This document shows positions 1 to 64,000 of a stretch of DNA of 64,000 bases, piece after piece. Origin of the DNA: Branchipolynoe longqiensis (lineage: Eukaryota; Annelida; Polychaeta; Phyllodocida; Polynoidae); assembly GCA_030323885.1 (NCBI GenBank), contig CM059196.1:35814481-35878480 (forward strand), in the 5' to 3' direction. Made by a program: the position numbers and the translations under genes. Each line of letters begins with the position of its first letter. Positions within the stretch are counted from its first letter, which is position 1. A model generated the notes under the pieces. That model did no database searches. It was not told the origin of the DNA and was given only the letters and a program-made list of their open reading frames with translations.

Positions 1-170
1 CCGCCCGCAAGTCCCGAGCATCCCCGAGCAGCTCCGAGCAACCCCGAGTAGTTCCGAACTGCCCCGCCCACCGTCCGCAAGTTCCGAACATCCTGGAGCA
101 GCTCCAAGCTGCTCAGAGCTGCTCTGAGCAGCTCCAAGCTGCTCCGCCCACCCCGCCTGCAAGTTTCCAA
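1..170. repeat. Short degenerate GAGCA / AGCTGCTC repeat
   Basis: The words gagca, ccgag, agctcc and gctgctc recur irregularly, giving a locally palindromic GC-rich repeat. Only its right side is visible because the window begins inside it. From 170 to 485 I see no gene or recognisable repeat. Confidence 0.5.
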
Positions 171-485
171 CTGCTCCTATCATTCCCAAGAAGCTCAGGG
201 AGAGCAATGAAGAAGGATATGTGGAGTACAAAGTATTATGCAAATATTATTAACCTGTAGTTATCCAGTAGCAATCTTCTAGGGGGCGGGCTACCTGCAC
301 ATTGCCTCTACATATGTTATGTTCCTGAACTTGGTCGATTTGCTCCTGAGTAGGCAAACCCCAGGTCAGAGTTGCCTGCATGCATGAGCGAGATAGGGTC
401 TCGACCTCCACTCTGACCAGAATTTTCACTTTAATACTAATAAATGATAGGTTCTTTTAGGAGGGCCAACCAGCGGTTACGTGCT

Positions 486-540
486 TTTTTATATATATAT
501 ATAAATATATATATATATTTTTTGTATACGGAACAAGCTA

Positions 541-597
<57 letters not shown>
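486..597. repeat. AT-rich microsatellite, including a long (AT)n run
   Basis: An interrupted TA-rich stretch at 490-530 is followed by an uninterrupted (AT)n run at about 545-597. The sequence from 598 to 890 has no recognisable gene. Confidence 0.95.
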
Positions 598-598
<1 letters not shown>

Positions 599-889
599 CC
601 TGCGCACTATACTCTTTGTAATAATCAGATATCATTACCGCAAACTAATTTGTAATTGTACTGATACCATTCAGCTTCAAATCTCTATGTTTGATATATC
701 TGGAGAGTGCTCAGTATAAAATCAGACTATGACTGATATAGGCAGGAGAACCACTGCTGACCTCAGTCAGTTCACTATCTAGGGGAGGAGGGAGGGGATG
801 GAAGAGAATCTGTCTGAACTTAATCTGCATTCAACCCTCAGCAGTCACGACCATCTCCCGCCAGCTTCCACCCTCACACACATTCACAC

Positions 890-1500
890 TAAATCTCCCT
901 CCTCCCCCAGCCCCTCTCCCTGCCCCTCCCCATCTCACTTGCCACTCGCCCTCCCTGCCCCTCCTCTTCTCACTCCTCACTCCACACTCCCCATTCTCCC
1001 CCCCGCTTCCCCTCCCGCTCTTCCTCCCCTTCCCCATCCACTACATCCCCCAACACCTACCCCTATTCTATTCCCCCTCCCCTATCGCGTCCCTCTCTCC
1101 CATCCACCTCATCCTCCCCCCCCCCCCTCCCAGCCACTTCCCCCTCTCCTCCCCATCTCCTCCCCCTCCCAATCCCATTGCCATTCTACTCCCCCCTTCC
1201 CCTCCTCCAACCTCCCATCTCCTACCTCCCCCGCTTCCCCTCCCCATCCCCATTCTACTCTCCCCCCCCTCCTCCCACTCCGCTCCCCCGCCCACCCATT
1301 CTACTGCCCCTTCCCATTCTCCCACCTCCCCTCTCCCAACCCTCCCGCACCCCTTCCCCCTCCGTACCCCCTCCCCCTCCCACGCTGCTCGAGCTGCTCT
1401 CGAACCTCACCTTCCCTCTCTCCCCCCCCCCCTCTCCGCCACCCTTTCCTTCCTCCTCCTCTCCTCCACCACCTTCCCTCCGTACCCCCTCCCTCTCCAC
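890..1500. repeat. Pyrimidine-rich low-complexity tract (CCCCTCC / CCCATTC)
   Basis: The plus strand is almost entirely C and T with scattered A. Open frames on both strands here encode only Pro/Ser/Leu/His on one side and Gly/Glu/Arg on the other. That is a composition artefact, not coding sequence. Confidence 0.9.
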
Positions 1501-1960
1501 CTGTAGACCCCCCCGGCGGATCGAGCGGCTCACGACACCTCACCCGCCGGCCCGTGAGCTGCTCCCCGTTGAGCTCCCGCCAATCGGGCGCTCAGCGAGC
1601 CATTCGTCTTTGCGTATCAACATGTCAGTGCCGATGCACGGCCGGCCACTTGTTTAGCCTGCTGCTCAGTCCTCCCCCACCCCCAACCTCCCAACTCCCC
1701 GCCCCAGCCCCAGCCCTCAGCTCCACCCCGCCCCAGCCCCGACCCGCCCCCAGCCCCGCCCCTCGGCCCATCCCTTATGGCCAATTTCAGGGGGTTTGCT
1801 GAGCGGGCGGGCTCTAAGCGTTCAAATCACGTAGCCGTGACACCTCGCCGCGCGCCTCAGATCCAGTACTCTAAGACCCTCGGCCGCGCGGATTACATAT
1901 TAATTACCCGCTTTCCCCCCTGTAGGCCACTTACAGCCGGGTCGGCCGGACCGGGGGACG
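1500..1960. other. GC-rich, CpG-rich non-repetitive island
   Basis: Between two low-complexity tracts lies more complex sequence with many CpGs, for example around 1510-1640 and 1800-1890. It could be a CpG island, but I see no start-associated exon or splice site in it. Confidence 0.3.
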
Positions 1961-2455
1961 GGAGGGAGGGAGGGCATGGCCGGGCATGGCCATGGGCAGG
2001 GGCAGGGGCAGGAGCAGGAGCAGGGGCTGGGCCCGGGGCCGGGCCCAGGGCCAAGGCCGAGGCCGAGGCTGAGGCCGAGGCTGGGCATGGGTCGGGCATA
2101 GGGCCGGGGCCGGGGCCGGGGCCGGGCCGACTACTACCTGCCCCCTTGCCTAATCCGCCCACGAACCCCGCCCTGCTGAATAGGCCAGTGGGTCGACAAT
2201 CTCCCCCACCACTCTCCGGCCCAAACCCCTGCCCCGCTCCCCTGTCCCTGCTCCCCGCTCCCCGCTCCCCGCTCTCTGCTCCGCGCTCCCCGCTTCTCCC
2301 TTTCCCCTTTCCGCTCCCCCTTTCCCTTCACCGCCTCCAATTCCCCACTCCCGACTCCCCGCTTCCCCCTCCCCTCTCCCCCCTCTCCACTCCCCACTCC
2401 CCCTCCCCTCTCCACTCCCCGCTCCCCCACCTGCGCTCCCCCACCCCCACATAAC
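1670..2455. repeat. GC-rich simple-repeat patches
   Basis: Successive patches are built from short words: CCCCAGCCC (1690-1760), GGGCAGGGGCAGG and GGCCGAGGC (1985-2130), and CTCCCCGCTCCC (2220-2450). Frames across it give Gly/Ala/Pro-only translations and are not genes. Confidence 0.85.
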
Positions 2456-2654
2456 AGCACGGGTAGTAATATTCCACAGGTGATACACAACAACGCACCA
2501 GGCGTCCAATCCAATCCTCTTATTGTCAGCTACTCACAACTTTAAAAAAAAAAGATAACATTATATTTTTTTTAAACAACAAAAACACAAAATGACGACT
2601 TGAGATAAATCAGGACAGTTTTCTTTATGTTACCTTTAGGTTGAATGGGGAGTG

Positions 2655-3475
2655 TGCGCACGTGGGGGGGGGGGGGCGGGGTTGAGGGGAGATGGATGGG
2701 GGGGGGGGTGCTGATGGAAGCGCTGGTATACACAGTGCTGGAGGGAGGGAGGGAGAGCTGCTCTGCTCATGCGCGCTGTAGGTCCGTATCTTGTTACACC
2801 AGCTGGGGCCCCGCTCGCACCGCCCTCTAGTGTCCTTAGGGCGGGTTAATGGCTTTAAGGGAAGCCTCGCAGGGGAGCAGGGAGCCTGGAGCCGGGAAGG
2901 GGAGGCCGGCGACGGCGGCGGCCCGTGCGCATGCGGTGCATGCGCAATGAGACATCTAGCGGCGTCTGCGCAAACTACATGGGTGGGATTTTTGGTAGGG
3001 AAGGAGCGGGAATTGGGGGTTAGGGGTGGGGGGGTGGGGTTGCGGGGGGAAGTAGAGGTTGTGGTTGGTTTGGGAGTGTGTGGATTGGGGAGTGGGTGCG
3101 GATGTTCAGATGTAATTAGTATGTGGTTTTCTTCATGTGTAGATACTAGATGCTTTGTGAAATGTGATGATTTAGTGGTAATCACTGCGGGCGGGGTTCC
3201 CCCCCCCCTCCTCCCCGTCCCTCCCCGCACGCCCGCCCTCCCCGCCCGGCCCCGCCCTGTCCCACCCCACCCCCGCCCTCCCTCTATCGCCCCCGCCCGG
3301 CCCCGCCCCGCCCTGTCCCACCCCACCCGCGCCCGCCCGCCCTCCCCTGCTCGACCCGCCCTCCCCTCCTCGACCCGCCCTCCCCTCCTCGACCGCCTCC
3401 CTCTCGACCCGCCCCCCCCCCCCCCCCGCCTCGCCCCGCCCCGCCCCGCTCCGCCCCGTCCCGCCCCGTAGTCAG
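2655..3475. repeat. Poly-G and poly-C low-complexity DNA flanking a CpG-rich segment
   Basis: G-runs occur at 2664-2710 and a CCCCGCCC/TCGACCCGCC repeat at 3200-3475. Between them, 2750-3180 is CpG-rich but more complex, with GCGCATGCG-type words near 2768-2775 and 2928-2948. No exon is convincing. Confidence 0.7.
2820..2833 (-). promoter_or_regulatory. CTCF-like core motif
   Basis: Read on the minus strand the sequence is ACACTAGAGGGCGG. It fits the known bilaterian CTCF core CCASYAGRKGGCRS at all but the first position. It is a motif match only, with no occupancy evidence. Confidence 0.35.
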
Positions 3476-3664
3476 ATATGTGTGACCACTGTATGACCCC
3501 CAGGCGCCGATATCCACTTTTTGTGCCGTGGGGGGGGGGGGGGCGGGGTCGTTAAACAAACAGACAAAAAACAAAAAAAAGTTGTTTTAGTCAGATATAT
3601 GTTTGACCACTGTATGACCCCCAATAGCCAATGTTTACTTTTTGTGCTGGCGGGTCATTAAAAA
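3469..3664 (+). repeat. Two copies of a short dispersed repeat (mollusc-type)
   Basis: Copies at 3469-3562 and 3588-3664 share 'gtcagatat', 'tgaccactgtatgaccccc', 'ccactttttgtgc' or a close variant, and an end resembling gtcgttaaacaaaca. I associate this short element with mollusc genomes from memory. Confidence 0.6.
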
Positions 3665-3913
3665 AACAAACAAATACTAATAGTAATACTATCAGGACAG
3701 AGTCAACACCAACTTCAGTATACCGGAAGTGACCTATTATTGAACATGCATAGCCGTTGCTCGTCGACAACCCACCACCCAACAAAGACATAATTAAACA
3801 TGATGCAGAGATGAGGAGTTTGTCCTTTTATGTGGTTGGGGATTGGAAGGTTTTAACACAAAATAGCAGTCTGTAAATATAGGCAGCCAATGTCCAATCG
3901 TTTTGATCTTCTT

Positions 3914-4232
3914 CTTTGTTGGAGTTTTACGTCCTGGTAACATCTAAGGTCATATCAGGATGGACACCGACTTGTGACAGTGTGCACTGATGGCGACTTT
4001 ATAGTGCTGTCCCACTGGGAAATCGGGCCACTGGCACCATGACCCAATATCCCACTCAGTCACATAATACTGACACTGAGCTAACCAGTCCTTGCCCTAT
4101 CCTATTAATGCCGAGCGCCAGTCTAGGGAGTGACAAGTATCATATAAGTCATTAGTTCGACTCGACCGGGATCTACCGACCTTCCGAAAGTGAGGCCCGC
4201 ACTCTATCGATTACGCTACCACACCCGATACC
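3914..4232 (-). mobile_element. SINE-A copy (tRNA-derived SINE), near full length
   Basis: SINE-A is the commonest repeat here. Its 5' head is tRNA-like, with an A box (TAGAGCG..) and a B box (GGTTCGAACCC or a variant). The head is followed by 'tcaaaccaatgactta', a conserved body with 'ggggcagcactataaagtc', and a tail ending 'taaaactccaacaaccaacc'. Here it lies on the minus strand, tail at 3914 and degenerate tRNA head near 4150-4230. Confidence 0.85.
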
Positions 4233-5489
4233 AGTGTCCATTCGAATAGTAGAATGCATGCATGCAGTGAAGAGTTAAATACTCGGGTGGAAAACGCTTC
4301 TGAGAGAAGCGTGGCCGGATTAGATGTATATGTGTGTGGATGTGGTTTTTTGTTGTTTTTTTATCTGCTTTTCTTTCTGTCTGTGTACATTCTAAACCGT
4401 AGCAAGCTCTTTTGAACTGGGTTTAGTGTGTGTATGGGGAGAGAATAAAAAGAGACCGGACAAATGAGCGATTTGGCACAGTGAATTATTGGGAAGTGAG
4501 TGTTTTTTTTTGTATTTTGTTAAAAAAGAGATTATTGGATATGTATGAGGAAAGGACAAAAGAAATGATGGAGTGAATTTGACACAGTGAATTATTGGGG
4601 AAGTGGATGTTTAAACAATTCACATTTAATTGTGCAATTCTGTTGGTTTGTGAATATATATAGGCCATGTTTAACGTATTATGTGAGGATAAAGATACAA
4701 CAGGGAATATTACTTATTATTGTTATTCTCCATAAGACACACCACTGTACCGGTGGCGCCACCTGCTGCCCAATCTAAAAATTAAGATAAACGTTGGATT
4801 CAAACCTTCAACAAGTTTGTTATTTTTATATTATTGATCCATAATCATGTGATCATAAAAGAAGAGGAATTATTTTGCATTAAAATTATTTTCATGTAAA
4901 ATCTTTTATTTAAAGTACATTTTGGGATTGGCGTTTACATGGACTTTTGTTTTTTGTTTATTGTTGGGGTTTTTTGTGTGATGAATTTATTTACCCTGCT
5001 CATAACGGATAAGTATGTTAATACTTGTTTTCACCGCTGGGCAGCGCTAATCCAATTTGATTTGCGCCTGAAAGTCTTCATATATGTTCATAATTTCTTC
5101 TGATATTCAAGGCAGTGCTTAATACATTGTCGATAAACAAATAAATGTGCTGTAACTGCGAGGTTTTCAGGCTCTACCTCCAACTTGTGTTCTCTTACTT
5201 GCTTCTTGCTGTTGTAACAGGTAATGGAAACATAAGTGCACAATAAGTTGTTCTAAATACAACTTCTACAACCTACGCGAGCGGGTTGAAAGGCATACAA
5301 TTGACAATGATGACAGGTGGAATGCTTTAAGTATTTTCTACTTTCGGTTACATTACGTTATTCTACGTTCCTTTATGTTGCTTTGTTGGTTAGTGAAAGT
5401 ATGTGTGTTAGTGTGGGATTAAGGCTATGCTAAAATAGGGTGTGTAGGTTAAATAATTTGCAAATTCATTTTGGGGACTAGATACCTAG
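4233..5489. other. No gene seen; AT-rich intronic or intergenic DNA with a local duplication
   Basis: A block with 'ggcacagtgaattattggg' at about 4437-4500 recurs, diverged, at 4555-4605. Nothing else is recognisable. The short open frames lack any conserved motif. Confidence 0.5.
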
Positions 5490-6690
5490 CAAACTTCCAC
5501 AAGATGAATAGTTTTCACAAAGGCTATTGTGTTCACACCACAATTTACCTGAGAAACAGCCACTGTGATCACACCCGGAATTGTTCAGTAAAGGTTGTTC
5601 TATTCACACCGCAAATTGCCTTAGTAAACGTCATTGCATTTACACAGTGAATTGCCTCAGTAAAGGCCTTTGTGTTCACACTCCTAATTGCCTCAGTAAA
5701 GGTCATTGTGTTAACACCCATAATTGCCCCAGTAAAGGTCATTGTGTTCACACTCCTAATTGCCTCAGTAAAGGTCATTGTGTTAGCACCCATAATTGCC
5801 CCAGTAAAGGCCTTTGTGTTCACACTCCTAATTGCCTCAGTAAAGGTCTTTGTGTTAGCACCCATAATTGCCCCAGTAAAGGCCTTTGTGTTCACATTCC
5901 TAATTGCCTCAGTAAAGGTCATTGTGTTAACACCCATAATTGCCCCAGTAAAGGTCATTGTGTTCACACTCCTAATTGCCTCAGTAAAGGTCATTGTGTT
6001 AGCACCCATAATTGCCCCAGTAAAGGCCTTTGTGTTCACACTCCTAATTGCCTCAGTAAAGGTCATTGTGTTAGCACCCATAATTGCCTCAGTAAAGGCC
6101 TTTGTGTTCACACTCCTAATTGCCTCAGTAAAGGTCATTGTGTTAGCACCCATAATTGCCCCAGTAAAGGTCATTGTGTTCACACTCCTAATTGCCTCAG
6201 TAAAGGTCATTGTGTTAGCACCCATAATTGCCCCAGTAAAGGCCTTTGTGTTCACACTCCTAATTGCCTCAGTAAAGGCCATTGTGTTAGCACCCATAAT
6301 TCCCCCAGTAAAGGCCTTTGTGTTCACACTCCTAATTGCCTCAGTAAAGGTCATTGTGTTAGCACCCATAATTGCCCCAGTAAAGGCCTTTGTGTTCACA
6401 CTCCTAATTGCCTCAGTAAAGGTCATTGTGTTAGCACCCATAATTGCCCCAGTAAAGGCCTTTGTGTTCACACTCCTAATTGCCTCAGTAAAGGCCATTG
6501 TGTTAACACCCATAATTGCCTCAGTAAAGGCCTTTGTGTTCACACTCCTAATTGCCTCAGTAAAGGCCATTGTGTTAACACCCATAATTGCCTCAGTAAA
6601 GGCCATCGTGTTAATACTCCTAATTGCCTCAGTAAATGTCATTGTGCTAACACCCATAATTGCCTTACTAAAATCAAATACCTTATCAGC
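5490..6690. repeat. 36-bp tandem satellite with a 72-bp two-unit period
   Basis: The 36-bp unit alternates between two variants. One has 'gcctcagtaaagg' with 'ttcacactcctaat', the other 'gccccagtaaagg' with 'ttagcacccataat', giving a 72-bp higher-order period. The central array (about 5690-6600) is very homogeneous and the flanks are degenerate. Because 36 is divisible by 3 and the unit has no stop, frames of 344-383 codons are open on both strands with 12-residue repeats. I treat them as satellite artefacts. Confidence 0.9.
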
Positions 6691-6806
6691 AGCCACTGTG
6701 TGGTAAGATAACACCAACACTACAACTGGCCAGCATTGAAAACAAGCCTGGGTACCCGGGCTTATATGTTATGGACAGTATAAATACAGCCTCAATAAAA
6801 AAAAAA
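6690..6806 (+). mobile_element. Short poly(A)-tailed retroposon (family H)
   Basis: A unique segment starting 'cagcagccactgtgtggtaa' ends with AATAAA and an A-rich run near 6797. The same segment occurs inverted at about 35262-35390 with its poly(T), so this is a dispersed retroposed sequence. It interrupts the 36-bp satellite. I do not know the source transcript. Confidence 0.7.
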
Positions 6807-6998
6807 AAAGGGAAAAAAAAGGCCATTATATTCACACCACAAATTGCCTTAAAAAGGCCATTGTATTCACATTGCAAATTGCCTCCATAAAGGCCATTGC
6901 ATTCACATTGCAAATTGCCTCAGTAAAGGCCATTGTGTTTGTACCCTGAATTCCCTTTGTAAAGGCCATTGCATTCACACCCCGATTTGCATGAGTAA
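6807..6998. repeat. Degenerate continuation of the 36-bp satellite
   Basis: Units with 'aaggccattg', 'ttcacaccccgattt' and 'attgcct' continue after the family H insertion, more diverged than the central array. Confidence 0.75.
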
Positions 6999-7797
6999 AG
7001 GCCCTGTCACACTACCACGTTTCGCACGAACGTGCTTTGACGCGTGGCGACGTGTTGCAGTTTTGGGCGAACCGTCGGTACACGTCTGGTACGTTACCGG
7101 CGCGTTACCGGCGCGTTACCGGCCCGTCGGTACATAGCAACGTGTGAATGGACACGTCGGCGCGCGTCGGGCCGCGTCGAGGTTTTGTGCTTGCACAAAA
7201 CTTTCAACGGGCCGCAACGCGCGGCAGCGTGTTGGCGGGCGCATTACGGATGCGTTAGCAACACGTCGACACCCGTTGGCAGAACGCTGGCAGGACGTTG
7301 ATCAACGTCAATTAACGTTGGCTTTTTTCCCCCCAAAATGCGAGCGTTCCGTTGGCGCGTCGGGAACGTCCCATTGATGTGTTGTGGGCGTGCCATTGGC
7401 GTTGCTCCAGCATTTCTCGGCGCGTTGGACGTGTTGCCAGCGCGCCTGGATGCATTGGCCGCGCGGTGTGGACGCGCTGTGGGCGCGTCCTAACGTGTTG
7501 CTGGCGGGTATGTACGCGTTGACACGGTACTAACACGACACCAACACGCCGACAGCGCGTCGACAGCGCGCCAACAACACGCCGATGGCACGCTGGGAAC
7601 GCGCTGGCGGGACATTTACATGCTGTTCCGCCGCGCGTCTAAGCGCGTTGGCCGCGCACTCATAGCACGCTACTAACACGCTGCGCCCCGTCAAACTTTC
7701 TCCCAAAACGCCGACGAGTTGGACGCGTGTCGACGGGTTGCAAATATTTTGCACGTTGCTGGTGCGCCGGGGGAAACGTCGTAGTGTGACAGGGCCT
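6999..7797. mobile_element. TIR element 1 (CCCTGTCACACTAC family), inserted in the satellite
   Basis: The left end is AGGCCCTGTCACACTAC and the right end is its exact reverse complement, flanked by the trinucleotide TAA at 6996-6998 and 7798-7800. The satellite continues on both sides, so the boundaries are well defined. The 799-bp interior has very high CpG and no coding capacity. It is built from degenerate ~11-bp words: seven units with a CRCG-type start begin exactly 11 bp apart from 7534 to 7600. An 18-nt palindrome with an 8-bp stem lies at 7183-7200, preceded by 'gcgtcgagg'. Terminal repeats and a 3-bp duplication suggest a non-autonomous DNA transposon, possibly Harbinger-like. Confidence 0.9.
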
Positions 7798-7800
7798 TAA

Positions 7801-7935
7801 AGGTCACTCCCAATATCAAACACAGTGAATTGACTTTGCAAAGCCATTAAATCCACACCATACATATCCCTTACATTGCAAATTACTGCAGCAAAAGCCA
7901 TTGCCTACACCCCAGGAATTCCCTTAATAAAAACT
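7801..7935. repeat. Degenerate satellite resuming after TIR element 1
   Basis: Sequences such as 'aaggtcactcccaatatc', 'ccattaaatccacacc' and 'ccattgcctacacccc' are decayed 36-bp units. Confidence 0.6.
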
Positions 7936-8115
7936 GTTGCACTAGTGCCTTGCTCATGGCTCATTGATGGAATCTACCTCAATCTACCTCGAGTTTAAGC
8001 AGGAATAATGTGTAGATAGAATTCACTAATTGACTATTCAGGGATGAAAGATCTCCATTTTGCGGGCTTCCACGATTTGTTTATATGTATCGATTAGGCC
8101 TAATGTTAAACATTT

Positions 8116-8432
8116 TGTTTGTTTATTGTTGTTTTACGTCCTATCAACATCTAAGGTCATATCAGGACGGTTACCGCCTTGTGACAGTGCGCACTCATGG
8201 CGACTTTATAGTGCTGCCCCACTGGGAGACCAGGCCGCCAGCACCATGACCTGATAACCCACTCAGTCACACTATCGTAACACTGAGCCAACCAGTCCTT
8301 GCCCTATCCTAATAATGCCGAAAGCCTGGCTAGGAAGCGATAAGTATAAATTTTTAAGTAATTGGTTTGGCTCGACCAGAGTTCGAACCCACGATCCCAC
8401 GGTCTACCAACACGGGAGACAGACGCTCTAAC
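8116..8432 (-). mobile_element. SINE-A copy, near full length
   Basis: The tail ('ttgttgttttacgtcctatc') is at the left and the tRNA-like head at the right, with 'gttcgaacccacgatc' near 8380 as the inverted B box. It has the 'cgggagacagacgctctaac' head subtype. Confidence 0.9.
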
Positions 8433-8449
8433 TCATAATGTTAAGCAGA

Positions 8450-8750
8450 ATGCTAAGGAATCGGGATGTATATGACAAAATTGGTTGGTTCGAATCCCAT
8501 TTTGATATGACCTGCGATGTTACTAGAAGATAAAACCCAAACAAGAACGAGTTAAGTATGGGCGATGATATAAGCACAATCAGGATAATTGTAACCTGAC
8601 TTCGGGAATTTTCCCCGCGATTCTTTGACAGTGTTAATCCTGAAGAAGGAAAGTCCGCGTTTTCGCGGAAATTCGCCGTTGGTGTAATAATCTTAGCTTG
8701 CTTTCCGCGTTTTTTCCCAGAGACCACTTTCATCCCCGAAGTCTATTAAA
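8450..8750. repeat. Dispersed repeat family G, copy 1
   Basis: This segment recurs, diverged, at 13104-13385. Both contain 'ttttccccgcgattc', 'gtccgcgttttcgc' or a variant, and 'gaaattcgccgt'. Part of it resembles the SINE-A tail. No coding role is apparent. Confidence 0.6.
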
Positions 8751-9767
8751 GACTTTCTCAAAGTGTAACCAAAAAAAAGAGCTACACATTAGATATACTT
8801 TGAAGACTTTCTAGAGTTCTTTTAAGACTAAGAGTAAGTGAGGTCTTCCACCTTGTAAAAATCGTAGCCATCCTGTTACTGTTAGCATCAAAAGCTTCCT
8901 CAAATCCTCAAATTATTAACATATTTATAAAGGTCATAAAGCAAAGTCATTTATGGCTTTTGGTGGATAGTTTGATAGTACAACTAACTGGTCCACGTTT
9001 TGCTTATAAACGTGGCGTTCATTGTTATTAGATTTTATTCTTTTTCAAACCTTTATAATTTACACCCTTGTCATGGAATCGGTTTTGGCGGACATACTGT
9101 ATTCTGTCCCTAAAGTTCCGCAGAGTTCAACACGTGATTTTGGCAATCTGTTAATTGTTTCTCTTCTTGTAAACAAGTAGTCTTTATATTGCTTCAATAA
9201 TGTCGGTCTACTTTCGTCCATTGCCATTCCCATTGTCTCCCTATTTAAATGTGAACCTATTTGTTGCTCCGCCTTTTTACATGTAAACTATCCCAACTCT
9301 TAACTCTGTCTGTCTACCTTTCTTCATTGTTTTTCTTTTTAGATTTGAACCTTTGTCTATTGATCCTTCTTTTATAAATTCGAACCTTTTTTCAGTGCTG
9401 CTCGTTTTTCACACCTTTTAACAAGTTTTATTAATTTAATTTTTTTTTTTTAATTTGACTAGCTGTGACTAGCGGCGACATTCTTCTCCCCACACCCCCG
9501 ATCTTCAGGCAGCTAGGTTCCCTATTATTTCTTGGGACTGGGTAGTTAAAGTGCCCGAGAATAGTCTTGACCTTTGTCCGAGTCTCCATGTCTGACGTTG
9601 TTGTAGCCGCCTGCACACTAGGGTCAGCATTCACACCCTGACCTTTCTCACACAATGTCTGCATTATCATATCTTATTTTTCCTAATAGGTCTTGCCCGG
9701 CCTCTGGCAATCACTCTTGTATTTGAGCACGTCTTATTTGTCGCCCTTATACCTTGGATATTTACTT
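8751..9767. other. No gene seen
   Basis: AT-rich sequence with T-runs near 9430-9455. A 79-codon minus-strand frame at 9431-9670 has no recognisable domain, and I do not call it. Confidence 0.4.
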
Positions 9768-9770
9768 ATA

Positions 9771-10506
9771 CCCCTGTCACACTACGACGTAACGAGCCAA
9801 CGTGAGCCTAACGTGATGATTTTTCGTCATTACGTTGCCGTACGTTGGGTTACGTTATGATGACGTCATAATGACGTTAGAGTGACGTCGAGCTACGTCA
9901 TGTTACGTCGTGTTACGTCGGCGCGCGTCGAGGTTTTGAACCTGTTCAAAACTTTCGACGTATCTCGACGTGAAGCCGTTACGTCGGGATGACGTGACAA
10001 TGACGTTAGGTAGACGTTCCGCGATCGTTATAGCAGCGTAAATGACGTTAGAGTCACGTTATGTCACGTCAGACCGACGGCCCGGGTGGGAGCAACGTGT
10101 GGGCAGCGTTTTGCACGTTACGGTCACGTTACGGTCACGTTACGGTCACGTTACGGTCACGTTACGGTCACGTTACGGTCACGTTACGGTCACGTTACGG
10201 TCACGTTACGGTCACGTTACGGTCACGTTACGGTCACGTTACGGTGGCGTTACGGTCACGTTACGTCCACGTCGCACCCGTTACGGCGACGTTACGCTCA
10301 CGTTACACTAACGCCCGGTCACGTCGCCAATTACCCCTCCCCCCTAACGTTGTCACGTTACAGCTAAGGTCACGACGTACACCGACGTTACTTTCACGTT
10401 ACGCTCACGTCCACAATTTGCATATTACGCCCATAACGTCGACGTAATATAATTATTTTCACGTTCTGCCTACGCTGACGTAGTCACGTCGTAGTGTGAC
10501 AGGGCC
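9771..10506. mobile_element. TIR element 2 (CCCTGTCACACTAC family)
   Basis: The ends are CCCCTGTCACACTACGACG (left) and the inverse of GGCCCTGTCACACTACGACG (right). ATA flanks both sides at 9768-9770 and 10507-10509. The interior is built of ACGT words, phased at 10 or 11 bp from 9832 to 9915, and includes a perfect 11-bp tandem array. The hairpin at 9934-9951 occupies the same place as in element 1, again preceded by 'gcgtcgagg' and followed by 'ctttc', but with different stem bases. No transposase is encoded. Confidence 0.88.
10114..10245. repeat. 11-bp tandem array, 12 near-identical units, inside TIR element 2
   Basis: The unit is cacgttacggt. Because 11 is not a multiple of 3, all plus frames read the same 11-residue repeat, so the open frames here are not genes. 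Confidence 0.95.
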
Positions 10507-10509
10507 ATA

Positions 10510-12052
10510 ACTAACTCGACCATTTTAGATTTTTTTTTCTGAGTTTTATATTTCAAAATATTTTCTTTTTGGTAATATAGTTTTATTCTTTTGAATATTC
10601 TTTTCTCAATGTGGAAACAGTTGTCTTCCTGAAATGAACAATTACAACCAAATAAGTATATGACAGTGAGTGATAGATGTAGTAGAATATGACATCTGGG
10701 TATAATACACACAGGTGAACCCAATGAATGATATTGATTTAATTTAAAAAATAGATGGAAGGACAATTAAACATCACAATACCACAGGGATTGATGCAGA
10801 GCCTAGCTTTCTGATCACTACTCCTCTGTTGATTATCGCTGGCAACACGCATCATCATACTCCACTGATGCCGTGTATGGGTTGTTAATAGCATGATTAT
10901 TTGTGCCTACCGTACACATTTCATATTAATTTTGATGGTTTTTTACTAACTTTGGTCACTTCGACCAGAGTGGCATCCATTTTGAGTCACGTAACCACGA
11001 GTCTTGTTTTACTCCGTCATTAGATAGCACCACCAATATGGTTTACTGTATAATGGTACAAATTGATTCCACCAGATGGCTCCACTATATTGAAATGAGA
11101 CCGTGAATGAGTCCGGAATGTAGCAGAGAATGTAAATATATACACGTTCTCTGAATATAGTCGGAGACAATAAGTATATGAAGAGCTCTTTTCCAAAACG
11201 CGATAAGCGCCGATCAAAACAATTAGTTTGCAATGTCAATTCCAATCGTAGATCGTGTTTTGGAAAAGAGGCATTAGGCCCCTAAATAATATTCGTATAA
11301 TACATTATATTCCACAATAATGTGCCAATGATGAACATATATATTTTCGCACTGTATTATCATTTCCATAATCGAGTCATCCGTATATTGTACCAATGAC
11401 TCCTACATTTCATTACACATGTCCAGAATTCATATGATTTTTTATTTGATGTTGTTGCTAAATATGTTATTCATCTGAGTACCTATTTTGTCAGTGCCGA
11501 AGCATTGGTCTTCCAGCCTATTCGATAGACGAGATCACGGTTCCGACTGCTCATGCGCTGAAAACGGCGTTGGCAGCAAAGCAAATGCGCATGGCCATTG
11601 AGTTTGTCGATACGCGTAGGGCAAAACTTTGATTTTATTCAAAATGAATAGAAATACATAACAATTTGGCATAAACATGTATGCACACATGCAATATAAT
11701 GATCTGATGAATATAGCTAAGACAAAACTAGCCATAGTTAAACAATTTGAGCTAAGAAACATACAATTCCACACAAAACAATCAGTGATACTGATATCCA
11801 CATCACCATTATTAATTCTTGTTCTAAATATTAAAATGCCAAATGTGTCAACATACACATGTTTCAGAGAAATATATAATGAATATCTGATTAACCCTAC
11901 TCATTTTCTAGTTCTACTTATGTCATTAATAAAATGAAAAAATGTCATTCATAAAATAAGTAAAACTGACTCTGGCTATGGCTCTAACACTAGTCTGAGT
12001 GCCCAGATTTGTCTAAATCTAAATGGATATGGCATAAGATATGCTGATTATA
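10510..12052. other. No gene seen; one family E fragment
   Basis: AT-rich, mostly unique sequence. At 11459-11521 is a fragment of dispersed repeat family E ('gtcagtgccgaagcattgg' then 'tcttccagcc'), also found near 39040, 42310, 45930 and 55230. Open frames at 11009-11245 and 11535-11937 lack recognisable domains. Confidence 0.45.
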
Positions 12053-12063
12053 TTGATGTAAAT

Positions 12064-12194
12064 CATCATCATCATGCTGTCAGTCGCGATGCGACAAAGA
12101 CTGCTTTCCTTACTTGACTGTCGCTCTCCATTTAGCTCTCTGCTGTGAGAGTGATGTCCATGAGTCTGTCTTAGCTCTCAGCTTCAGGTTTCTC
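12064..12194 (-). mobile_element. LINE 3'-end fragment with target-site duplication
   Basis: The segment matches the 3' end of the LINE at 26153-27369, including 'catcatcatcatgctgtc' at the tail and 'gtgatgtccatgagtc'. The repeated 'ttgatgtaaat' at 12053-12063 and 12195-12205 looks like an 11-bp target-site duplication. That makes this an extremely 5'-truncated insertion of about 130 bp. Confidence 0.8.
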
Positions 12195-12375
12195 TTGATG
12201 TAAATGCAATGCTGGATAAAAGATTGATATGTTAATTTATTATATCCATTTTTTTAGTTAGTCTTCTATGTTTCAAACAAGAACTGAGATGAGCTGAAAC
12301 TAGCATATTTCACAACTGCACACAGTGTATAACATGTGCCATGTGCTTCTCGCGGGTTTGTTTTGCTTTGACGCA

Positions 12376-12393
12376 TTCCCACAATGCACTGCG
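12376..12393. promoter_or_regulatory. ZNF143/Staf-like motif
   Basis: The sequence ttcccacaatgcactgcg closely matches the Staf/ZNF143 site (TCCCANNATGCANYGCG). It lies 68 bp upstream of a PKD-like exon, presumably within an intron. This is a motif match only. Confidence 0.3.
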
Positions 12394-12461
12394 CCACTGG
12401 AATGGTGATGTAGTCTATTTGATTTGACCTTCTGTGCTTTTACCCCCCACACCTCCTCCAG

Positions 12462-12605
12462 GCCACACGGTGGACCGGACTGACCTGATGTACACTTGGA
12501 CCGTGGAGGGACAGGTGGTGTCACACACGCGCACCCCGATACTGGAGCGGGTCTTCACCGGAAGTGTCAGGAACATCCACGTCGGGGTCAAAGTGCAGAA
12601 CAAAG
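12462..12605 (+). CDS. Exon 1 seen of a PKD-repeat (polycystin-1-like) protein
   Basis: The exon is 144 nt. A C/T-rich tract and CAG precede it and AAAG|GTCAGT follows it. It begins and ends in phase 1. The 48-residue translation contains 'LMYTWTVEGQ', the Y-x-W-x-(V/F)-x-(D/E)-G pattern of PKD Ig-like folds, then alternating hydrophobics ending 'VGVKVQNK', typical of the last PKD strand. PKD repeats form extracellular stalks in polycystin-1 and the related egg-jelly receptors, where they mediate adhesion and ligand sensing. The next compatible exon is 22.1 kb downstream. No signal peptide, GPS or membrane segment lies in the window, so the exact family member is inferred. Confidence 0.75.
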
Positions 12606-12743
12606 GTCAGTCAAGAGGTCATGAGGTTATGAGCCGTTAGTCTCCAAGGGAACCCACATCGTTGAATACATACATATTAACAGGGATGACAGATTTCCGC
12701 AGTTTCTCGGATTTCCGCTATTTTTTGGTATTTACCGATTAAT

Positions 12744-13086
12744 GTTAAAGTTGCATAGTCTGATGGCTTTGAGTTTCTGTCATTTTTTTATGAGATTAAT
12801 TTATTGATTTGATTGTTATAATCTACCTTATTTTAGTTGGAAGTAACTTCTATTTTAAATGGCTAATTTTTGAACATGTAAAATTAGTTTTGGCAAGCAC
12901 GTCAACATTCTGACACCATAGGCTTCTGCAGTAACAGGTTCTATTAAATTGCCCCAGTAGTCCCTTCTATGTGGTGACAAATGTTTAATATATGCACCAG
13001 TATCTAAGTTAGACATGTGGAATAAGACCCAGATAATTGTATTCCTTTTTTAATTTGATGTTTTCATCGGACTATGCAGCTTTAAC
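12744..13086. mobile_element. MITE family D, full copy with inverted ends
   Basis: The left end 'gttaaagttgcatagtctga' is inverted at the right end ('atcggactatgcagctttaac'-like). The interior carries 'cttctgcagtaacagg' and 'ggcaagcac', shared with copies at 23112, 37727, 39447, 60195 and 61351. It has no coding capacity, consistent with a non-autonomous element. Confidence 0.8.
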
Positions 13087-13103
13087 GGTAAACAAAATGT
13101 CAT

Positions 13104-13385
13104 GGAACCAGTGATATATGACAATTGGTTAGTTCAAATCCTGTTCTTATATGACCTTAGATGTTGCTAGAACATGAAACTCAAACAAGAATTAGTTACA
13201 TAAGGGCGATAACATAGCCACAGCAAAGACAGTTGAAACCTGACTTTCGGCATTTTCCCCGCGATTCCCTGACAGTGCTAATCTTATCGGGGAAAATCCG
13301 CGTTTTCGCAGAAATTCGCCGTCGGTGTATTAATAATGGTTTGATTTCCGTGTTTTTTTTGGAGGAGACGACCTTCATCCCTTCA
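13104..13385. repeat. Dispersed repeat family G, copy 2
   Basis: Homologous to 8450-8750, sharing 'ttttccccgcgattcc', 'atccgcgttttcgc' and 'gaaattcgccgtcggtgta'. It includes a SINE-A-like piece, 'atatgaccttagatgttgct'. Confidence 0.6.
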
Positions 13386-13439
13386 TATATATACATCTAT
13401 ATATGGGTCAGGATTACGAAAAGAGGCCAATTGGTGGAA

Positions 13440-13838
13440 GTTGTCGGCGTCGAGCATGGATGTCGGCGTCGATCGGTATAATTATAATTTAGCATTGACA
13501 GAGGTGTTGGAAAGTCTTAAAATTTATCCTGAATGTAAAGGTCGAGAAAATACAACAACCTGATTTGTTTCTAGGATAATTTAATATAAAACAAAGAAAT
13601 GCATGAGACTTTAAGAATTGCGACGCCAACATCTGTTAAAGTTGTCGGCGTCGATCATTGGATGTCGGCGTCGATCGGTATAATTATAATTTAGCATTGA
13701 CAGAGGTGTTGGAAAGTCTTAAAATTTATCCTGAATGTAAAGGTCGAGAAAATACAACAACCTGATTTGTTTCTAGGATAATTTAATATGAAACAAATAA
13801 ATGCACTACACTTTTAAGAATTGCCATGCCGACATCTT
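13440..13838. repeat. Two-copy tandem duplication, 201-bp period
   Basis: Copies start at 13440 and 13641 with 'gttgtcggcgtcga'. Long stretches such as 'cattgacagaggtgttgg' are identical, so the duplication looks recent. No gene is evident. Confidence 0.85.
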
Positions 13839-13937
13839 CACTTGACCACCGATTGGCCCGTTTTCGTGAGGCTGACTCATATACATACATATACATTCAT
13901 ATATACTCTTCATACCACATACACGGGTATACATGGG

Positions 13938-14078
13938 TAGGTTTGTTTGTTGGAAATTGTCCATCCTGGCAACATCTAAGTTCATATCAGGACGGGTACT
14001 CATGGCGACTTTATAGTGCTGCCCCACTGGGAGGCCAGGGTGCCAGCGCCATGACCTGATATCCCACTCAGTCACATT
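13938..14078 (-). mobile_element. SINE-A, truncated (tail half)
   Basis: The tail and body are present ('catcctggcaacatctaag', 'actttatagtgctgcccc', 'atcccactcagtcaca'). The tRNA-like head is missing. A poly-G run follows at 14112-14123. Confidence 0.8.
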
Positions 14079-14236
14079 TTCCTAGATTAGAGTAATTTAG
14101 ACTTTGTTGACGGGGGGGGGGGGCAGGAGGGCAGGGGGTCAGCCCAAAGTCACCTCCATTGATTGGAGAACTCAGTAAACCTCTTTGTCCGAGGTAGGCA
14201 ATATTCACCGTATGGGAAAGGTTGGTGGGGTGGGGG

Positions 14237-14490
14237 GTTTATAGTGCTGCCCCACTATGCTACGGTTCCACCCGCACCTGCCTGGATATCCCACTTACTC
14301 GTATTATCCTGACACTGATTCAACCAATTCTTACCCTATCCTAGCAATGTCGAGCTCAAGGCAAGGTAGAGCTCCAAGTATCAATATTCTACTTTCTGGT
14401 TTGACTCAGCCGGAGATAGAACCCATGGTCACCCGCACGGGAAGCGGGCGCTCGACCCAGTCTGCCGCAACATCCGTGTGTGTCTGTTGG
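14237..14490 (-). mobile_element. SINE-A, diverged and tail-truncated
   Basis: Starts within the body ('tttatagtgctgccccacta') and runs to a diverged head near 14400-14480. The segment from 14491 to 14760 shows nothing recognisable. Confidence 0.7.
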
Positions 14491-14759
14491 GCGCAGTGCA
14501 CTAGGTGACAAAATGTCTGAGTTGCTGAGAAAATTCGAAATTAAAAAAGAAAACACCAAAAAAACAAAAGAATTTAAAACTGAAAATACAAAGCATGTAG
14601 TCCGGATGTAATCATTTATTGAATGCCAGACTCCATTATTGGACAAGGCACAACACTGCGTACATTCCGAGTCAAGTAATCATGTCCATAAAATAAAATG
14701 ATTGCACCAATTATAACCAGATGATGCCATTACGTACAGAACTACTGGGAACATCCCCC

Positions 14760-17700
14760 GTGCATCACCCCCACTCCCCCTCCCCACTGCCACTCCCCAC
14801 TCCCTCCCCACTCCCCTCTCCACTCCCTCTTCCCACTCCCTTTCCCCACTCCCCCTCCCCACTGCCTCCCGACTCCCCTCTCCACTCCCCCTCACCACTC
14901 CCCATCCCCACTGCCCATCCCACTCCCCTCCCCAATCCCCATCCCACTCCCCTCCCCACACCCCTCTCCACTCCCCCATCCCACTCCCCCTCCCCACTCC
15001 CCTCCCCACCCCCCCCACCCCCCTCCCACTCCCCTCCCCACTTCCCCATCCCCACTTCCCCTCCCCACTCCCCTTCCCCACTCCCCTCCCCATTGACTCC
15101 CCTCCCCACTCCCCCGCCCCACTCCCCTCTCCACCCCACTCCCCCTTCCCCACTCCCCTCCCCACTCTTCCCCTCCCCACTCTCCCTCCCCACTCCCTTC
15201 CCCACTCCCCTCCCCACTACTCCCCCTCCCCACTTCCCCCTCCCCCCACTCCCCCCCTCCCCACTCCCCTCCCCACTCCCCCCCCTCTCCTCCCCACTCC
15301 ACCCATCCCCTTCCCCGCTCCCCACTCCAATTCCCCTCCTATCCCCTCCCCACATCTCCCCTTCCCACTCCTCCCCCTCCCACCTCCCTCCCCCACTCCC
15401 CTCCCCACTCCCCCTCCCCCCTCCCCTCCCCACTCCCCCTCCCCCACTCCCCTCCCCCACTCCCCTCCCCACTCCCCCACCCCACTCCCCCCTCTCCACT
15501 CCCCCTCCCCTCCCCCCCCCCCACTCCCCTCCCCACTTCCCCTCTCCACTCCCCTTCCCACTCCCCCTCCCCACATCCCCCCTCCCCACTCCCCTCCCCA
15601 CTCCCCTCCCATCTCCCTTCCCCACTCCCCCTCCCCACTCCCCCTCCTCCCCTCCCCCTCCCCCCTCCACCCTCCCCACTCCCCCACCCCACTCTCCCCC
15701 TCTCCACTCCCCTCACCCCCCTCCACTTCCCCCTTCCACTCCCCCTCTCCACCCCCCTCCCCACTCCCCTCCCTCCCCACTGTCCCCCTCCCCCATCCCC
15801 TCCCCACTCTCCCCTCTCCACTCCCCACCTCTCCCCACTCCCCTCCTCTCCCCTCCTACTCTCCCACTATCCCCTTTCCACTCCCCCTCCCCACTGCCCC
15901 TCCCACTCCCCTCCCCACTTCCCCCTCCCCACTCCCCCTCCCCACTCCTCCCCTCTCCACTCCCCGCACCCCTCTCCCACTCTCCACTCCTCTCCCCTTC
16001 TCCCCTCCCCCCCTCTCCCACTCCTCCTCCCCTCTCTCCACTCCATCTTTCCACTCCCCTCTACCCTCTCCTTTCCACTCCTCTCCTCCCTCCCCCACAA
16101 CCCCCTCTCCCTCCCCCTCTCCACTCCCCCTCCCTCCCCCCTTCTCCTCACTCACCCTGCACTCCCTCACTCACCCTATCCACTCTCTCCTATCCGCTTC
16201 CCCCTTCCCCACTCCCCTCTCCACTCCCCCTCTTCCCACTCCCCTCTCCACTCCCCTCCCCACTCCCCTCCCACTCCCCCCTCCCCTCTCCCCTCTCCAC
16301 TCCACCCTCTCTCCATCCCCTCTCTCCATCCCCTCTCCACTCCCCCTCACCCCCATCCCCACTCCCCCCCCCTCTCCACTTGCCCCTCCCGACTTCCCCT
16401 TTGCATGCCCTCTCCATCCCCCTCTACCACTTCCCCTTCCCACTCCCCATCACCAATTCCCCTATCCACTCCCCTCCCCCACTATCGCTCTCCACTCACC
16501 CCCTCCCCACTCCCCTGTCACTACCCCCACCCCACCCCTCCCTCTTTCCCCCACCCCACTCCCCTCTCCTCCCCCCTCCCTCCCCTCCCCACTCTCACCT
16601 TCCCCACTCCCCACCATCCACTCCCCCCTCTCGTCCCCACTCCCCTCCCCACTCCCCTCCCCACTCCCCTCCCCACTCCCCCTCCCCACTCCCCTCCCCA
16701 CTCCCCTCTCCACTCGCCCTCCCCCTCGCCACTCTCCCCCTCCCACTTCCCACTCCCTCACCCCCCTCCCCCACTCTCCCCTCCCCACTCCCCCACCCCA
16801 CCTCCCCTCTCCAGTCCCCCTCCCCTCCTCCCACTCCCCTCCCCACTCCTCCCCCTCCCCACTCTCCCCCTCCCCACTCCCCCTCCCTCCATCCCTTATC
16901 CCCACTCCCCTCTCCCCCACTCCGTCCCCCCTCTCCCCACTTCCCTCCCCCACTCCCCCTCTCCACTACTCCCTCTCCCACTCCCCTCCCCACTTTCACC
17001 CCCCACTCCCCTCTCCACTCCATCTCCCCACTCACTCTCCCTCTCCCCTTCTCCACCTTAAACCTCTCCATCCCATCTTTTCTTCCCTCTTCTCCACTCC
17101 CCTCTTCCGCTCTTCCTTTCCACTCCCCTCTCCACTACCCCACCCCTCTCACCCCCCTCCCTTCTCTTACCCATCTTCCTCTCCCTCTCTCCTCTCCCCC
17201 TCTCCACACCCCCTCCCCACTCCCCCTTCGTCTCCCCTTTCCACTCCCCCCTCCCCCATTCCCCTCTCACTCCCCTCTCCAATCCCCTCTCTCAACTCCC
17301 CTCCCCCTGTGCCGCCCTCCACTCTAACTCCCCCTCCCTCCTCCCCTCCACCACTCCCCCTCTCCAATTCCCCTCTCCACTCTACCTTCCCCCGCCACTC
17401 CACCACTCCCCTCCCCCTCCCACCCATTCTCCACTCTAGTCCCCCCTCTCCACTTCTAGCCCCCCCCCCCACTCTCCCCCCTCCCCACCTCCCCCTCCCC
17501 CACAACTCCCCTGTCCACTCCCCTCATCCACATCCCTCTCTTCCCACACTCCTCTCCACTCTCCCCCTCTCCACTCCCCCCCTCCACTCCACACCCCCTC
17601 TCCACTCCCCCTTCACTTCCACTCTCCCCATCCCCTCTCCACTCCCCCTCCCCACTCCCCCTTTCGCACTTCCCCCTCTCCACTCCCCCCTCCCCTCTCC

Positions 17701-20700
17701 ACTCTCCCTCCCCTCTCCACTCCCCCTCCGCCACTCCCTCACCTCCTCCCCCTTCGCACTCCCCCTCCCCTCTCCACTTTTCCCTCCCTCTCCATTCCCC
17801 TCCCCCCCCACCCCCCCTCTCCACTTCCCCTTCCCCACTTCCCCTCCCCACTCTCACTCTGTCCTTCCCCTCTCCACTTCCCCTCCCCCTTCTCCACGTC
17901 CCCACTCCCCTCTCCACTCCTCGCCCCTCTCCACTCCCCCGCCCCTCCTTACCACTGCCCCTCCCATCCCGCTCTCCCCAATCCCCGTTCCACTTCCCCC
18001 TCGGCCACTCCCCTCCACCACTCCCCCTACCCCGCTCCCCCTCTCCACTCCCCCTCCCTCCCCACTCCACTCCCATTTCCCCTCCCCACCCCCTCCCCAC
18101 TCCCCTCTCCACTCCCCCCCTCTCCACTCCCCCCCTCTCCCCTTCCCCTCCCCACTCTCCCCCCTCCCCACTCCCCTCCTCACTCCCCTCCCCACTCCCC
18201 TCTCCCACTCCCCCCTCTCCACTCCCCCCCCCTCCACTCCCCTCTCCACTCCCCTCTCTCCAATCCCCTCTCCTCCCACTTCCCCCTCCCCCACTCCCCA
18301 CTCCTTCCACTCCCCCTCCTCCCCCCTCCCCACTCCCCACTCCAGTTCCCCCCTCTCCTCCCCACTCCCCCTTCCCCACTCCCCTCCCCCACTTCTCCCC
18401 TCCCCACTCCCCCACCCCACTCTCCCCTCCCCCACTCCCCTCCCCACTCTCCTCCCCACTCCTTTTCCCACTCCCCACTCCCCTCCCCACTCCCTACCCA
18501 CTCCCCCACCCCACTCCCCCTCCCACTCCCCCCTCTCCTCTCCACCCCCTTCGTCCACTTCTCCCCCTCCCCCCACTACCCCCTCCCTACTACCCCCCTC
18601 CCCCCATCCCCTCCCCACTCCCCACTCCCCTCTCCCACTCCCCTCTTCCCTCCCTCTCCCCACTACCCCACCATCCCACTCCGTCCCCCTCACCACTGCC
18701 CTGCCCCCATCCCCTTCCCCACTGCCCCCCTCCCCCCCTCCCCCTCCCCCACTCCCCTCTCCACTCCCCCACCCCACACCCACTCTTAACACTCCCCCAC
18801 TCCACTCCCCTCTCTTCCACTTCACCTCTCCACTCTTCTCCTCTCCCCACTCTCCCTTTCCACTCCCCTCTTCCACTACCACCTCCCCACTCCCCCTCTC
18901 CACTCCCCCTCTCCACTCCCACCTCCCCACATCCCTCCTCATCCACATCCCCTCTCCTCTCCCCTCTCCACATCTCCCCCCCCTTCCCCACTCCCCTCTC
19001 CACTCCCCCTCTTCCACTCTCCTCCCACACACTCCCCTCCCCACTGCCCCCTCCCCACTCCCCCTCCCCCACTCCCCCTCTCCACTCCCACTCTCCACTC
19101 CCCTCCCCCCACTCCCCCTCTCCACTACCCCCTCACCCACTCCCCTCTCGCACTCCCCTCTCCACACCCCCTCCCGCACTCCCCTCTCCACTCCCCCCTC
19201 TCCACACCCCTCTTCCACTCCCCTCCCCACTCCCCCTGTCCAATCCCCTCCCCACACTCCCCTCCCCTCCTAATGGCGGCCCTCTCCAATCCCCACTCCA
19301 CCTCTCCCTCCCCACTCCCCTCCCCCTCCCCAGTCCTCCACTCTAGTCCCCCTCTCCACTCCCCCTCCCCACTCCCTCTCCCAACTCCCCCTCCCCACTC
19401 CCTGTCCACCTCCCCTCATCCACTTCCCCCTCTCCACTCTCCTTTCCCTCCCCTTTCTTGCCACCGCCCTTCCCTCCCACTCTCCCCATCCCCTCTCCAC
19501 TCCCCCCTCTCCACTCCACCTTTGCACTCCCCCTCTCCATTTCCCCCTCCCCTCTTCCACTCCCCCCCTCTCCACTCCCCCTCTCACTCCCCCCCCCTCC
19601 CCCTCTCCACTCCCCCTCCCCTCTCCACCTCCCCTCCCCTCTCCACTCCCCCTTCCCCTCCCCACTCCTCCCCTCCCCTCTCCACTCCCCCCCTTCCACT
19701 CCCCCTCCCCACTCTCCCCCCACTCCTTCCCCCTCTCCACTCCCCCTCCCCCACTCCCCCCCTCCCCCCTCCACCCCCCTCTCCACTCCCCTCCCCCACC
19801 CCCCCTCCCTCCACTCCCCTCCTCCCCACTCCCCTCTTCCACTCCCCCTTCCACATCCCCATCTCCAACTCCCCCTTCCTCCCCTCTCCACTCCCCTCCT
19901 CCCACTCCCCCTCCCCACTCCCCCCTCCCCCCCCCTCTCACACTCCCCCTCTCCACTCCCCCTCCCCCACTCCCCTCCCCAACTCCCCTCTCCACACTCC
20001 CCCTCTCCACTCCCCGTCTCCAATCCCCCCTCCCCACTCCCCTCCCCACTCCCCCCTCCCCGCTCCCCCTCTCCACTCCCCCTCCTCTCCCCCTTTCCCC
20101 CCCACTCCCTCTCCCCCCCCACTCCCCACCCTTCCCCACTCCCCCCTCCCCTCCCCTCTCCACTCCCCCACTCCCCCTCCTCCTCCTCTCCACTCCCCCT
20201 CCCCACTCCTCCCCACTCCCCTCTCCACTCCCATCTCTCCCCACTCCTCCCCCTCTTTCATTCACTCCCCCCTCCCCACTCCCTCCCCATTCCCCTCCCC
20301 ACTCCCCTCTCCACTTCCCCCTTCCCCACCTCCCCTCCACTCCCCCTCTCCAATCCCCTCTCCACTCCCCCATGCCCACTCCCCACTCCACTCCCCCTCC
20401 CCACTCTCCCCCTCTCCACTCCATTCCCCCTCTCCCACTCACCCCTCCCCACTCCCTCTCCCCACACCCCCTCCCCACTTTCCTTCCCCTCTCCACTCCC
20501 CTCTCCACTCTCCTTTTCCACTCTCCTTCTCCACTCCCCTCTCCTCCACTCCCCCTCCCCCATCTCCCTCCACTCCCCCCTCCACTCCTCCTCCCCACTC
20601 CCCCTCTCCACTCACTCCCCCTCCCCCCACTCCACTCCCCCTCCCCTCTCCACTTTCCCTCCCTCTCCACTCCCCCCTCCCCTCTCCTTACTCCCCCTCC

Positions 20701-21770
20701 CCACTCCTCCCCCCTCTCCACTACCCCCCCACCCCACCTCCCCTCTCCACTCCCCCTCTCCACACTCCCCCTCCCCACTCCCCACTCCCCTCTTCCACTC
20801 CCCCTCCCCACTCTCCCCCCTCGCCCCCCACTCTCCCCTCTCCACTCTCCTCGCCCATCCCCCTCCCCCTCCCCTTCCCCACTCCCCCTCTGCCACTCCC
20901 CTTCCTTCCCCCTCTCCACTCCCCCTCTCCACTCCCCTCTCTCCACTTCCCCCCTCCTCACTCCCCTCCCCCACCTCCCACTCCCCCACTCCCCTCTCCA
21001 CTCCCCTCTCCACTCCCCCCTCCCCCACTCCCCCTCCCCACTCCCCCTCTTCCACTCCCCCTCTCCACTCTCCCCGTCTCCACTCCCCCTCCCCCATCTC
21101 CCCCTCCCCTCTCCCCCTCCCCCCCTCGCTCCCTCCCCTCTCCATCTCCCCCCTCTCCACCCCCCTCCCCACTCCTCCCTCCCCACTCCCCTCCCCACTT
21201 CCCCTCCCACTCGTCCACTCCCCCCTCCCCTCTCCCCCTCCCCCTCTCCATCCCCACTTCCCTACTTAGTTCCACTACCCCTCCCATCATCTTTCCACTC
21301 TCCCCCTCTCCACTCCCCCTCCCACTCCCCGTCCCTCCCTCTCCATTCCCCTCTCTACTCCCCCTCCACCCCGACTTCCCCCTCCCCTCCTACTCTCCTC
21401 CCCCTCTACTCCCCCTCCCCCCTTCACCACTCCCCGTCTCTACTCCCCCTCTCTACTCCCCTCCCCCTCCTCCCCACTCCCCCCTCCCCTGTCCACCCTC
21501 TCCACCTCCCCTTCTCCACTCCCCCTCTCCATCCCCCTTCCCTCTTACACTCCCTCCCCTCCCCTCTCTCCACTCCTTCCTCCTCCCCATCTTAACTCCA
21601 CGTTCCCCCTCCCCCTCTCCACTCCCTGTCCATTCCCCCTTTCCCCTCTCCACTTCCCCACTCATTCCCCCTCCCCACTCCCCCTCCCCCCCCTACCCCA
21701 CCCCCCTCTCTCCCCCCTCTCCCTCCCCTCTCCCCCCATTCCTCCCCGCTCCCCTACCTCGCTTCAGGTT
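14760..21770. repeat. 7-kb degenerate pyrimidine satellite (CACTCCCCTCCC type)
   Basis: For about 7 kb the plus strand is built from variants of a 12-bp word, cactcccctccc, with 10-13-bp length variants and almost no G. The many frames of up to 869 codons on the plus strand (Pro/Ser/Leu/His) and the Gly/Glu/Arg/Trp frames on the minus strand follow from the absence of stop words. They are not genes. The minus strand has dense GGGG runs, so G-quadruplex or triplex formation is plausible. It lies inside the 22-kb intron of the PKD-like gene. Confidence 0.95.
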
Positions 21771-21868
21771 TGAATTGGCGAATCCCATTAATCAACAACT
21801 TTCTGCTGTAGCTATGACGACACGGGAAATGCATGGCTTAAAAAAGAAAACAACCCCCAAAAAACACC

Positions 21869-21925
21869 CCGTCCTGATATGACCTTAGATGTTGCTAGGA
21901 CGTAAAACAACAGCAAACAAACAAA
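21869..21925 (+). mobile_element. SINE-A tail fragment
   Basis: Contains 'gtcctgatatgaccttagat' and 'gttgctaggacgtaaaac'. Only the 3' tail is present. Confidence 0.7.
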
Positions 21926-22044
21926 TCTAAAAGAACCCCAACAAATTGAAACAAACAAACAAATGTGAACACAAAACAAAACAACACCCACTGTTCCCAA
22001 TTTACATCCAATGGCCACCATCCACTAAATTAGTCGTCCTGATA

Positions 22045-22180
22045 TTACTGAGTGTATGCCTTTACATTCTGTGTAAAAGCGATGGTGGAATGAAACTAGA
22101 CAAAATACAACTTAGGTACTTCTCGCCGTGAATATGACCTTTCATTGCCGACAGGGCTTCAAACAAACCACCAATCAAAT
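22045..22180 (+). mobile_element. SINE/MITE family B tail copy
   Basis: Shared with 47005-47130 and the insert at 44467-44545: 'gtgaatatg(g/a)cct', 'gccgaca' and a CAATCAAT-type tail. A poly(CAAT) tail suggests a retroposed SINE. Confidence 0.6.
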
Positions 22181-22269
22181 AATCCATCAAACTTGATATG
22201 ACCTTAGACGCAAAGCCACAACAAACAAACAAAAGAACCCCACTGATTTACCGAATAGGACTGTCGAAA

Positions 22270-22598
22270 AGGTCGGTTGGTTGGTTGTTGGAGTTTTACA
22301 TCCTGGTAACATCTAACGTCACATCAGGATGGGTACCAACTTGTGACAGTGCACACTCAGTGCGGCCCCACTGGGAAATCAGATTGCCAGCACTGTGACC
22401 CGATATCCCACTCAGTCACATTATCCTGACACTGAGCTAACCAGTCCTTGTCGTATTCTATTAATGCCGAGCGCCAGGCTAGGAAGCGACAAGTATCAAT
22501 TTGATAAGTCATTGGTTTGACTCGAAAGGAACCAAAGTCCCAATCTCCTGCATACGAGGCCCATGCTCTACCAATTCAGTCACCGCACCCGGTCTGTG
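22270..22598 (-). mobile_element. SINE-A, near full length
   Basis: The tail at the left (ggttggttgttggagttt) and the tRNA-like head at the right near 22540-22598 are both recognisable. The head is of the 'gaggcc..gctctacc' type. Confidence 0.85.
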
Positions 22599-22817
22599 GA
22601 AAGGGGGAAAGTCCTTCTTTCTGACAAGACCACTGGTAGAATTAACGCTTCGGGTAAAAAGCTGCCGATTGACGGCCTGAAAGCTGCGAAATAAACGATA
22701 AACTGATTACACGATGCCAGAAAAAAATAACAAGGATGACTCACACCTGCACGGAGCGGGAACTCGTTGAATTCATGTCAATTACCGCGTTTCCACACAA
22801 CTCTAAAATGTGCATTC

Positions 22818-23105
22818 TAATCGGTAGAGCGCGAGCCTCGCTTCCGGGAGTTTGGTTCCCAATCGAGTTAAACCAATGACTTATCAGATTGATACTTGCT
22901 GCTTCCTAGCCTGGCGCTTGGCTAATAGGATAGCTCAGTGTCCAGATAATGTGACAGAGTGGGATATCGGGTCATGGTGCAGGTGGCCCGATTTCCCAGT
23001 GGGGCAGCACTATAAAGTCACCATGAGTGCACACTGTCACAAGTCGGTATGCATCCTGATATGACCTTAGATGTTGACTGGACATAAACTCCAACAACCA
23101 ACCAC
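22818..23105 (+). mobile_element. SINE-A, near full length
   Basis: The head 'atcggtagagcgcgagcct' is followed by the body and the tail 'ataaactccaacaaccaacc'. It lies head-on to the previous copy. Confidence 0.88.
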
Positions 23106-23111
23106 TTTTTT

Positions 23112-23467
23112 TTAAAGCTGCATAGTCTGATCAAAACATAAAATTGTCAAAACCGAAGCAATTATCTAGATTTGCGTCTACATATCTAGTTTAGTTACTC
23201 GTACATTTATCAAACTTGTGCCGCCACATAGATGGGAACACTCGGGAAATTTAATATAACCTGTTACTGCAGAAGCCTATGGTGTCAGATTGTTGATGTG
23301 CTTGCCAAAATTAAAGTTGCATAGTTGTACTTCAAATATCTCAAAAGTTAGTTATTTAAAATATAAATTACTTCAAGCTAAAATAAAGGAGATTATAATG
23401 AAAAACCTAATATATGTATCTAAAAGAAATGGCAGAAACTCAAAACCATCGGACTATGCAGCTTTAA
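23112..23467. mobile_element. MITE family D, full copy
   Basis: The ends 'ttaaagctgcatagtctga' and 'tcggactatgcagctttaa' form the inverted repeat. The interior contains 'ttgtgccgccacatag' and 'ctcaaaagttag'. Confidence 0.85.
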
Positions 23468-23517
23468 TACTAAAAAAGAGGAACATAAATCATTCCGGTT
23501 CAAAATTGTAGATATTG

Positions 23518-23705
23518 TCGTGGAGGTGATGAAAATGGGAAATACTGCGCCTAGAGCGGGACTCGAACCCACATCTCTTTGCACTCCGGGCCAGTGTGCT
23601 AACCATTACACCACCTCGGCTCCCTGATATCAACACACTCCCCACGCCTACCTGTCTATGTGATTACTTGCCTGAGAGGTCAGTGCAGACCACTACACTA
23701 TCTAA
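23518..23705 (-). mobile_element. SINE-C copy (tRNA-derived)
   Basis: On the minus strand the sequence reads like a tRNA gene. It has an acceptor-like 'ggagccgaggtgg', A box 'tggttagcacactgg' and B box 'gggttcgagtccc', then 'atttcccattttcatcacc'. The same unit recurs at 45735, 46203, 58050, 58425 and 58735. About 75 nt precede the tRNA-like part in each copy, so these are SINEs and not functional tRNA genes. Confidence 0.85.
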
Positions 23706-24002
23706 TATATATATACCATTCTGGGTGTGGACAATTAACTCCTATATCTTCTTAATGCTCTCCCATTATATTATTACGAGACCATTTTGGGTTTGGATAT
23801 TTAACTTTAATATCATCTTAATCCTCTCCCATTATATTATTAGGAGACCGCCATGTTATATAATGGTTATATAAGCGGTATCATCTAACCAATTTAAACA
23901 ATCATTTCCACAAATATTTAAAACCTTTAGAATGACGGCTTTGTTTCCGATTTATTATTTTTTAAATCATTAAAGCGTGAGTATTCAGCAGCCAGTGGTT
24001 TG
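23706..24002. other. No gene seen; short AT-rich duplication
   Basis: A block with 'ctcccattatattatta' and 'gagaccattttgggt' is present in about two copies near 23720-23850. Nothing else is recognised. Confidence 0.4.
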
Positions 24003-24306
24003 ATTGACGGGATAGCTGAATGAATATCCCTCCGTCTCCCGTTTTGGTAGATCGTGGGATTCGAACCCTGGTCGGGTCAATCAAATGACTTTAAAAAATT
24101 TGTTACTTGTTGCTTCCTAGCCTGGTGGTCCGCATTAATAGGATAAGGCTAGTAGGACTGGTTAGCTCAGTGTCAGGATAATGTGACTGAGTGGGATATC
24201 AGGTCATGGTGCCATCGGCCATGAGTGCGCACGGTCACAAGTTGGTACCCGTCCTGATATTACCATAGATGTTGCCAAGATGTAAAACTCCAACAACCAA
24301 CTAACC
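24003..24306 (+). mobile_element. SINE-A, near full length
   Basis: The head carries 'gtagatcgtgggattcgaac' and the tail ends 'aaaactccaacaaccaac'. Confidence 0.88.
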
Positions 24307-24458
24307 TTATTTGTTGTATAAAGGCCGGCTACAGTAGTGCAAAGAAAAGGATCAAGGAAAGTAATGTGTGATGTTTTTAGGGTATGCAGGTACCGAGAAG
24401 CGCCGGAGGTGGCACCACCAGTCATGAACATGAAGGAGGCAGTACAGTATATAGTGTA

Positions 24459-24497
24459 ATAATAATAATAATAAATAATAATAATAATAATAATGAA
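24459..24497. repeat. (AAT)n microsatellite
   Basis: Direct run of aataataat with small interruptions. Confidence 0.95.
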
Positions 24498-24786
24498 ATA
24501 ATTCCCTTCCGTGGCTTTATACTCAAATAATTATTATGCTAATATAAATATCGTAGAGAGGCGTATGTATTTATTATTATCGCTTTGACGATATTGTCCA
24601 ATATCGACCAGCGTTTATTTACTATGGGGGTGGTGCGACGGTGGCGCCCCTCTTGAGTGAACTCGAAACTGATGGCTACTCAACGGTCATTCTCCAGAAA
24701 TGTTGCTTTGCATATGTTTGATATTCTGCTCTTAAATGTTCCACCTGTTATAAGCATTGTATCGATTTCATTTGTTTTGAAATGAA

Positions 24787-25183
24787 TTAATAACAAAGAC
24801 CCTATAATACTAAGACGGCTCACTCCCTATCTCTCCCATGGTAATGTAAATTTTGCAGTGCCACCTTGTGGTGGGTTTGATCAGCCCGGCTGCTAGTTGG
24901 TGTTTCACATATAAACACATACAATTATATTATACATGAGATAGGTAAGTATGAATACACATCAATATGAAATTGCTATGAACAAATACACATCATCATC
25001 AGCATCATCCTCATCATCATCGCCATCATCACACATCTTTCACATTCATATATACATTTATACATATAATATGGCATCTGTTTAACCAAGAGAACGGCCA
25101 GCGCACCAAGTGGTGGGTTTGATCATCTTGATTACACAGTACAGGCTGAGTGAGCCGTCTTAGTATTATAGGGTTTTTGTTAA
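24787..25183. mobile_element. TTAA-flanked MITE with about 35-bp inverted repeats
   Basis: The left arm 'caaagaccctataatactaa' plus 'gacggctcact' (24793-24826) is inverted at 25144-25179. TTAA flanks at 24787-24790 and 25180-25183. That flank points to a piggyBac/Kolobok-type target, but no transposase is present. A (CAT)n run sits inside at 24990-25030. Confidence 0.8.
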
Positions 25184-26150
25184 TAAGGAATATATATATG
25201 ACCCCCATAGGGGGGTGTAATGACGTCACGGGACAACTTCCGGTGGCCATATTGGATTACATATGAAAGGCTTGCAACTGTCTACATTGTGCTTATTTAC
25301 CGATATGTTGGTTTATTTGTCACTGTTTTGAGCAGTTTGGCCTCAGAAGTTGTTGTAAAGTCGCTACATTGAGCACTGCAGTCTGGCTTCAAAGGGTGTT
25401 GCTAAAATGCCATATGTTGACACATTGGATGCGCTGTCAAAGACTTAGAAAGGTTTGGGCAGTACCCGCTAGGTGGCGCTACCATACTTCGGCAGCCACC
25501 AACCGGATAAGCCCAGTGGTGGCCGTAGTGTTCTTGGTATATGACAGGGGGCGCCATAGGTGGTGTCAAGTGTAATCCATGATGGCAGACCACTGAGTGT
25601 TGACATCATATGCACTCCCTCTATATGCTCTTCACTGACCCTGTGTAGTTACAGTATTGGCCACATCGGCGCCACCTGTGAAGGGCTCTTAACCACTTGT
25701 AGTTCTATACCAGCGACGTTTTGTCGTTAGCGTCTCCAGACCCACTCGGACGGTTAAATATATATAATCGGATATATTGCACACCACCATAAAAACCATG
25801 ATTTCAGGATAGATACCACTGTATAAATACTGATATATATCTTATATATACTGTTATCCTGCATGTAATCTAAGCGCATATCTCTATTTGGACACATCAG
25901 ATCGGCCCCATTTGTGTCTATTTGACCAATTTTGCTTACTTTTGACTTACCGTAGTGATATGACCTGAGATGTGCCTAGGATGTAAAATAACAACACCAC
26001 ACTTTTGGCTTAGTTTTAGTTTAGCATTTGTGTAACGTACTATTGCCAGATTGTTCATAGTTTCATTCCTGAATATTTGTGTCCAATATTAACGTTTTTA
26101 ACAACGTGATGACCCCGATAGAGAATACCGGAAGAAAGTTTGTTAATTTC
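25184..26150. other. No gene seen; mostly unique DNA
   Basis: Contains a SINE-A tail fragment at 25954-25998 and a CTCF-like motif at 25465-25479. No exon with paired splice sites and conserved translation was found. Confidence 0.4.
25465..25479 (+). promoter_or_regulatory. CTCF-like core motif
   Basis: cccgctaggtggcgc fits the CTCF core CCASYAGRKGGCRS apart from one base. It is a motif match only. Confidence 0.3.
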
Positions 26151-26152
26151 TG

Positions 26153-27369
26153 CCTCATCATCATCATCATGCTATCGCTCGCCAGACTGCTTTCATTACT
26201 TGACTGTCACTCTCCATTTAGCTCTCTGCTGAGAGAGTGATGTCCATGAGTCGGTCTTAATGTCTCTCAGCTTCAGGTTTCTCTTGATGGTATCCTTGAA
26301 CCGGAGACGAGGGCGCCCTCTCTTTCTGTAACCAGAAGACAGTTGAGAGTAGAGGATCTGCTTTGGTAGCCTGTCTGATGACATCCTCATGAGGTGTCCA
26401 GTCCACCGGAGATTCTTTTTGATCAGAAGATCTTCCATAGAGGGCAGCCCTGTCCATTCAAGTATTTCCTTATTTGTCACTTTGTCCATCCAGGTTAACC
26501 TCATGATCGAACACAGATGTCGCATCATGAAGGCATGCAGCTTTTTCACCTGTCGTCTGTACACTGTCCAGGCCTCGGCTCCGTATAGTAGGGTGGATAG
26601 CATGATTGCATGGTAGATCTTGCCTTTGACCCGCATGGACACATGGTGGTTGTTCCAGAGTCCCTGGCATAGTGGGCCGAAAGATGCGCTAGCCTTGGCC
26701 CTCCTCTGTATTTCAGCATCAATGCATCCATCACTTGATATAGTGCTTCCGAGGTAGGTGAATTCCGGAACAGAGTTCAGCTTGTTTCTGTCAACCAAGA
26801 TATCCTCCTCTCGGGTTCTTGTAGAGTTGGGTTGGTACAGCACCTCCGTCTTCTTGATGTTAATCTTCAGGCCTAACATCTTTGATGCATCGGAGAAAGC
26901 GTCCACTATTTTCTGTATCTCTTCAGCAGAGTGGGCAACCAGTGCACTGTCATCTGCGAATAGCAGCTCTCTCACCAGTATCTGAGTAGTCTTGGTCTTC
27001 GCTCTGAAGTGTGCAATGTTGAATAGGTCAGTGCTCTGTCTGGACTGTATTTTGATGCCATCCCCCATGCCTCGGAAAGCCTCGTCGAGCATTGCTGATA
27101 GGAAAATGGAGAAGAGCATGGGGGCCAGTACACAACCTTGCTTGACCCCATTGGTAACTCCGAACGATTCCAAGACTTCCCCTCCAACACTAACATTCGC
27201 CATCATTCCCGTATGTAGAGCCTCGATCATAGTTGTGAACTTCTCTGGGCATCCATACTTCCTCAGTAGCTGCCATAGCCCGGTCCTCCCGATTGTACCG
27301 AACGCCTTAGTGAAATCGACAAATACCATGTACAGTGGTCGGTCCTGCTCAATGCACTTTTCTTGTAAT
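26153..27369 (-). mobile_element. 5'-truncated non-LTR retrotransposon (LINE), RTE/I-type
   Basis: A minus-strand LINE. Its coding part starts mid reverse transcriptase (27369 downwards) and it ends in a (CAT)n tract at about 26153-26172, which is the 3' tail (ATG)n in its own orientation. The endonuclease and 5' UTR are missing, as expected for incomplete target-primed reverse transcription. Related 3' ends occur at 12064-12194, 61005-61070 and 61893-62440, so this family seeded several insertions here. Confidence 0.9.
26196..27329 (-). pseudogene. Reverse transcriptase C-terminal half of the LINE
   Basis: The frame is uninterrupted for 377 codons. It has RT motif A (VDFTKAF), the B region (NGVKQGCVLAPMLF), the catalytic box LLFADDSAL near residue 122, then SDASKMLGLKINIKKTE, LLYGAEAWT and a basic tail with KKRGRP-like 'YRKRGRPRLRFKD'. 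The Asp usual in 'AFD' after motif A is Gly here. The chosen ATG is internal; coding similarity continues upstream to about 27369, so the true start is lost. The tail layout suits RTE/I-like LINEs, but I cannot fix the clade. Lack of stops suggests a fairly young copy. Confidence 0.9.
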
Positions 27370-27591
27370 AATAATTTCTGCCTAAAAAGATATATACAAT
27401 GGCTAACATCACCACCACTTATATAGTAATAACGGAAACATCACAACGACACTCCCCTCTCCGTGATCTTTATGGGAAGTGGTGTGAACATGATGACAGT
27501 CACTTCGCCAAGCAGTCACCGATCATGCCTGCTAAAAAAAAACCACTAAAAAACTACTTTCTAGTGAAACATCCCATTTCTGCACCACAGC

Positions 27592-28164
27592 CTGGTGTCG
27601 CAGTTTCAGTTCTCAACCAGACTCAGTTCTCAACATCGCTTCTGCGCATGCGTCAAAGCATCTGCGCATGCGTCAAAGCATCGTCTGCGCATGTGTCAAC
27701 ATCAGCCCGATTCAAACGTTCGCCGATCGCTGCCTCATACTGTCACTAAGTGTCAGTGTCATAAATTTAATATAATCTTTTCGGTAAACATGTTTTCTAT
27801 ATATGTACCAAGCGATTTGTTTCTGCGTAGTGTGGTTCTAGAGATATTTCACTTTTTCTGTACGAAGATTGCTCGTGACCCAAAACAACAACAAATAAAA
27901 ACTTGAGTTTGCTGGTGTCGCAGTTTCAGTTCTCAACTAGAAATTGACAACCCTAACCATATCAATTTAATATAATCATGTTTTCTATATGTCTACAAAG
28001 CGATTTGTTTCTAGGTGGTTTGGTTTTAGAGATATTTCACTTTTTCTGTATGAAGATTGCTCACGACCATTGACAATGCGCAGACGACGCTTTTAGATTT
28101 TGACGCATGCGCAGCAGCGATGTTGAGAACTGAGTCTGGTTGAGAACTGAAACTGCGACACCGG
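27592..28164. mobile_element. TIR element with NRF1-like sites (family P), two partial units
   Basis: The left end 'ctggtgtcgcagtttcagtt' is inverted at 28145-28164, and a further direct copy starts at 27912. An internal segment with 'agatatttcactttttctgt' is present twice (27840 and 28030), so this is two units joined tail to head, each lacking one end. Both terminal regions contain GCGCATGCG words (27642-27654, 27662-27674, 28102-28114). Confidence 0.75.
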
Positions 28165-28493
28165 CATAGAGATTTTAGAAGCATAAACCATTCCCTTTCA
28201 GTAAATATTTTTGAACACTATGGTAGGTAACTTATTTTTTGGGGAGATAATTTTGATTTTGAGACATCTGGAAAGCGACTTGTTAGTGTAGTGCGCCCCC
28301 AGGTGTCGCTGCACTTGGGCTGGCAGTTGTGGAGACGCCGGACTTAATTGGAGGACGCTCGCTAATTGATTGATGTGGCGGGTCAAGTAATTGATTAATG
28401 CCATTTATCAGCAAACTCTGAAGATGGGCCCGGATCCGGCCGAGTCGCAACCTGCCACTGCAATACGAGCTGAACATCGGTGGTATGGGAGAG
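28165..28493. other. No gene seen
   Basis: Unique sequence with no recognisable motif or repeat. Confidence 0.35.
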
Positions 28494-28640
28494 GGGTTGG
28501 TTGGTTGTTGGGAGTTTTACCTCCTGGCAACATCTAAGGCCCCTGTCCTGGTTTGACCTTAGATGTTGTAAGGGCGTAAAACTCCAACAACCAACCAACC
28601 GACCGACCAACATCAAAGGTCATATCAGGACGTGTGAGAG
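28494..28640. mobile_element. Palindromic SINE-A tails (inverted tail-to-tail)
   Basis: A minus-orientation tail (ggttggttgttgggagtttt, 28494-28540) is followed directly by a plus-orientation tail (gaccttagatgttg ... actccaacaaccaacc, 28554-28602), then another minus fragment (catcaaaggtcatatcagga). The arms are about 45 nt. Confidence 0.75.
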
Positions 28641-28766
28641 ATGGGGAGGGGGAGGAGGGCTGGGGGGGAGTTACATCAAACCTTGTTTTGACTATGATAT
28701 TTGGATTCGTCTTGAATAGAGCATTAATTTGATATGCAGGGTCGCATATGTACGACATTGAAATAA

Positions 28767-28810
28767 AATTCTTACTTCATCTTTGGAATACCGGAAGATT
28801 AAGCATTATG
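28767..28810. mobile_element. Solo fragment resembling a DIRS terminal repeat
   Basis: 'attcttacttcatctttgga' followed by 'ataccggaag' resembles the left terminal repeat at 29177-29218, with several differences. The DNA from 28811 to 29176 has no gene. Confidence 0.4.
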
Positions 28811-29591
28811 GGAAAGGAGGATGCACCTGCACACTGGAAGCCAGCCAGTTATATATAACAGATTATATAAAGGAGCGCTCTGTTACACATACTCGAACCC
28901 AAATATCATCGCATTAAATAACTAGTTTCAAAGTTTACAAGTTTAATCAAGCTTACACCTGTCACGATAGATTACACAATTGTTGGTAAGCATGTAGCTA
29001 TTAATCTAATGGTTAAAATTGGCAGATCTAAGCTCTCACTTAGTTTTGTATAAGACAAAATCCTCTGATGTGACTGACAATTAGACTTGTCAACATCCGG
29101 CGGAGGTGAGGATGGCCGCAGGTGCCACCACCGGTATAGTATAGTTCCCTTCCATATCTTTATACTTGCATAATATAATTCTTACTTCATCTTCCGAACA
29201 CTGGAAGGTAAGTATCCGGGGAGAGGACAAGCTCGCACAGTCCCGGATGTAGCCTCAGTACGGAACTCGGCAGCAGAGGAGCAGCAGCGAGTTAAAGGAG
29301 GAGCATAACAGGTAAGTTTCACAGGAGGAAACACTACGTTGAGTGATAAATAAGAATTATGGCTAGTGGTGTCTAACTACCACATAATAAACATCGTGCA
29401 AATTGTGAAAAAATTGAATGTGTTAACAAGTTCTGTGGTGAACTAATACAAATCTAATGCATGTCGTTTCAGATCATACAGACTGCGAGTAGAAGTGTCT
29501 CAGGACCTGACTCGGCCGAACATGAACGCCCGATCTAACAGTGGCTAGTAAGTGGTGTGGTCGCAATAATACACAAATACGGGCAATTCTT

Positions 29592-31137
29592 ATGGCAAGA
29601 ATGATGTCGGCAGACGACCCGAGCACGCTGATATCGAATGTGGGTCAGAGCGAGAGTGACTCCGAGTCGGTGGACACCCGCATCAAGGCCAAATGAAAAA
29701 AGATGGCCGAAGCGAAGCCAAAAACCAGCGCAAAAATGACTGAGACAGGTCAAGGCCACGTTCAAAATCTGCCTGAGGAGGAAGACAGAAATGAGTTCAA
29801 GAAAATGTATCTGGAACTACTGAGCATGAAAAGGGAGTCATAGCAAGCCAAAGAGGAGAGAGAGAGGATGAGAGAGGAGACTCGTGCGTGGCGGGAAGCA
29901 AGAGCAGATGAGGAAGACAATGGGGCCTATGTAGGTCAAGATGGCGGGGCAGCATGGCAAGACGAGGACAACAGCGAGGAGGACAACAGCGAAATAGAAT
30001 CCATTGCCTCCCTAAATATGGCAGACCAACTGAAAGCCATAAAAACAAGATTCGCGGCAAGTGCCACAATGCCAGCTAGGCCGAACAAAGTGACAGTGTC
30101 ACCGTTCAGCAGCTTCAAGGCGCCCACAAAACCCAAGCAGGCAGACACGCCGGTAGTGAAAGAAAAGGCTACCGAGTCGGCAGCGGAAACAACCTCAAAG
30201 CCAAAGAGTAGAGAATACAAGCTAGATACGGGCTTGGCAGAGGGGGCACTCCTGAAATTCCTACAGGAAGACTACAAAAAGCTTAAGAAGCCAGTAGCGG
30301 CGCTCATAACAATAAGCGAAAGCATGGCAGGAATCATCCATCACTACTATGAGGGAGGTGAAGGTGGAGCCAAGCCGCTGAAAACACTCTGAGAAATCTC
30401 ACGGCAGTATACAGGACTGGCAGATGTGCCAGACGCAAGAGTGCAGGCCCTGAATGAAGAGATCAGGTTTGCAGAGGGAAGGAGAGAGGGTGAGAGCTCA
30501 CTCCTCACGTCCACAAAAGGGGTGGTAGGAGCATTAACGGCCATTGCACCGTTAATGGACATCATACTCCAGCATGGCGAGGCCGACCCTGAGCTGAATG
30601 AGCAGGCATTGCATATGCTAAATGCAATTAGAATGCTGGTGAATACACACGCCCAAATGAGAGTGGATTGCAAGAATAGCATGGGCAAGGTGGTAAGCTC
30701 CCAACTGGGGAAGGAGCTCATCAACGAAAAAACGGGATGTCTATGGAGACCGGCCAGAAGCGACCAAATTCCTGCTAGGCGACAACTTAGCAGAGCGCAA
30801 CAAGCAACTGATGAAATGAGTTCGAGCATCCGAGAGCTGCATGAATGGAAGTTCAGGCTACAAAGGCAAGAGACGCCACGACTACGGGAACAACACCCGG
30901 GGTGGCAGCTATGGCGGTAACTCATCATACAACAAGTTCTGTGGCAACCGCCGAGCGAGAGGCCAGGGCAGCGGGAATTCATCGTGGGGAGCGCGACCAC
31001 AACCCACGGAAAAGAAGTTTGGCAGATCCAATGAGGATTACGCACAATACGGCAACACGCTGAACAGCAACTGTGGTAGGGGAAACCACAACAACAACAA
31101 CAGCAACTCCAACCGCAGAGGGGCTTTTCAGAAGTGA
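29592..31137 (+). pseudogene. DIRS Gag-like protein, broken
   Basis: From ATG 29592 one frame runs to about 30840 with stops at 29694 (TGA), 29841 (TAG) and 30390 (TGA), then shifts frame and continues to 31137. It begins acidic ('SESDSESVD'), has an EERERMREE-type charged segment, and a central region with 'FLQEDYKKLKKPVAAL' and 'GVVGALTAIAPLMD'. The C-terminal tail is rich in Asn/Gly/Arg ('NSNSNRRGAF'), as in many nucleic-acid-binding Gag tails. All three stops could come from single C-to-T changes, two at CGA. The DIRS Gag assignment rests mainly on position, since the protein itself has no universal motif. Confidence 0.8.
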
Positions 31138-32804
31138 GCCACCCTGTCCAGGTGGGTGACTCATCAGCATTAAGACCTGGTAAGCTGACAAGATTACTTT
31201 TTGACATTAATACCAGACATGACATAAATAAAACATTTGTGGCAGGTAACATAGTAAATTACTTCAACAATTGGCGAAAGTTAACGAGTGATAATTGGAT
31301 ATTGGACTGTGTGAAAGGTATAACAATCCTGTTCGTGGTTACTCCGATACAGGAAAGGGAAACACACGCGTTTAGAATGGACAAGCGGGAAAAGGAATTT
31401 GTAAACAAAGAGGTTACTTCGCTTCTAGAAAAGCAAGTGTTAAAGGTAGTGAGGGATATGCCAGACCAGTGGATATCAAACATTTTTCTCAGACCTAAGC
31501 CAAATGGCAAATCCCGAATGATACTGGATTTGACCGAGTTAAACAAACGCATACAATATGAACACTTTAAAATGCTTAATCTCAAAACGGCCCTAGACTT
31601 GCTAGAGCCAGGTATGTGGATGGCTAGCGCTGATCTAACAGATGCGTACTACTCAGTACCCATCAATAAAAATCAGAGGAGGTTCCTCAGGTTCCGATTC
31701 GGAAACCGACTACTCGAGTACCAAGTATTACCAAATGGGTTATCACCAGGGCCCATAATTTTCACGAAACTTCTAAAGCCTATATACTCAGAATGGGCAG
31801 AAATGGGACACATGGGGTTCCCCTACCTAGACGACAGTTTCGTGTTAAATAAAACAAAAGCAAGTGCCAAGAAGCTATAACAGAACTAACAAACAGTTTC
31901 ATGAAATTAGGGTTAAAAATGTACGATGAAAATTCAGTACTAATGCCCGTGCAGTGCATAACATTCCTAGGGTTCGACATTGACTCAGTGGGGATGTGGG
32001 TCTCCCTCACAGAGGATAAAAAGGATAAAATATTATTGGTAATATATGAAATAAAAGGGGCTCAACAGGGCAAACTGTCAATAAGACAAGTGGCAGGGCT
32101 AATAGGGCAAATGGTGGCCTATGCCCCAGCGGTAGAATACGGAGGTATACACTTCAAAAGCTTAGAAAGGGACAAAATTAAAGCTCTGAAGAGAAGTAAG
32201 GGTAACTTCGAAAAGAGAATGTGGATTTCAGACAGAGGTTATGCAGACATAACATGGTGGGAAGTGAACCTAAATAACAAACAGGAAATTAGGAGAAAAG
32301 AGCCAGACATGGAATTATTCACTGATACTTCACATCAGGGATGGGGAGCTCATACAGAGACAGCTCAGACGGTAGGCAGATGGCACCAGGACGAGCTGGC
32401 ACACATTAATGTCCAGAAAATTCAAGGATCATTTGGAATGGAACCTAAGTAACAACATTTTCGAAGAAGTATGTAAACATTGGGGGTCACCACAGGTAGA
32501 CATGTTCACATCCAGGTTAAATGCTAAATTAGCGATTTACGTAAGCTGGGAGCCAGAACCCAATAATTGGAGAACAGACGCGTTCTAGATGAACTGGTCA
32601 GGCATGTTCATTTATTGCTTTCCCCCATTCAGCCTACTCCCCAGGGTCATGAGAAAGATACGAGACGAGGCATCAGCGATAGTGGTGGCTCCGCATTGGC
32701 CAGCACAACCGTGGTTTCCACTTCTCCAAGAAGAAGCGCTAGAGAGGATCGAGTTCCCAAAAGAAGAGGGGAACCTTGTTGGAGCCAGCCACCTGCAAAT
32801 ATAG
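31134..32804 (+). pseudogene. DIRS reverse transcriptase / RNase H, frameshifted
   Basis: The frame from ATG 31134 overlaps the end of Gag by four bases. It carries 'YFNNWRKLTSDNWIL' (typical of DIRS RTs), 'RMILDLTELNK', motif A 'ADLTDAYYSV', 'LPNGLSPGP' and the catalytic box 'FPYLDDSF'. A frameshift in the A-rich run near 31850-31865 moves the frame to one read from 31862 to 32452. That one has 'FLGFDIDS' and the RNase H start 'ELFTDTSHQGWGAH'. The expected second half of RNase H is absent near 32440. A third frame (32459-32804) holds the conserved DIRS C-terminal part ('GSPQVDMFTSRLN', 'FPPFSLLP', 'VVAPHWPAQPW'), with a stop at 32586. The C-terminal part has been described as methyltransferase-like in DIRS elements. 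Confidence 0.88.
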
Positions 32805-33679
32805 CCCGCACTGCGAGTGATCGCAGAATCAAGATTAACGGTGTATCGATTTTAGCGAGAACGTTAGACAGGTTTGATATTGACAAGAAAACACTACAAT
32901 ACTTTACCCACACGTGGAGACCATCCACACGTAAAAACTACCAGACCCATATTAACAGATGGGCACTGTGGGTGCTAGAGCAGGGGGTGAGTGTAATGGA
33001 CCCACCAATAGCAAAGGTGTTAAAATATCTACGAGTATACTTTGAGACTGGAGTTGGATATGGCGTGATAAATGCAGCGCGATGTGCATTAAGCATGATT
33101 TTGCCGAGGATAAATGGTAGCACAATAGGTGGACATTTCTTAATCAAATGGTTATGTAAGAGACTGTTAAAACACAACCAACTGGGGCAACCCCTAGACT
33201 CTGTGCGCTTCTATGAATATAGAAGCAATTGTAAGTTATGTGGTTATGTGTAGTAAGAGCACTGAAAAGATACATTATCAGAACAGACAAAATAAGGAAA
33301 GACACGCAGCCGCTGCTAATTTCCTTCATCGGGCCACATGGGCCAATCTCAAGGGCCACGCTGGCCAGGTGGACACTAAAGGTCCTAGAATTGTCAGGGG
33401 TAGACACCACAAAATACAAAGGATATATATAGTACATGAGGGGCATCTGCCTCCTCAGCAAAAACACTAGGTGCGAGCCTAAACGCAGTCATGAGGAATG
33501 CGTCGTGGCGAGACAGCGCAAGCTTTGCAAAATTCTACCATAAAACATTGGAAGACCCCAGGCGAGGTGCAGAGACTGATACTGAGCAGGTCAAACGTGT
33601 AAAAATAAAACAAAATAAAGAAGTATTCGGCAAACTTGTGAATTTATTAATTTGGTTAAACAAGAAGGCATATAAGTGA
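32567..33679 (+). pseudogene. DIRS tyrosine recombinase, inactivated
   Basis: This overlaps the end of the RT frame in another frame, as usual for DIRS. The N-terminal core-binding region is visible ('RPSTRKNYQTHINRWALWVL', 'CALSMILPRI'). After 33210 the frame changes and the conserved region containing the first catalytic Arg is not found, which I read as an internal deletion. The C-terminal catalytic half continues at about 33259-33430 ('PLLISFIGPHGPIS') and 33425-33679, with the Tyr-box 'FAKFYHKTL'. At the HxxR box the copy has Tyr in place of His (codon 33428) and a TGA in place of Arg (33437-33439). The enzyme cannot be active. Confidence 0.85.
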
Positions 33680-33880
33680 TGACATTGTCACGGGTACAAC
33701 CCAAACGATTGCCATTACGTAAAATGTGACTAACGTCGAAAGACAGATTCTTGTTACATATAATTGAAGAATGAGACATATCGAAGGAAGTAGAATGAGG
33801 AGAAGTCGGGAAGCAAAAAACCAAGCTACGAAAACTCTCTACGGATACTTAACTTCCGGTGTTCGGAAGATGAAGTAAGA

Positions 33881-34240
33881 ATATTTTAGTTATACTAGAA
33901 TTACGTAGTAAGTTGAAGTATTACTGAGATTCTTACGAATCTACGAATATGAAGGTAAGGATCAGGGCCCCACCCTCCCATGCCTTGTAAAAATAAGAAC
34001 CATGAAACTCGAGGTAAATAACTAAAAAGAAGGTTCAGAAAACAAGGGAAGTAGAAGGGGTGGTAGGTTTCCTGAAACGAATATTAAGGTTTTTTGCTCC
34101 CTCCATCTTTAAAGACTGGGGCTACATCCGGGACTGCTCGAGCTTGTCCTCTCCCCTGATCCTTACCTTCGCATTCGTAGATTCGTAAGAATCTCAGTAA
34201 TACTTCAACTTACTACGTAAGTCTAGTATAACTAAAATAT
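33881..34240. repeat. 86-bp inverted repeat around a 188-bp loop
   Basis: The arm 33881-33966 is the near-perfect reverse complement of 34155-34240, with about three mismatches. It includes 'agttatactag' and 'ttacgaatctacgaat'. The loop part near 34120-34154 is itself inverted relative to the DIRS left end (29212-29262), so the structure probably derives from DIRS terminal sequences. Confidence 0.9.
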
Positions 34241-34245
34241 GTGTT

Positions 34246-34318
34246 ATACATAAAATATATTTATGTATATATATGTGTATATATGTGTATATATATTATA
34301 AACCTATATATATATAGA
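34246..34318. repeat. (AT)n / (TATATG)n microsatellite
   Basis: Alternating tatatatgtgta words and TA runs, ending gagagagg. Confidence 0.9.
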
Positions 34319-34339
34319 GAGAGGATAATAGTAAGTGCT

Positions 34340-34640
34340 GCAATCAATGAGGGGAAACTCACATTATTGCGAATAGTTTTTGACCAAAATGAAAACAGAT
34401 CTGCATTCAAATGCTACTCAACCAGTGGTCCACAACTGGTTCATCAAAGGCTGTGGTATGTGCTGTCCAGTCTGTGGGAAAGTGCATATAAAAGACGCTT
34501 GCTGCTTATTGGAAAGACTAGCCTATGTGGCTGCAGCAACTTTCCTCCAAAGAAATATGTCAAAATGACCATATGATTGACGTCCAATAGCCGATGATAA
34601 AAATCAATATGCTCTAGAAGCGTTGTTAAATAAAACCAAG
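34340..34640. mobile_element. MITE family F, copy with diverged left part
   Basis: From about 34425 it matches 40130-40350, with 'gtgggaaagtgcatataaaa' and the end 'gcgttgttaaataaa'. The left end has decayed. Confidence 0.7.
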
Positions 34641-34736
34641 TTTCAAATGCTACCGACAAAGCTCTATAAAAAGATTGTATTTAAGACCATCATAATTTAT
34701 ATTAATTAATCTGTATTTCTGTTTGGTCTCGTTCAG

Positions 34737-34846
34737 TGAGCAGTCAGGAGAAGGAGCTTCTCTTCGAGTTAAACAAAGAGGGGCACATGCGCTTTATTCA
34801 GGGCTCCATCAAGGAGTTTGGCTACCCAACAAACTTCACCATCGTC
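34737..34846 (+). CDS. Exon 2 seen of the PKD-repeat protein
   Basis: The exon is 110 nt. It follows a T-rich tract ending GTTCAG and precedes GTC|GTAAGT. It starts in phase 1, joining exon 1 in frame to make a Val codon, and ends in phase 0. The translation (about 37 residues) includes 'KELLFELNKEGHMRFIQGS' and ends 'YPTNFTIV', a plausible linker and first strand of the next Ig-like fold. The in-frame match of independent splice sites over 22 kb is the main support. By itself the peptide has no diagnostic motif. Confidence 0.72.
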
Positions 34847-34959
34847 GTAAGTTTGCATTCAGCTTCTGATATTCATGAGGTCTAAATTTCTACCTTATTG
34901 TATATGTCATTGTTACATTCACCGATGTATGGTAGCTTGTAACGACAAACCTTGTAATA

Positions 34960-35014
34960 TTTATCTCAGAAAATGACAGAAACTCAAACCCATTAGACTA
35001 TGCAACTTTGACAT
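34960..35014. mobile_element. MITE family D end fragment
   Basis: 'tgacagaaactcaaaccca' and 'gactatgcaact' match the right end of family D. It lies within the 196-bp intron between exons 2 and 3. Confidence 0.7.
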
Positions 35015-35042
35015 TGGTGTATATATCGCTCTTACATTTCAG

Positions 35043-35185
35043 GATCTACCCGATGAGTGTAAGATGATCTACATTATGTATCGTCAGTACAGCAAAAGCA
35101 AGACGATGACTGATCACACTATTGAACTGGCGGCCAACAACTCTGGTCAGGCGGCGTGGCAGCACACCTTCACAGCCCCTGGAGT
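35043..35185 (+). CDS. Exon 3 seen of the PKD-repeat protein
   Basis: The exon is 143 nt, between TTACATTTCAG and a GTAAGT donor at 35186. It enters in phase 0 and leaves in phase 2. The translation includes 'DECKMIYIMYRQYSK' and 'TIELAANNSGQ' and ends 'AAWQHTFTAPGV'. The W-x-H-x-F-x-x-P-G-V pattern just before the junction is the late-strand signature of PKD domains. It continues in frame into exon 4 with 'YEVEVTP'. The best family fit is the polycystin-1-like ectodomain. Confidence 0.82.
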
Positions 35186-35198
35186 GTAAGTGACCTCT

Positions 35199-35631
35199 AC
35201 TGACCTCTTGTAGCCTTCAACATGGCCTAATCTAGATAAAAGATTCAACCCCATACTTTTATTTTATTTTTATTTTTTTATTGAGGCTGTATTTATACTG
35301 TCCATAGCATATAAGCCTGTGTACCCAGGCTTGTTTTCAATGCTGGCCAGTTGTAGTGTTGGTGTTATCTTACCACACAGTAGCTGCTTGTAAAGTTGAC
35401 TACCTGCATTTCAGTAGCAGATAGATAATTGGTTGGTGTGGTTAGTAGCCTATGTTAGTTTTTTTTATATTTTCTTGGCATATATGTATTATTTTACTTT
35501 GTTCTACTCTTATTACTAGACTAGCCTACTCCTATTTACATATCATAGGCTTGTACGTAGCTGTGTGGTGTGTTATCTAAAACTGACCTCTTGTAGCCTT
35601 CAACATGGCCTAATCTAGATAAAAGATTCAA
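35199..35631. repeat. About 50-bp direct duplication flanking a poly(T)/family H retroposon
   Basis: 'actgacctcttgtagccttc' and the following 30 bases (35199-35248) recur at 35582-35631. Between them is family H in minus orientation (35262-35390, poly(T) then 'attgaggctgtatttatact') plus unique DNA. The duplication copies sequence just past the exon 3 donor. From 35660 to 36250 there is no gene. Confidence 0.8.
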
Positions 35632-36254
35632 TCCCTTACTTGCAGTAGGGGTGAAAACCAACCTAGTAGAAAAAAGGGCAACAATTATCTACAGGCTGGG
35701 TAAATGAAATTGAGCAGATCAATTCTTAATTTAAGAAACAAAATATATTCTTCACATCTATCTTAATATTTAGCCGGTACTTTTGATTTGAAAAATATAA
35801 TAAAAAATGTAGTTTATTGGACTTTAAAAGTTAAATTGATGGCATTCTATGGTCGGCATCTTTTCTTTTTTTTAGCATTCTCTCCAAATTCACCAATTCT
35901 GTGCCGGTATAAGTAGCTATTTGATACCAGGGATTCCACTTCCTGTTCCATACTAAAGCTTTTTTCACACGTATTTAGACTACATTGTCAATCACCCCTA
36001 CTGGAAGTATGGGGTGAATCTTTTATCTGGCCTAGTCATGAGACAATTTACACAGGAAAACATACACATTTGTAGAAAGTGTCAGTTCTTACTGAAAGTG
36101 AAACAATGCCACCTTCTTTAGGGAAGGCTAGGTCAATCAAGTTTTTGATTCGCCAAGGTGGTTAGTAATATAGACAGGATGTCTCCATGGCTATGACAAT
36201 CTTTATTCAAAATGAAGATTGAAGATTATCTTTATTCAAAATCTACCAGCTTGG

Positions 36255-36582
36255 TGGGGAAATAGGTAGATTTTCGGGCGTCGCATGCGGGCGATCGGGA
36301 GTTTGGTTCCCGGTCGAATCAAACCATTGACTTATCAAATTTATACGTGTCACTACCTAGCTAGCTAGCACTCAGTATTAATAGGATAGGGCAAGGACTG
36401 GTTAGATCAGTGTCAGGATAATGTGACTGAGTGGGATATTGGGTCATGGTGCTTGTGGCCAAATTTCCCAGTGGGGCAGCACTATAAAGTCACCATGAGT
36501 GCACACTGTCACAAGTCGGTATCCATCCTGATATGACCTTAGATGTTGCCAGTACGTAACACTCCAGCAACCAACCAACCAA
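36255..36582 (+). mobile_element. SINE-A, near full length
   Basis: Head near 36255-36320 with 'cgggagtttggttcccggtc', complete body, and tail 'cactccagcaaccaaccaac'. Confidence 0.88.
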
Positions 36583-37319
36583 TTTCCCTTGGAAAACATG
36601 CACGTTGTTAGAAAGTGTCAGTTCTTACTGAAAGTGAAACAAAACCACCTTCTTTGGGGAAGGCCAGTTATATCCAGTTTTTGGGTCCGACAAGGTGAGT
36701 GATTATAATATAGACAGGATTATTCAATGAATGAACTACATCTTAGTTAAAAAAATATATAAAAAGGAAAAAGAAATATGCCTATCCACTCATTCCTCAA
36801 AGTATGCCTTCTGTAAGAAAGATAATAAGTGTATGTTATTGTAATGTCTCCCGACACCTGTCTTTATTACCACCTTATACCATATGTGACCTTAGATCAC
36901 CACCTGATTATGACTATAACCAATGTCAAGGCCACACCAATTGATGTCATCACCATAGGATTCCATTGTAATATATTATATATTTTAATTTAGATTGTAT
37001 TCAACTGCATTAACAAAATTCCTGACCAACTGGCTTCTGGCACCTCTGCCACCAGCTGTGCAGCCCCCTAAGCTGACCAATGCACCATCATTAACACAGA
37101 CTCAGGTGCATTCCAGGCAGCTCCACCAGTACCAACCAATACCTTCTAGAAAATTCCCAGAATAATATTTGCACAAGATACCTTATAGTTAGTTATACCA
37201 CACGTATCTAATTTATATAAATATCCTCAAGTTTACATACCTGAAAGCCCAGTGCTTCGGGTCTAACAAGATACTATTATTTAATGACTAAATATTATTT
37301 TACCTCCCTCCAAAAAAAG
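36583..37319. other. Intronic DNA, no gene; short duplication
   Basis: 'gaaagtgtcagttcttactg' at 36609 repeats a block at 36076, so the SINE-A at 36255 appears to sit within a duplicated segment. Nothing else is recognised before exon 4. Confidence 0.5.
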
Positions 37320-37448
37320 GTATGAGGTGGAGGTGACACCAACAACTTCCCACTCCAAGGGTGTGGTCAGTGTGATCGGAGTGCTAAGCGTCCAGCGACG
37401 CATCATCAACGTCAGCCTCACCGGGCCCGTCGCTGTTTCACTCTTCGG
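37320..37448 (+). CDS. Exon 4 seen of the PKD-repeat protein
   Basis: The exon is 129 nt. The acceptor is CCTCCCTCCAAAAAAAG and the donor TTCGG|GTAAGT. Both junctions are phase 2. It translates to 'YEVEVTPTTSHSKGVVSVIG', then 'VLSVQRRIINVSLTGPVAV' and 'SLFG'. The first part ends one PKD fold; the V-x-V-Q-x-x-I-x-N-V-S-L linker and 'GPVAV' begin the next. This linker pattern is characteristic of consecutive PKD repeats. Asn in 'NVS' could be N-glycosylated. Confidence 0.85.
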
Positions 37449-37504
37449 GTAAGTCTACAAGCAATGACTTTACAAAACGGGACTAGTTAAAGCTACATGA
37501 ACTA

Positions 37505-37672
37505 GACGGGATTGCCAAATGGATTAGAGCGTCCCTCTCCCGTCTTAGTAGATCATGGGATCGTGGGTTCAAACCCTGGTCGAGTCAAACCAATGACTTA
37601 AAAATTGATACTTTTGCCTCCTAGCCAGGCGCTCTGCATTATTAGGATAGGGCAAGGAGCAGTGGAATGAGG
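37505..37672 (+). mobile_element. SINE-A, head half only
   Basis: The tRNA-like head ('gtgggttcaaaccctggtcg') and 'tcaaaccaatgactta' are present, with truncation after 'aggatagggcaaggagcagt'. Confidence 0.8.
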
Positions 37673-37726
37673 AAGACCAATGGTTCGCGATTGAAATGTC
37701 CCGTGCTTAAACAGTTAATGTACAAA

Positions 37727-38075
37727 AGAAAAGTCTGATAGAAGCATCAAATTTTCCAAATGGGAAACATATATCTAGATTTGCTCCTACATATCTAACT
37801 TAGATCCTGATGAACTTATTAAGCATTTGTTGCCACATAGAAGGGAATACTGAGTCAATTTAGTAGAACCTGTTACTGCAAAGACTATGATGTCACAGTG
37901 TTGGCATGCTTGCCAAAATTAATTTGACATGTTTATGCACTTCAAATATCTCAAAAGTTGGCCATTTCAGATCAAAGTTTCTTCAAACTAAAGTAAGATA
38001 GATTATAACCATCAACCTAATATATTTATCTCAGAACAGGACAAAAACTCAAAACCATCGGACCATGCAACTTTA
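37727..38075. mobile_element. MITE family D, left end decayed
   Basis: Interior words and the right end 'tcggaccatgcaactttaa' match the family. Confidence 0.8.
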
Positions 38076-38574
38076 AATGCCTAGACTGTGGCTGGTAATG
38101 GAATGTCAATGTCAATTACAATGCCCAATGGCCTTACCTGGGCTGATAGAACTGATGCCAGATTGAGCAGTCCGCAATTACTTGTTGTGTGTGTGTTGGT
38201 TAGAGTGATACCCATCCTAGAGCTCAAAGAAACTAAAACATAATATTAGGACTAAGTAGTTTTTATTAATTGACTTTAGCTTGCAAATGTTCTATCATTT
38301 TGGATCATAGAAACTTAAATTTAAAAGTACTGTCGCAGTTACTAATGAGCCCGATCGTGGCCAACACCTTGATAATTTTTGGGAGAAGTGATGCCTTCCT
38401 GCAGTTCATTTAGTTATTTCAGGCCCCGATGGTAGTGCCACCCTCACCAGATCAGCAGTGAATCAAACTCATCCTGTGTATGGCTATCAAACCTCAAAGT
38501 CAAATATATACTGTCACCATCGGACGAGTTAGTCGGCAATATCCCTCCTTCCTCTCCATTATTTATAATTGCAT
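38076..38574. other. Intronic DNA, no gene seen
   Basis: Unique sequence with no exon-like frame or recognised repeat. Confidence 0.4.
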
Positions 38575-38845
38575 AATTTATCATACATCACATATATTTA
38601 ATCGAGTATGGTTTTATTTATTATAAGTCACATATATTTAATTCAGTATGGTTTTACTTATAAGTCACATATATTTAATCGTGTGTATTTTATTTATCAG
38701 TCCCATATATTTAATCGAGTATAGTTATATTATCAGTCCCATATGTTTAATCGAAAATCGTTTTATTTGAAAGTCACATATTTAGTCAAGTATGGTTTTA
38801 TTTATAAGTCACATATATTTCATTGAGTTTGGCTTCATTTATCAG
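38575..38845. repeat. Degenerate tandem repeat, unit about 40-45 bp, six copies
   Basis: 'cacatatatttaatcgagta' followed by 'tggttttatttat' recurs with small variants and length changes. Confidence 0.85.
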
Positions 38846-38967
38846 TATGGCTATATAACTGCACTCCCAGTTCCTATGCCTATGGGGAGATAAACTCCCC
38901 CCCCCCCCCTCCCCCGCCCCGCCTCCAGTGTGTTTCTGCTGCCAACATAGATGAGTAAGACCCTGTA

Positions 38968-39290
38968 AATATTGTTAAAGTTGCATAATCTGATTTCTTT
39001 GTGTGGTAAATATGTTTATTCTGCTGAATAAGTCTTTTGTCAGTGCCGAAGCACTGGTCTTCCAGCCATTTTTCAATTCAGGGTTATTTACACAAAAGGT
39101 ATATAGAATAAGGTGTACAATACCTGTTGTATAGACAATTTGCACCATGTAACACAATGAAATTCTGAAACCCAAAAGTTCCATAACAATATGGTACAGT
39201 AGTGTCATATAACCAGATCAATATTAGTCAGATCAATGTGAGTATTTACATAGTATTTAGAATGTAAGCAGAAGTTATCTTCTGTATTCA
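38968..39290. mobile_element. Family D left-end fragment followed by dispersed repeat family E
   Basis: 'tgttaaagttgcataatctga' at 38968 is a family D end. From 39005 family E begins: 'cttttgtcagtgccgaagca' and 'ctggtcttccagcc', then AT-rich unique sequence. Confidence 0.55.
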
Positions 39291-39446
39291 GTTGGTAAAC
39301 TTGTAGTGAGTTTTAATGTTCAGTTGCAGTTAGGCAAGCGGTATATAAATGTTGGTTTGTTAGGAAAATTCTAGTGTAACTCTAATGTAGCTAGTTATGT
39401 GAGTTTATGAATTATGTTGTTGGGGTGGAGTTGTTAATAATACACT

Positions 39447-39762
39447 GGATGAAGCATCAAATTCTCAAAGCCAAAGCAATCATCTAGATTTGATTCTGCA
39501 TTTCTAACTTAGATACTGACACACTGATTAAGCATTGGTTGCTACATAGAAGGAAACGCTAGGCCAATTTAATATAACCTGTTTATGCAGAAGCCTATGG
39601 TGTCAGAATTTTGGCTTACTTGCCAATACTAATCCTACATGTTTAGATTTCAAATATCGGTAGCCATTTAAACTAAAAGTTTCTTCAAACTAAAGTAAGG
39701 TAGATTATAGCAATCAATTCGATATGTCTATCTCAGAAAAATTTCAGAAACTCAAAGCCAGT
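39447..39762. mobile_element. MITE family D, lacking the last bases
   Basis: Contains 'gatgaagcatcaaattctca', 'tgcagaagcctatggtgtca' and ends near 'cagaaactcaaagcca'. Confidence 0.8.
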
Positions 39763-39789
39763 GTATGAGTGTGCCCTCTGCTCTCTGCT

Positions 39790-39817
39790 TTGACCTTTGA
39801 CCTTTGACCTCTGACCT
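39790..39817. promoter_or_regulatory. Four nuclear-receptor half-sites in DR1 spacing
   Basis: The minus strand has four AGGTCA half-sites with one-base spacers. DR1 is the arrangement bound by HNF4 and RXR-type receptors. It lies about 20 bp before an exon acceptor and may simply be a short microsatellite. Confidence 0.35.
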
Positions 39818-39838
39818 TACCTGTTGCCTGTGTCACAG

Positions 39839-39944
39839 GGAGGGTGTAGAACAGACGTGGCAGGCCGTGGTTGGGAGCGGAACCCACCTACTATTCGAGT
39901 GGTCCATAGACGGGGAGCAGGTCACCATCTCCCCGGACAGCAAG
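39839..39944 (+). CDS. Exon 5 seen of the PKD-repeat protein
   Basis: The exon is 106 nt, between TGTCACAG and CAAG|GTGAGA. It enters in phase 2 and leaves in phase 0. The translation includes 'GVEQTWQAVVGSGTHLLFEW', then 'SIDGEQVTISPDSK'. The G-S-G-T-x-hydrophobic-F-x-W-x-(I/F)-D-G pattern is the hallmark of a PKD domain. The remainder of this fold must lie in a later exon that I could not identify confidently. Confidence 0.85.
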
Positions 39945-39952
39945 GTGAGATT

Positions 39953-40430
39953 TTGGTTGTTTATTGTTGTTTTGCGTCCGAGCAACACCTAAGGTCACAT
40001 CAGGACGGGTACCGACTTGTGACAAACAAACAAAAGTTAGTTTTATTTAACGACGCCTCTAGAGCACATTGATTTTATCATTGGCTATTGGACATCAAGC
40101 AGACTTGTGACAGTGCTCACTCATGGCGAAGTGGTCCACAACTGGTCCATCAAAGGCAGTGGTATGTGATGTCCTGTCTGTGGGAAAGTGCATATAAAAG
40201 ACCCGTTGCTGCTTATTGGAAAGAGTAGGCTATTTGGCGGCAGCAGATTTCCTCCAAAGAAATATGTCAGAATGATCATATGTTCGACGTCCAAAACCGT
40301 TGATAAAAAGTACGGTGCTCTAGAAGCGTTGTTAAATAAAAAAGCTTTACTTTACTCATGGTAACTTTATAGTGCTGCCCCACTGCGAGACCAGGCCACC
40401 AGCCCATTAACCAATATCCCACACAGTAAA
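39953..40430 (-). mobile_element. SINE-A interrupted by two pieces of MITE family F
   Basis: The SINE tail (39953-40024), a 25-base body piece (40102-40126) and further body (40354-40430) are separated by the left part (40025-40101) and right part (40127-40353) of family F. 'gacttgtgaca' is duplicated around the first insert and 'actcatgg' around the second. Confidence 0.8.
40025..40353. mobile_element. MITE family F in two pieces
   Basis: The left end 'tttatttaacgacgcctcta' is the inverse of the right end ('agaagcgttgttaaataaa'-like), giving the inverted terminal repeat. The interior has 'gtggtccacaactggtccat' and 'tcctccaaagaaatatgtca'. A 25-base piece of SINE lies between the two parts. 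Confidence 0.8.
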
Positions 40431-40533
40431 ACTAAAGTAATATAGATTATGACAATCAACCTAATATATTTATATATTTTTAAAAACCCTTATAAAATCT
40501 CAAAACCATCGGACCATGCAATTTTAAGATATT
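40428..40533. mobile_element. MITE family D right-end fragment
   Basis: 'aaactaaagtaatatagatt' and 'accatcggaccatgcaattt' match the family's right part. Confidence 0.75.
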
Positions 40534-41449
40534 CCTTGTTATCCACTAACTGATTAGCTAGGCTTATAAGTAAGCACCCTAGATATTAGACTATCTAGCG
40601 TCCGCTTGACAATGACAATGATTGACAATGCCGATGATTTTATTTTTACCCCGTCGACTCCTCGCAGGATATGAGACTGAGAGCAATCCTCGGGAGGAGG
40701 CTCCGGGATCGGTTAGTTCCTGTAACCACACGGCACGCACACGTGACTACCGCGTCATGTGGGTTGGATGGGGGAGGGGGAGGGGGTAAGCTGGGATGGG
40801 GGTCACCAGTTCAAGCCTTGCGACGATATGTTCGACCTGTCGCCGGCTAATATTCAACGTGGCAAGCGGCCCTATGGAGCCTAGTTTCTAAATCGCGATA
40901 AAAGGCCGCCATCTTTGCTGCTGACAGCGGCATGACACAGCAATTTACATGCCGCCAGGGCACCGCCGCCCCCCAGCACCACCCCCTGGCACCACCGCCC
41001 ACTGTCTTCAGGACCCCACCACCTTTTTTTTGTTCGCCTGTCACAAAGGTCTGTCCATTTTTTTAATGCTTTAATGACATTTGAAAATACACTGTCATCG
41101 TATAAAAGAAGCCGAGTCGGCGTTTAAGATTCGCAAGTCATCGTCGACATTTTGCGCCTTTCCACTACCACTACCAGTGCCACCGTTGGCATCTTCAATT
41201 AACGTTGGGGAATTGGAAAATAGAATCCAGTTCAACTCTTTGCTGCTTTTCTTCTCTTAAGAGTGCTTGACAGTGGCGGTGCAGTCTTGCAGTCTTGTAT
41301 GTGTGTCTGTATGCCTTCCTCCCCCCCCCCCCCCCACACACACACACCACACCCCAACCCCTCCCCTCCCCTCCCCTCCCCTCCCTCCGCCCCATTTCCG
41401 TGTCGGGTCGGTAGAGCGCGGGCCTCGCTTAGCCAAAGGAGGGACACAC
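40534..41449. other. No gene seen; C-rich microsatellite at 41323-41390
   Basis: CpG-rich unique DNA at 40640-41040 with no credible exon. A poly(C)/(AC)n/(CCCTC)n run follows at 41323-41390, then a SINE-A head fragment near 41408-41432 ('ggtagagcgcgggcctcgct'). Confidence 0.5.
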
Positions 41450-41706
41450 ATCTCCTCAGTCTCATGTATAAAAGATCCAATGATGAACAATATGTTGACC
41501 ATACAAACAGAGTAACCAGACAGAGCAATGCTACACTTCTAAAAACACCCAAGCCACTAACAAACAAACTGACTAAGGCACCGATTTACAGAGGTGGCAC
41601 ATTGTGGAATAAACTTCCACTGAGGACAAGATGGTCCACAAGTCTCCTTGAATTTAAAAACTTAATGAAAATACAACAGGCCTGTCAGACCCTGACACAG
41701 TTATAG
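41450..41706 (+). pseudogene. Non-LTR retrotransposon C-terminal fragment
   Basis: The plus frame ending at the TAG at 41704 gives 'LSLMYKRSNDEQYVDH', 'TRQSNATLL', 'APIYRGGTLWNKLP' and 'STSLLEFKNLMK'. L-x-(L)MYKR, YRG-x-x-LWN-x-LP and F-K-x-x-L/M-K are the usual extreme C-terminus of Jockey/CR1-like reverse transcriptases. Only about 84 residues remain, so this is a heavily 5'-truncated insertion. It is unrelated to the LINE at 26153. Confidence 0.8.
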
Positions 41707-42300
41707 GTATTCTAAAGGCCATCCTTGCCCTGACCCTTGTACATACATATATATATATAAATGTTCTCAAATGCACTACACAGCCCTGCACGCTGATCCC
41801 CTTCCTGCCCCTACCCCACCCCTACTACACCTTCTTTCAAAACCTATTACCTAACATTTTCCTTTAAATTGACATAAAACCTGTCTGATGTAAGTCCCCA
41901 CTGCAATCTCAGACCTCAATCCCATCATTAGGCCACACAGAACGGAACACTTGTGATGGGATTAAAAAATGGGCAGGTTTCCGCATTTGGTATTGGTGAT
42001 TGGATCCACTGATTTGCATATTTACAATATAATATATATATGTGTATTGGAGATATGTTATATCTTTTTGAAAAAAGAAGAGAGAAAGCAAAGGAAGAAA
42101 GAAGTGTTTAAAGACAATTCTAGAGTCATCTTGTACATTTATTGATGCATGCTCACCAAGTGCATAATACATATGTTGAACTGGAATTGCATGCAGTTAC
42201 TATTACGACGAATAGTCAATTTATATTATGCTTCTATTATCGAACAGGTTTTTCATGTGGTTATTATTGCAACTGATATTGTCATTTATGTACCAACAAA
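41707..42300. other. No gene seen
   Basis: LINE 3' flank and AT-rich unique DNA. Short TA and GA runs occur at 41745-41760 and 42068-42100. Confidence 0.4.
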
Positions 42301-42375
42301 TTGTAATGAATGGCCGGAAGACCAGTGCTCTGGCGCTGACAAAAGACATTATTTGCTGAATAAAATACATTTAGT
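42301..42375 (-). repeat. Dispersed repeat family E fragment
   Basis: 'ggccggaagaccagtgct' and 'ggcgctgacaaaa' are the inverse of the family E start. Confidence 0.7.
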
Positions 42376-42386
42376 AAAAAAAAAAA

Positions 42387-42670
42387 GGTCGGGAGTTTGG
42401 TTCCGTCAGGTCAAACCAATGACTTTAAAATTGATACTTGCCGCTTCCTAGCCTGGCACTCGGCATTAATAGGATAGGGCAAGGAATCATTGCCTCAGTG
42501 TCAGGATAATGTGAATGAGTGGGATATCGGGTCATGGTGCTGGTGGCCTGATTTCCGAGTGGGGCAGTACTATAAAGTCGCCATGAGTGCACTGTCACAA
42601 GTCGGTACCCATGCTGATATGACTTTAGATGTTGCCAGGACGTAAAACTCCAACAACCAACTAACCAACC
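42387..42670 (+). mobile_element. SINE-A, head truncated
   Basis: Starts at 'aggtcgggagtttggttcc' and is complete to the tail 'aaaactccaacaaccaact'. Confidence 0.88.
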
Positions 42671-43206
42671 TTTGCGTGTCGGTCAAATTGAATGCGCAGC
42701 CATCCATTTTGTCCGGCAGGACTACATTGAACAGGTTTATTGTTGTAAGTTGAATGTAAGGACTCCGTGACAGGAAACAGAGGTCAATGAGAGGGTCGCG
42801 ACGATGACAAGGTCAATAGCTAAATCAAGGTCACCGGCTTTGATGTAAATCAGCGAGGTCTAATCAGATCACCGTTTAGTGTACGACCTCGCATGACCTT
42901 GACCGTCCTGCCTGGTCTTTGAATTAACTACAGCTGCCCTCTGGTGTTGACCTTGCTGTTGATCTCTTGACCTCCACTTGGGTCGATAATATGAAATACG
43001 ATGCTAATCTTAGAACGGGTTGTCAGCAGGTTCCGTCCGTCACCACAGACCTACCCATAGATACCTAATCACAGACTCCTTCCTTCTCTTCGACTCTCTT
43101 CTCTTCTCTTTCTCTTCTCTATTGCTTTTTCTATGCCTCTCCGCTTCTCTTCCCCATATCTTCTTTTCGCCTATGCTTCTCTTACCCTATGTTCTTTCCA
43201 CCGACT
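42671..43206. other. No gene seen; CTCF-like motif at 42934-42947
   Basis: The minus strand of 42934-42947 reads ACACCAGAGGGCAG, close to the CTCF core. TGACCTTG words cluster at 42885-42970. From 43075 the sequence becomes CT-rich. Confidence 0.35.
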
Positions 43207-43366
43207 CTTCCTCTCTCTTCCTCCCTCTTCCTCCCTCTTCCTCCCTCTTCCTCCCTCTTCCTCCCTCTTCCTCCCTCTTCCTCCCTCTTCCTCCCTCTTC
43301 CTCCCTCTTCCTCCCTCTTCCTCCCTCTTCCTCCCTCTTCCTCCCTCTTCCTCCCTCTTCCTCCCT
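43207..43366. repeat. 10-bp tandem repeat (cttcctccct)n, about 16 units
   Basis: A perfect array. Ten is not a multiple of three, so all plus frames give the same Leu/Pro/Ser repeat and are not genes. Confidence 0.95.
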
Positions 43367-43442
43367 CTCTCTTACGCCACTTCTCTTCCCCTATCTTCTT
43401 TCCGCTTACTCTTCCTCTCCTTCCACCCTATCTCTTTCTTTT

Positions 43443-43773
43443 CGGGCATTGTGGCTAATCGGTAGAGCGCATGCCTCGCGTGCGGAAGGTCGGGAGTTTG
43501 GTTCCCTGTCGAGTCAAATCAATATCTTATAAAATTGATACTTGTTGCTTCCTAGCCTAGCACTCAGCATTAATAGGATAGGGCAACGACTGGTTTAGCT
43601 CAGTGGCAGGATAATGTGACTGAGTGGAATATCTGGTTGTGTTGCCCGTGGCCTGATTTCCCAGTGGGGCAGTACTATAAAGTCACCATGAGTGTGCACT
43701 GTCACAAGTAGGCACCCATCCTGATATGACAGATGTTGCCAGGACGTAAAACTTCAACAACCAACCAACCAAC
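43443..43773 (+). mobile_element. SINE-A, full length
   Basis: The head 'aatcggtagagcgcatgcct', full body and the tail ending 'acttcaacaaccaaccaacc' are all present. Confidence 0.9.
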
Positions 43774-43920
43774 TCTCTCTTCTCTATTGCTTGTTCTATG
43801 TCTCTCAGCTTCTCCTCTATCTTCTTTCCTCCTACTCTTCCTCCTTCACCCTCTCTTTCTCTGCTTCTCTTCCTCTACCTTCCATTTTTGCACCCTTGTT
43901 CTCTTTTTCCTTCTCTTTCG

Positions 43921-44175
43921 CAGGCTTCGCGTGAGGATGTCCGGGAGTTCGAATCCTGGCTGAGTCAAAGCAATGACTTAAAGATTGACCCTTGTCAGTA
44001 CCTAACCTGGCATTCAACATTATTAGTAGGAACCCGCCTCCCGTTTTGGTAGGTCGTCGGATTCGAACCACTGGATTCGAACTCTGGTCGAGTCAAGCCA
44101 ATGGGTTAAAAATTGATACTTGTTGCTACTTAGGTTAGCATTCAGCATTGCTAGGATAAGGCAAGGAGCAGTGTA
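43921..44175 (+). mobile_element. Two truncated SINE-A heads in tandem
   Basis: The first (43921-44025) stops at 'gcattcaacattatta'. The second (44034-44175) starts at its own tRNA-like head ('gtaggtcgtcggattcgaac') and stops at 'aaggcaaggagcagtg', the same breakpoint as the copy at 37505-37672. Confidence 0.75.
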
Positions 44176-44187
44176 ATGATGATGTTT

Positions 44188-44510
44188 GTTTGTTTGTTGT
44201 TGTTTTACATCCTGGCAACATCTAAGGTCATATCAGGATGGGTACCGACTTTTGACAGTGCACACTCATGGCAACTTTATAGTGCTGCCCCACTGGGAGA
44301 CCATGCCACAATCAGCATGATCTGATATCCCACTCAGTCATATTATCCTGACACTGAGCCAACCAGTCCTTGCCCTATCCTAATCATGTCAAGCGCCTGG
44401 CTAAGAAGTGCCAAGTATAAATTGTTACGTCATCGGTTTGACTTGGCCAGGGTTCGAACCGGTGGTCGCCGTGAATATGGCCTATGCTACCGACACTGCG
44501 TAAAGCAACC

Positions 44511-44546
<36 letters not shown>

Positions 44547-44610
44547 AACCCGTGGCTTCGAATCCCATGATCTACCAAAGCGGGAGACAGACGCTCAACT
44601 CATTTGGTCA
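44188..44610 (-). mobile_element. SINE-A interrupted by a family B tail
   Basis: SINE-A runs from its tail (44188) to 'ggttcgaacc' (44451-44460). A 79-bp piece with 'gtgaatatggcctatgctac' and a (CAAT)n tail (44467-44545) intervenes. SINE-A then resumes through 'gggagacagacgctcaactc'. Confidence 0.75.
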
Positions 44611-44960
44611 TCCCACCTGGCATGGCTGTGCCCTTATCTCGAACCAAGTCGAGGCAGTCGGCTGGGTGAACGCAGAGCATTGAAGCTCCTCAATGCTTCC
44701 ATCTATATTCATCTGTCTATTCAGGTTTCCACATAGGCTCCTTCCTTTGCGCGTGCACATGTCATTACTTCCTCTTTCCGGTCTACACACCGCCCACCCC
44801 TCCACCTCACCCTCCAGCATGAACCACCCACAATGCACTACGGCTTCCGGCGTGTCGCCGCTGTTGACTGAAGTCCGGGTGCAAGCAAACATTGGCTCCC
44901 TGTTGACCGTGCGGACCCGTTGCACATCGTGACCTTTGACCTGTCTCTGGCTCATCGTTT
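44611..44960. other. No confident gene; a weak exon-like stretch
   Basis: The plus frame at 44820-44932 reads 'SPLLTEVRVQANIGSLLTV', which loosely resembles a PKD-domain end. The splice phases do not match exon 5 and no good donor is present. Confidence 0.3.
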
Positions 44961-45429
44961 CCGGTGTGGCGGTTTCAGCGTGTTCCCGTGCTCAGACGTG
45001 TACCTCGCTTCTGCGCATGCGTCAGAATCTAATAAACATGGCCGTAATCGATTAACACTACCTGGGCGACTCGGGTCATCCCAGTCGTCAGAATTTCAAA
45101 TAGAACACGGCGAGTGGAGTCGACAAATACACGTGCCGTGTGCCAAAAAAGAATAACTTAGATTAATTAAATGGAAATATAGGTAAACTAGGCCATCATA
45201 AAATACTTTAAATCCTATTTTGCTGTATTTTTTATCGGTTATTAAAAAAAAAAAAAAGATTGTCCACCCAAGCGCGGAGAAGCGTATTCGATTATTCGAC
45301 CCGAGTTTGTAGGATGTGCGCATGCGCCAATAAGTGTCTCGGGTGATTCGAGTTGATGCGAAATCCGCGCATGCGCAGAAGCAACGGGACACGTCTGAGC
45401 ACGGGAACACGCTGAAACCGCCACACCGG
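44961..45429. mobile_element. TIR element of family P, complete, with NRF1-like sites
   Basis: 'ccggtgtggcggtttcagcg' and about 40 further bases at 44961-45021 are inverted at 45368-45429. GCGCATGCG words lie in or beside both arms (45012, 45316-45328, 45365-45378). It parallels the element at 27592-28164 in layout (GGTGT.GC.GTTTCAG start, then CTTCTGCGCATGCGTC). Confidence 0.85.
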
Positions 45430-45734
45430 GCGTACAAGGGTTAATGTCTTGGTGAGGGGTATGGGGTGGGGGTGAAGGGTGGGGTGAAGGGTGTGTGGGG
45501 GGGGGGGGCGAGTCAGGGTCAATTCTCTCGGTTAGCACATGGTAGATAGCTGGGGCAGTGCGGGTGCTTGCGAATTAAATCGAATTGGGAATTGGAGAAG
45601 GGTGTTACGAAGGCACTCATAGTGTATAGGACGGGTATAACTATACCAGTGTGTTGTGTTAATGTATTATTTGGAGTGTAGTGATTTTTTTGTTGACAAC
45701 CCAGGTTCGAATCCTGGTCACGTCACCAGTGTTG

Positions 45735-45915
45735 TGGGGGGGGTGATGAAAATGGGAAATATTGCGCCTAGAGCGGGACTCAAACCCACATCTTTTTGCA
45801 TTCCGGGCCAGTGTGCTAACCATTACACCACCTAGGCTCCCTGATATCAACACACTACCCACGCCTACCTGTCTATGCGGCTCCTTGCCTGAGAGGTCAA
45901 TGCAGATCACTATAT
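45735..45915 (-). mobile_element. SINE-C copy
   Basis: 'tgatgaaaatgggaaatatt' then 'agcgggactcaaacccacat' gives the inverted B box, and 'gtgctaaccattacaccacc' the inverted A box region. A poly-G run lies just before it. Confidence 0.85.
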
Positions 45916-45924
45916 TTTCATATA

Positions 45925-46100
45925 TAGCTTTTGTCAGTGCCATAACACTCATCTTGACCGTAAGTGTTACAGGTATTTAGGTACTTACACACATTGATTT
46001 ACATGGTTTATGTAGTAAATTGAAGTGTGAAGTCGATTCTAAAATTAAAGTGTACACAATGCAATAAGTAATGAGTATGAGGTACATTAAATCATGTTAA
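45925..46100 (+). repeat. Dispersed repeat family E, long copy
   Basis: Closely matches 55218-55400, sharing 'aagtgttacaggtat' and 'gagtatgaggtacattaaat'. I cannot assign it to a known class. Confidence 0.75.
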
Positions 46101-46202
46101 TCGAATATAAATGACGGATACACAATGTTGGGAGGATGTGTCTGAGACTGAGCACTTGTTGGTGTTGGCATAGTGGGTTAATTGAGCAAATGGATGTCAC
46201 GG

Positions 46203-46378
46203 GGGGGTGATGAAAATGGGAAATATTCCGCATAGAGCAGCAATCGAACCCACATCTCTTGCATTCCGAGCCAGTGTGCTAACCATTACACCACATACTC
46301 TCCCTGATGTCATCACCCTATCCATGCCCAACTATCTGTGTGGCTCCTTGCTTGAGAGGTCACCGTAGACTACTACAT
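46203..46378 (-). mobile_element. SINE-C copy
   Basis: 'gatgaaaatgggaaatattc', 'gcaatcgaacccacatctct' and 'gtgtgctaaccattacacca' match the family. The segment 46379-46640 has no recognisable feature. Confidence 0.85.
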
Positions 46379-46644
46379 AAGGTTCGATTTGCTGTGGATC
46401 AGTACTGCGGTAGCACCACCAATGGGTTATTCGCTCACTAGCCGAACCATCAGCGTTCTGCACTTCGCTTTGAAAATAACGAATATGACCATCAGACTAT
46501 TGTCTATTCCCACCTATGCTGGATAGTTCTGTTGTACTACAGTTTATTGCGATTGTAGCGCCACCTACGGCAGCATACCACACCATAACCAACCATTCCA
46601 CTTCCTTCTTTGCCGCTGACAAACATTATATATATATACATATA

Positions 46645-47456
46645 CAGTAAAACCTCCATAACCGACCACCTCCACAGACGCTGCGTCTCTATTGGTTGAA
46701 GTGAATGGCATAAAGCTAACATTCCTTATAAGCGGTATGCGGCATGCGGCATGCGAATGTCATATATGCGGCAAAGATATATGCCAACCCTCAACATTTG
46801 TTGGGATTTTTCCTCCAAATTTGTGAAGGAACAGTATTGTTTTCTATGGCAAACGCAACAGTATTCGCATTTGCATGTTGGTCTGTTGGTCTGTTCCACC
46901 TCATATAGTTCATTAAAACAATTTTTGTTAATTAATTCTTTCATCTATTTTATATTATTATATGATTTTGAGCTTTGAAAAATTCATAAGTGTCTATTGA
47001 CACATAACTGATTGTATGCTTTTGCATTATATGTAAAGGCGATGGTTGAATAAAAACAAGCAATTCTCACCGTGAATATGGCCTATGCTGCCGACACGGC
47101 GTAAAGAAACTACCACTCAATCAATCAAATCCTTTTTATCTTTGCCTGTATTGTTTTCCTCATAGCCCACGTACACAGCCGCAGATCCGAGCATTAGATT
47201 CTACCAACTGGTGACCACGACGATTGTTAACACATGGTGTTAATTTGACTAGTAGAAACTTGCTGGGCTGATGCTTGTCTGCTGCGCTGTGTAGGTAATG
47301 TTTTTTCTTCTATTTTTTAAAACTCTATAGCGATCACTTTATTTGGGTCCCAACAATACTATTGTAACCATATTTTAACTCGCTGAACCGACCACCTCCC
47401 TAAATGAACCAATTAGAGTCGGTCCCAAGGTCGGTCGATTTAGAGAGGTTTTACTG
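46645..47456. mobile_element. pogo/Tigger-like non-autonomous DNA transposon
   Basis: The ends TACAGTAAAACCTC (46643-46656) and its inverse GAGGTTTTACTGTA (47445-47458) form short TIRs with TA duplications. CAGT-start ends with AAAACCTC are typical of pogo/Tigger relatives. The 812-bp interior has no intact transposase, and a family B tail is nested at 47005-47130. Confidence 0.75.
47005..47130 (+). mobile_element. SINE/MITE family B tail, nested
   Basis: 'gtgaatatggcctatgctgc', 'cgacacggcgtaaag' and a CAATCAATCAA tail match 22045-22180. Confidence 0.65.
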
Positions 47457-47710
47457 TATATATATATATATATACATATTAAGATAGATATACAGAAAGA
47501 GCCTGCGACTCTCTAATTACAGAATATTGCTTATTTAGGGGAGTGTTTTCTTTACGTCGCCACAGGAAATTATCAGGAAGTACTGTTCTGAATTCGCTAC
47601 TCATGGAAGTAATTGTTATATGTGCCTGCGGATGCCAGTATTTATATAGCCAGGCTAAGACACCAGTTTCCTCGATATCGAACTAAAAGACATTAAAGTC
47701 CGTTATGTAG

Positions 47711-48063
47711 CTGTCACACTACGACGACTAGGCCGGCGACAGTCCAACGACTTGTCGTTTTGCTCTGTCGTTGGCTGTCGTCGATTGTCGCTAAGGTGTC
47801 GCTATGCTGTCGTTCGCGTGTCGCCGCGACACCTCCGCGACACCTCCGCGACACCTCCAGTTTCTCCACTGTCGCCCGCTTGTCGTTGGGTTTTTGGACA
47901 TGTTGAAAACCTCGACGACAGCCGGCGACAGACGCTGTCGCTGCGCTGTCGCGGCGCTGTCGCGGCGCTGTCGCGGCGCTTGGCCCGAATTTGCATATGT
48001 CGTCGGGTTTTCACAAAATCCATGTCGCTGGGCTGTCGTCGCCGCTTGTCGTCGTAGTGTGAC
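47711..48063. mobile_element. TIR element 3 (CTGTCACACTACGACG family), cut by an assembly gap
   Basis: The left end CTGTCACACTACGACGAC is inverted at 48048-48063, where the gap starts. The interior is made of TGTCG words phased at 10 or 11 bp (47766, 47776, 47786, 47797, 47808, 47819) and of CGACACCTC and GCTGTCGCG units at 11-bp spacing. The hairpin-like core at 47892-47909 is the reverse-complement counterpart of that in elements 1 and 2, so this copy lies in the other orientation. No protein is encoded. Confidence 0.85.
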
Positions 48064-48562
48064 NNNNNNNNNNNNNNNNNNNNNNNNNNNNNNNNNNNNN
48101 NNNNNNNNNNNNNNNNNNNNNNNNNNNNNNNNNNNNNNNNNNNNNNNNNNNNNNNNNNNNNNNNNNNNNNNNNNNNNNNNNNNNNNNNNNNNNNNNNNNN
48201 NNNNNNNNNNNNNNNNNNNNNNNNNNNNNNNNNNNNNNNNNNNNNNNNNNNNNNNNNNNNNNNNNNNNNNNNNNNNNNNNNNNNNNNNNNNNNNNNNNNN
48301 NNNNNNNNNNNNNNNNNNNNNNNNNNNNNNNNNNNNNNNNNNNNNNNNNNNNNNNNNNNNNNNNNNNNNNNNNNNNNNNNNNNNNNNNNNNNNNNNNNNN
48401 NNNNNNNNNNNNNNNNNNNNNNNNNNNNNNNNNNNNNNNNNNNNNNNNNNNNNNNNNNNNNNNNNNNNNNNNNNNNNNNNNNNNNNNNNNNNNNNNNNNN
48501 NNNNNNNNNNNNNNNNNNNNNNNNNNNNNNNNNNNNNNNNNNNNNNNNNNNNNNNNNNNNNN
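48064..48562. other. Assembly gap (499 N)
   Basis: A run of N. It begins at the end of TIR element 3 and stops at the first base of a satellite, so the junction between them is unknown. Confidence 1.
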
Positions 48563-50390
48563 GGGGGTGCAGTGTGGTGTGGGGGTGGGGGTACAGTGTG
48601 TTGTGAGGGTGGTAGTACAGTGTGGTGTGGAGCATGGTGGTGCAGTGTGGTGTACGGCTGGTGGTGCAGTGTGGTGTGGAGCGTGGTGGTACATAGGGTT
48701 GGTGGTGCAGTGTGGTGTGGAGCGTGGTGGTACATAGGGCTGGTAGTGCAGTGTGGTGTGGAGCGTTGTGGTGCAGTGTGGTGTAGGGCTGGTGGTGCAG
48801 TGTGGTGTGGAGCGTGGTGGTACAGGGTGGTGTAGGGCTGGTGGTGCAGTGTGGTGTAGAGCATGGTGGTGCAGTGTGGTGTGGAGCGTGGTGGTACATA
48901 GGGCTGGTGGTGCAGTATGGTGTGGAGCGTGGTGGTACATAGGGCTGGTGGTGCAGTGTGGTTTGGAGCGTGGTGGTACAGTGTGGTGTAGGGCTGGTGG
49001 TGCAGTGTGGTGTGTAGCATGGTGGTGCAGTGTGGTGTGGAGCATGGTGGTGGAATGTGGTGTAGGGCTGGTGGTGCAGTGTGGTGTGGAGCATGGTGGT
49101 GCAGTGTGGTGTGGAGCATGGTGGTGCAGTGTGGTGTGGAGCATGGTGGTGCAGTGTGGTGTGGAGCATGGTGGTGGAGTGTGGTGTAGGGCTGGTGGTG
49201 CAGTGTGGTTTGGAGCGTGGTGGTACAGGGTGGTGGAGGGCTGGTGGTGCAGTGTGTTGTGGAGCGTGGTGGTACAGTGTGGTGTAGGGCTGGTGGTGCA
49301 GTGTGGTGTGTAGCATGGTGGTGGAGTGTGGTGTGGAGCGTGGTGGTACATAGGGCTGGTGGTGCAGTGTGGTGTGGAGCGTGGTGGTACAGTGTGGTGT
49401 GGAGCATGGTGGTGCAGTGTGGTGTGGAGCATGGTGGTGGAGTGTGGTGTAGGGCTGGTGGTGCAGTGTGGTGTGGAGCGTGGTGGTGGAGTGTGGTGTG
49501 GAGCATGGTGGTGCAGTGTGGTGTGGAGCATGGTGGTGCAGTGTGGTGTGGAGCGATGTGGTGCAGTGTGGTGTGGAGCGTGGTGGTATAGTGTGGTGTA
49601 GGGCTGATGGTGCAGTGTGGTGTGGAGCATGGTGGTGGAGTGTGGTGTGGAGCGTGGTGGTACAGTGTGGTGTAGGGCTGGTAGTGCAGTGTGGTGTGGA
49701 GCGTTGTGGTGCAGTGTGGTGTAGGGCTGGTAGTGCAGTGTGGTTTGGAGCGGGGTGGTACAGTGTGGTGTAGGGCTGGTGGTGCAGTGTGGTGTGGAGC
49801 ATGGTGGTGGAATGTGATGTAGGGCTGGTGGTGCAGTGTGGTGTGGAGCATGGTGGTGGATTGTGGTGTGGAGCATGGTGGTGCAGTGTGGTGTGGAGAA
49901 TGGTGGTGCAGTGTGGTGTAGAGCATGGTGGTGGAGTGTGGTGTGGAGGATGGTGGTGCAGTGTGGTGTGGAGAATGGTGGTGGAGTGTGGTGTGGAGCA
50001 TGGTGGTGGAGTGTGGTGTGGAGCATGGTGGTGCAGTGTGGTGTGGAGAATGGTGGTGCAGTGTGCTGTGGAGCATGGTGGTGCAGTGTGGTTTGGAGTA
50101 TGGTGGTGCAGTGTGGTGTGGGGCTGGTGGTGCAGTGTGGTTTGGAGCATGGTGGTGGAGTGTGGTGTGGAGCATGGTGGTGCAGTGTGGAGTGGAGAGT
50201 GCTGGTGCAGTGTAGTCTGGAGCGTGCTGGTGCAGTTTGGTGTAGAGCGTGGTGGTGCAGTACAGTGTGGAGTATGGTGGTGCAATGTGGTGTGAAGGTT
50301 GTGGTACAGTGTGGTGTGGCGTGTGGTGGTGCAGTGTGGTGTGGAGCGTGGTGGTGCAGTTTGGGGTGGAGCGTGGTGGTACAGTGTGGT
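48563..50390. repeat. 25-bp GT-rich satellite
   Basis: The 25-bp unit contains 'agcatggtggtgcagtgtgg' plus tgtgg, with substitutions (agcgtgg, ggaatgtgg, gggctgg). The array is 1.8 kb and more diverged than the next one. Long frames on both strands arise because 25 is not a multiple of 3 and few stops occur. They are not genes. Confidence 0.95.
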
Positions 50391-53180
50391 TGGCATGGTG
50401 TGTGTGTGGTGCTGAAGTGTGGTGGGCATGGTGTGTGTGGTGCTGCAGTGTGGTGGGCATGGTGTGTGTGGTGCTGAAGTGTGGTGGGCATGGTGTGTGT
50501 GCTGCTGCAGTGTAGATAGCATGGGGTGTGGGGTGCTGCAGTGTGGTGGGCATGGTGTGTGTGGTGCTGCAGTGTGGTGGGCATGGTGTGTGTGGTGCTG
50601 CAGTGTGGTGGGCATGGTGTGTGTGGTGCTGCAGTTTGTGGGCATGGGGTGATGTGCTTGTGTACATGGTGTGTGTGGTGCTGCAGTGTGGTGGGCATGG
50701 TGTGTGTGGTGCTGCAGTGTGGTGGGCATGATGTGTGTTGTGCTGCAGTGTGGTGGGCATGGTATGTGTGGTGCTGCAGTGTGGTGGGCATGGTGTGTGT
50801 GGTGCTGAAGTGTAGAGGGCATGGTGTGTGTGGTGCTGCAGTGTAGTGGGCATGGTGTGTGTGGTGGTACAGTGTGGTGGGGATGGTGTGTGTGGTGCTT
50901 CAGTGTGGTGGGCATGGTGTGTGTGGTGCTGCAGTGTAGAGGGCATGGTGTCTGTGGTGCTGCAGTGTGGTGGGCATGGGGTGTGTGGTGCTGCAGTGTA
51001 TACGGCATGGTATGTGCGGTGCTGCAGTGTGGTGGGCATGGTATGTGTGTGCTGAATGTAGAGGGCATGGTATTGTGGTGCTGCAGGTGTGAGGGCATGG
51101 TATGTTGGTGCTGCAGGTGGTATGTGTGGTGCTGCGTGTAGAGGGCATGGAGGTGTGGTGCGGCAGTGTGGTGGGCATGTGTGTGTGGTGCTGCAGTGTG
51201 GTGGGCATGGTGTGTGTGGTGCTGCAGTGTGGTGGCATGGTGTGTGTGGTGCTGCAGTGTGGTGGCATGGTGTGTGTGGTGCTGCTGTTGTGGGAGGTGT
51301 GTGGGTGCTGCAGTGTGGTGGGCATGGTGTGTTGTGGTGCTGCAGTGTGGTGGGCATGGTGTGTGTGGTGCTGCAGTGTAGTGGGCATGGTGTGTGTGGT
51401 GCTGCAGTGTGGTTGGCATGGTGTGTGTGGTGCTGCAGTGTGGTGGGCATGATCTGTGTGCTGCTGCAGTGTGGTGGGCATGGGGTGTGTGGTGCTGCAG
51501 TGTGGTCGACATGGTGTGTGTGGTGCCACAGTGTAGTGGGCATGGTGTGTGTGGTGCTGCAGTGTGGTGGGCATGGTGTGTGTGGTGCTGCAGTGTGGTG
51601 GGCATGGGGTGTGTGGTGCTGCAGTGTAGAGGGCATGGTGTGTGTGGTGCTGCAGTGTGGTGGGCATGGGTGTGTGGTGCTGCTGCGTGTGGTGGGCATG
51701 GTGTGTGTGGTGCTGCAGTGTGGGCATGGTGTGTGTGGTGCTGCAGTGTGGTGGGCATGGTGTGTGTGGTGCTTTGTGGTTGTGTGTGGTGTGCATTGTA
51801 GTGGGCTGGTATGTGTGGTGCTGGAGTGTGGTGGGCATGGTGTGTGTGGTGCTGCAGTGTGGTGGGCATGGTTTGTGTGTGCTGCGGGGGTGGGGGGTGT
51901 GTGTGGTGCTGCCAGTGTGGTGGGATTGGTGTGTGTGGTGCTGCAGTGTGGTGGGCATGGTGTGTGTGGTTGCTGCTGTGTGGTGGGCATGGTGTGTGTG
52001 GTGCTGCAGTGTGGTGGCATGGTTTGTCTGCAGTGTGGTGGGCATGGTGTTGTGGTCTGCAGTGTGATGGGCTTGGTGTGTGTCGTGCTGCAGTGTGGTG
52101 GGCATGGGGTGTGTGGTGCTGCAGTGTGGTGGGCATGGTGTGTGTGGTGCTGCAGTGTGGTTGGCATGGGGTGTGTGGTGCTGCAGTGTGGTGGGCATGG
52201 GGTGTGTGGTGCTGCAGTGTGGTGGGCATGGTGTGCGTCCTGCTGCAGTGTAGTGGGCATGGTATGTGTGCTGCTGCAGTGTGGTGGGCATGGTGTGTGT
52301 GGTGCTGCAGTGTGGTGGGCATGGTGTGTGTGCTGCTGCAGTGTAGTGGGCATGGTATGTGTGGTGCTGCAGTGTGGTGGGCATGGTGTGTGTGGTGCTG
52401 CAGTGTGGTGGGAATGGTGTGTGTGGTGCTGCAGTGTGGTGGGCATGGTGTGTGTGGTGCTGCAGTGTGGTGGGCATGGTGTGTGTGGTGCTGCAGTGTG
52501 GGGGCATGGTGTGTGTGGTGCTGCAGTGTGGTGGGCATGGTGTGTGTGGTGCTGCAGTGTGGTGGGCATGGTGTGTGTGGTGCTGCAGTGTGGTGGGCAT
52601 GGTGTGTGTGGTGCTGCAGTGTGGTGGGCATGGTGTGTGTGGTGCTGCAGTGTAGTGGGCATGGTGTGTGTGGTGCTGCAGTGTGGTGGGCATGGTGTGT
52701 GTGGTGTGCAGTGTGGGGGCATGGTATGTGTGGCACTGCAGTGTGGTGGGCATGGTGTGTGTGGTGCTGCAGTGTGGTGGGCATGGTGTGTGTGGTGCTG
52801 CAGTGTGGAGGGCATGGTGTGTGTGGTGCTGCAGTGTGGTGGGCATGGTGTGTGTGGTGCTGCAGTGTAGAGGGCATGGTGTGTGTGGTGCTGCAGTGTG
52901 GTGGGCATGGTGTGTGTGGTGCTGCAGTGTGGTGGGCATGGTGTGTGTGGTGCTGCAGGTGTGGTGGGCATGGGTGTGTGGTGCTGAGTGTGGTGGGTAT
53001 GGTGTGTTTGCTGCAGTGTGGTGGGCATGGTGTGTGTGGTGCTGCAGTGTGGTGGGCATGGTGTGTGTGGTGCTGCAGTGTAGTGGGCATGGTGTGTGTG
53101 GTGCTGCAGTGTGGTGGGCATGGGGTGTGTGGTGCTGCAGTGTGGTGGGCATGGGGTATGTGGTGCTGCAGTGTGGTGTG
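50391..53180. repeat. 31-bp GT-rich satellite, about 90 units
   Basis: The 31-bp unit contains 'gtgctgcagtgtggtgggc' followed by atggtgtgtgtg. Many units are identical. It shares 'gcagtgtggtg' with the 25-bp array, so the two probably have a common origin. Minus-strand frames of up to 1,892 codons (His/Thr/Pro-rich, running through the gap) are artefacts of this periodicity. Confidence 0.97.
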
Positions 53181-53636
53181 TGGTGGTTGTGTAGTGTGGT
53201 AGGTGTGGTGGTGGCGCAGTCTGGTGCATGGTGGTGGTGCAGTGTTGTGTGTGTGGTCGTGGTGGTGGCACAGCGTGATCTGTGTGGCAGTGGTGGTGGT
53301 GATTTGTAGTGTGGTGTGTGGTGGGAGTGGTAGTGGTGGTACTGTGATCTGTGTGGTAGTGATGGTGAAGTGTGGTGCTTCGAGTGGTATGACTCGGCCA
53401 CGTGGTGAACACGTGACATGCCTGATCAAGTTGGGTTGTGCATAATGTAACAGCGCGACATAATGCCAAATTGGTGGCAGTGTTAAACCTGGTTTGGTAG
53501 GCTATGTCCTCTGGGACACTGAAGTGACCCTTGGGGTTTTCAGGTGGATTGTATTGAGATGGAGTGGGTGGGGAATTAACTGATGCTGCCCTTAGTACAG
53601 CAGGTGTCTGTACAAAGTAGACATGCCTGGATAGGG
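53181..53636. other. Degenerate GTG-rich border, then no gene
   Basis: Decayed GTGGTG words to about 53370, then unique DNA. Confidence 0.5.
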
Positions 53637-53881
53637 TTTGCTGGTTGTTGGAGTTTTACGTCGTGGCAACATCTAAGGTCATTTCAGGGCTGATACTGAC
53701 TTGTGACAGTACACACCCAGCAACTTTATAGTGCTGCCCCACTGGTAAATCAGGCCACTGGCACCATGACCCGATATCCCACTCAGTCATATTATCATGT
53801 GGGGTTGCACTATAAAGTCGCCATGTCACAAGTCAGAACCCGTCCTGATATGCCAGGACGTAAAACTCCAACAACCAACCA
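53637..53881. mobile_element. Palindromic SINE-A (inverted, body-to-body)
   Basis: A minus-orientation tail and body (53637-53795) joins a plus-orientation body and tail (53796-53881, 'ggggttgcactataaagtcg' to 'actccaacaaccaaccaac'). The two halves can pair with each other. Confidence 0.8.
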
Positions 53882-53939
53882 ACTGGACCACTGTGAAATG
53901 GCAGGTACATGTGGCAATTGGTATGAACTAACATCAACA

Positions 53940-54300
53940 ACAGGCATGATCCAGCGTGAGCCGGCCTGACCCATCGTGCACCGGTTCCGACCAGTTCCAA
54001 CATGTGTCCAACACCTGTATTCCCGGCCCACCCACAGCGAGGCGCTGGCTTCATAGGCCAATATCGAATATTGAGCGCAGAGCCGGTCAAACTTTGAGGA
54101 CAGCGTGTTCGCGTTGCCTAGCAACTGCAAGCAGTGTACACAGACGTAGCCAGCGCGGCGCAACCTGGCAGAATGCGGCGGCGCGGAGTTCGGCCGGCTG
54201 CCGCCAGGGACGTCCGCAACGTGCATTTCCCCCCCCAGGAGGCGCTGGTAGTAAGCAACAAGCCACCACTCGCACCAAATGAGATCGGCAATGTGGCTTC
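53940..54300. other. CpG-rich island with an RFX X-box
   Basis: CpG-rich unique DNA between AT-rich flanks. It contains a CCAAT on the plus strand near 54057 and the X-box at 54113-54125. It could be a promoter-like or enhancer region, but no transcript start or exon is visible. Confidence 0.35.
54113..54125. promoter_or_regulatory. RFX X-box motif
   Basis: GTTGCCTAGCAAC fits the X-box (GTNRCC, 0-3 spacer, RGYAAC) and is nearly palindromic. RFX factors control ciliary genes, and polycystins act in cilia, but the link here is speculative. Confidence 0.45.
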
Positions 54301-54647
54301 ACACTGGGATTAAAGCCATACCTTTATAATTATATTTATGAATATTAATGAATATATTGACAGATTGCAATTTTGTTTTAAACCATGGATTCAATTCGAT
54401 CAAATTTAGTTCAATTCAATCCAACATCAATTCAATTCGATCAAATCAATTAGGGCCTGGATTGTGACACCATGCATTTCATGTTGGCTTTATAATATGA
54501 ATACTACCCCACCAGAATACCATGGTGCTGACACCATATATATATCCCACTCTGTAACATTGTTTTGACAATGAGTCGATCCTAATTGGATCTATCCTAG
54601 TCAGGTCAAGTACAAGACGGGATACCGACAAACACCGTTCTGTAAGT
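54301..54647. other. No gene seen; short AATTC/TCAAT-type repeat
   Basis: Words such as tcaattcgatcaaat recur at 54388-54450. The rest is unique. Confidence 0.4.
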
Positions 54648-54936
54648 TGTTGGTTGTTGGAGTTTTACGTCCGGTCAATATCTAAGGTCATATCAGGACG
54701 GGCACCGACTTATGACCACATGGCGACTTTATAGTGCTGCCCCACTAGGAAATCATGCCGCCGATATTCCAATCAGTCACATTATCCTGACACTGAGCTA
54801 CCCCGTCCTTGCCCTATCCTATTATTAATGCCGACAAGCGACAAGCATAAATTTTGTAAGTCATTGGTTTGACTCGACTGGGAATCGAACTCTCGATCTC
54901 CCGCACGGGAGGCCTGCGCTCTACCTATTCGGTGGC
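54648..54936 (-). mobile_element. SINE-A, near full length
   Basis: From the tail 'gttggttgttggagttttac' to the head with 'ctgggaatcgaactctcgat' and 'gcgctctacc'. Confidence 0.88.
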
Positions 54937-55084
54937 CAACGCGTAGTCAGATTCAATGCGACCCACACTCTTGTATTGAATACTCAGATCTTCAACTTCC
55001 ATCTGCCACTCTGTGCCATAAAATTATATGATATGTTTATATCTAAATACTCGATGTCATAGCATTCAGCAGTGAGATATCCCA

Positions 55085-55445
55085 TTACATTGATTAAGCA
55101 GCAATAACAGGTTTAATGTGTGCAGCAGTATCTAAATTGTATATGTAGGATCCAATCTAAGTCAGTCTTTCCGTTTATAAATTTATTTATTTTTGGTAAA
55201 TGAATTGTATTCATGTAAATCTGTTGTCAGTGCCATAGCACTGGTCTTCCGGCCGCAAGTGTTACAGGTATCTTGGTATTTACACAATTGTTTGCTTTCT
55301 TTTAACATGGTTTATATATAGTATCTTGAAATGTGAAGTAGATTCTGAAATTAAAGAGTACATAATGCAGTAAGTAATTAGTATGAGGTACATTAAATCA
55401 CTTTACATTTAGGTTTTAGTTTTCATTGGAGAATGCAGCTTTAAC
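55085..55445. mobile_element. MITE family D split by dispersed repeat family E
   Basis: Family D-like sequence (55085-55165, 'aacaggtttaatgtgtgca') and a D right end (55423-55445, 'agaatgcagctttaac') flank a family E copy (about 55218-55400). Confidence 0.5.
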
Positions 55446-56041
55446 TGCATTTCACACATCAAATTCCACTTTAATTTCTAATTTTCCTAAAGTCAGTGGA
55501 AGCCAACATAAAATAAACACATAGTCCAACCAGCCGAGACAGGTGGGTTGGACTATCTATGGCCACACTACATTGGTCTATGGTGGGGAAAATGTCATCA
55601 GGTTCTATCCGTAGGTTTAGTGATAGTACAGTTGTTCATTCAAATCCTGGTATGCATTCAAAGTGGTGTCCTCTGTGGCACAGAGGTTAGAGTGTCTGAC
55701 TATTTTCTAGGTCAGCGGTTCGATTCCCCATGCCATCATCTCTGCCAATTTGGATTTCCACCCTGTGTATAATTTACAGCGTAATCAAAGGCCAGTTGCT
55801 CTCATACCATGTCTATGTGGTATGTGTGGTTAACAATTCCTTGGGTCGGAAAATGTTTAGGCTCAGACTTTTTATCGACCAACTATTTAATTGTGAAAAC
55901 AAGTCTATACTGACTTATTCATGATAGGCAGTATAATCTTTAAAACATAAAGACAATCCCACAAATTGGACCAGCGACGATACCTACTGCTGACAGCTGG
56001 CTGAGTGAGGTCAGTACAGAGCAAAGTCTCCCCAGTAATGT
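55446..56041. other. No gene apart from a tRNA-like segment
   Basis: Unique DNA, with the tRNA-like piece at 55676-55735 described separately. Confidence 0.4.
55676..55735 (+). other. tRNA-like sequence (tRNA relic or SINE head)
   Basis: 'tggcaca' at the start and 'tgcca' at the end can form a partial acceptor stem. A D-arm-like 'gaggttagagtg', an anticodon-like stem ctgac/gtcag with a loop longer than 7, and 'gcggttcgattccc' as a T-arm and B box follow. The oversized loop argues against a functional tRNA. Confidence 0.5.
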
Positions 56042-56330
56042 TTGTGTGTTTGTTGTTTTACATCCTCGCAACATCTAAGGTCATATGAGGACGGTACCGA
56101 CATGTGACAGTGCACACTCATGGGAACTTTATAGTGCTACCCCACTGGAAGACCAGGCCACCAGCACCATGACCTGATATCCCACTCAGTCACATTATCC
56201 TGACACTGAGCAGACCAGTCCTTGCCCTATCCTAATAATGCCAAGTGCCTGGCTAGGAAGCGACAAGTATCAATTTTTAAGTCATTGGTTTTACTCTACC
56301 AGGGATCGAACACGATCTACCAACACGGAG
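56042..56330 (-). mobile_element. SINE-A, head partly lost
   Basis: The tail 'ttgttgttttacatcctcgc', full body and degenerate head 'gggatcgaacacgatctacc' are present. Confidence 0.87.
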
Positions 56331-56632
56331 ACCAGTAATGTGTGTAGCACGTGAAACACGAGGACACAATGAGCTTTAAGTTTCCTCTTTTCTTTTTCTT
56401 TCTTTTTTTAATTGTTAAAGGAATTTACGCGGTTTAATTACATCCTCACCGGAAGTCTGCTCTAAGGGTGGTGGGAAGGGAGGTGGAGATTTGAAGGTGC
56501 ATCGTCCTCATGTGTACTCATTAACTCCAAGCCTCGCTTTGGCTAGATCTGATTTTGGTCCTTGCATTCATCTCTTTTCATATCTGGAAAACCTGTAGAT
56601 GCAAGCATTGTAGGCCACCGGAAGTGTTCACG

Positions 56633-57055
56633 CTTGAACTCATTCACCCTATTATCGACTACAAAGATCGCACACCGAAGGCTAGGATGGAGGTTAGCAG
56701 GGGAAGTACAGTCAGCATACAGAATCCTCCCCTATTATCGCCCACTGGCAGACATACAGCATTACAAACAGCCTCGTTGTGACGGAGCGGCCTTGCTGTA
56801 TTTAGCTTGGATATCATCAGGTGCGTGCCCAGCCGAGACAACTCTAATAATGTGCTTGAACTCATTCACCCTAATATCGACTACAAAGACTGCTAGGATG
56901 GAGGTAATCGGGGGAAGTACAGTCAGCAAACGGCACCATCCCCCATTATCGCACACCGGGAGACATACAAGCAGTCTCGTTGTTGAGGAGGTCCCATGCT
57001 GTATTTAACCTGGACATTGTCAGGTGCGTGCGCAGCCGAGACAACTATAATAATG
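56633..57055. repeat. Two-copy tandem duplication, 222-bp period
   Basis: 'cttgaactcattcaccct' starts each copy (56633 and 56855). 'agccgagacaact' and 'ggggaagtacagtcagca' recur in both. Identity is moderate, with small indels. Confidence 0.8.
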
Positions 57056-58000
57056 TTCAAGTTCTATCAGAGACACGTCAGTCCCAGCAACTAAAGGCCG
57101 ATAATTGCCAGAACGAGGCCGTTTTACACCTTCTTTTTTTTAACACAGAAAAACACCCACATCAGAAACCCCCAAAAGAACAATTATCGAGCAGGACGAG
57201 GGTCCATAAATAAACCTGTATTTAAATTTACCCAGCAGCAGTCTGTCTGTTAGTAGACATTTCGTATATCTTTTTATATATCCCTTATCTACTTCTGCTA
57301 CCCTGTTACTAGTGTTAGGCTCAGTTTCTGAAACATCCACAAGAAGACAACATTGTACTCACGTGGTTTATTTAATCTCAACATAGTTGCTACAGCCATA
57401 TATGTACATGGTCTAGACTGACTGGTGGCTGTGGTGAAAGAGAGAGCGCGTGTGACTTTGCACCCTTTTTTCATAGGTTTAAACCCAGGTAACAGTCAGG
57501 TGACCTTAACTTGTAGCCGACAGCCCATTGGCTACAGAGTACCAATGCAGCCAGGTACCTAGTTAGCTGGTTCCTGGCAGCCTGTTGGCTGCATAGCACC
57601 AAATAAAAGTCATCCCAAAATTCTCAAATATTTGACATACTGTTAGCTGAGTGGATCCGGGAATCTCAGCTTCATCTGGTATTGCTGGTAATACCTTGTC
57701 AAGCTGTCTTCTGACCAATTGTACACTGCAGTTGTATTGGTGTCTTATGTAAGCTGGCATTGTATTGAAGAGCTGAACTCTCTGGATAGAAACACTTCCA
57801 TCGTGTCTGTGCTGTTGATTGTGAGGCTTTTGACTTTATGGCTCATATATTACCAAGTCCATCACATCTTTTTGAATGATACATTGTTATGCCAGAGATA
57901 GATAGATACCTTGCCTTCAATCATTGTCCTGGTGGATATCAATTATAATTTGAGTATTATCAAGGAAAAAAGAGCAAATCTTCGATAAGAGGAGATGTCT
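57056..58000. other. No gene seen
   Basis: Unique DNA with no recognised domain in any frame. Short internal echoes such as 'gttggctgca' and 'attggctaca' at 57527-57596 are noted. Confidence 0.4.
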
Positions 58001-58215
58001 GATCGTAGCTTGTACAGGATCCTGTTCACTGCCCCACTGTCATGGGGTGATGAAAATGGAAAATATTGCACTTGAGCGGGAATCGAACATATATATCTTG
58101 CATTCCAGGCCAGTGTACTAAACATTACACCACCTAGGCTCCTTGATGTCGCCACCCTACACATGCGCACCTGTCTATGCGGCTCCTATCCTGAGAGGTC
58201 AGAAGTGACTACTAG
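58001..58215 (-). mobile_element. SINE-C copy
   Basis: 'ggggtgatgaaaatggaaaa', 'agcgggaatcgaacatatat' and 'aaacattacaccacctaggc' match. A further shared block ('tagcttgtacaggatcctgt') lies at 58007-58027. Confidence 0.85.
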
Positions 58216-58424
58216 TACTACACTGACATCACATATTAAGTCGCTGAGCGAATCGGGACTTCTTTTTTTTTCTTTTTTTTTAAACAGCAATTTGATTTAT
58301 TTGTTATGGGAAAATCGGGTAGATGTTGCTATGACGACGAGGTGATCACGGTATTTGGCTACAAGGGCTTAGTGGACATGATGGCCTGGTGGGCAGTACA
58401 GGTCATGTCCCGGCTTTGGTAGTG

Positions 58425-58640
58425 TAGTAGTCTGGACTGACCTCTCAAGCAAGGAATTGCATACACAGGTAGGCGTGTGTACAGTGGTGACATCAGGGAG
58501 CCTAACTGCTGTAATGGTCAGCATACTGACCCGGAATGCAAGAGATGTTTGTTCGATTTCTGCTCGAGGCAGAATATTTCCCATTTTCATCAGCCCCCAC
58601 AACACTGGTTGCTATGACCATGATCCTGTACAAGCTAATC
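58425..58640 (+). mobile_element. SINE-C copy
   Basis: Plus orientation: 'gactgacctctcaagcaagg', tRNA-like 'gtcagcatactgacccggaa', diverged B box 'tgttcgatttctg', then 'tttcccattttcatcagccc' and 'gatcctgtacaagcta'. Confidence 0.85.
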
Positions 58641-58734
58641 CCTGTATAGTTGATGAACCGAGCCTGTGTATGGCCGTACGTGTGTAATTGTAAGCATTGA
58701 ATGACCATTTAAAAGACTTATAATTCCAGGGGGG

Positions 58735-58920
58735 GTGAGTGTCGGCATCTACACTGACCTCTCAGGCAAGGGGATGCATCAACATGTAAGCATGAGTAGT
58801 ATGATGACTTTCAAGGAGCCTAGTTGGTGCAATCGTCAGCACACTGACCCAGAATGCAAGAGGTGTGGGTTCGATTCCGGCTCTAGGCGCAATATTTCCC
58901 ATTTCTATCACCCCCCCTAG
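58735..58920 (+). mobile_element. SINE-C copy
   Basis: 'actgacctctcaggcaaggg', 'gtcagcacactgacccagaa' and the B box 'gggttcgattccg' followed by 'aatatttcccattt'. It is the second tandem member beside the copy at 58425. Confidence 0.87.
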
Positions 58921-59195
58921 ACAGTACTGAAATCACTGTCCACACAACCATGTGTCACATCACCTGTTTACAAGACCAGCCCGACAGCAATTAATGGCGT
59001 TTATATGTGACGTCAATCAGTGCACACATCAGCAGAATTCTCCATTCGCTATTTCAGCACTCAGCTTTATCACATGATTATCACAAATAATAATGATATT
59101 ATTATTCCCAAGCACCTCACACTTATACATTTATTGTTAATCGTGAACATTACTATTGCAAATAATATAATCATTTACCCTTGTCATCACAAAAG
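58921..59195. other. No gene seen
   Basis: AT-rich unique DNA. Confidence 0.4.
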
Positions 59196-59245
59196 AAAAG
59201 TAAAGCTTGTTTTATTTAACGATGCCTCTAAAGCACATTGCTTTT
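59196..59245. mobile_element. MITE family F end
   Basis: 'cttgttttatttaacgatgc' and 'ctctaaagcacattg' match the family F terminus. The other part of the family is at about 59500-59558 and 60122-60150. Confidence 0.75.
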
Positions 59246-59255
59246 TATCACACAG

Positions 59256-59375
59256 AGAATAACAGAGATATGGAACAACCTGCCAAATGCCGTTGTCCAA
59301 GCACCAAGTGTTAAGGCATTTGAATGGAGACTCGACAAACTGTGGAAAAAATCAGGACCTGGTGTACAACTATGA
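59256..59375 (+). pseudogene. LINE reverse transcriptase C-terminal fragment
   Basis: The plus frame reads 'RITEIWNNLPNAVVQAPSV', then 'KAFEWRLDKLW', ending at TGA 59373. R-x-x-x-x-WN-x-LP-x-x-V-V-x-A-x-S-x-x-x-F-x-x-x-L-D-x-x-W is the classic C-terminal signature of CR1/Jockey-like LINEs. About 39 residues remain. It lies between pieces of MITE family F. Confidence 0.8.
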
Positions 59376-59499
59376 GGAGGCTCTGAGAATTACCGATAAC
59401 TCCTCTAACGTATTTATCAGATACGGATGAAGATCTGGACATACAGGTGTAAGCCTTCATCCAGTAGCTGCATAACATTACATAACATCAGCTATAGTA

Positions 59500-60150
59500 C
59501 GTCAAACATATGATCATTGTGATATAGTTCTTTGGAGGAAACCCGCTGATGCCACATAAGCCGTGTTTACACGGGCAATTGTGAAGCGATTTAGGCAAAT
59601 CGATTTATATGAAGCGATGTAGTGGCACGTTTACACGAGCGAGTTTTAAAGTGTGTCGGCGACCGGGAACCAGCAGCCTTAGTGGTGCGACTGTAGCCGG
59701 CGAGCACTGCTATTTGTTTAGTTTACACTTGTCGATTCGATGCCAATGTAGCTGCTATGTTAATATCGCTTGGAATTTAAGGTTAATTTAATTAAATTTC
59801 ATTATTTGAGTATGTAATTCTGTTAAATATGATCGCATTCACTAGATTTCGGCCTAATCGGGCCCTAACACTGCCGGGCACCAGCGATTAGTTACAGCTG
59901 AGCCTGTAGCTGGCGAGCACCACTATTTTACACTATCGCCGCCCGGGAACCAGCTGAATCGCTTCATCTATACTACCTCGCGAGGTGGTTTACATGTACC
60001 GATTTATATGAATCGATTCAGCCCTAAAACGCCTCAGTGTCGCGTTTACACGGCAAATGTGAATCGATCTAGGCAAGTCGTTTTATATGAGGCGTTTTAA
60101 ATCGCCCATGTAAACAGGGCTATAGGCTACTCTTTCCGGTAAGCAGCAAA
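59500..60150 (-). mobile_element. MITE family F right part, split by a TIR element
   Basis: 'catatgatcattgtgatata' and 'gttctttggaggaaacccgc' (59507-59555) resume at 60122 as 'ataggctactctttccggta' and 'agcagcaa', in the order of an inverted family F copy. Confidence 0.75.
59559..60121. mobile_element. TIR element 4 (AGCC-TGTTTACA type)
   Basis: The left end AGCCGTGTTTACACGGGC and the inverse of the right end AGCCCTGTTTACATGGGC bound 563 bp, with ATA at 59556-59558 and 60122-60124. The host MITE reads through with a single ATA, so the duplication is genuine. Subterminal repeats include 'gcgatttaggcaaatcgatt' and 'gaatcgatctaggcaagtcg'. The plan (GCC-TGT-ACAC ends, 3-bp AT-rich duplication, no ORF) recalls elements 1-3. 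Confidence 0.85.
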
Positions 60151-60194
60151 CACTTGTTACCACATGCATAAGTTGGTAAGTTTGTATAACATTA

Positions 60195-61168
60195 AAGGTG
60201 CAAAGGCTGATAAAAGCATAATATTTTCGAGATTAAAATATTTAGGTAGATTTGCTGCTAGATATCCAACTTAGATTCTGGTGCACTTACTTGGTTGTTT
60301 ATTGGAGTTTGAAGTCCTGGCCACGTTAAAGGTCATATCAGTACGAAGTGGTGCACTTATGAAACATTTATTCTTGCATAGAAGGGAAGAATAAGTAAAT
60401 GTAACAGAACCTGTCACTGTTTAGGACTATGATGTGCAATATGATGGACAACCAACATTAATTTTGCATGTTTTCCGTTCAAATATCTCTCAAGCTAACT
60501 CTTCAAAAAACTTCCCACTGAGTGGAGTGTCAAGCCCCGTGCAGGAGGTGGAGCGGTGCATGCCGGACCCCCCACCCCCAATCCGGGGGGGGGGGGATAA
60601 GAGAGGAGCACTACAGAGCTTATTACAGGCGATATCACTATCCTGTAATCTATCGAGTATGCAGGTATTGCAATACCTCAGGGAGTTTGACGCCCCTGCC
60701 CTGCAGAGTTGTAAACCACTGCCTTGTGGTACAGGTTCTTGACAGAACCGAAGGCTGAGGGAGCAAACCCTAAACAGAAAAACCATGTCACTGTGGCAGC
60801 ACTAAGGGCGGTTGATGTATGGAACTCCCAACATCTCCCGACCAGCCACTGCAGGGACAAATAGTTTTGAGCCTGTCTTGACATGTTCTTGCCGGTGTGA
60901 AACCTCTATTTGCTCCCCGAGAGAGTGCCGCTGGTAACTTGCAAAAGCCAGCAGCACTTCAACACTTTTGCAGGCAGCTTTCATGAAATGTACAACCGCA
61001 CAAGAGCGGCAGTCAAGTAAAGAAAGCAGTCTTTGTCGCATCTCGACCGACAGCATAATGATGATGAATCTATTACAGGCGATATCACTATCCTGTAATT
61101 TACAAGGTCCAACCTAATATATTGTTCTACAAAATGGTCGAAACTCAAAACCATCGGACTATGCAACT
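60195..61168. mobile_element. MITE family D split by later insertions
   Basis: The left and middle part (60195-60510) contains a SINE-A fragment at 60290-60343. The right end is at about 61105-61168 ('aaccatcggactatgcaact'). Between them is unrelated DNA including the retroposed chimera at 60650-61070. Confidence 0.7.
60650..61070 (+). mobile_element. Retroposed chimera: sequence X plus LINE 3' tail
   Basis: The 421-bp insert is bounded by a perfect 29-bp direct repeat beginning 'tattacaggcgatatcacta' (60621-60649 and 61071-61099), the signature of LINE-driven insertion. Its last ~70 bases ('cagtcaagtaaagaaagcag', 'cagcataatgatgatga') are the 3' end of the LINE at 26153-27369. The preceding ~335 bases (X) are not LINE-coding and recur inverted at 62443-62770. 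Confidence 0.88.
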
Positions 61169-61231
61169 TAACTATAACTTGTAATTTCCCTTCAGATGCC
61201 AGATTATGGATCACAGTGCACGTATAGACAT

Positions 61232-61296
61232 ATAGTTGGTTGGTTTTTGGAGTTTTACCTCCTGGCAATATCTAAGGTCATACCTGGACGGGTACC
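61232..61296 (-). mobile_element. SINE-A tail fragment
   Basis: 'gttggtttttggagttttac' and 'ctggcaatatctaaggtcat'. Confidence 0.8.
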
Positions 61297-61368
61297 TTAT
61301 CTGCCACAAAACAGAGACATTCATATGTTCAAATTGCTGTAGGCACACCTTAAAGTTGGATAGTCCGA

Positions 61369-61689
61369 GTTTGTTTGTTTGTTGTTGTTTTACGTCCTAG
61401 CAACATCTCAGGTCATATCAGGATGGGTACTGACTTGTGACAGTGTGCACTCGTGGCGACTTTGTAGTGCTGCCCCACTGGAAGACCAGGCCACCAGCAC
61501 CATCACCTGATATCCCACTCAGCCACATTATCCAGACACTGAGCCAACCAGTCCTTGCCCTATCCTAATAATGCCGAGCGCCAGGCTAGGAAGCAACAAG
61601 TATCAACCAGGGTTCGAACCTATGACCACACGATCTACCAACACGGGCGACAGACGCTCTAACTCATTCAGCCATCCCGTCTGGTCTGA
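61369..61689 (-). mobile_element. SINE-A, full length, with 9-bp target-site duplication
   Basis: 'atagtccga' at 61360-61368 and 61690-61698 flanks the copy, fixing its ends. It runs from the tail 'tgtttgttgttgttttacgt' to the head with 'gcgacagacgctctaactca'. Confidence 0.92.
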
Positions 61690-61892
61690 ATAGTCCGATG
61701 AAAACATCAAATTTCCGAAACCAAAAGAATTGTCTAGATTTGATTCTACATATCCAACTTAGCCACTGTTCCACCACATATAAGAGAATACTGAGGGAAC
61801 TTAATAGAACCCGTTACTGCAGAAGCCTATGGTGTCAAAGTGCCATGGTTGCACTTCAAATATATCTAAAGTTAGCCACTTACAATAAAAGT

Positions 61893-62775
61893 CATCATGA
61901 TCATTATGCTGTCGGTCGCGATGCGAAAAAGACTGCTGATGTCCATGAGTCGGTCTTAATGTCTCTCAGCTGCAGGTTTCTCTTGATGGTATCCTTGAAC
62001 TGGAGATGAGGGTGCCCTCTCTTAATGTAACCAGAAGACAGTTGAGAATAGAGGATCTGCTTTGGTAGCCTGTCTGATCACATCCTTATGAGGTGGCCAG
62101 TCCACCAGAGATTCTTTTTGATCAGAAGATCTTCCATAGAGGGCAGCCCCGTCCGTTCGAGTATTTTCTTATTTGTCACTTTGTCCTTCCAGGTTAGCCT
62201 CATGACTGAACGCAGATGTTGCATCATGAAGGCATGCAGCTTTTTCACCTGTCGTCTGTACACTGTGCAGGCCTCAGCTCCGTATAGTAGGGGGATAGCA
62301 TGATTGCATGGTAGATCTTGCCTTTGACCCGCACGGACACATGGTGGTTGTTCCAGAGTCTCTGGCGTAGTCGGCCGAAAGATGTGCTAGCCTTGGTCAT
62401 CCTCCTCTGTATTTCAGCATCAATGATTCCATCACTTGATGTACATTTCATGAAAGCTGCCTGCAAAAGTGTTGAAGTGCTGCTGGCTTTTGAAATTTAC
62501 CAGCGGCAGTCTCTCAGGGAGCAAATAGAGGTTTCACACCGGCAAGAACATGTTAAGACAGGCGCAAAACTATTTGTCCCTGCAGTGGCTGGTCAGGAGA
62601 TGTTGGGAGTTCCATACATCAACCGCCCTTAATGCTGCCACAGTGACATGGTTTTCTGTTTAGGGTTAGCTCCCTTGGCCTTCGGTTCTGTCAAGAACCT
62701 GTACCACAAGGCAGTGGTTTACAAGTCTGCAGGGCAGGGCGTCACACTCCCTGAGGTATTGCAATACCTGCATAC
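61893..62775 (-). mobile_element. Retroposed chimera: X joined to 3' half of the LINE
   Basis: 61893-62440 is the minus-strand LINE (similar to 26153-26735, with a deletion near 61930). At about 62440 it changes to sequence X, the inverse of 60653-60986, up to 62770. The X breakpoint ('tttcatgaaatgtaca') is the same as in the copy at 60650. A short frame reads through the junction. It is flanked by similar 'aataaaag' and 'aataaagg' sequences. Confidence 0.85.
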
Positions 62776-62924
62776 CCAAAAAATAAAGGGAAGGTTGATT
62801 ATAACGATCAACCTAATGATATAGCTATCTCAGAAAATGACAGAAACTCAAAACCATCGGACTATGCAACATTATGCAGTGACATAACGCCAGTGTTTGA
62901 TTTGCTAGTCTCACATTTTCGCAG

Positions 62925-63029
62925 GTTCTGCTGGTGCGACTCAACAATGGACCTACTCATCATGAGCAGGTCCTCGCATTGGTCTGGGCGGCACCTGTCG
63001 ATCTGTCAACTGTACATGTCGAGCGACTG
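62925..63029 (+). CDS. Possible further exon of the PKD-repeat protein
   Basis: 105 nt between a T-rich acceptor ending TTTTCGCAG and GT at 63030, which begins a (GT)n run. The phase is 0 at both ends, compatible with exon 5 if a missing exon between them is also symmetric. The translation has 'LVRLNNGPTHHEQVLALVW' and 'APVDLSTVHVE', resembling the end of a PKD fold and the linker to the next. Support is moderate because the donor merges with a microsatellite and no D-G or W signature is in this exon. Confidence 0.4.
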
Positions 63030-63050
63030 GTGTGTGTGTGTGTGTGTGTG
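63030..63050. repeat. (GT)n microsatellite
   Basis: About ten GT units directly after the possible exon. The DNA from 63051 to 63379 shows no further gene. Confidence 0.95.
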
Positions 63051-63379
63051 CACTGTATGCGTGTTATTTGAACAGGTGTCCGTCTATGACACTCTCGTAG
63101 CGAATGTCCCGGATATAGGTCATTCACCGTGACCTGTCTGAGAGTTCATACTCATAGATGAGAAGAGCATGGCCTGACAAATTAACAAATCCGGAAAATA
63201 ATTATGGATTTTTGGGACCTACAATTGATGAGAGAAGCCAGAATGGTCTCAAATTTGTACCATACCCAGACAAAATTGGGCTGATCAAAGGTCCGGAATT
63301 CCAGATAAATCCGGAAGATTGTAATCTATGATACCAGAACTTGCTTGTGCAGAGGCAGAACAGTGTGTTTGTGAAAATT

Positions 63380-63708
63380 GGTTGATTGTTACAATTTTAC
63401 ATCCTTGCAACATCTAAGGTCATATCAGGGTGGCTACCGACTTGTGACAGGGCGCAGTCATGGCGACTATATAGTGCGTCTCCACTGGGAGATCAGGCCA
63501 GCAGTATCATAACCCGATATCCCATTCAGTCACATTATCCTGATACTGAGCTGACCATTCCTTGTCCTATCCTAGTAATGCTGAGCATCAGGCTAGATAG
63601 TGCCAAGTATCAATGTTGCAAGTCATTGGTTGGGCTCGGCCGGAAATCGAACTCCCGACCTTCACACACGGGGCTCTGCATTCTACCGACTGAGACGCCG
63701 CGTTCGGT
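63380..63708 (-). mobile_element. SINE-A, full length
   Basis: The tail is at the left ('acaattttacatccttgcaa') and the head at the right ('ccggaaatcgaactcccgac', 'cattctaccgactgagacgc'). Confidence 0.88.
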
Positions 63709-64000
63709 CCATATGCGTATACATTCCGCATAATCCATTATGCTACAAAATAAATAACGATTATAATATACCAGCATGCAATGCCGAATATATAAGCATG
63801 ATACGAGTGCCACCTGTACCACCTATATTGCATTCCCCAGAGCGCAATCTGATATTACCAGTGGCGCCACCTGTGGCGGTTTGCGTCCCTAATCTCCTCC
63901 TCCCTGGACTGCCAGTCACCGGTGAGAAGCCTTGATAGGTAGAGCTCATAATCCTTACCATATCCAGGGATATCAACGCCCCCATTTCAGCAACAAACAT
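63709..64000. other. No confident gene
   Basis: An AG at 63839-63840 and CACCG|GTGAGA at 63920 bracket an open stretch ending 'PNLLLPGLPVTGE', but the phase does not fit and no PKD signature is present. The window ends in unique DNA. Confidence 0.3.

Follow-up and report, generated by a model that had tools for sequence, protein, structure and literature searches.

The window, a stretch of 64,000 nucleotides from the scale worm Branchipolynoe longqiensis, contains three elements (E1, E2 and E3) which are probably non-coding, cut-and-paste Tourist-like MITEs with interiors of 10/11-bp tandem repeats, in which the unit length is inherited and the repeated word is replaced by local expansions. 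Directly observed are the terminal repeats, the T-W-A flanks, a filled site with two empty counterparts, a palindromic core in most sampled copies and a strongest lag of 11 bp in each sampled interior cluster.

Structure of the window elements

The features of the three elements are as follows.

6999..7797, no strand: E1, a family I element with RCGY words and a length of 799 bp, framed by flanking TAA copies; from ends, lag-11 autocorrelation and alignments
6996..6998, no strand: TAA flanking E1 on the left, with the right-hand copy at 7798-7800; read directly
7181..7201, + strand: palindromic core GGTTTTGTGCTTGCACAAAAC of E1
7534..7610, + strand: run of CRCG-type units in E1, seven in all and spaced by exactly 11 bp
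9769..10507, no strand: E2 (subfamily IIb, ACGT words), full tips TACCC...GGCCA
9766..9768, no strand: left flanking TTA of E2; its right counterpart, TAA at 10508-10510, has an unlike middle base
9932..9952, + strand: palindromic core GGTTTTGAACCTGTTCAAAAC of E2, with a hairpin fold
10114..10306, + strand: recent 11-bp array CACGTTACGGT in E2, about 17.7 copies (Tandem Repeats Finder)
47706..48063, no strand: E3, built of TCGY words and with TGTAG as its tip; the right tip is missing at an N gap; relatives at loci L129 and L192-L194
47703..47705, no strand: left flanking TTA of E3
47890..47910, + strand: palindromic core GTTTTTGGACATGTTGAAAAC of E3
47824..47858, + strand: 11-bp array CCGCGACACCT in E3, 3.2 copies (Tandem Repeats Finder)
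47933..47980, + strand: 11-bp array CGCTGTCGCGG in E3, 4.4 copies (Tandem Repeats Finder)

The common ends claimed by the original prediction are present, with CTGTCACACTAC and its reverse complement at 7004/7781, 9774/10491 and 47711/48054; the leading CC is absent from the E3 end. The right end of E3 abuts a gap of 499 N (48064-48562). Ungapped inverted repeats at the ends of the window elements measure only 19-32 nt. No reading frame of at least 130 aa is found in E1, the reading frames of E2 and E3 pass through repeats, and that of E3 had no protein match at E <= 0.01 among 169 candidates; none of the three elements codes for a transposase. The window also holds a LINE reading frame with 1457 protein matches, nearly all of them unnamed among the 120 matches listed.

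The periodicity of the elements is strong. The lag-11 autocorrelation of bases reaches z values of 7.3, 13.0 and 6.6 in E1, E2 and E3, and the excess of CpG pairs at the same lag 4.8, 10.3 and 5.3. A chain of CG at 10/11-bp steps beats all 300 Markov resamplings in E1 and E2 and 299 of 300 in E3, while in the right piece of E2 (10307-10506) it is not significant, 49-61 of 300 resamplings reaching its score. The runs that had been described can be read in the sequence: CRCG at exactly 11 bp from 7534 to 7600 in E1, ACGT at 10 or 11 bp in E2 (from 9831) and TGTCG at 10 or 11 bp in E3 (from 47767). The word does vary by element, as the base 5' of CG is unlike among the three (chi-square p 2.9e-13).

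The idea that each element is filled with a CpG word holds for the period, which stands above shuffled sequence, but all bases are periodic and some 11-bp units contain no CG. The lag-11 repeat excess of bases outside CpG and of CpG itself is 0.19 and 0.17, 0.21 and 0.19, and 0.26 and 0.30 in the three elements. CpG as the driver of the period is not supported, since the other bases repeat equally; CG comes third among the 16 dinucleotides at lag 11, on a par with AC, GT and TA, and CpGs decay. At lattice places without CG, the window elements show no excess of TG/CA.

The family in the genome

The host genome, 1.85 Gb in size, has 22,624 exact copies of the end (11,281 + 11,343; reversed control 0) and 3,029 of the E3-type end, so that conserved inverted ends are combined with a high copy number, as in MITEs. 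For the analysis of the interiors we used 60 complete elements (33 and 24 from two batches, plus the three of the window), a non-random sample consisting of the first listed places on contig C1 and a set picked because an uncommon base follows the end. The first batch had 38 end pairs, of which L097.2, L107.1, L115.1, L122.1 and L123.1 were excluded, with L118, L119 and L124 pairless; the second had 26 pairs, of which L132 and L140 were excluded, with L129, L134, L141 and L153 lacking a second end. Two thirds of the 60 elements are 560-720 bp long.

Copies were collected by their ends, their interiors clustered and their autocorrelation compared with shuffles, as had been suggested. The strongest repeat lag is 11 or 10 bp in 56 of the 60 elements, against 18 of 300 shuffles, and lag 11 is the strongest in all eight interior clusters. 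A flank control used 60 pieces taken at the outer edges of the loci; 7 of them peak at 10/11 bp, which is still twice the shuffle rate; this control replaced an earlier flank set (21 of 90), some pieces of which possibly lay inside elements. The sampled copies are periodic and cannot be reduced to a single consensus, and therefore neither outcome that would speak against the original prediction, copies lacking the period or interiors all fitting one consensus, was seen in the 60-element sample. Three long E3-type copies fetched later (L192-L194) do not peak at 10/11 bp, bringing the total to 56 of 63, and their large middles are simple repeats of other periods.

It had been stated that the interiors do not align. 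This is true among E1, E2 and E3 outside one shared palindromic core of about 35 bp, their sole alignable interior, but E1 aligns over its length with L108, L112, L109, L102 and L111 (75.3-85.9%), and E2 with L101 (96.7%) and L097 (87.2%). The core is found with at most 3 substitutions in 47 of the 60 elements (2 of 180 shuffles), and in E2 it folds as a hairpin that no shuffle equals in stability. A homology between E1 and E2 outside the core was dropped: none of 200 Markov controls reached it, but unit-permuted lattices did so in 26, 82 and 45 of 300. The view that spacing is kept while the word changes is thus supported, except that the word is inherited by subfamily and not remade in each copy; judged from these alignments, the repeat word is a subfamily trait.

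Viral or prokaryotic relatives were also considered. The end pattern in 20 viral and 59 prokaryotic stretches looks like chance matching; of these 79, a loose second end within 3 kb occurs only in L016, L017 and L041 (CpG observed/expected near the end 0.90, 0.90 and 0.56).

Relationship to PIF/Harbinger elements

The T-W-A flanks, the empty sites and the mPing-like tip together point to PIF/Harbinger-type (Tourist-like) MITEs. In 51 of 59 copies the flanks read T.A on both sides. The filled site at L166 reads TTA...TAA and its empty counterparts at L167 and L173 read TAA once; empty-site scores for E1 discriminate weakly between a TAA join (61), GGCC (60) and an 8-bp model (58). Compared by eye, the tip TGGCC/AGGCC followed by CTGTCACAC resembles the GGCCAGTCACAATGG of mPing, and the end sequence is PIF/Harbinger-like. 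The middle bases of the two TNA copies are equal in 27 of 51 cases, where 22.8 would be expected if they were independent; with about half unequal, this is unlike a plain 3-bp duplication. A piggyBac/TTAA MITE was rejected, as the flanks are T-W-A five bases outside CTGTCAC and not TTAA beside CCYT ends.

DDE_Tnp_4 genes are present in the genome (all 150 of the candidates that were scored; a first look gave 5154). An autonomous partner with these ends was not found among 30 transposase loci and the outer flanks of two more. At the 30 loci every exact end belongs to a whole copy nearby, a complete element lying beside the transposase at L166 and L178; at L172 and L175 a 38-bp remnant of an end separates two reading frames. 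The 3.8-kb end pair of L107 was rejected as an autonomous candidate because it is mostly simple repeat, and by eye neither L107 nor L194 has a reading frame resembling a transposase.

Similar elements are known from other organisms. Like mPing/Ping and other Tourist-like MITEs, the family has T-W-A flanks, a tip of the form GGCC-(n)-GTCACA, a high copy number and non-coding short elements, whereas an 11-bp repeat interior is not mentioned in the consulted parts of these reports (PMC2836001, PMC9921582, PMC4561436), and about half of the copies here have flanks with differing middle bases. A close case is MtPH-A6-4 of Medicago truncatula, where, according to the sections consulted, variable-number tandem repeats lie between PIF/Harbinger ends, in extreme cases fill nearly the whole interior and are accompanied by a 3-bp target duplication (PMC2213677). 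Those repeats have a 60-bp unit with a triplicated 12-bp motif and belong to one subfamily; here the units are 10/11 bp, at least eight interior clusters have their own words, and end counts are far higher. The statement that no described family has this design therefore needs restriction: PIF/Harbinger elements filled with tandem repeats are published (PMC2213677), but a 10/11-bp version was not found in the literature searched, among the matches listed. Foldback elements and Tetris/Galileo are likewise non-autonomous and contain tandem repeats through which transposase sites can be added, but in the portions consulted these repeats form part of long terminal inverted repeats, and the duplications of Tetris measure 8-10 bp (PMC4079207), in contrast to the short end repeats and T-W-A flanks seen here. 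Coral CMITEs are also a MITE group with a conserved internal region common to several families; they are described in the excerpt consulted as piggyBac-like with TTAA (PMC2872659), whereas our elements have T-W-A flanks and share a palindrome of about 21 bp.

Origin of the arrays

The repeated birth of 11-bp arrays inside one frame, one of the two origins proposed, agrees with our results: array positions differ between subfamilies, all eight clusters have 11 as their strongest lag, and the likeness of adjacent units exceeds that in permuted order (0, 1 and 4 of 2000 permutations equal it in E1, E2 and E3). That neighbouring units are the most alike indicates tandem duplication. The elements would most likely be mobilised by a PIF/Harbinger-type transposase. 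Slippage or unequal repair may lengthen the arrays, as when an excision gap is refilled from the sister copy; gap repair has been linked to the repeat-filled Medicago elements in the part of that study consulted (PMC2213677). Since slipping in register is possible only at whole units, the unit length would be inherited. Words would be replaced by point changes followed by new local expansions, each subfamily's word would spread through transposition, and after insertion copies would decay without protection of the word. Our guess is that the earliest repeats served to bind a protein of the element itself. Counting against this explanation are the failure to find a transposase gene with these ends at the 30 loci and in the two further outer flanks, and the three long E3-type elements, all off 10/11 bp. 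Inherited register alone also leaves the many 10-bp runs beside zero 12-bp runs unexplained.

Those runs bear on an alternative with a modest chance of being correct, that the interior is a docking array with one site per helical turn for an element-encoded protein, each subfamily's word following the specificity of its own protein. One protein site per turn would tolerate only 10/11-bp spacing, and PIF/Harbinger elements have a separate Myb-like ORF1 protein. Cluster-weighted local repeat runs number 24.5 at 11 bp, 7.5 at 10, 0.1 at 9 and 0 at 12, and Tandem Repeats Finder gives 16.95, 10.15, 0.69 and none, respectively. Several of the 10-bp runs sit directly ahead of the core and could go back to a single old event. 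The short-range best period is 10.10-10.55 in all eight clusters, beyond at least 98 of 100 nulls in seven, but at lags of 51-120 bp phase is kept at no more than 5 of 100 nulls in only three of the eight. A long-range 10.6-bp phase was reached by none of 500 sets of jittered positions in E1 or E2; under step permutation, that of E1 is reached by just 2 of 1000 (all CG) or 12 of 1000 (RCGY), but that of E2 by 86 of 1000. We dropped this phase as a claim, as permuted steps largely account for it and it is mostly gone beyond 50 bp across clusters. An element's own subterminal words are enriched in its interior in E2 and E3 (k=6, z 2.5 and 3.7) but not in E1 (z -0.7). From the literature, as far as the consulted parts go, we count in favour that the ORF1 Myb-like protein is required for mPing (PMC2836001) and that Galileo tandem repeats bear extra transposase sites (PMC4079207). 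Against a docking array, CG repeats no better than AC, GT or TA, and the bulk middles of L192-L194 have other periods. For the suggestion of one motif per helical turn, the local repeats, nearly all of 10/11 bp, speak in favour, and the weak long-range phase and the long E3-type middles against. Selection for helical spacing is possible. It seems rather unlikely that the interiors are regulatory arrays, one protein site to each helical turn, in which selection holds the 10/11-bp spacing in every subfamily and the site sequence changes along with the DNA-binding specificity of each subfamily's own mobilising protein, giving a set of lock-and-key arrays within a single genome.

A spacing driven from one face of the helix, by CpG methylation or by the positioning of nucleosomes, is very unlikely. 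CpG observed/expected is 1.53, 2.03 and 1.53 in E1, E2 and E3 against 0.62 in window DNA outside big arrays, and an effect of GC and nucleosomes on mPing mobility has been proposed in the part of the report consulted (PMC9921582). However, the A/T-dinucleotide signal half a turn from CG is absent in E1 and E3, the A/T-dinucleotide peak of E2 adjoins the word, and units without CG stay at 11 bp. Family II CpGs are moreover lost faster than expected (retention 0.794 against 0.873; 243 of 310 losses to TG/CA), with family I at 0.871 against 0.832. A foldback element whose interior is one long imperfect hairpin, with arm pairing preserving the words, is highly improbable: single strands of E1, E3 and E2 do fold better than dinucleotide shuffles (z -8.8, -9.8 and -5.2) and E1 and E3 beat unit-permuted versions (reached by 0 of 60 and 1 of 200), but E2 folds worse than all 60 of its unit-permuted versions, permutations keeping six-unit blocks reach E3 in 54 of 200 and E1 in 2 of 60, and the short end repeats are not the long inverted repeats holding arrays that mark Foldback elements.

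Significance

One genome offers at least eight natural variants of one frame that retain the spacing of the internal repeats but differ in their sequence. Should the spacing be functional, these variants would be a direct readout of joint change in a transposon protein and its internal sites. If it is not, they would show clearly how the length of a repeat unit can outlast the unit's sequence, with transposition having distributed it over very many small arrays. That the middle bases of the T-N-A flanks are unequal is a separate clue to the insertion mechanism of PIF/Harbinger-type elements.

Element family and subfamilies

The three window elements, E1, E2 and E3, belong to a family of MITEs (short non-autonomous TIR transposons) that is real, abundant and unusual. 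As the original prediction held, they share matching inverted ends and each favours a different CpG word, mostly RCGY in E1 (family I), ACGT in E2 (subfamily IIb) and TCGY in E3. Their CpG observed/expected ratios are 1.53, 2.03 and 1.53, against 0.62 in the CpG-poor surroundings.

Features of the window
5564-7003: 36/72-bp minisatellite; the E1 insertion lies at its edge
6999-7797: E1, inverted ends matching E2 and E3
9766-9768 and 10508-10510: T-N-A flank copies of E2, middle base differing
9769-10507: E2 including full tips, inverted ends matching E1 and E3
14769-21737: C-rich CCCCACT-type repeat, about 7 kb, extreme GC skew
26196-27440, minus strand: LINE-like reverse transcriptase frame (PF00078 in its relatives)
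29844-33253, plus strand: frames resembling a DIRS-type retroelement, judged by eye
47706-48063: E3, inverted ends matching E1 and E2, right tip missing (assembly gap)
48566-53299, after the N gap: 25/31-bp GTGGTG-type repeat, about 4.7 kb

In the 1.85 Gb genome the end pattern CCTGTCACACTACNACG has 11,281 + 11,343 exact occurrences (reversed control 0), and the E3-type end 1,509 + 1,520. We sampled 60 complete elements: the three of the window, those at the top of the list for contig C1, and a group in which an uncommon base follows the end. Their interiors form 8 clusters. The claim that interiors do not align fails within subfamilies, since E1 aligns over its length with five other copies (75.3-85.9%) and E2 with two (87.2 and 96.7%); E3 has relatives at loci L129 and L192-L194. 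Across subfamilies, what can be recognised as shared is the ends, a palindromic core, and a GCCGARAAGTT island that three of the groups have. From these alignments, the word is a property of the subfamily and the arrays are passed on with the element.

The core, GGTTTTGnnCnTGnnCAAAAC, was found, allowing up to 3 substitutions, in 47/60 elements (shuffles 2/180), mostly 130-200 bp from one end; at that threshold one cluster (L127 and five relatives) and two single elements have none. The island lies near the other end in 49/60 (shuffles 9/180), counted with a loose pattern that also accepts weak matches. The core's arms vary and stay matched (GTGC/GCAC, GAAC/GTTC, GGAC/GTCC), suggesting a dyad-symmetric site or a hairpin. 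As single strands, the window cores of E2 and E3 fold better than their shuffled versions, that of E1 weakly so. The sequence ATTTGCAT, an octamer-like motif, recurs near the right end in most copies of family II as well as in E2 (10416-10423) and E3 (47989-47996). Further occurrences lie directly outside E1, at 6985, and elsewhere in the window, at 42012 and 46869.

Repeat period and origin of the arrays

The predicted 10-11 bp repetition is evident in each window element, with lag-11 base autocorrelation z values of 7.3, 13.0 and 6.6 (E1, E2, E3) and CG chains at 10/11 steps that outscore 300/300 Markov resamplings in E1 and E2 and 299/300 in E3; the exception is the right piece of E2, whose chain score taken alone is unremarkable against such resamplings. 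Among the 60 elements, collected by their ends, the strongest repeat lag in the range 6-35 is 11 for 50 of them and 10 for 6 (the other four peak at 20, 20, 21 and 27), and the cluster-averaged peak is 11 in 8/8 clusters. Controls peak at 10 or 11 in 18/300 shuffles, 7/60 flanking sequences and 3/49 pieces of other window DNA. In the long E3-type elements L192-L194 (839, 1176 and 2601 bp) the strongest lag is not 10/11 in 3/3, because their middle is a (GTGTCT)n-like simple repeat; the outer parts retain the core and 11-bp runs. Their layout is a left arm with 11-bp repeats and core, the large middle, absent from E3, and a right end.

Adjacent units resemble each other more closely than permuted ones do (reached by 0, 1 and 4 of 2000 permutations in E1, E2 and E3), and bases outside CpG repeat at lag 11 about as well as CpG. 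CG ranks third of the 16 dinucleotides across clusters, level with GT, AC and TA. Array positions vary between subfamilies and some units have no CG. The arrays therefore arise by tandem duplication, and we attribute the 11-bp unit length to an inherited register. Cluster-weighted local runs number 24.5 at 11 bp, 7.5 at 10, 1.0 at 6, 0.1 at 9 and 0 at 12; other thresholds and Tandem Repeats Finder (0.69 at 9 bp) concur that nearly all are 10 or 11 bp. That 12-bp runs are absent where 10-bp ones are plentiful is the clearest hint that a helical constraint may act on spacing. However, some of the 10-bp runs lie directly before the core in several subfamilies and may reflect one old event, and most clusters lack significant phase beyond 50 bp. 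Half a turn away from the CG, neither E1 nor E3 shows an A/T signal.

Once inserted, copies decay. In family II the retained fraction of consensus CpGs is 0.794 against 0.873 expected from other bases, with 243/310 losses to TG or CA; the corresponding values are 0.871 and 0.832 for family I, 0.951 and 0.972 for IIb, and 0.927 and 0.922 for III.

Target sites and mobilisation

T.A stands on both sides, five bases outside CTGTCAC, in 51/59 elements, and is frequently preceded by C (21/35) and followed by G (16/35). The two copies agree in the middle base in just 27/51 and differ in 24/51, about chance level. The L166 element (about 2688-3222) has TTA on its left and TAA on its right, and its empty counterparts L167 and L173 read TAA within CCTAA. 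E1 flanks join best at TAA within the minisatellite, by a slight margin (61 vs 60 and 58). mPing, a Tourist-like MITE, has been studied in yeast with unequal middle bases (PMC4561436), and the accessible part of that work describes no natural copies of this kind.

Together with the mPing-like tip, the T.A flanks and empty sites fit PIF/Harbinger-type mobilisation. Transposases with the DDE_Tnp_4 domain are plentiful in the genome, and 0 of the 30 such loci examined had a transposase gene with these ends as its own. Loci L172 and L175, whose copies are 99% identical, hold a 38-bp family-I-type end remnant (2277-2314) between two Harbinger-type transposase reading frames.

Tandem-repeat-filled PIF/Harbinger elements are already known as a kind from Medicago (PMC2213677). 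What is new here is another variant of such elements.
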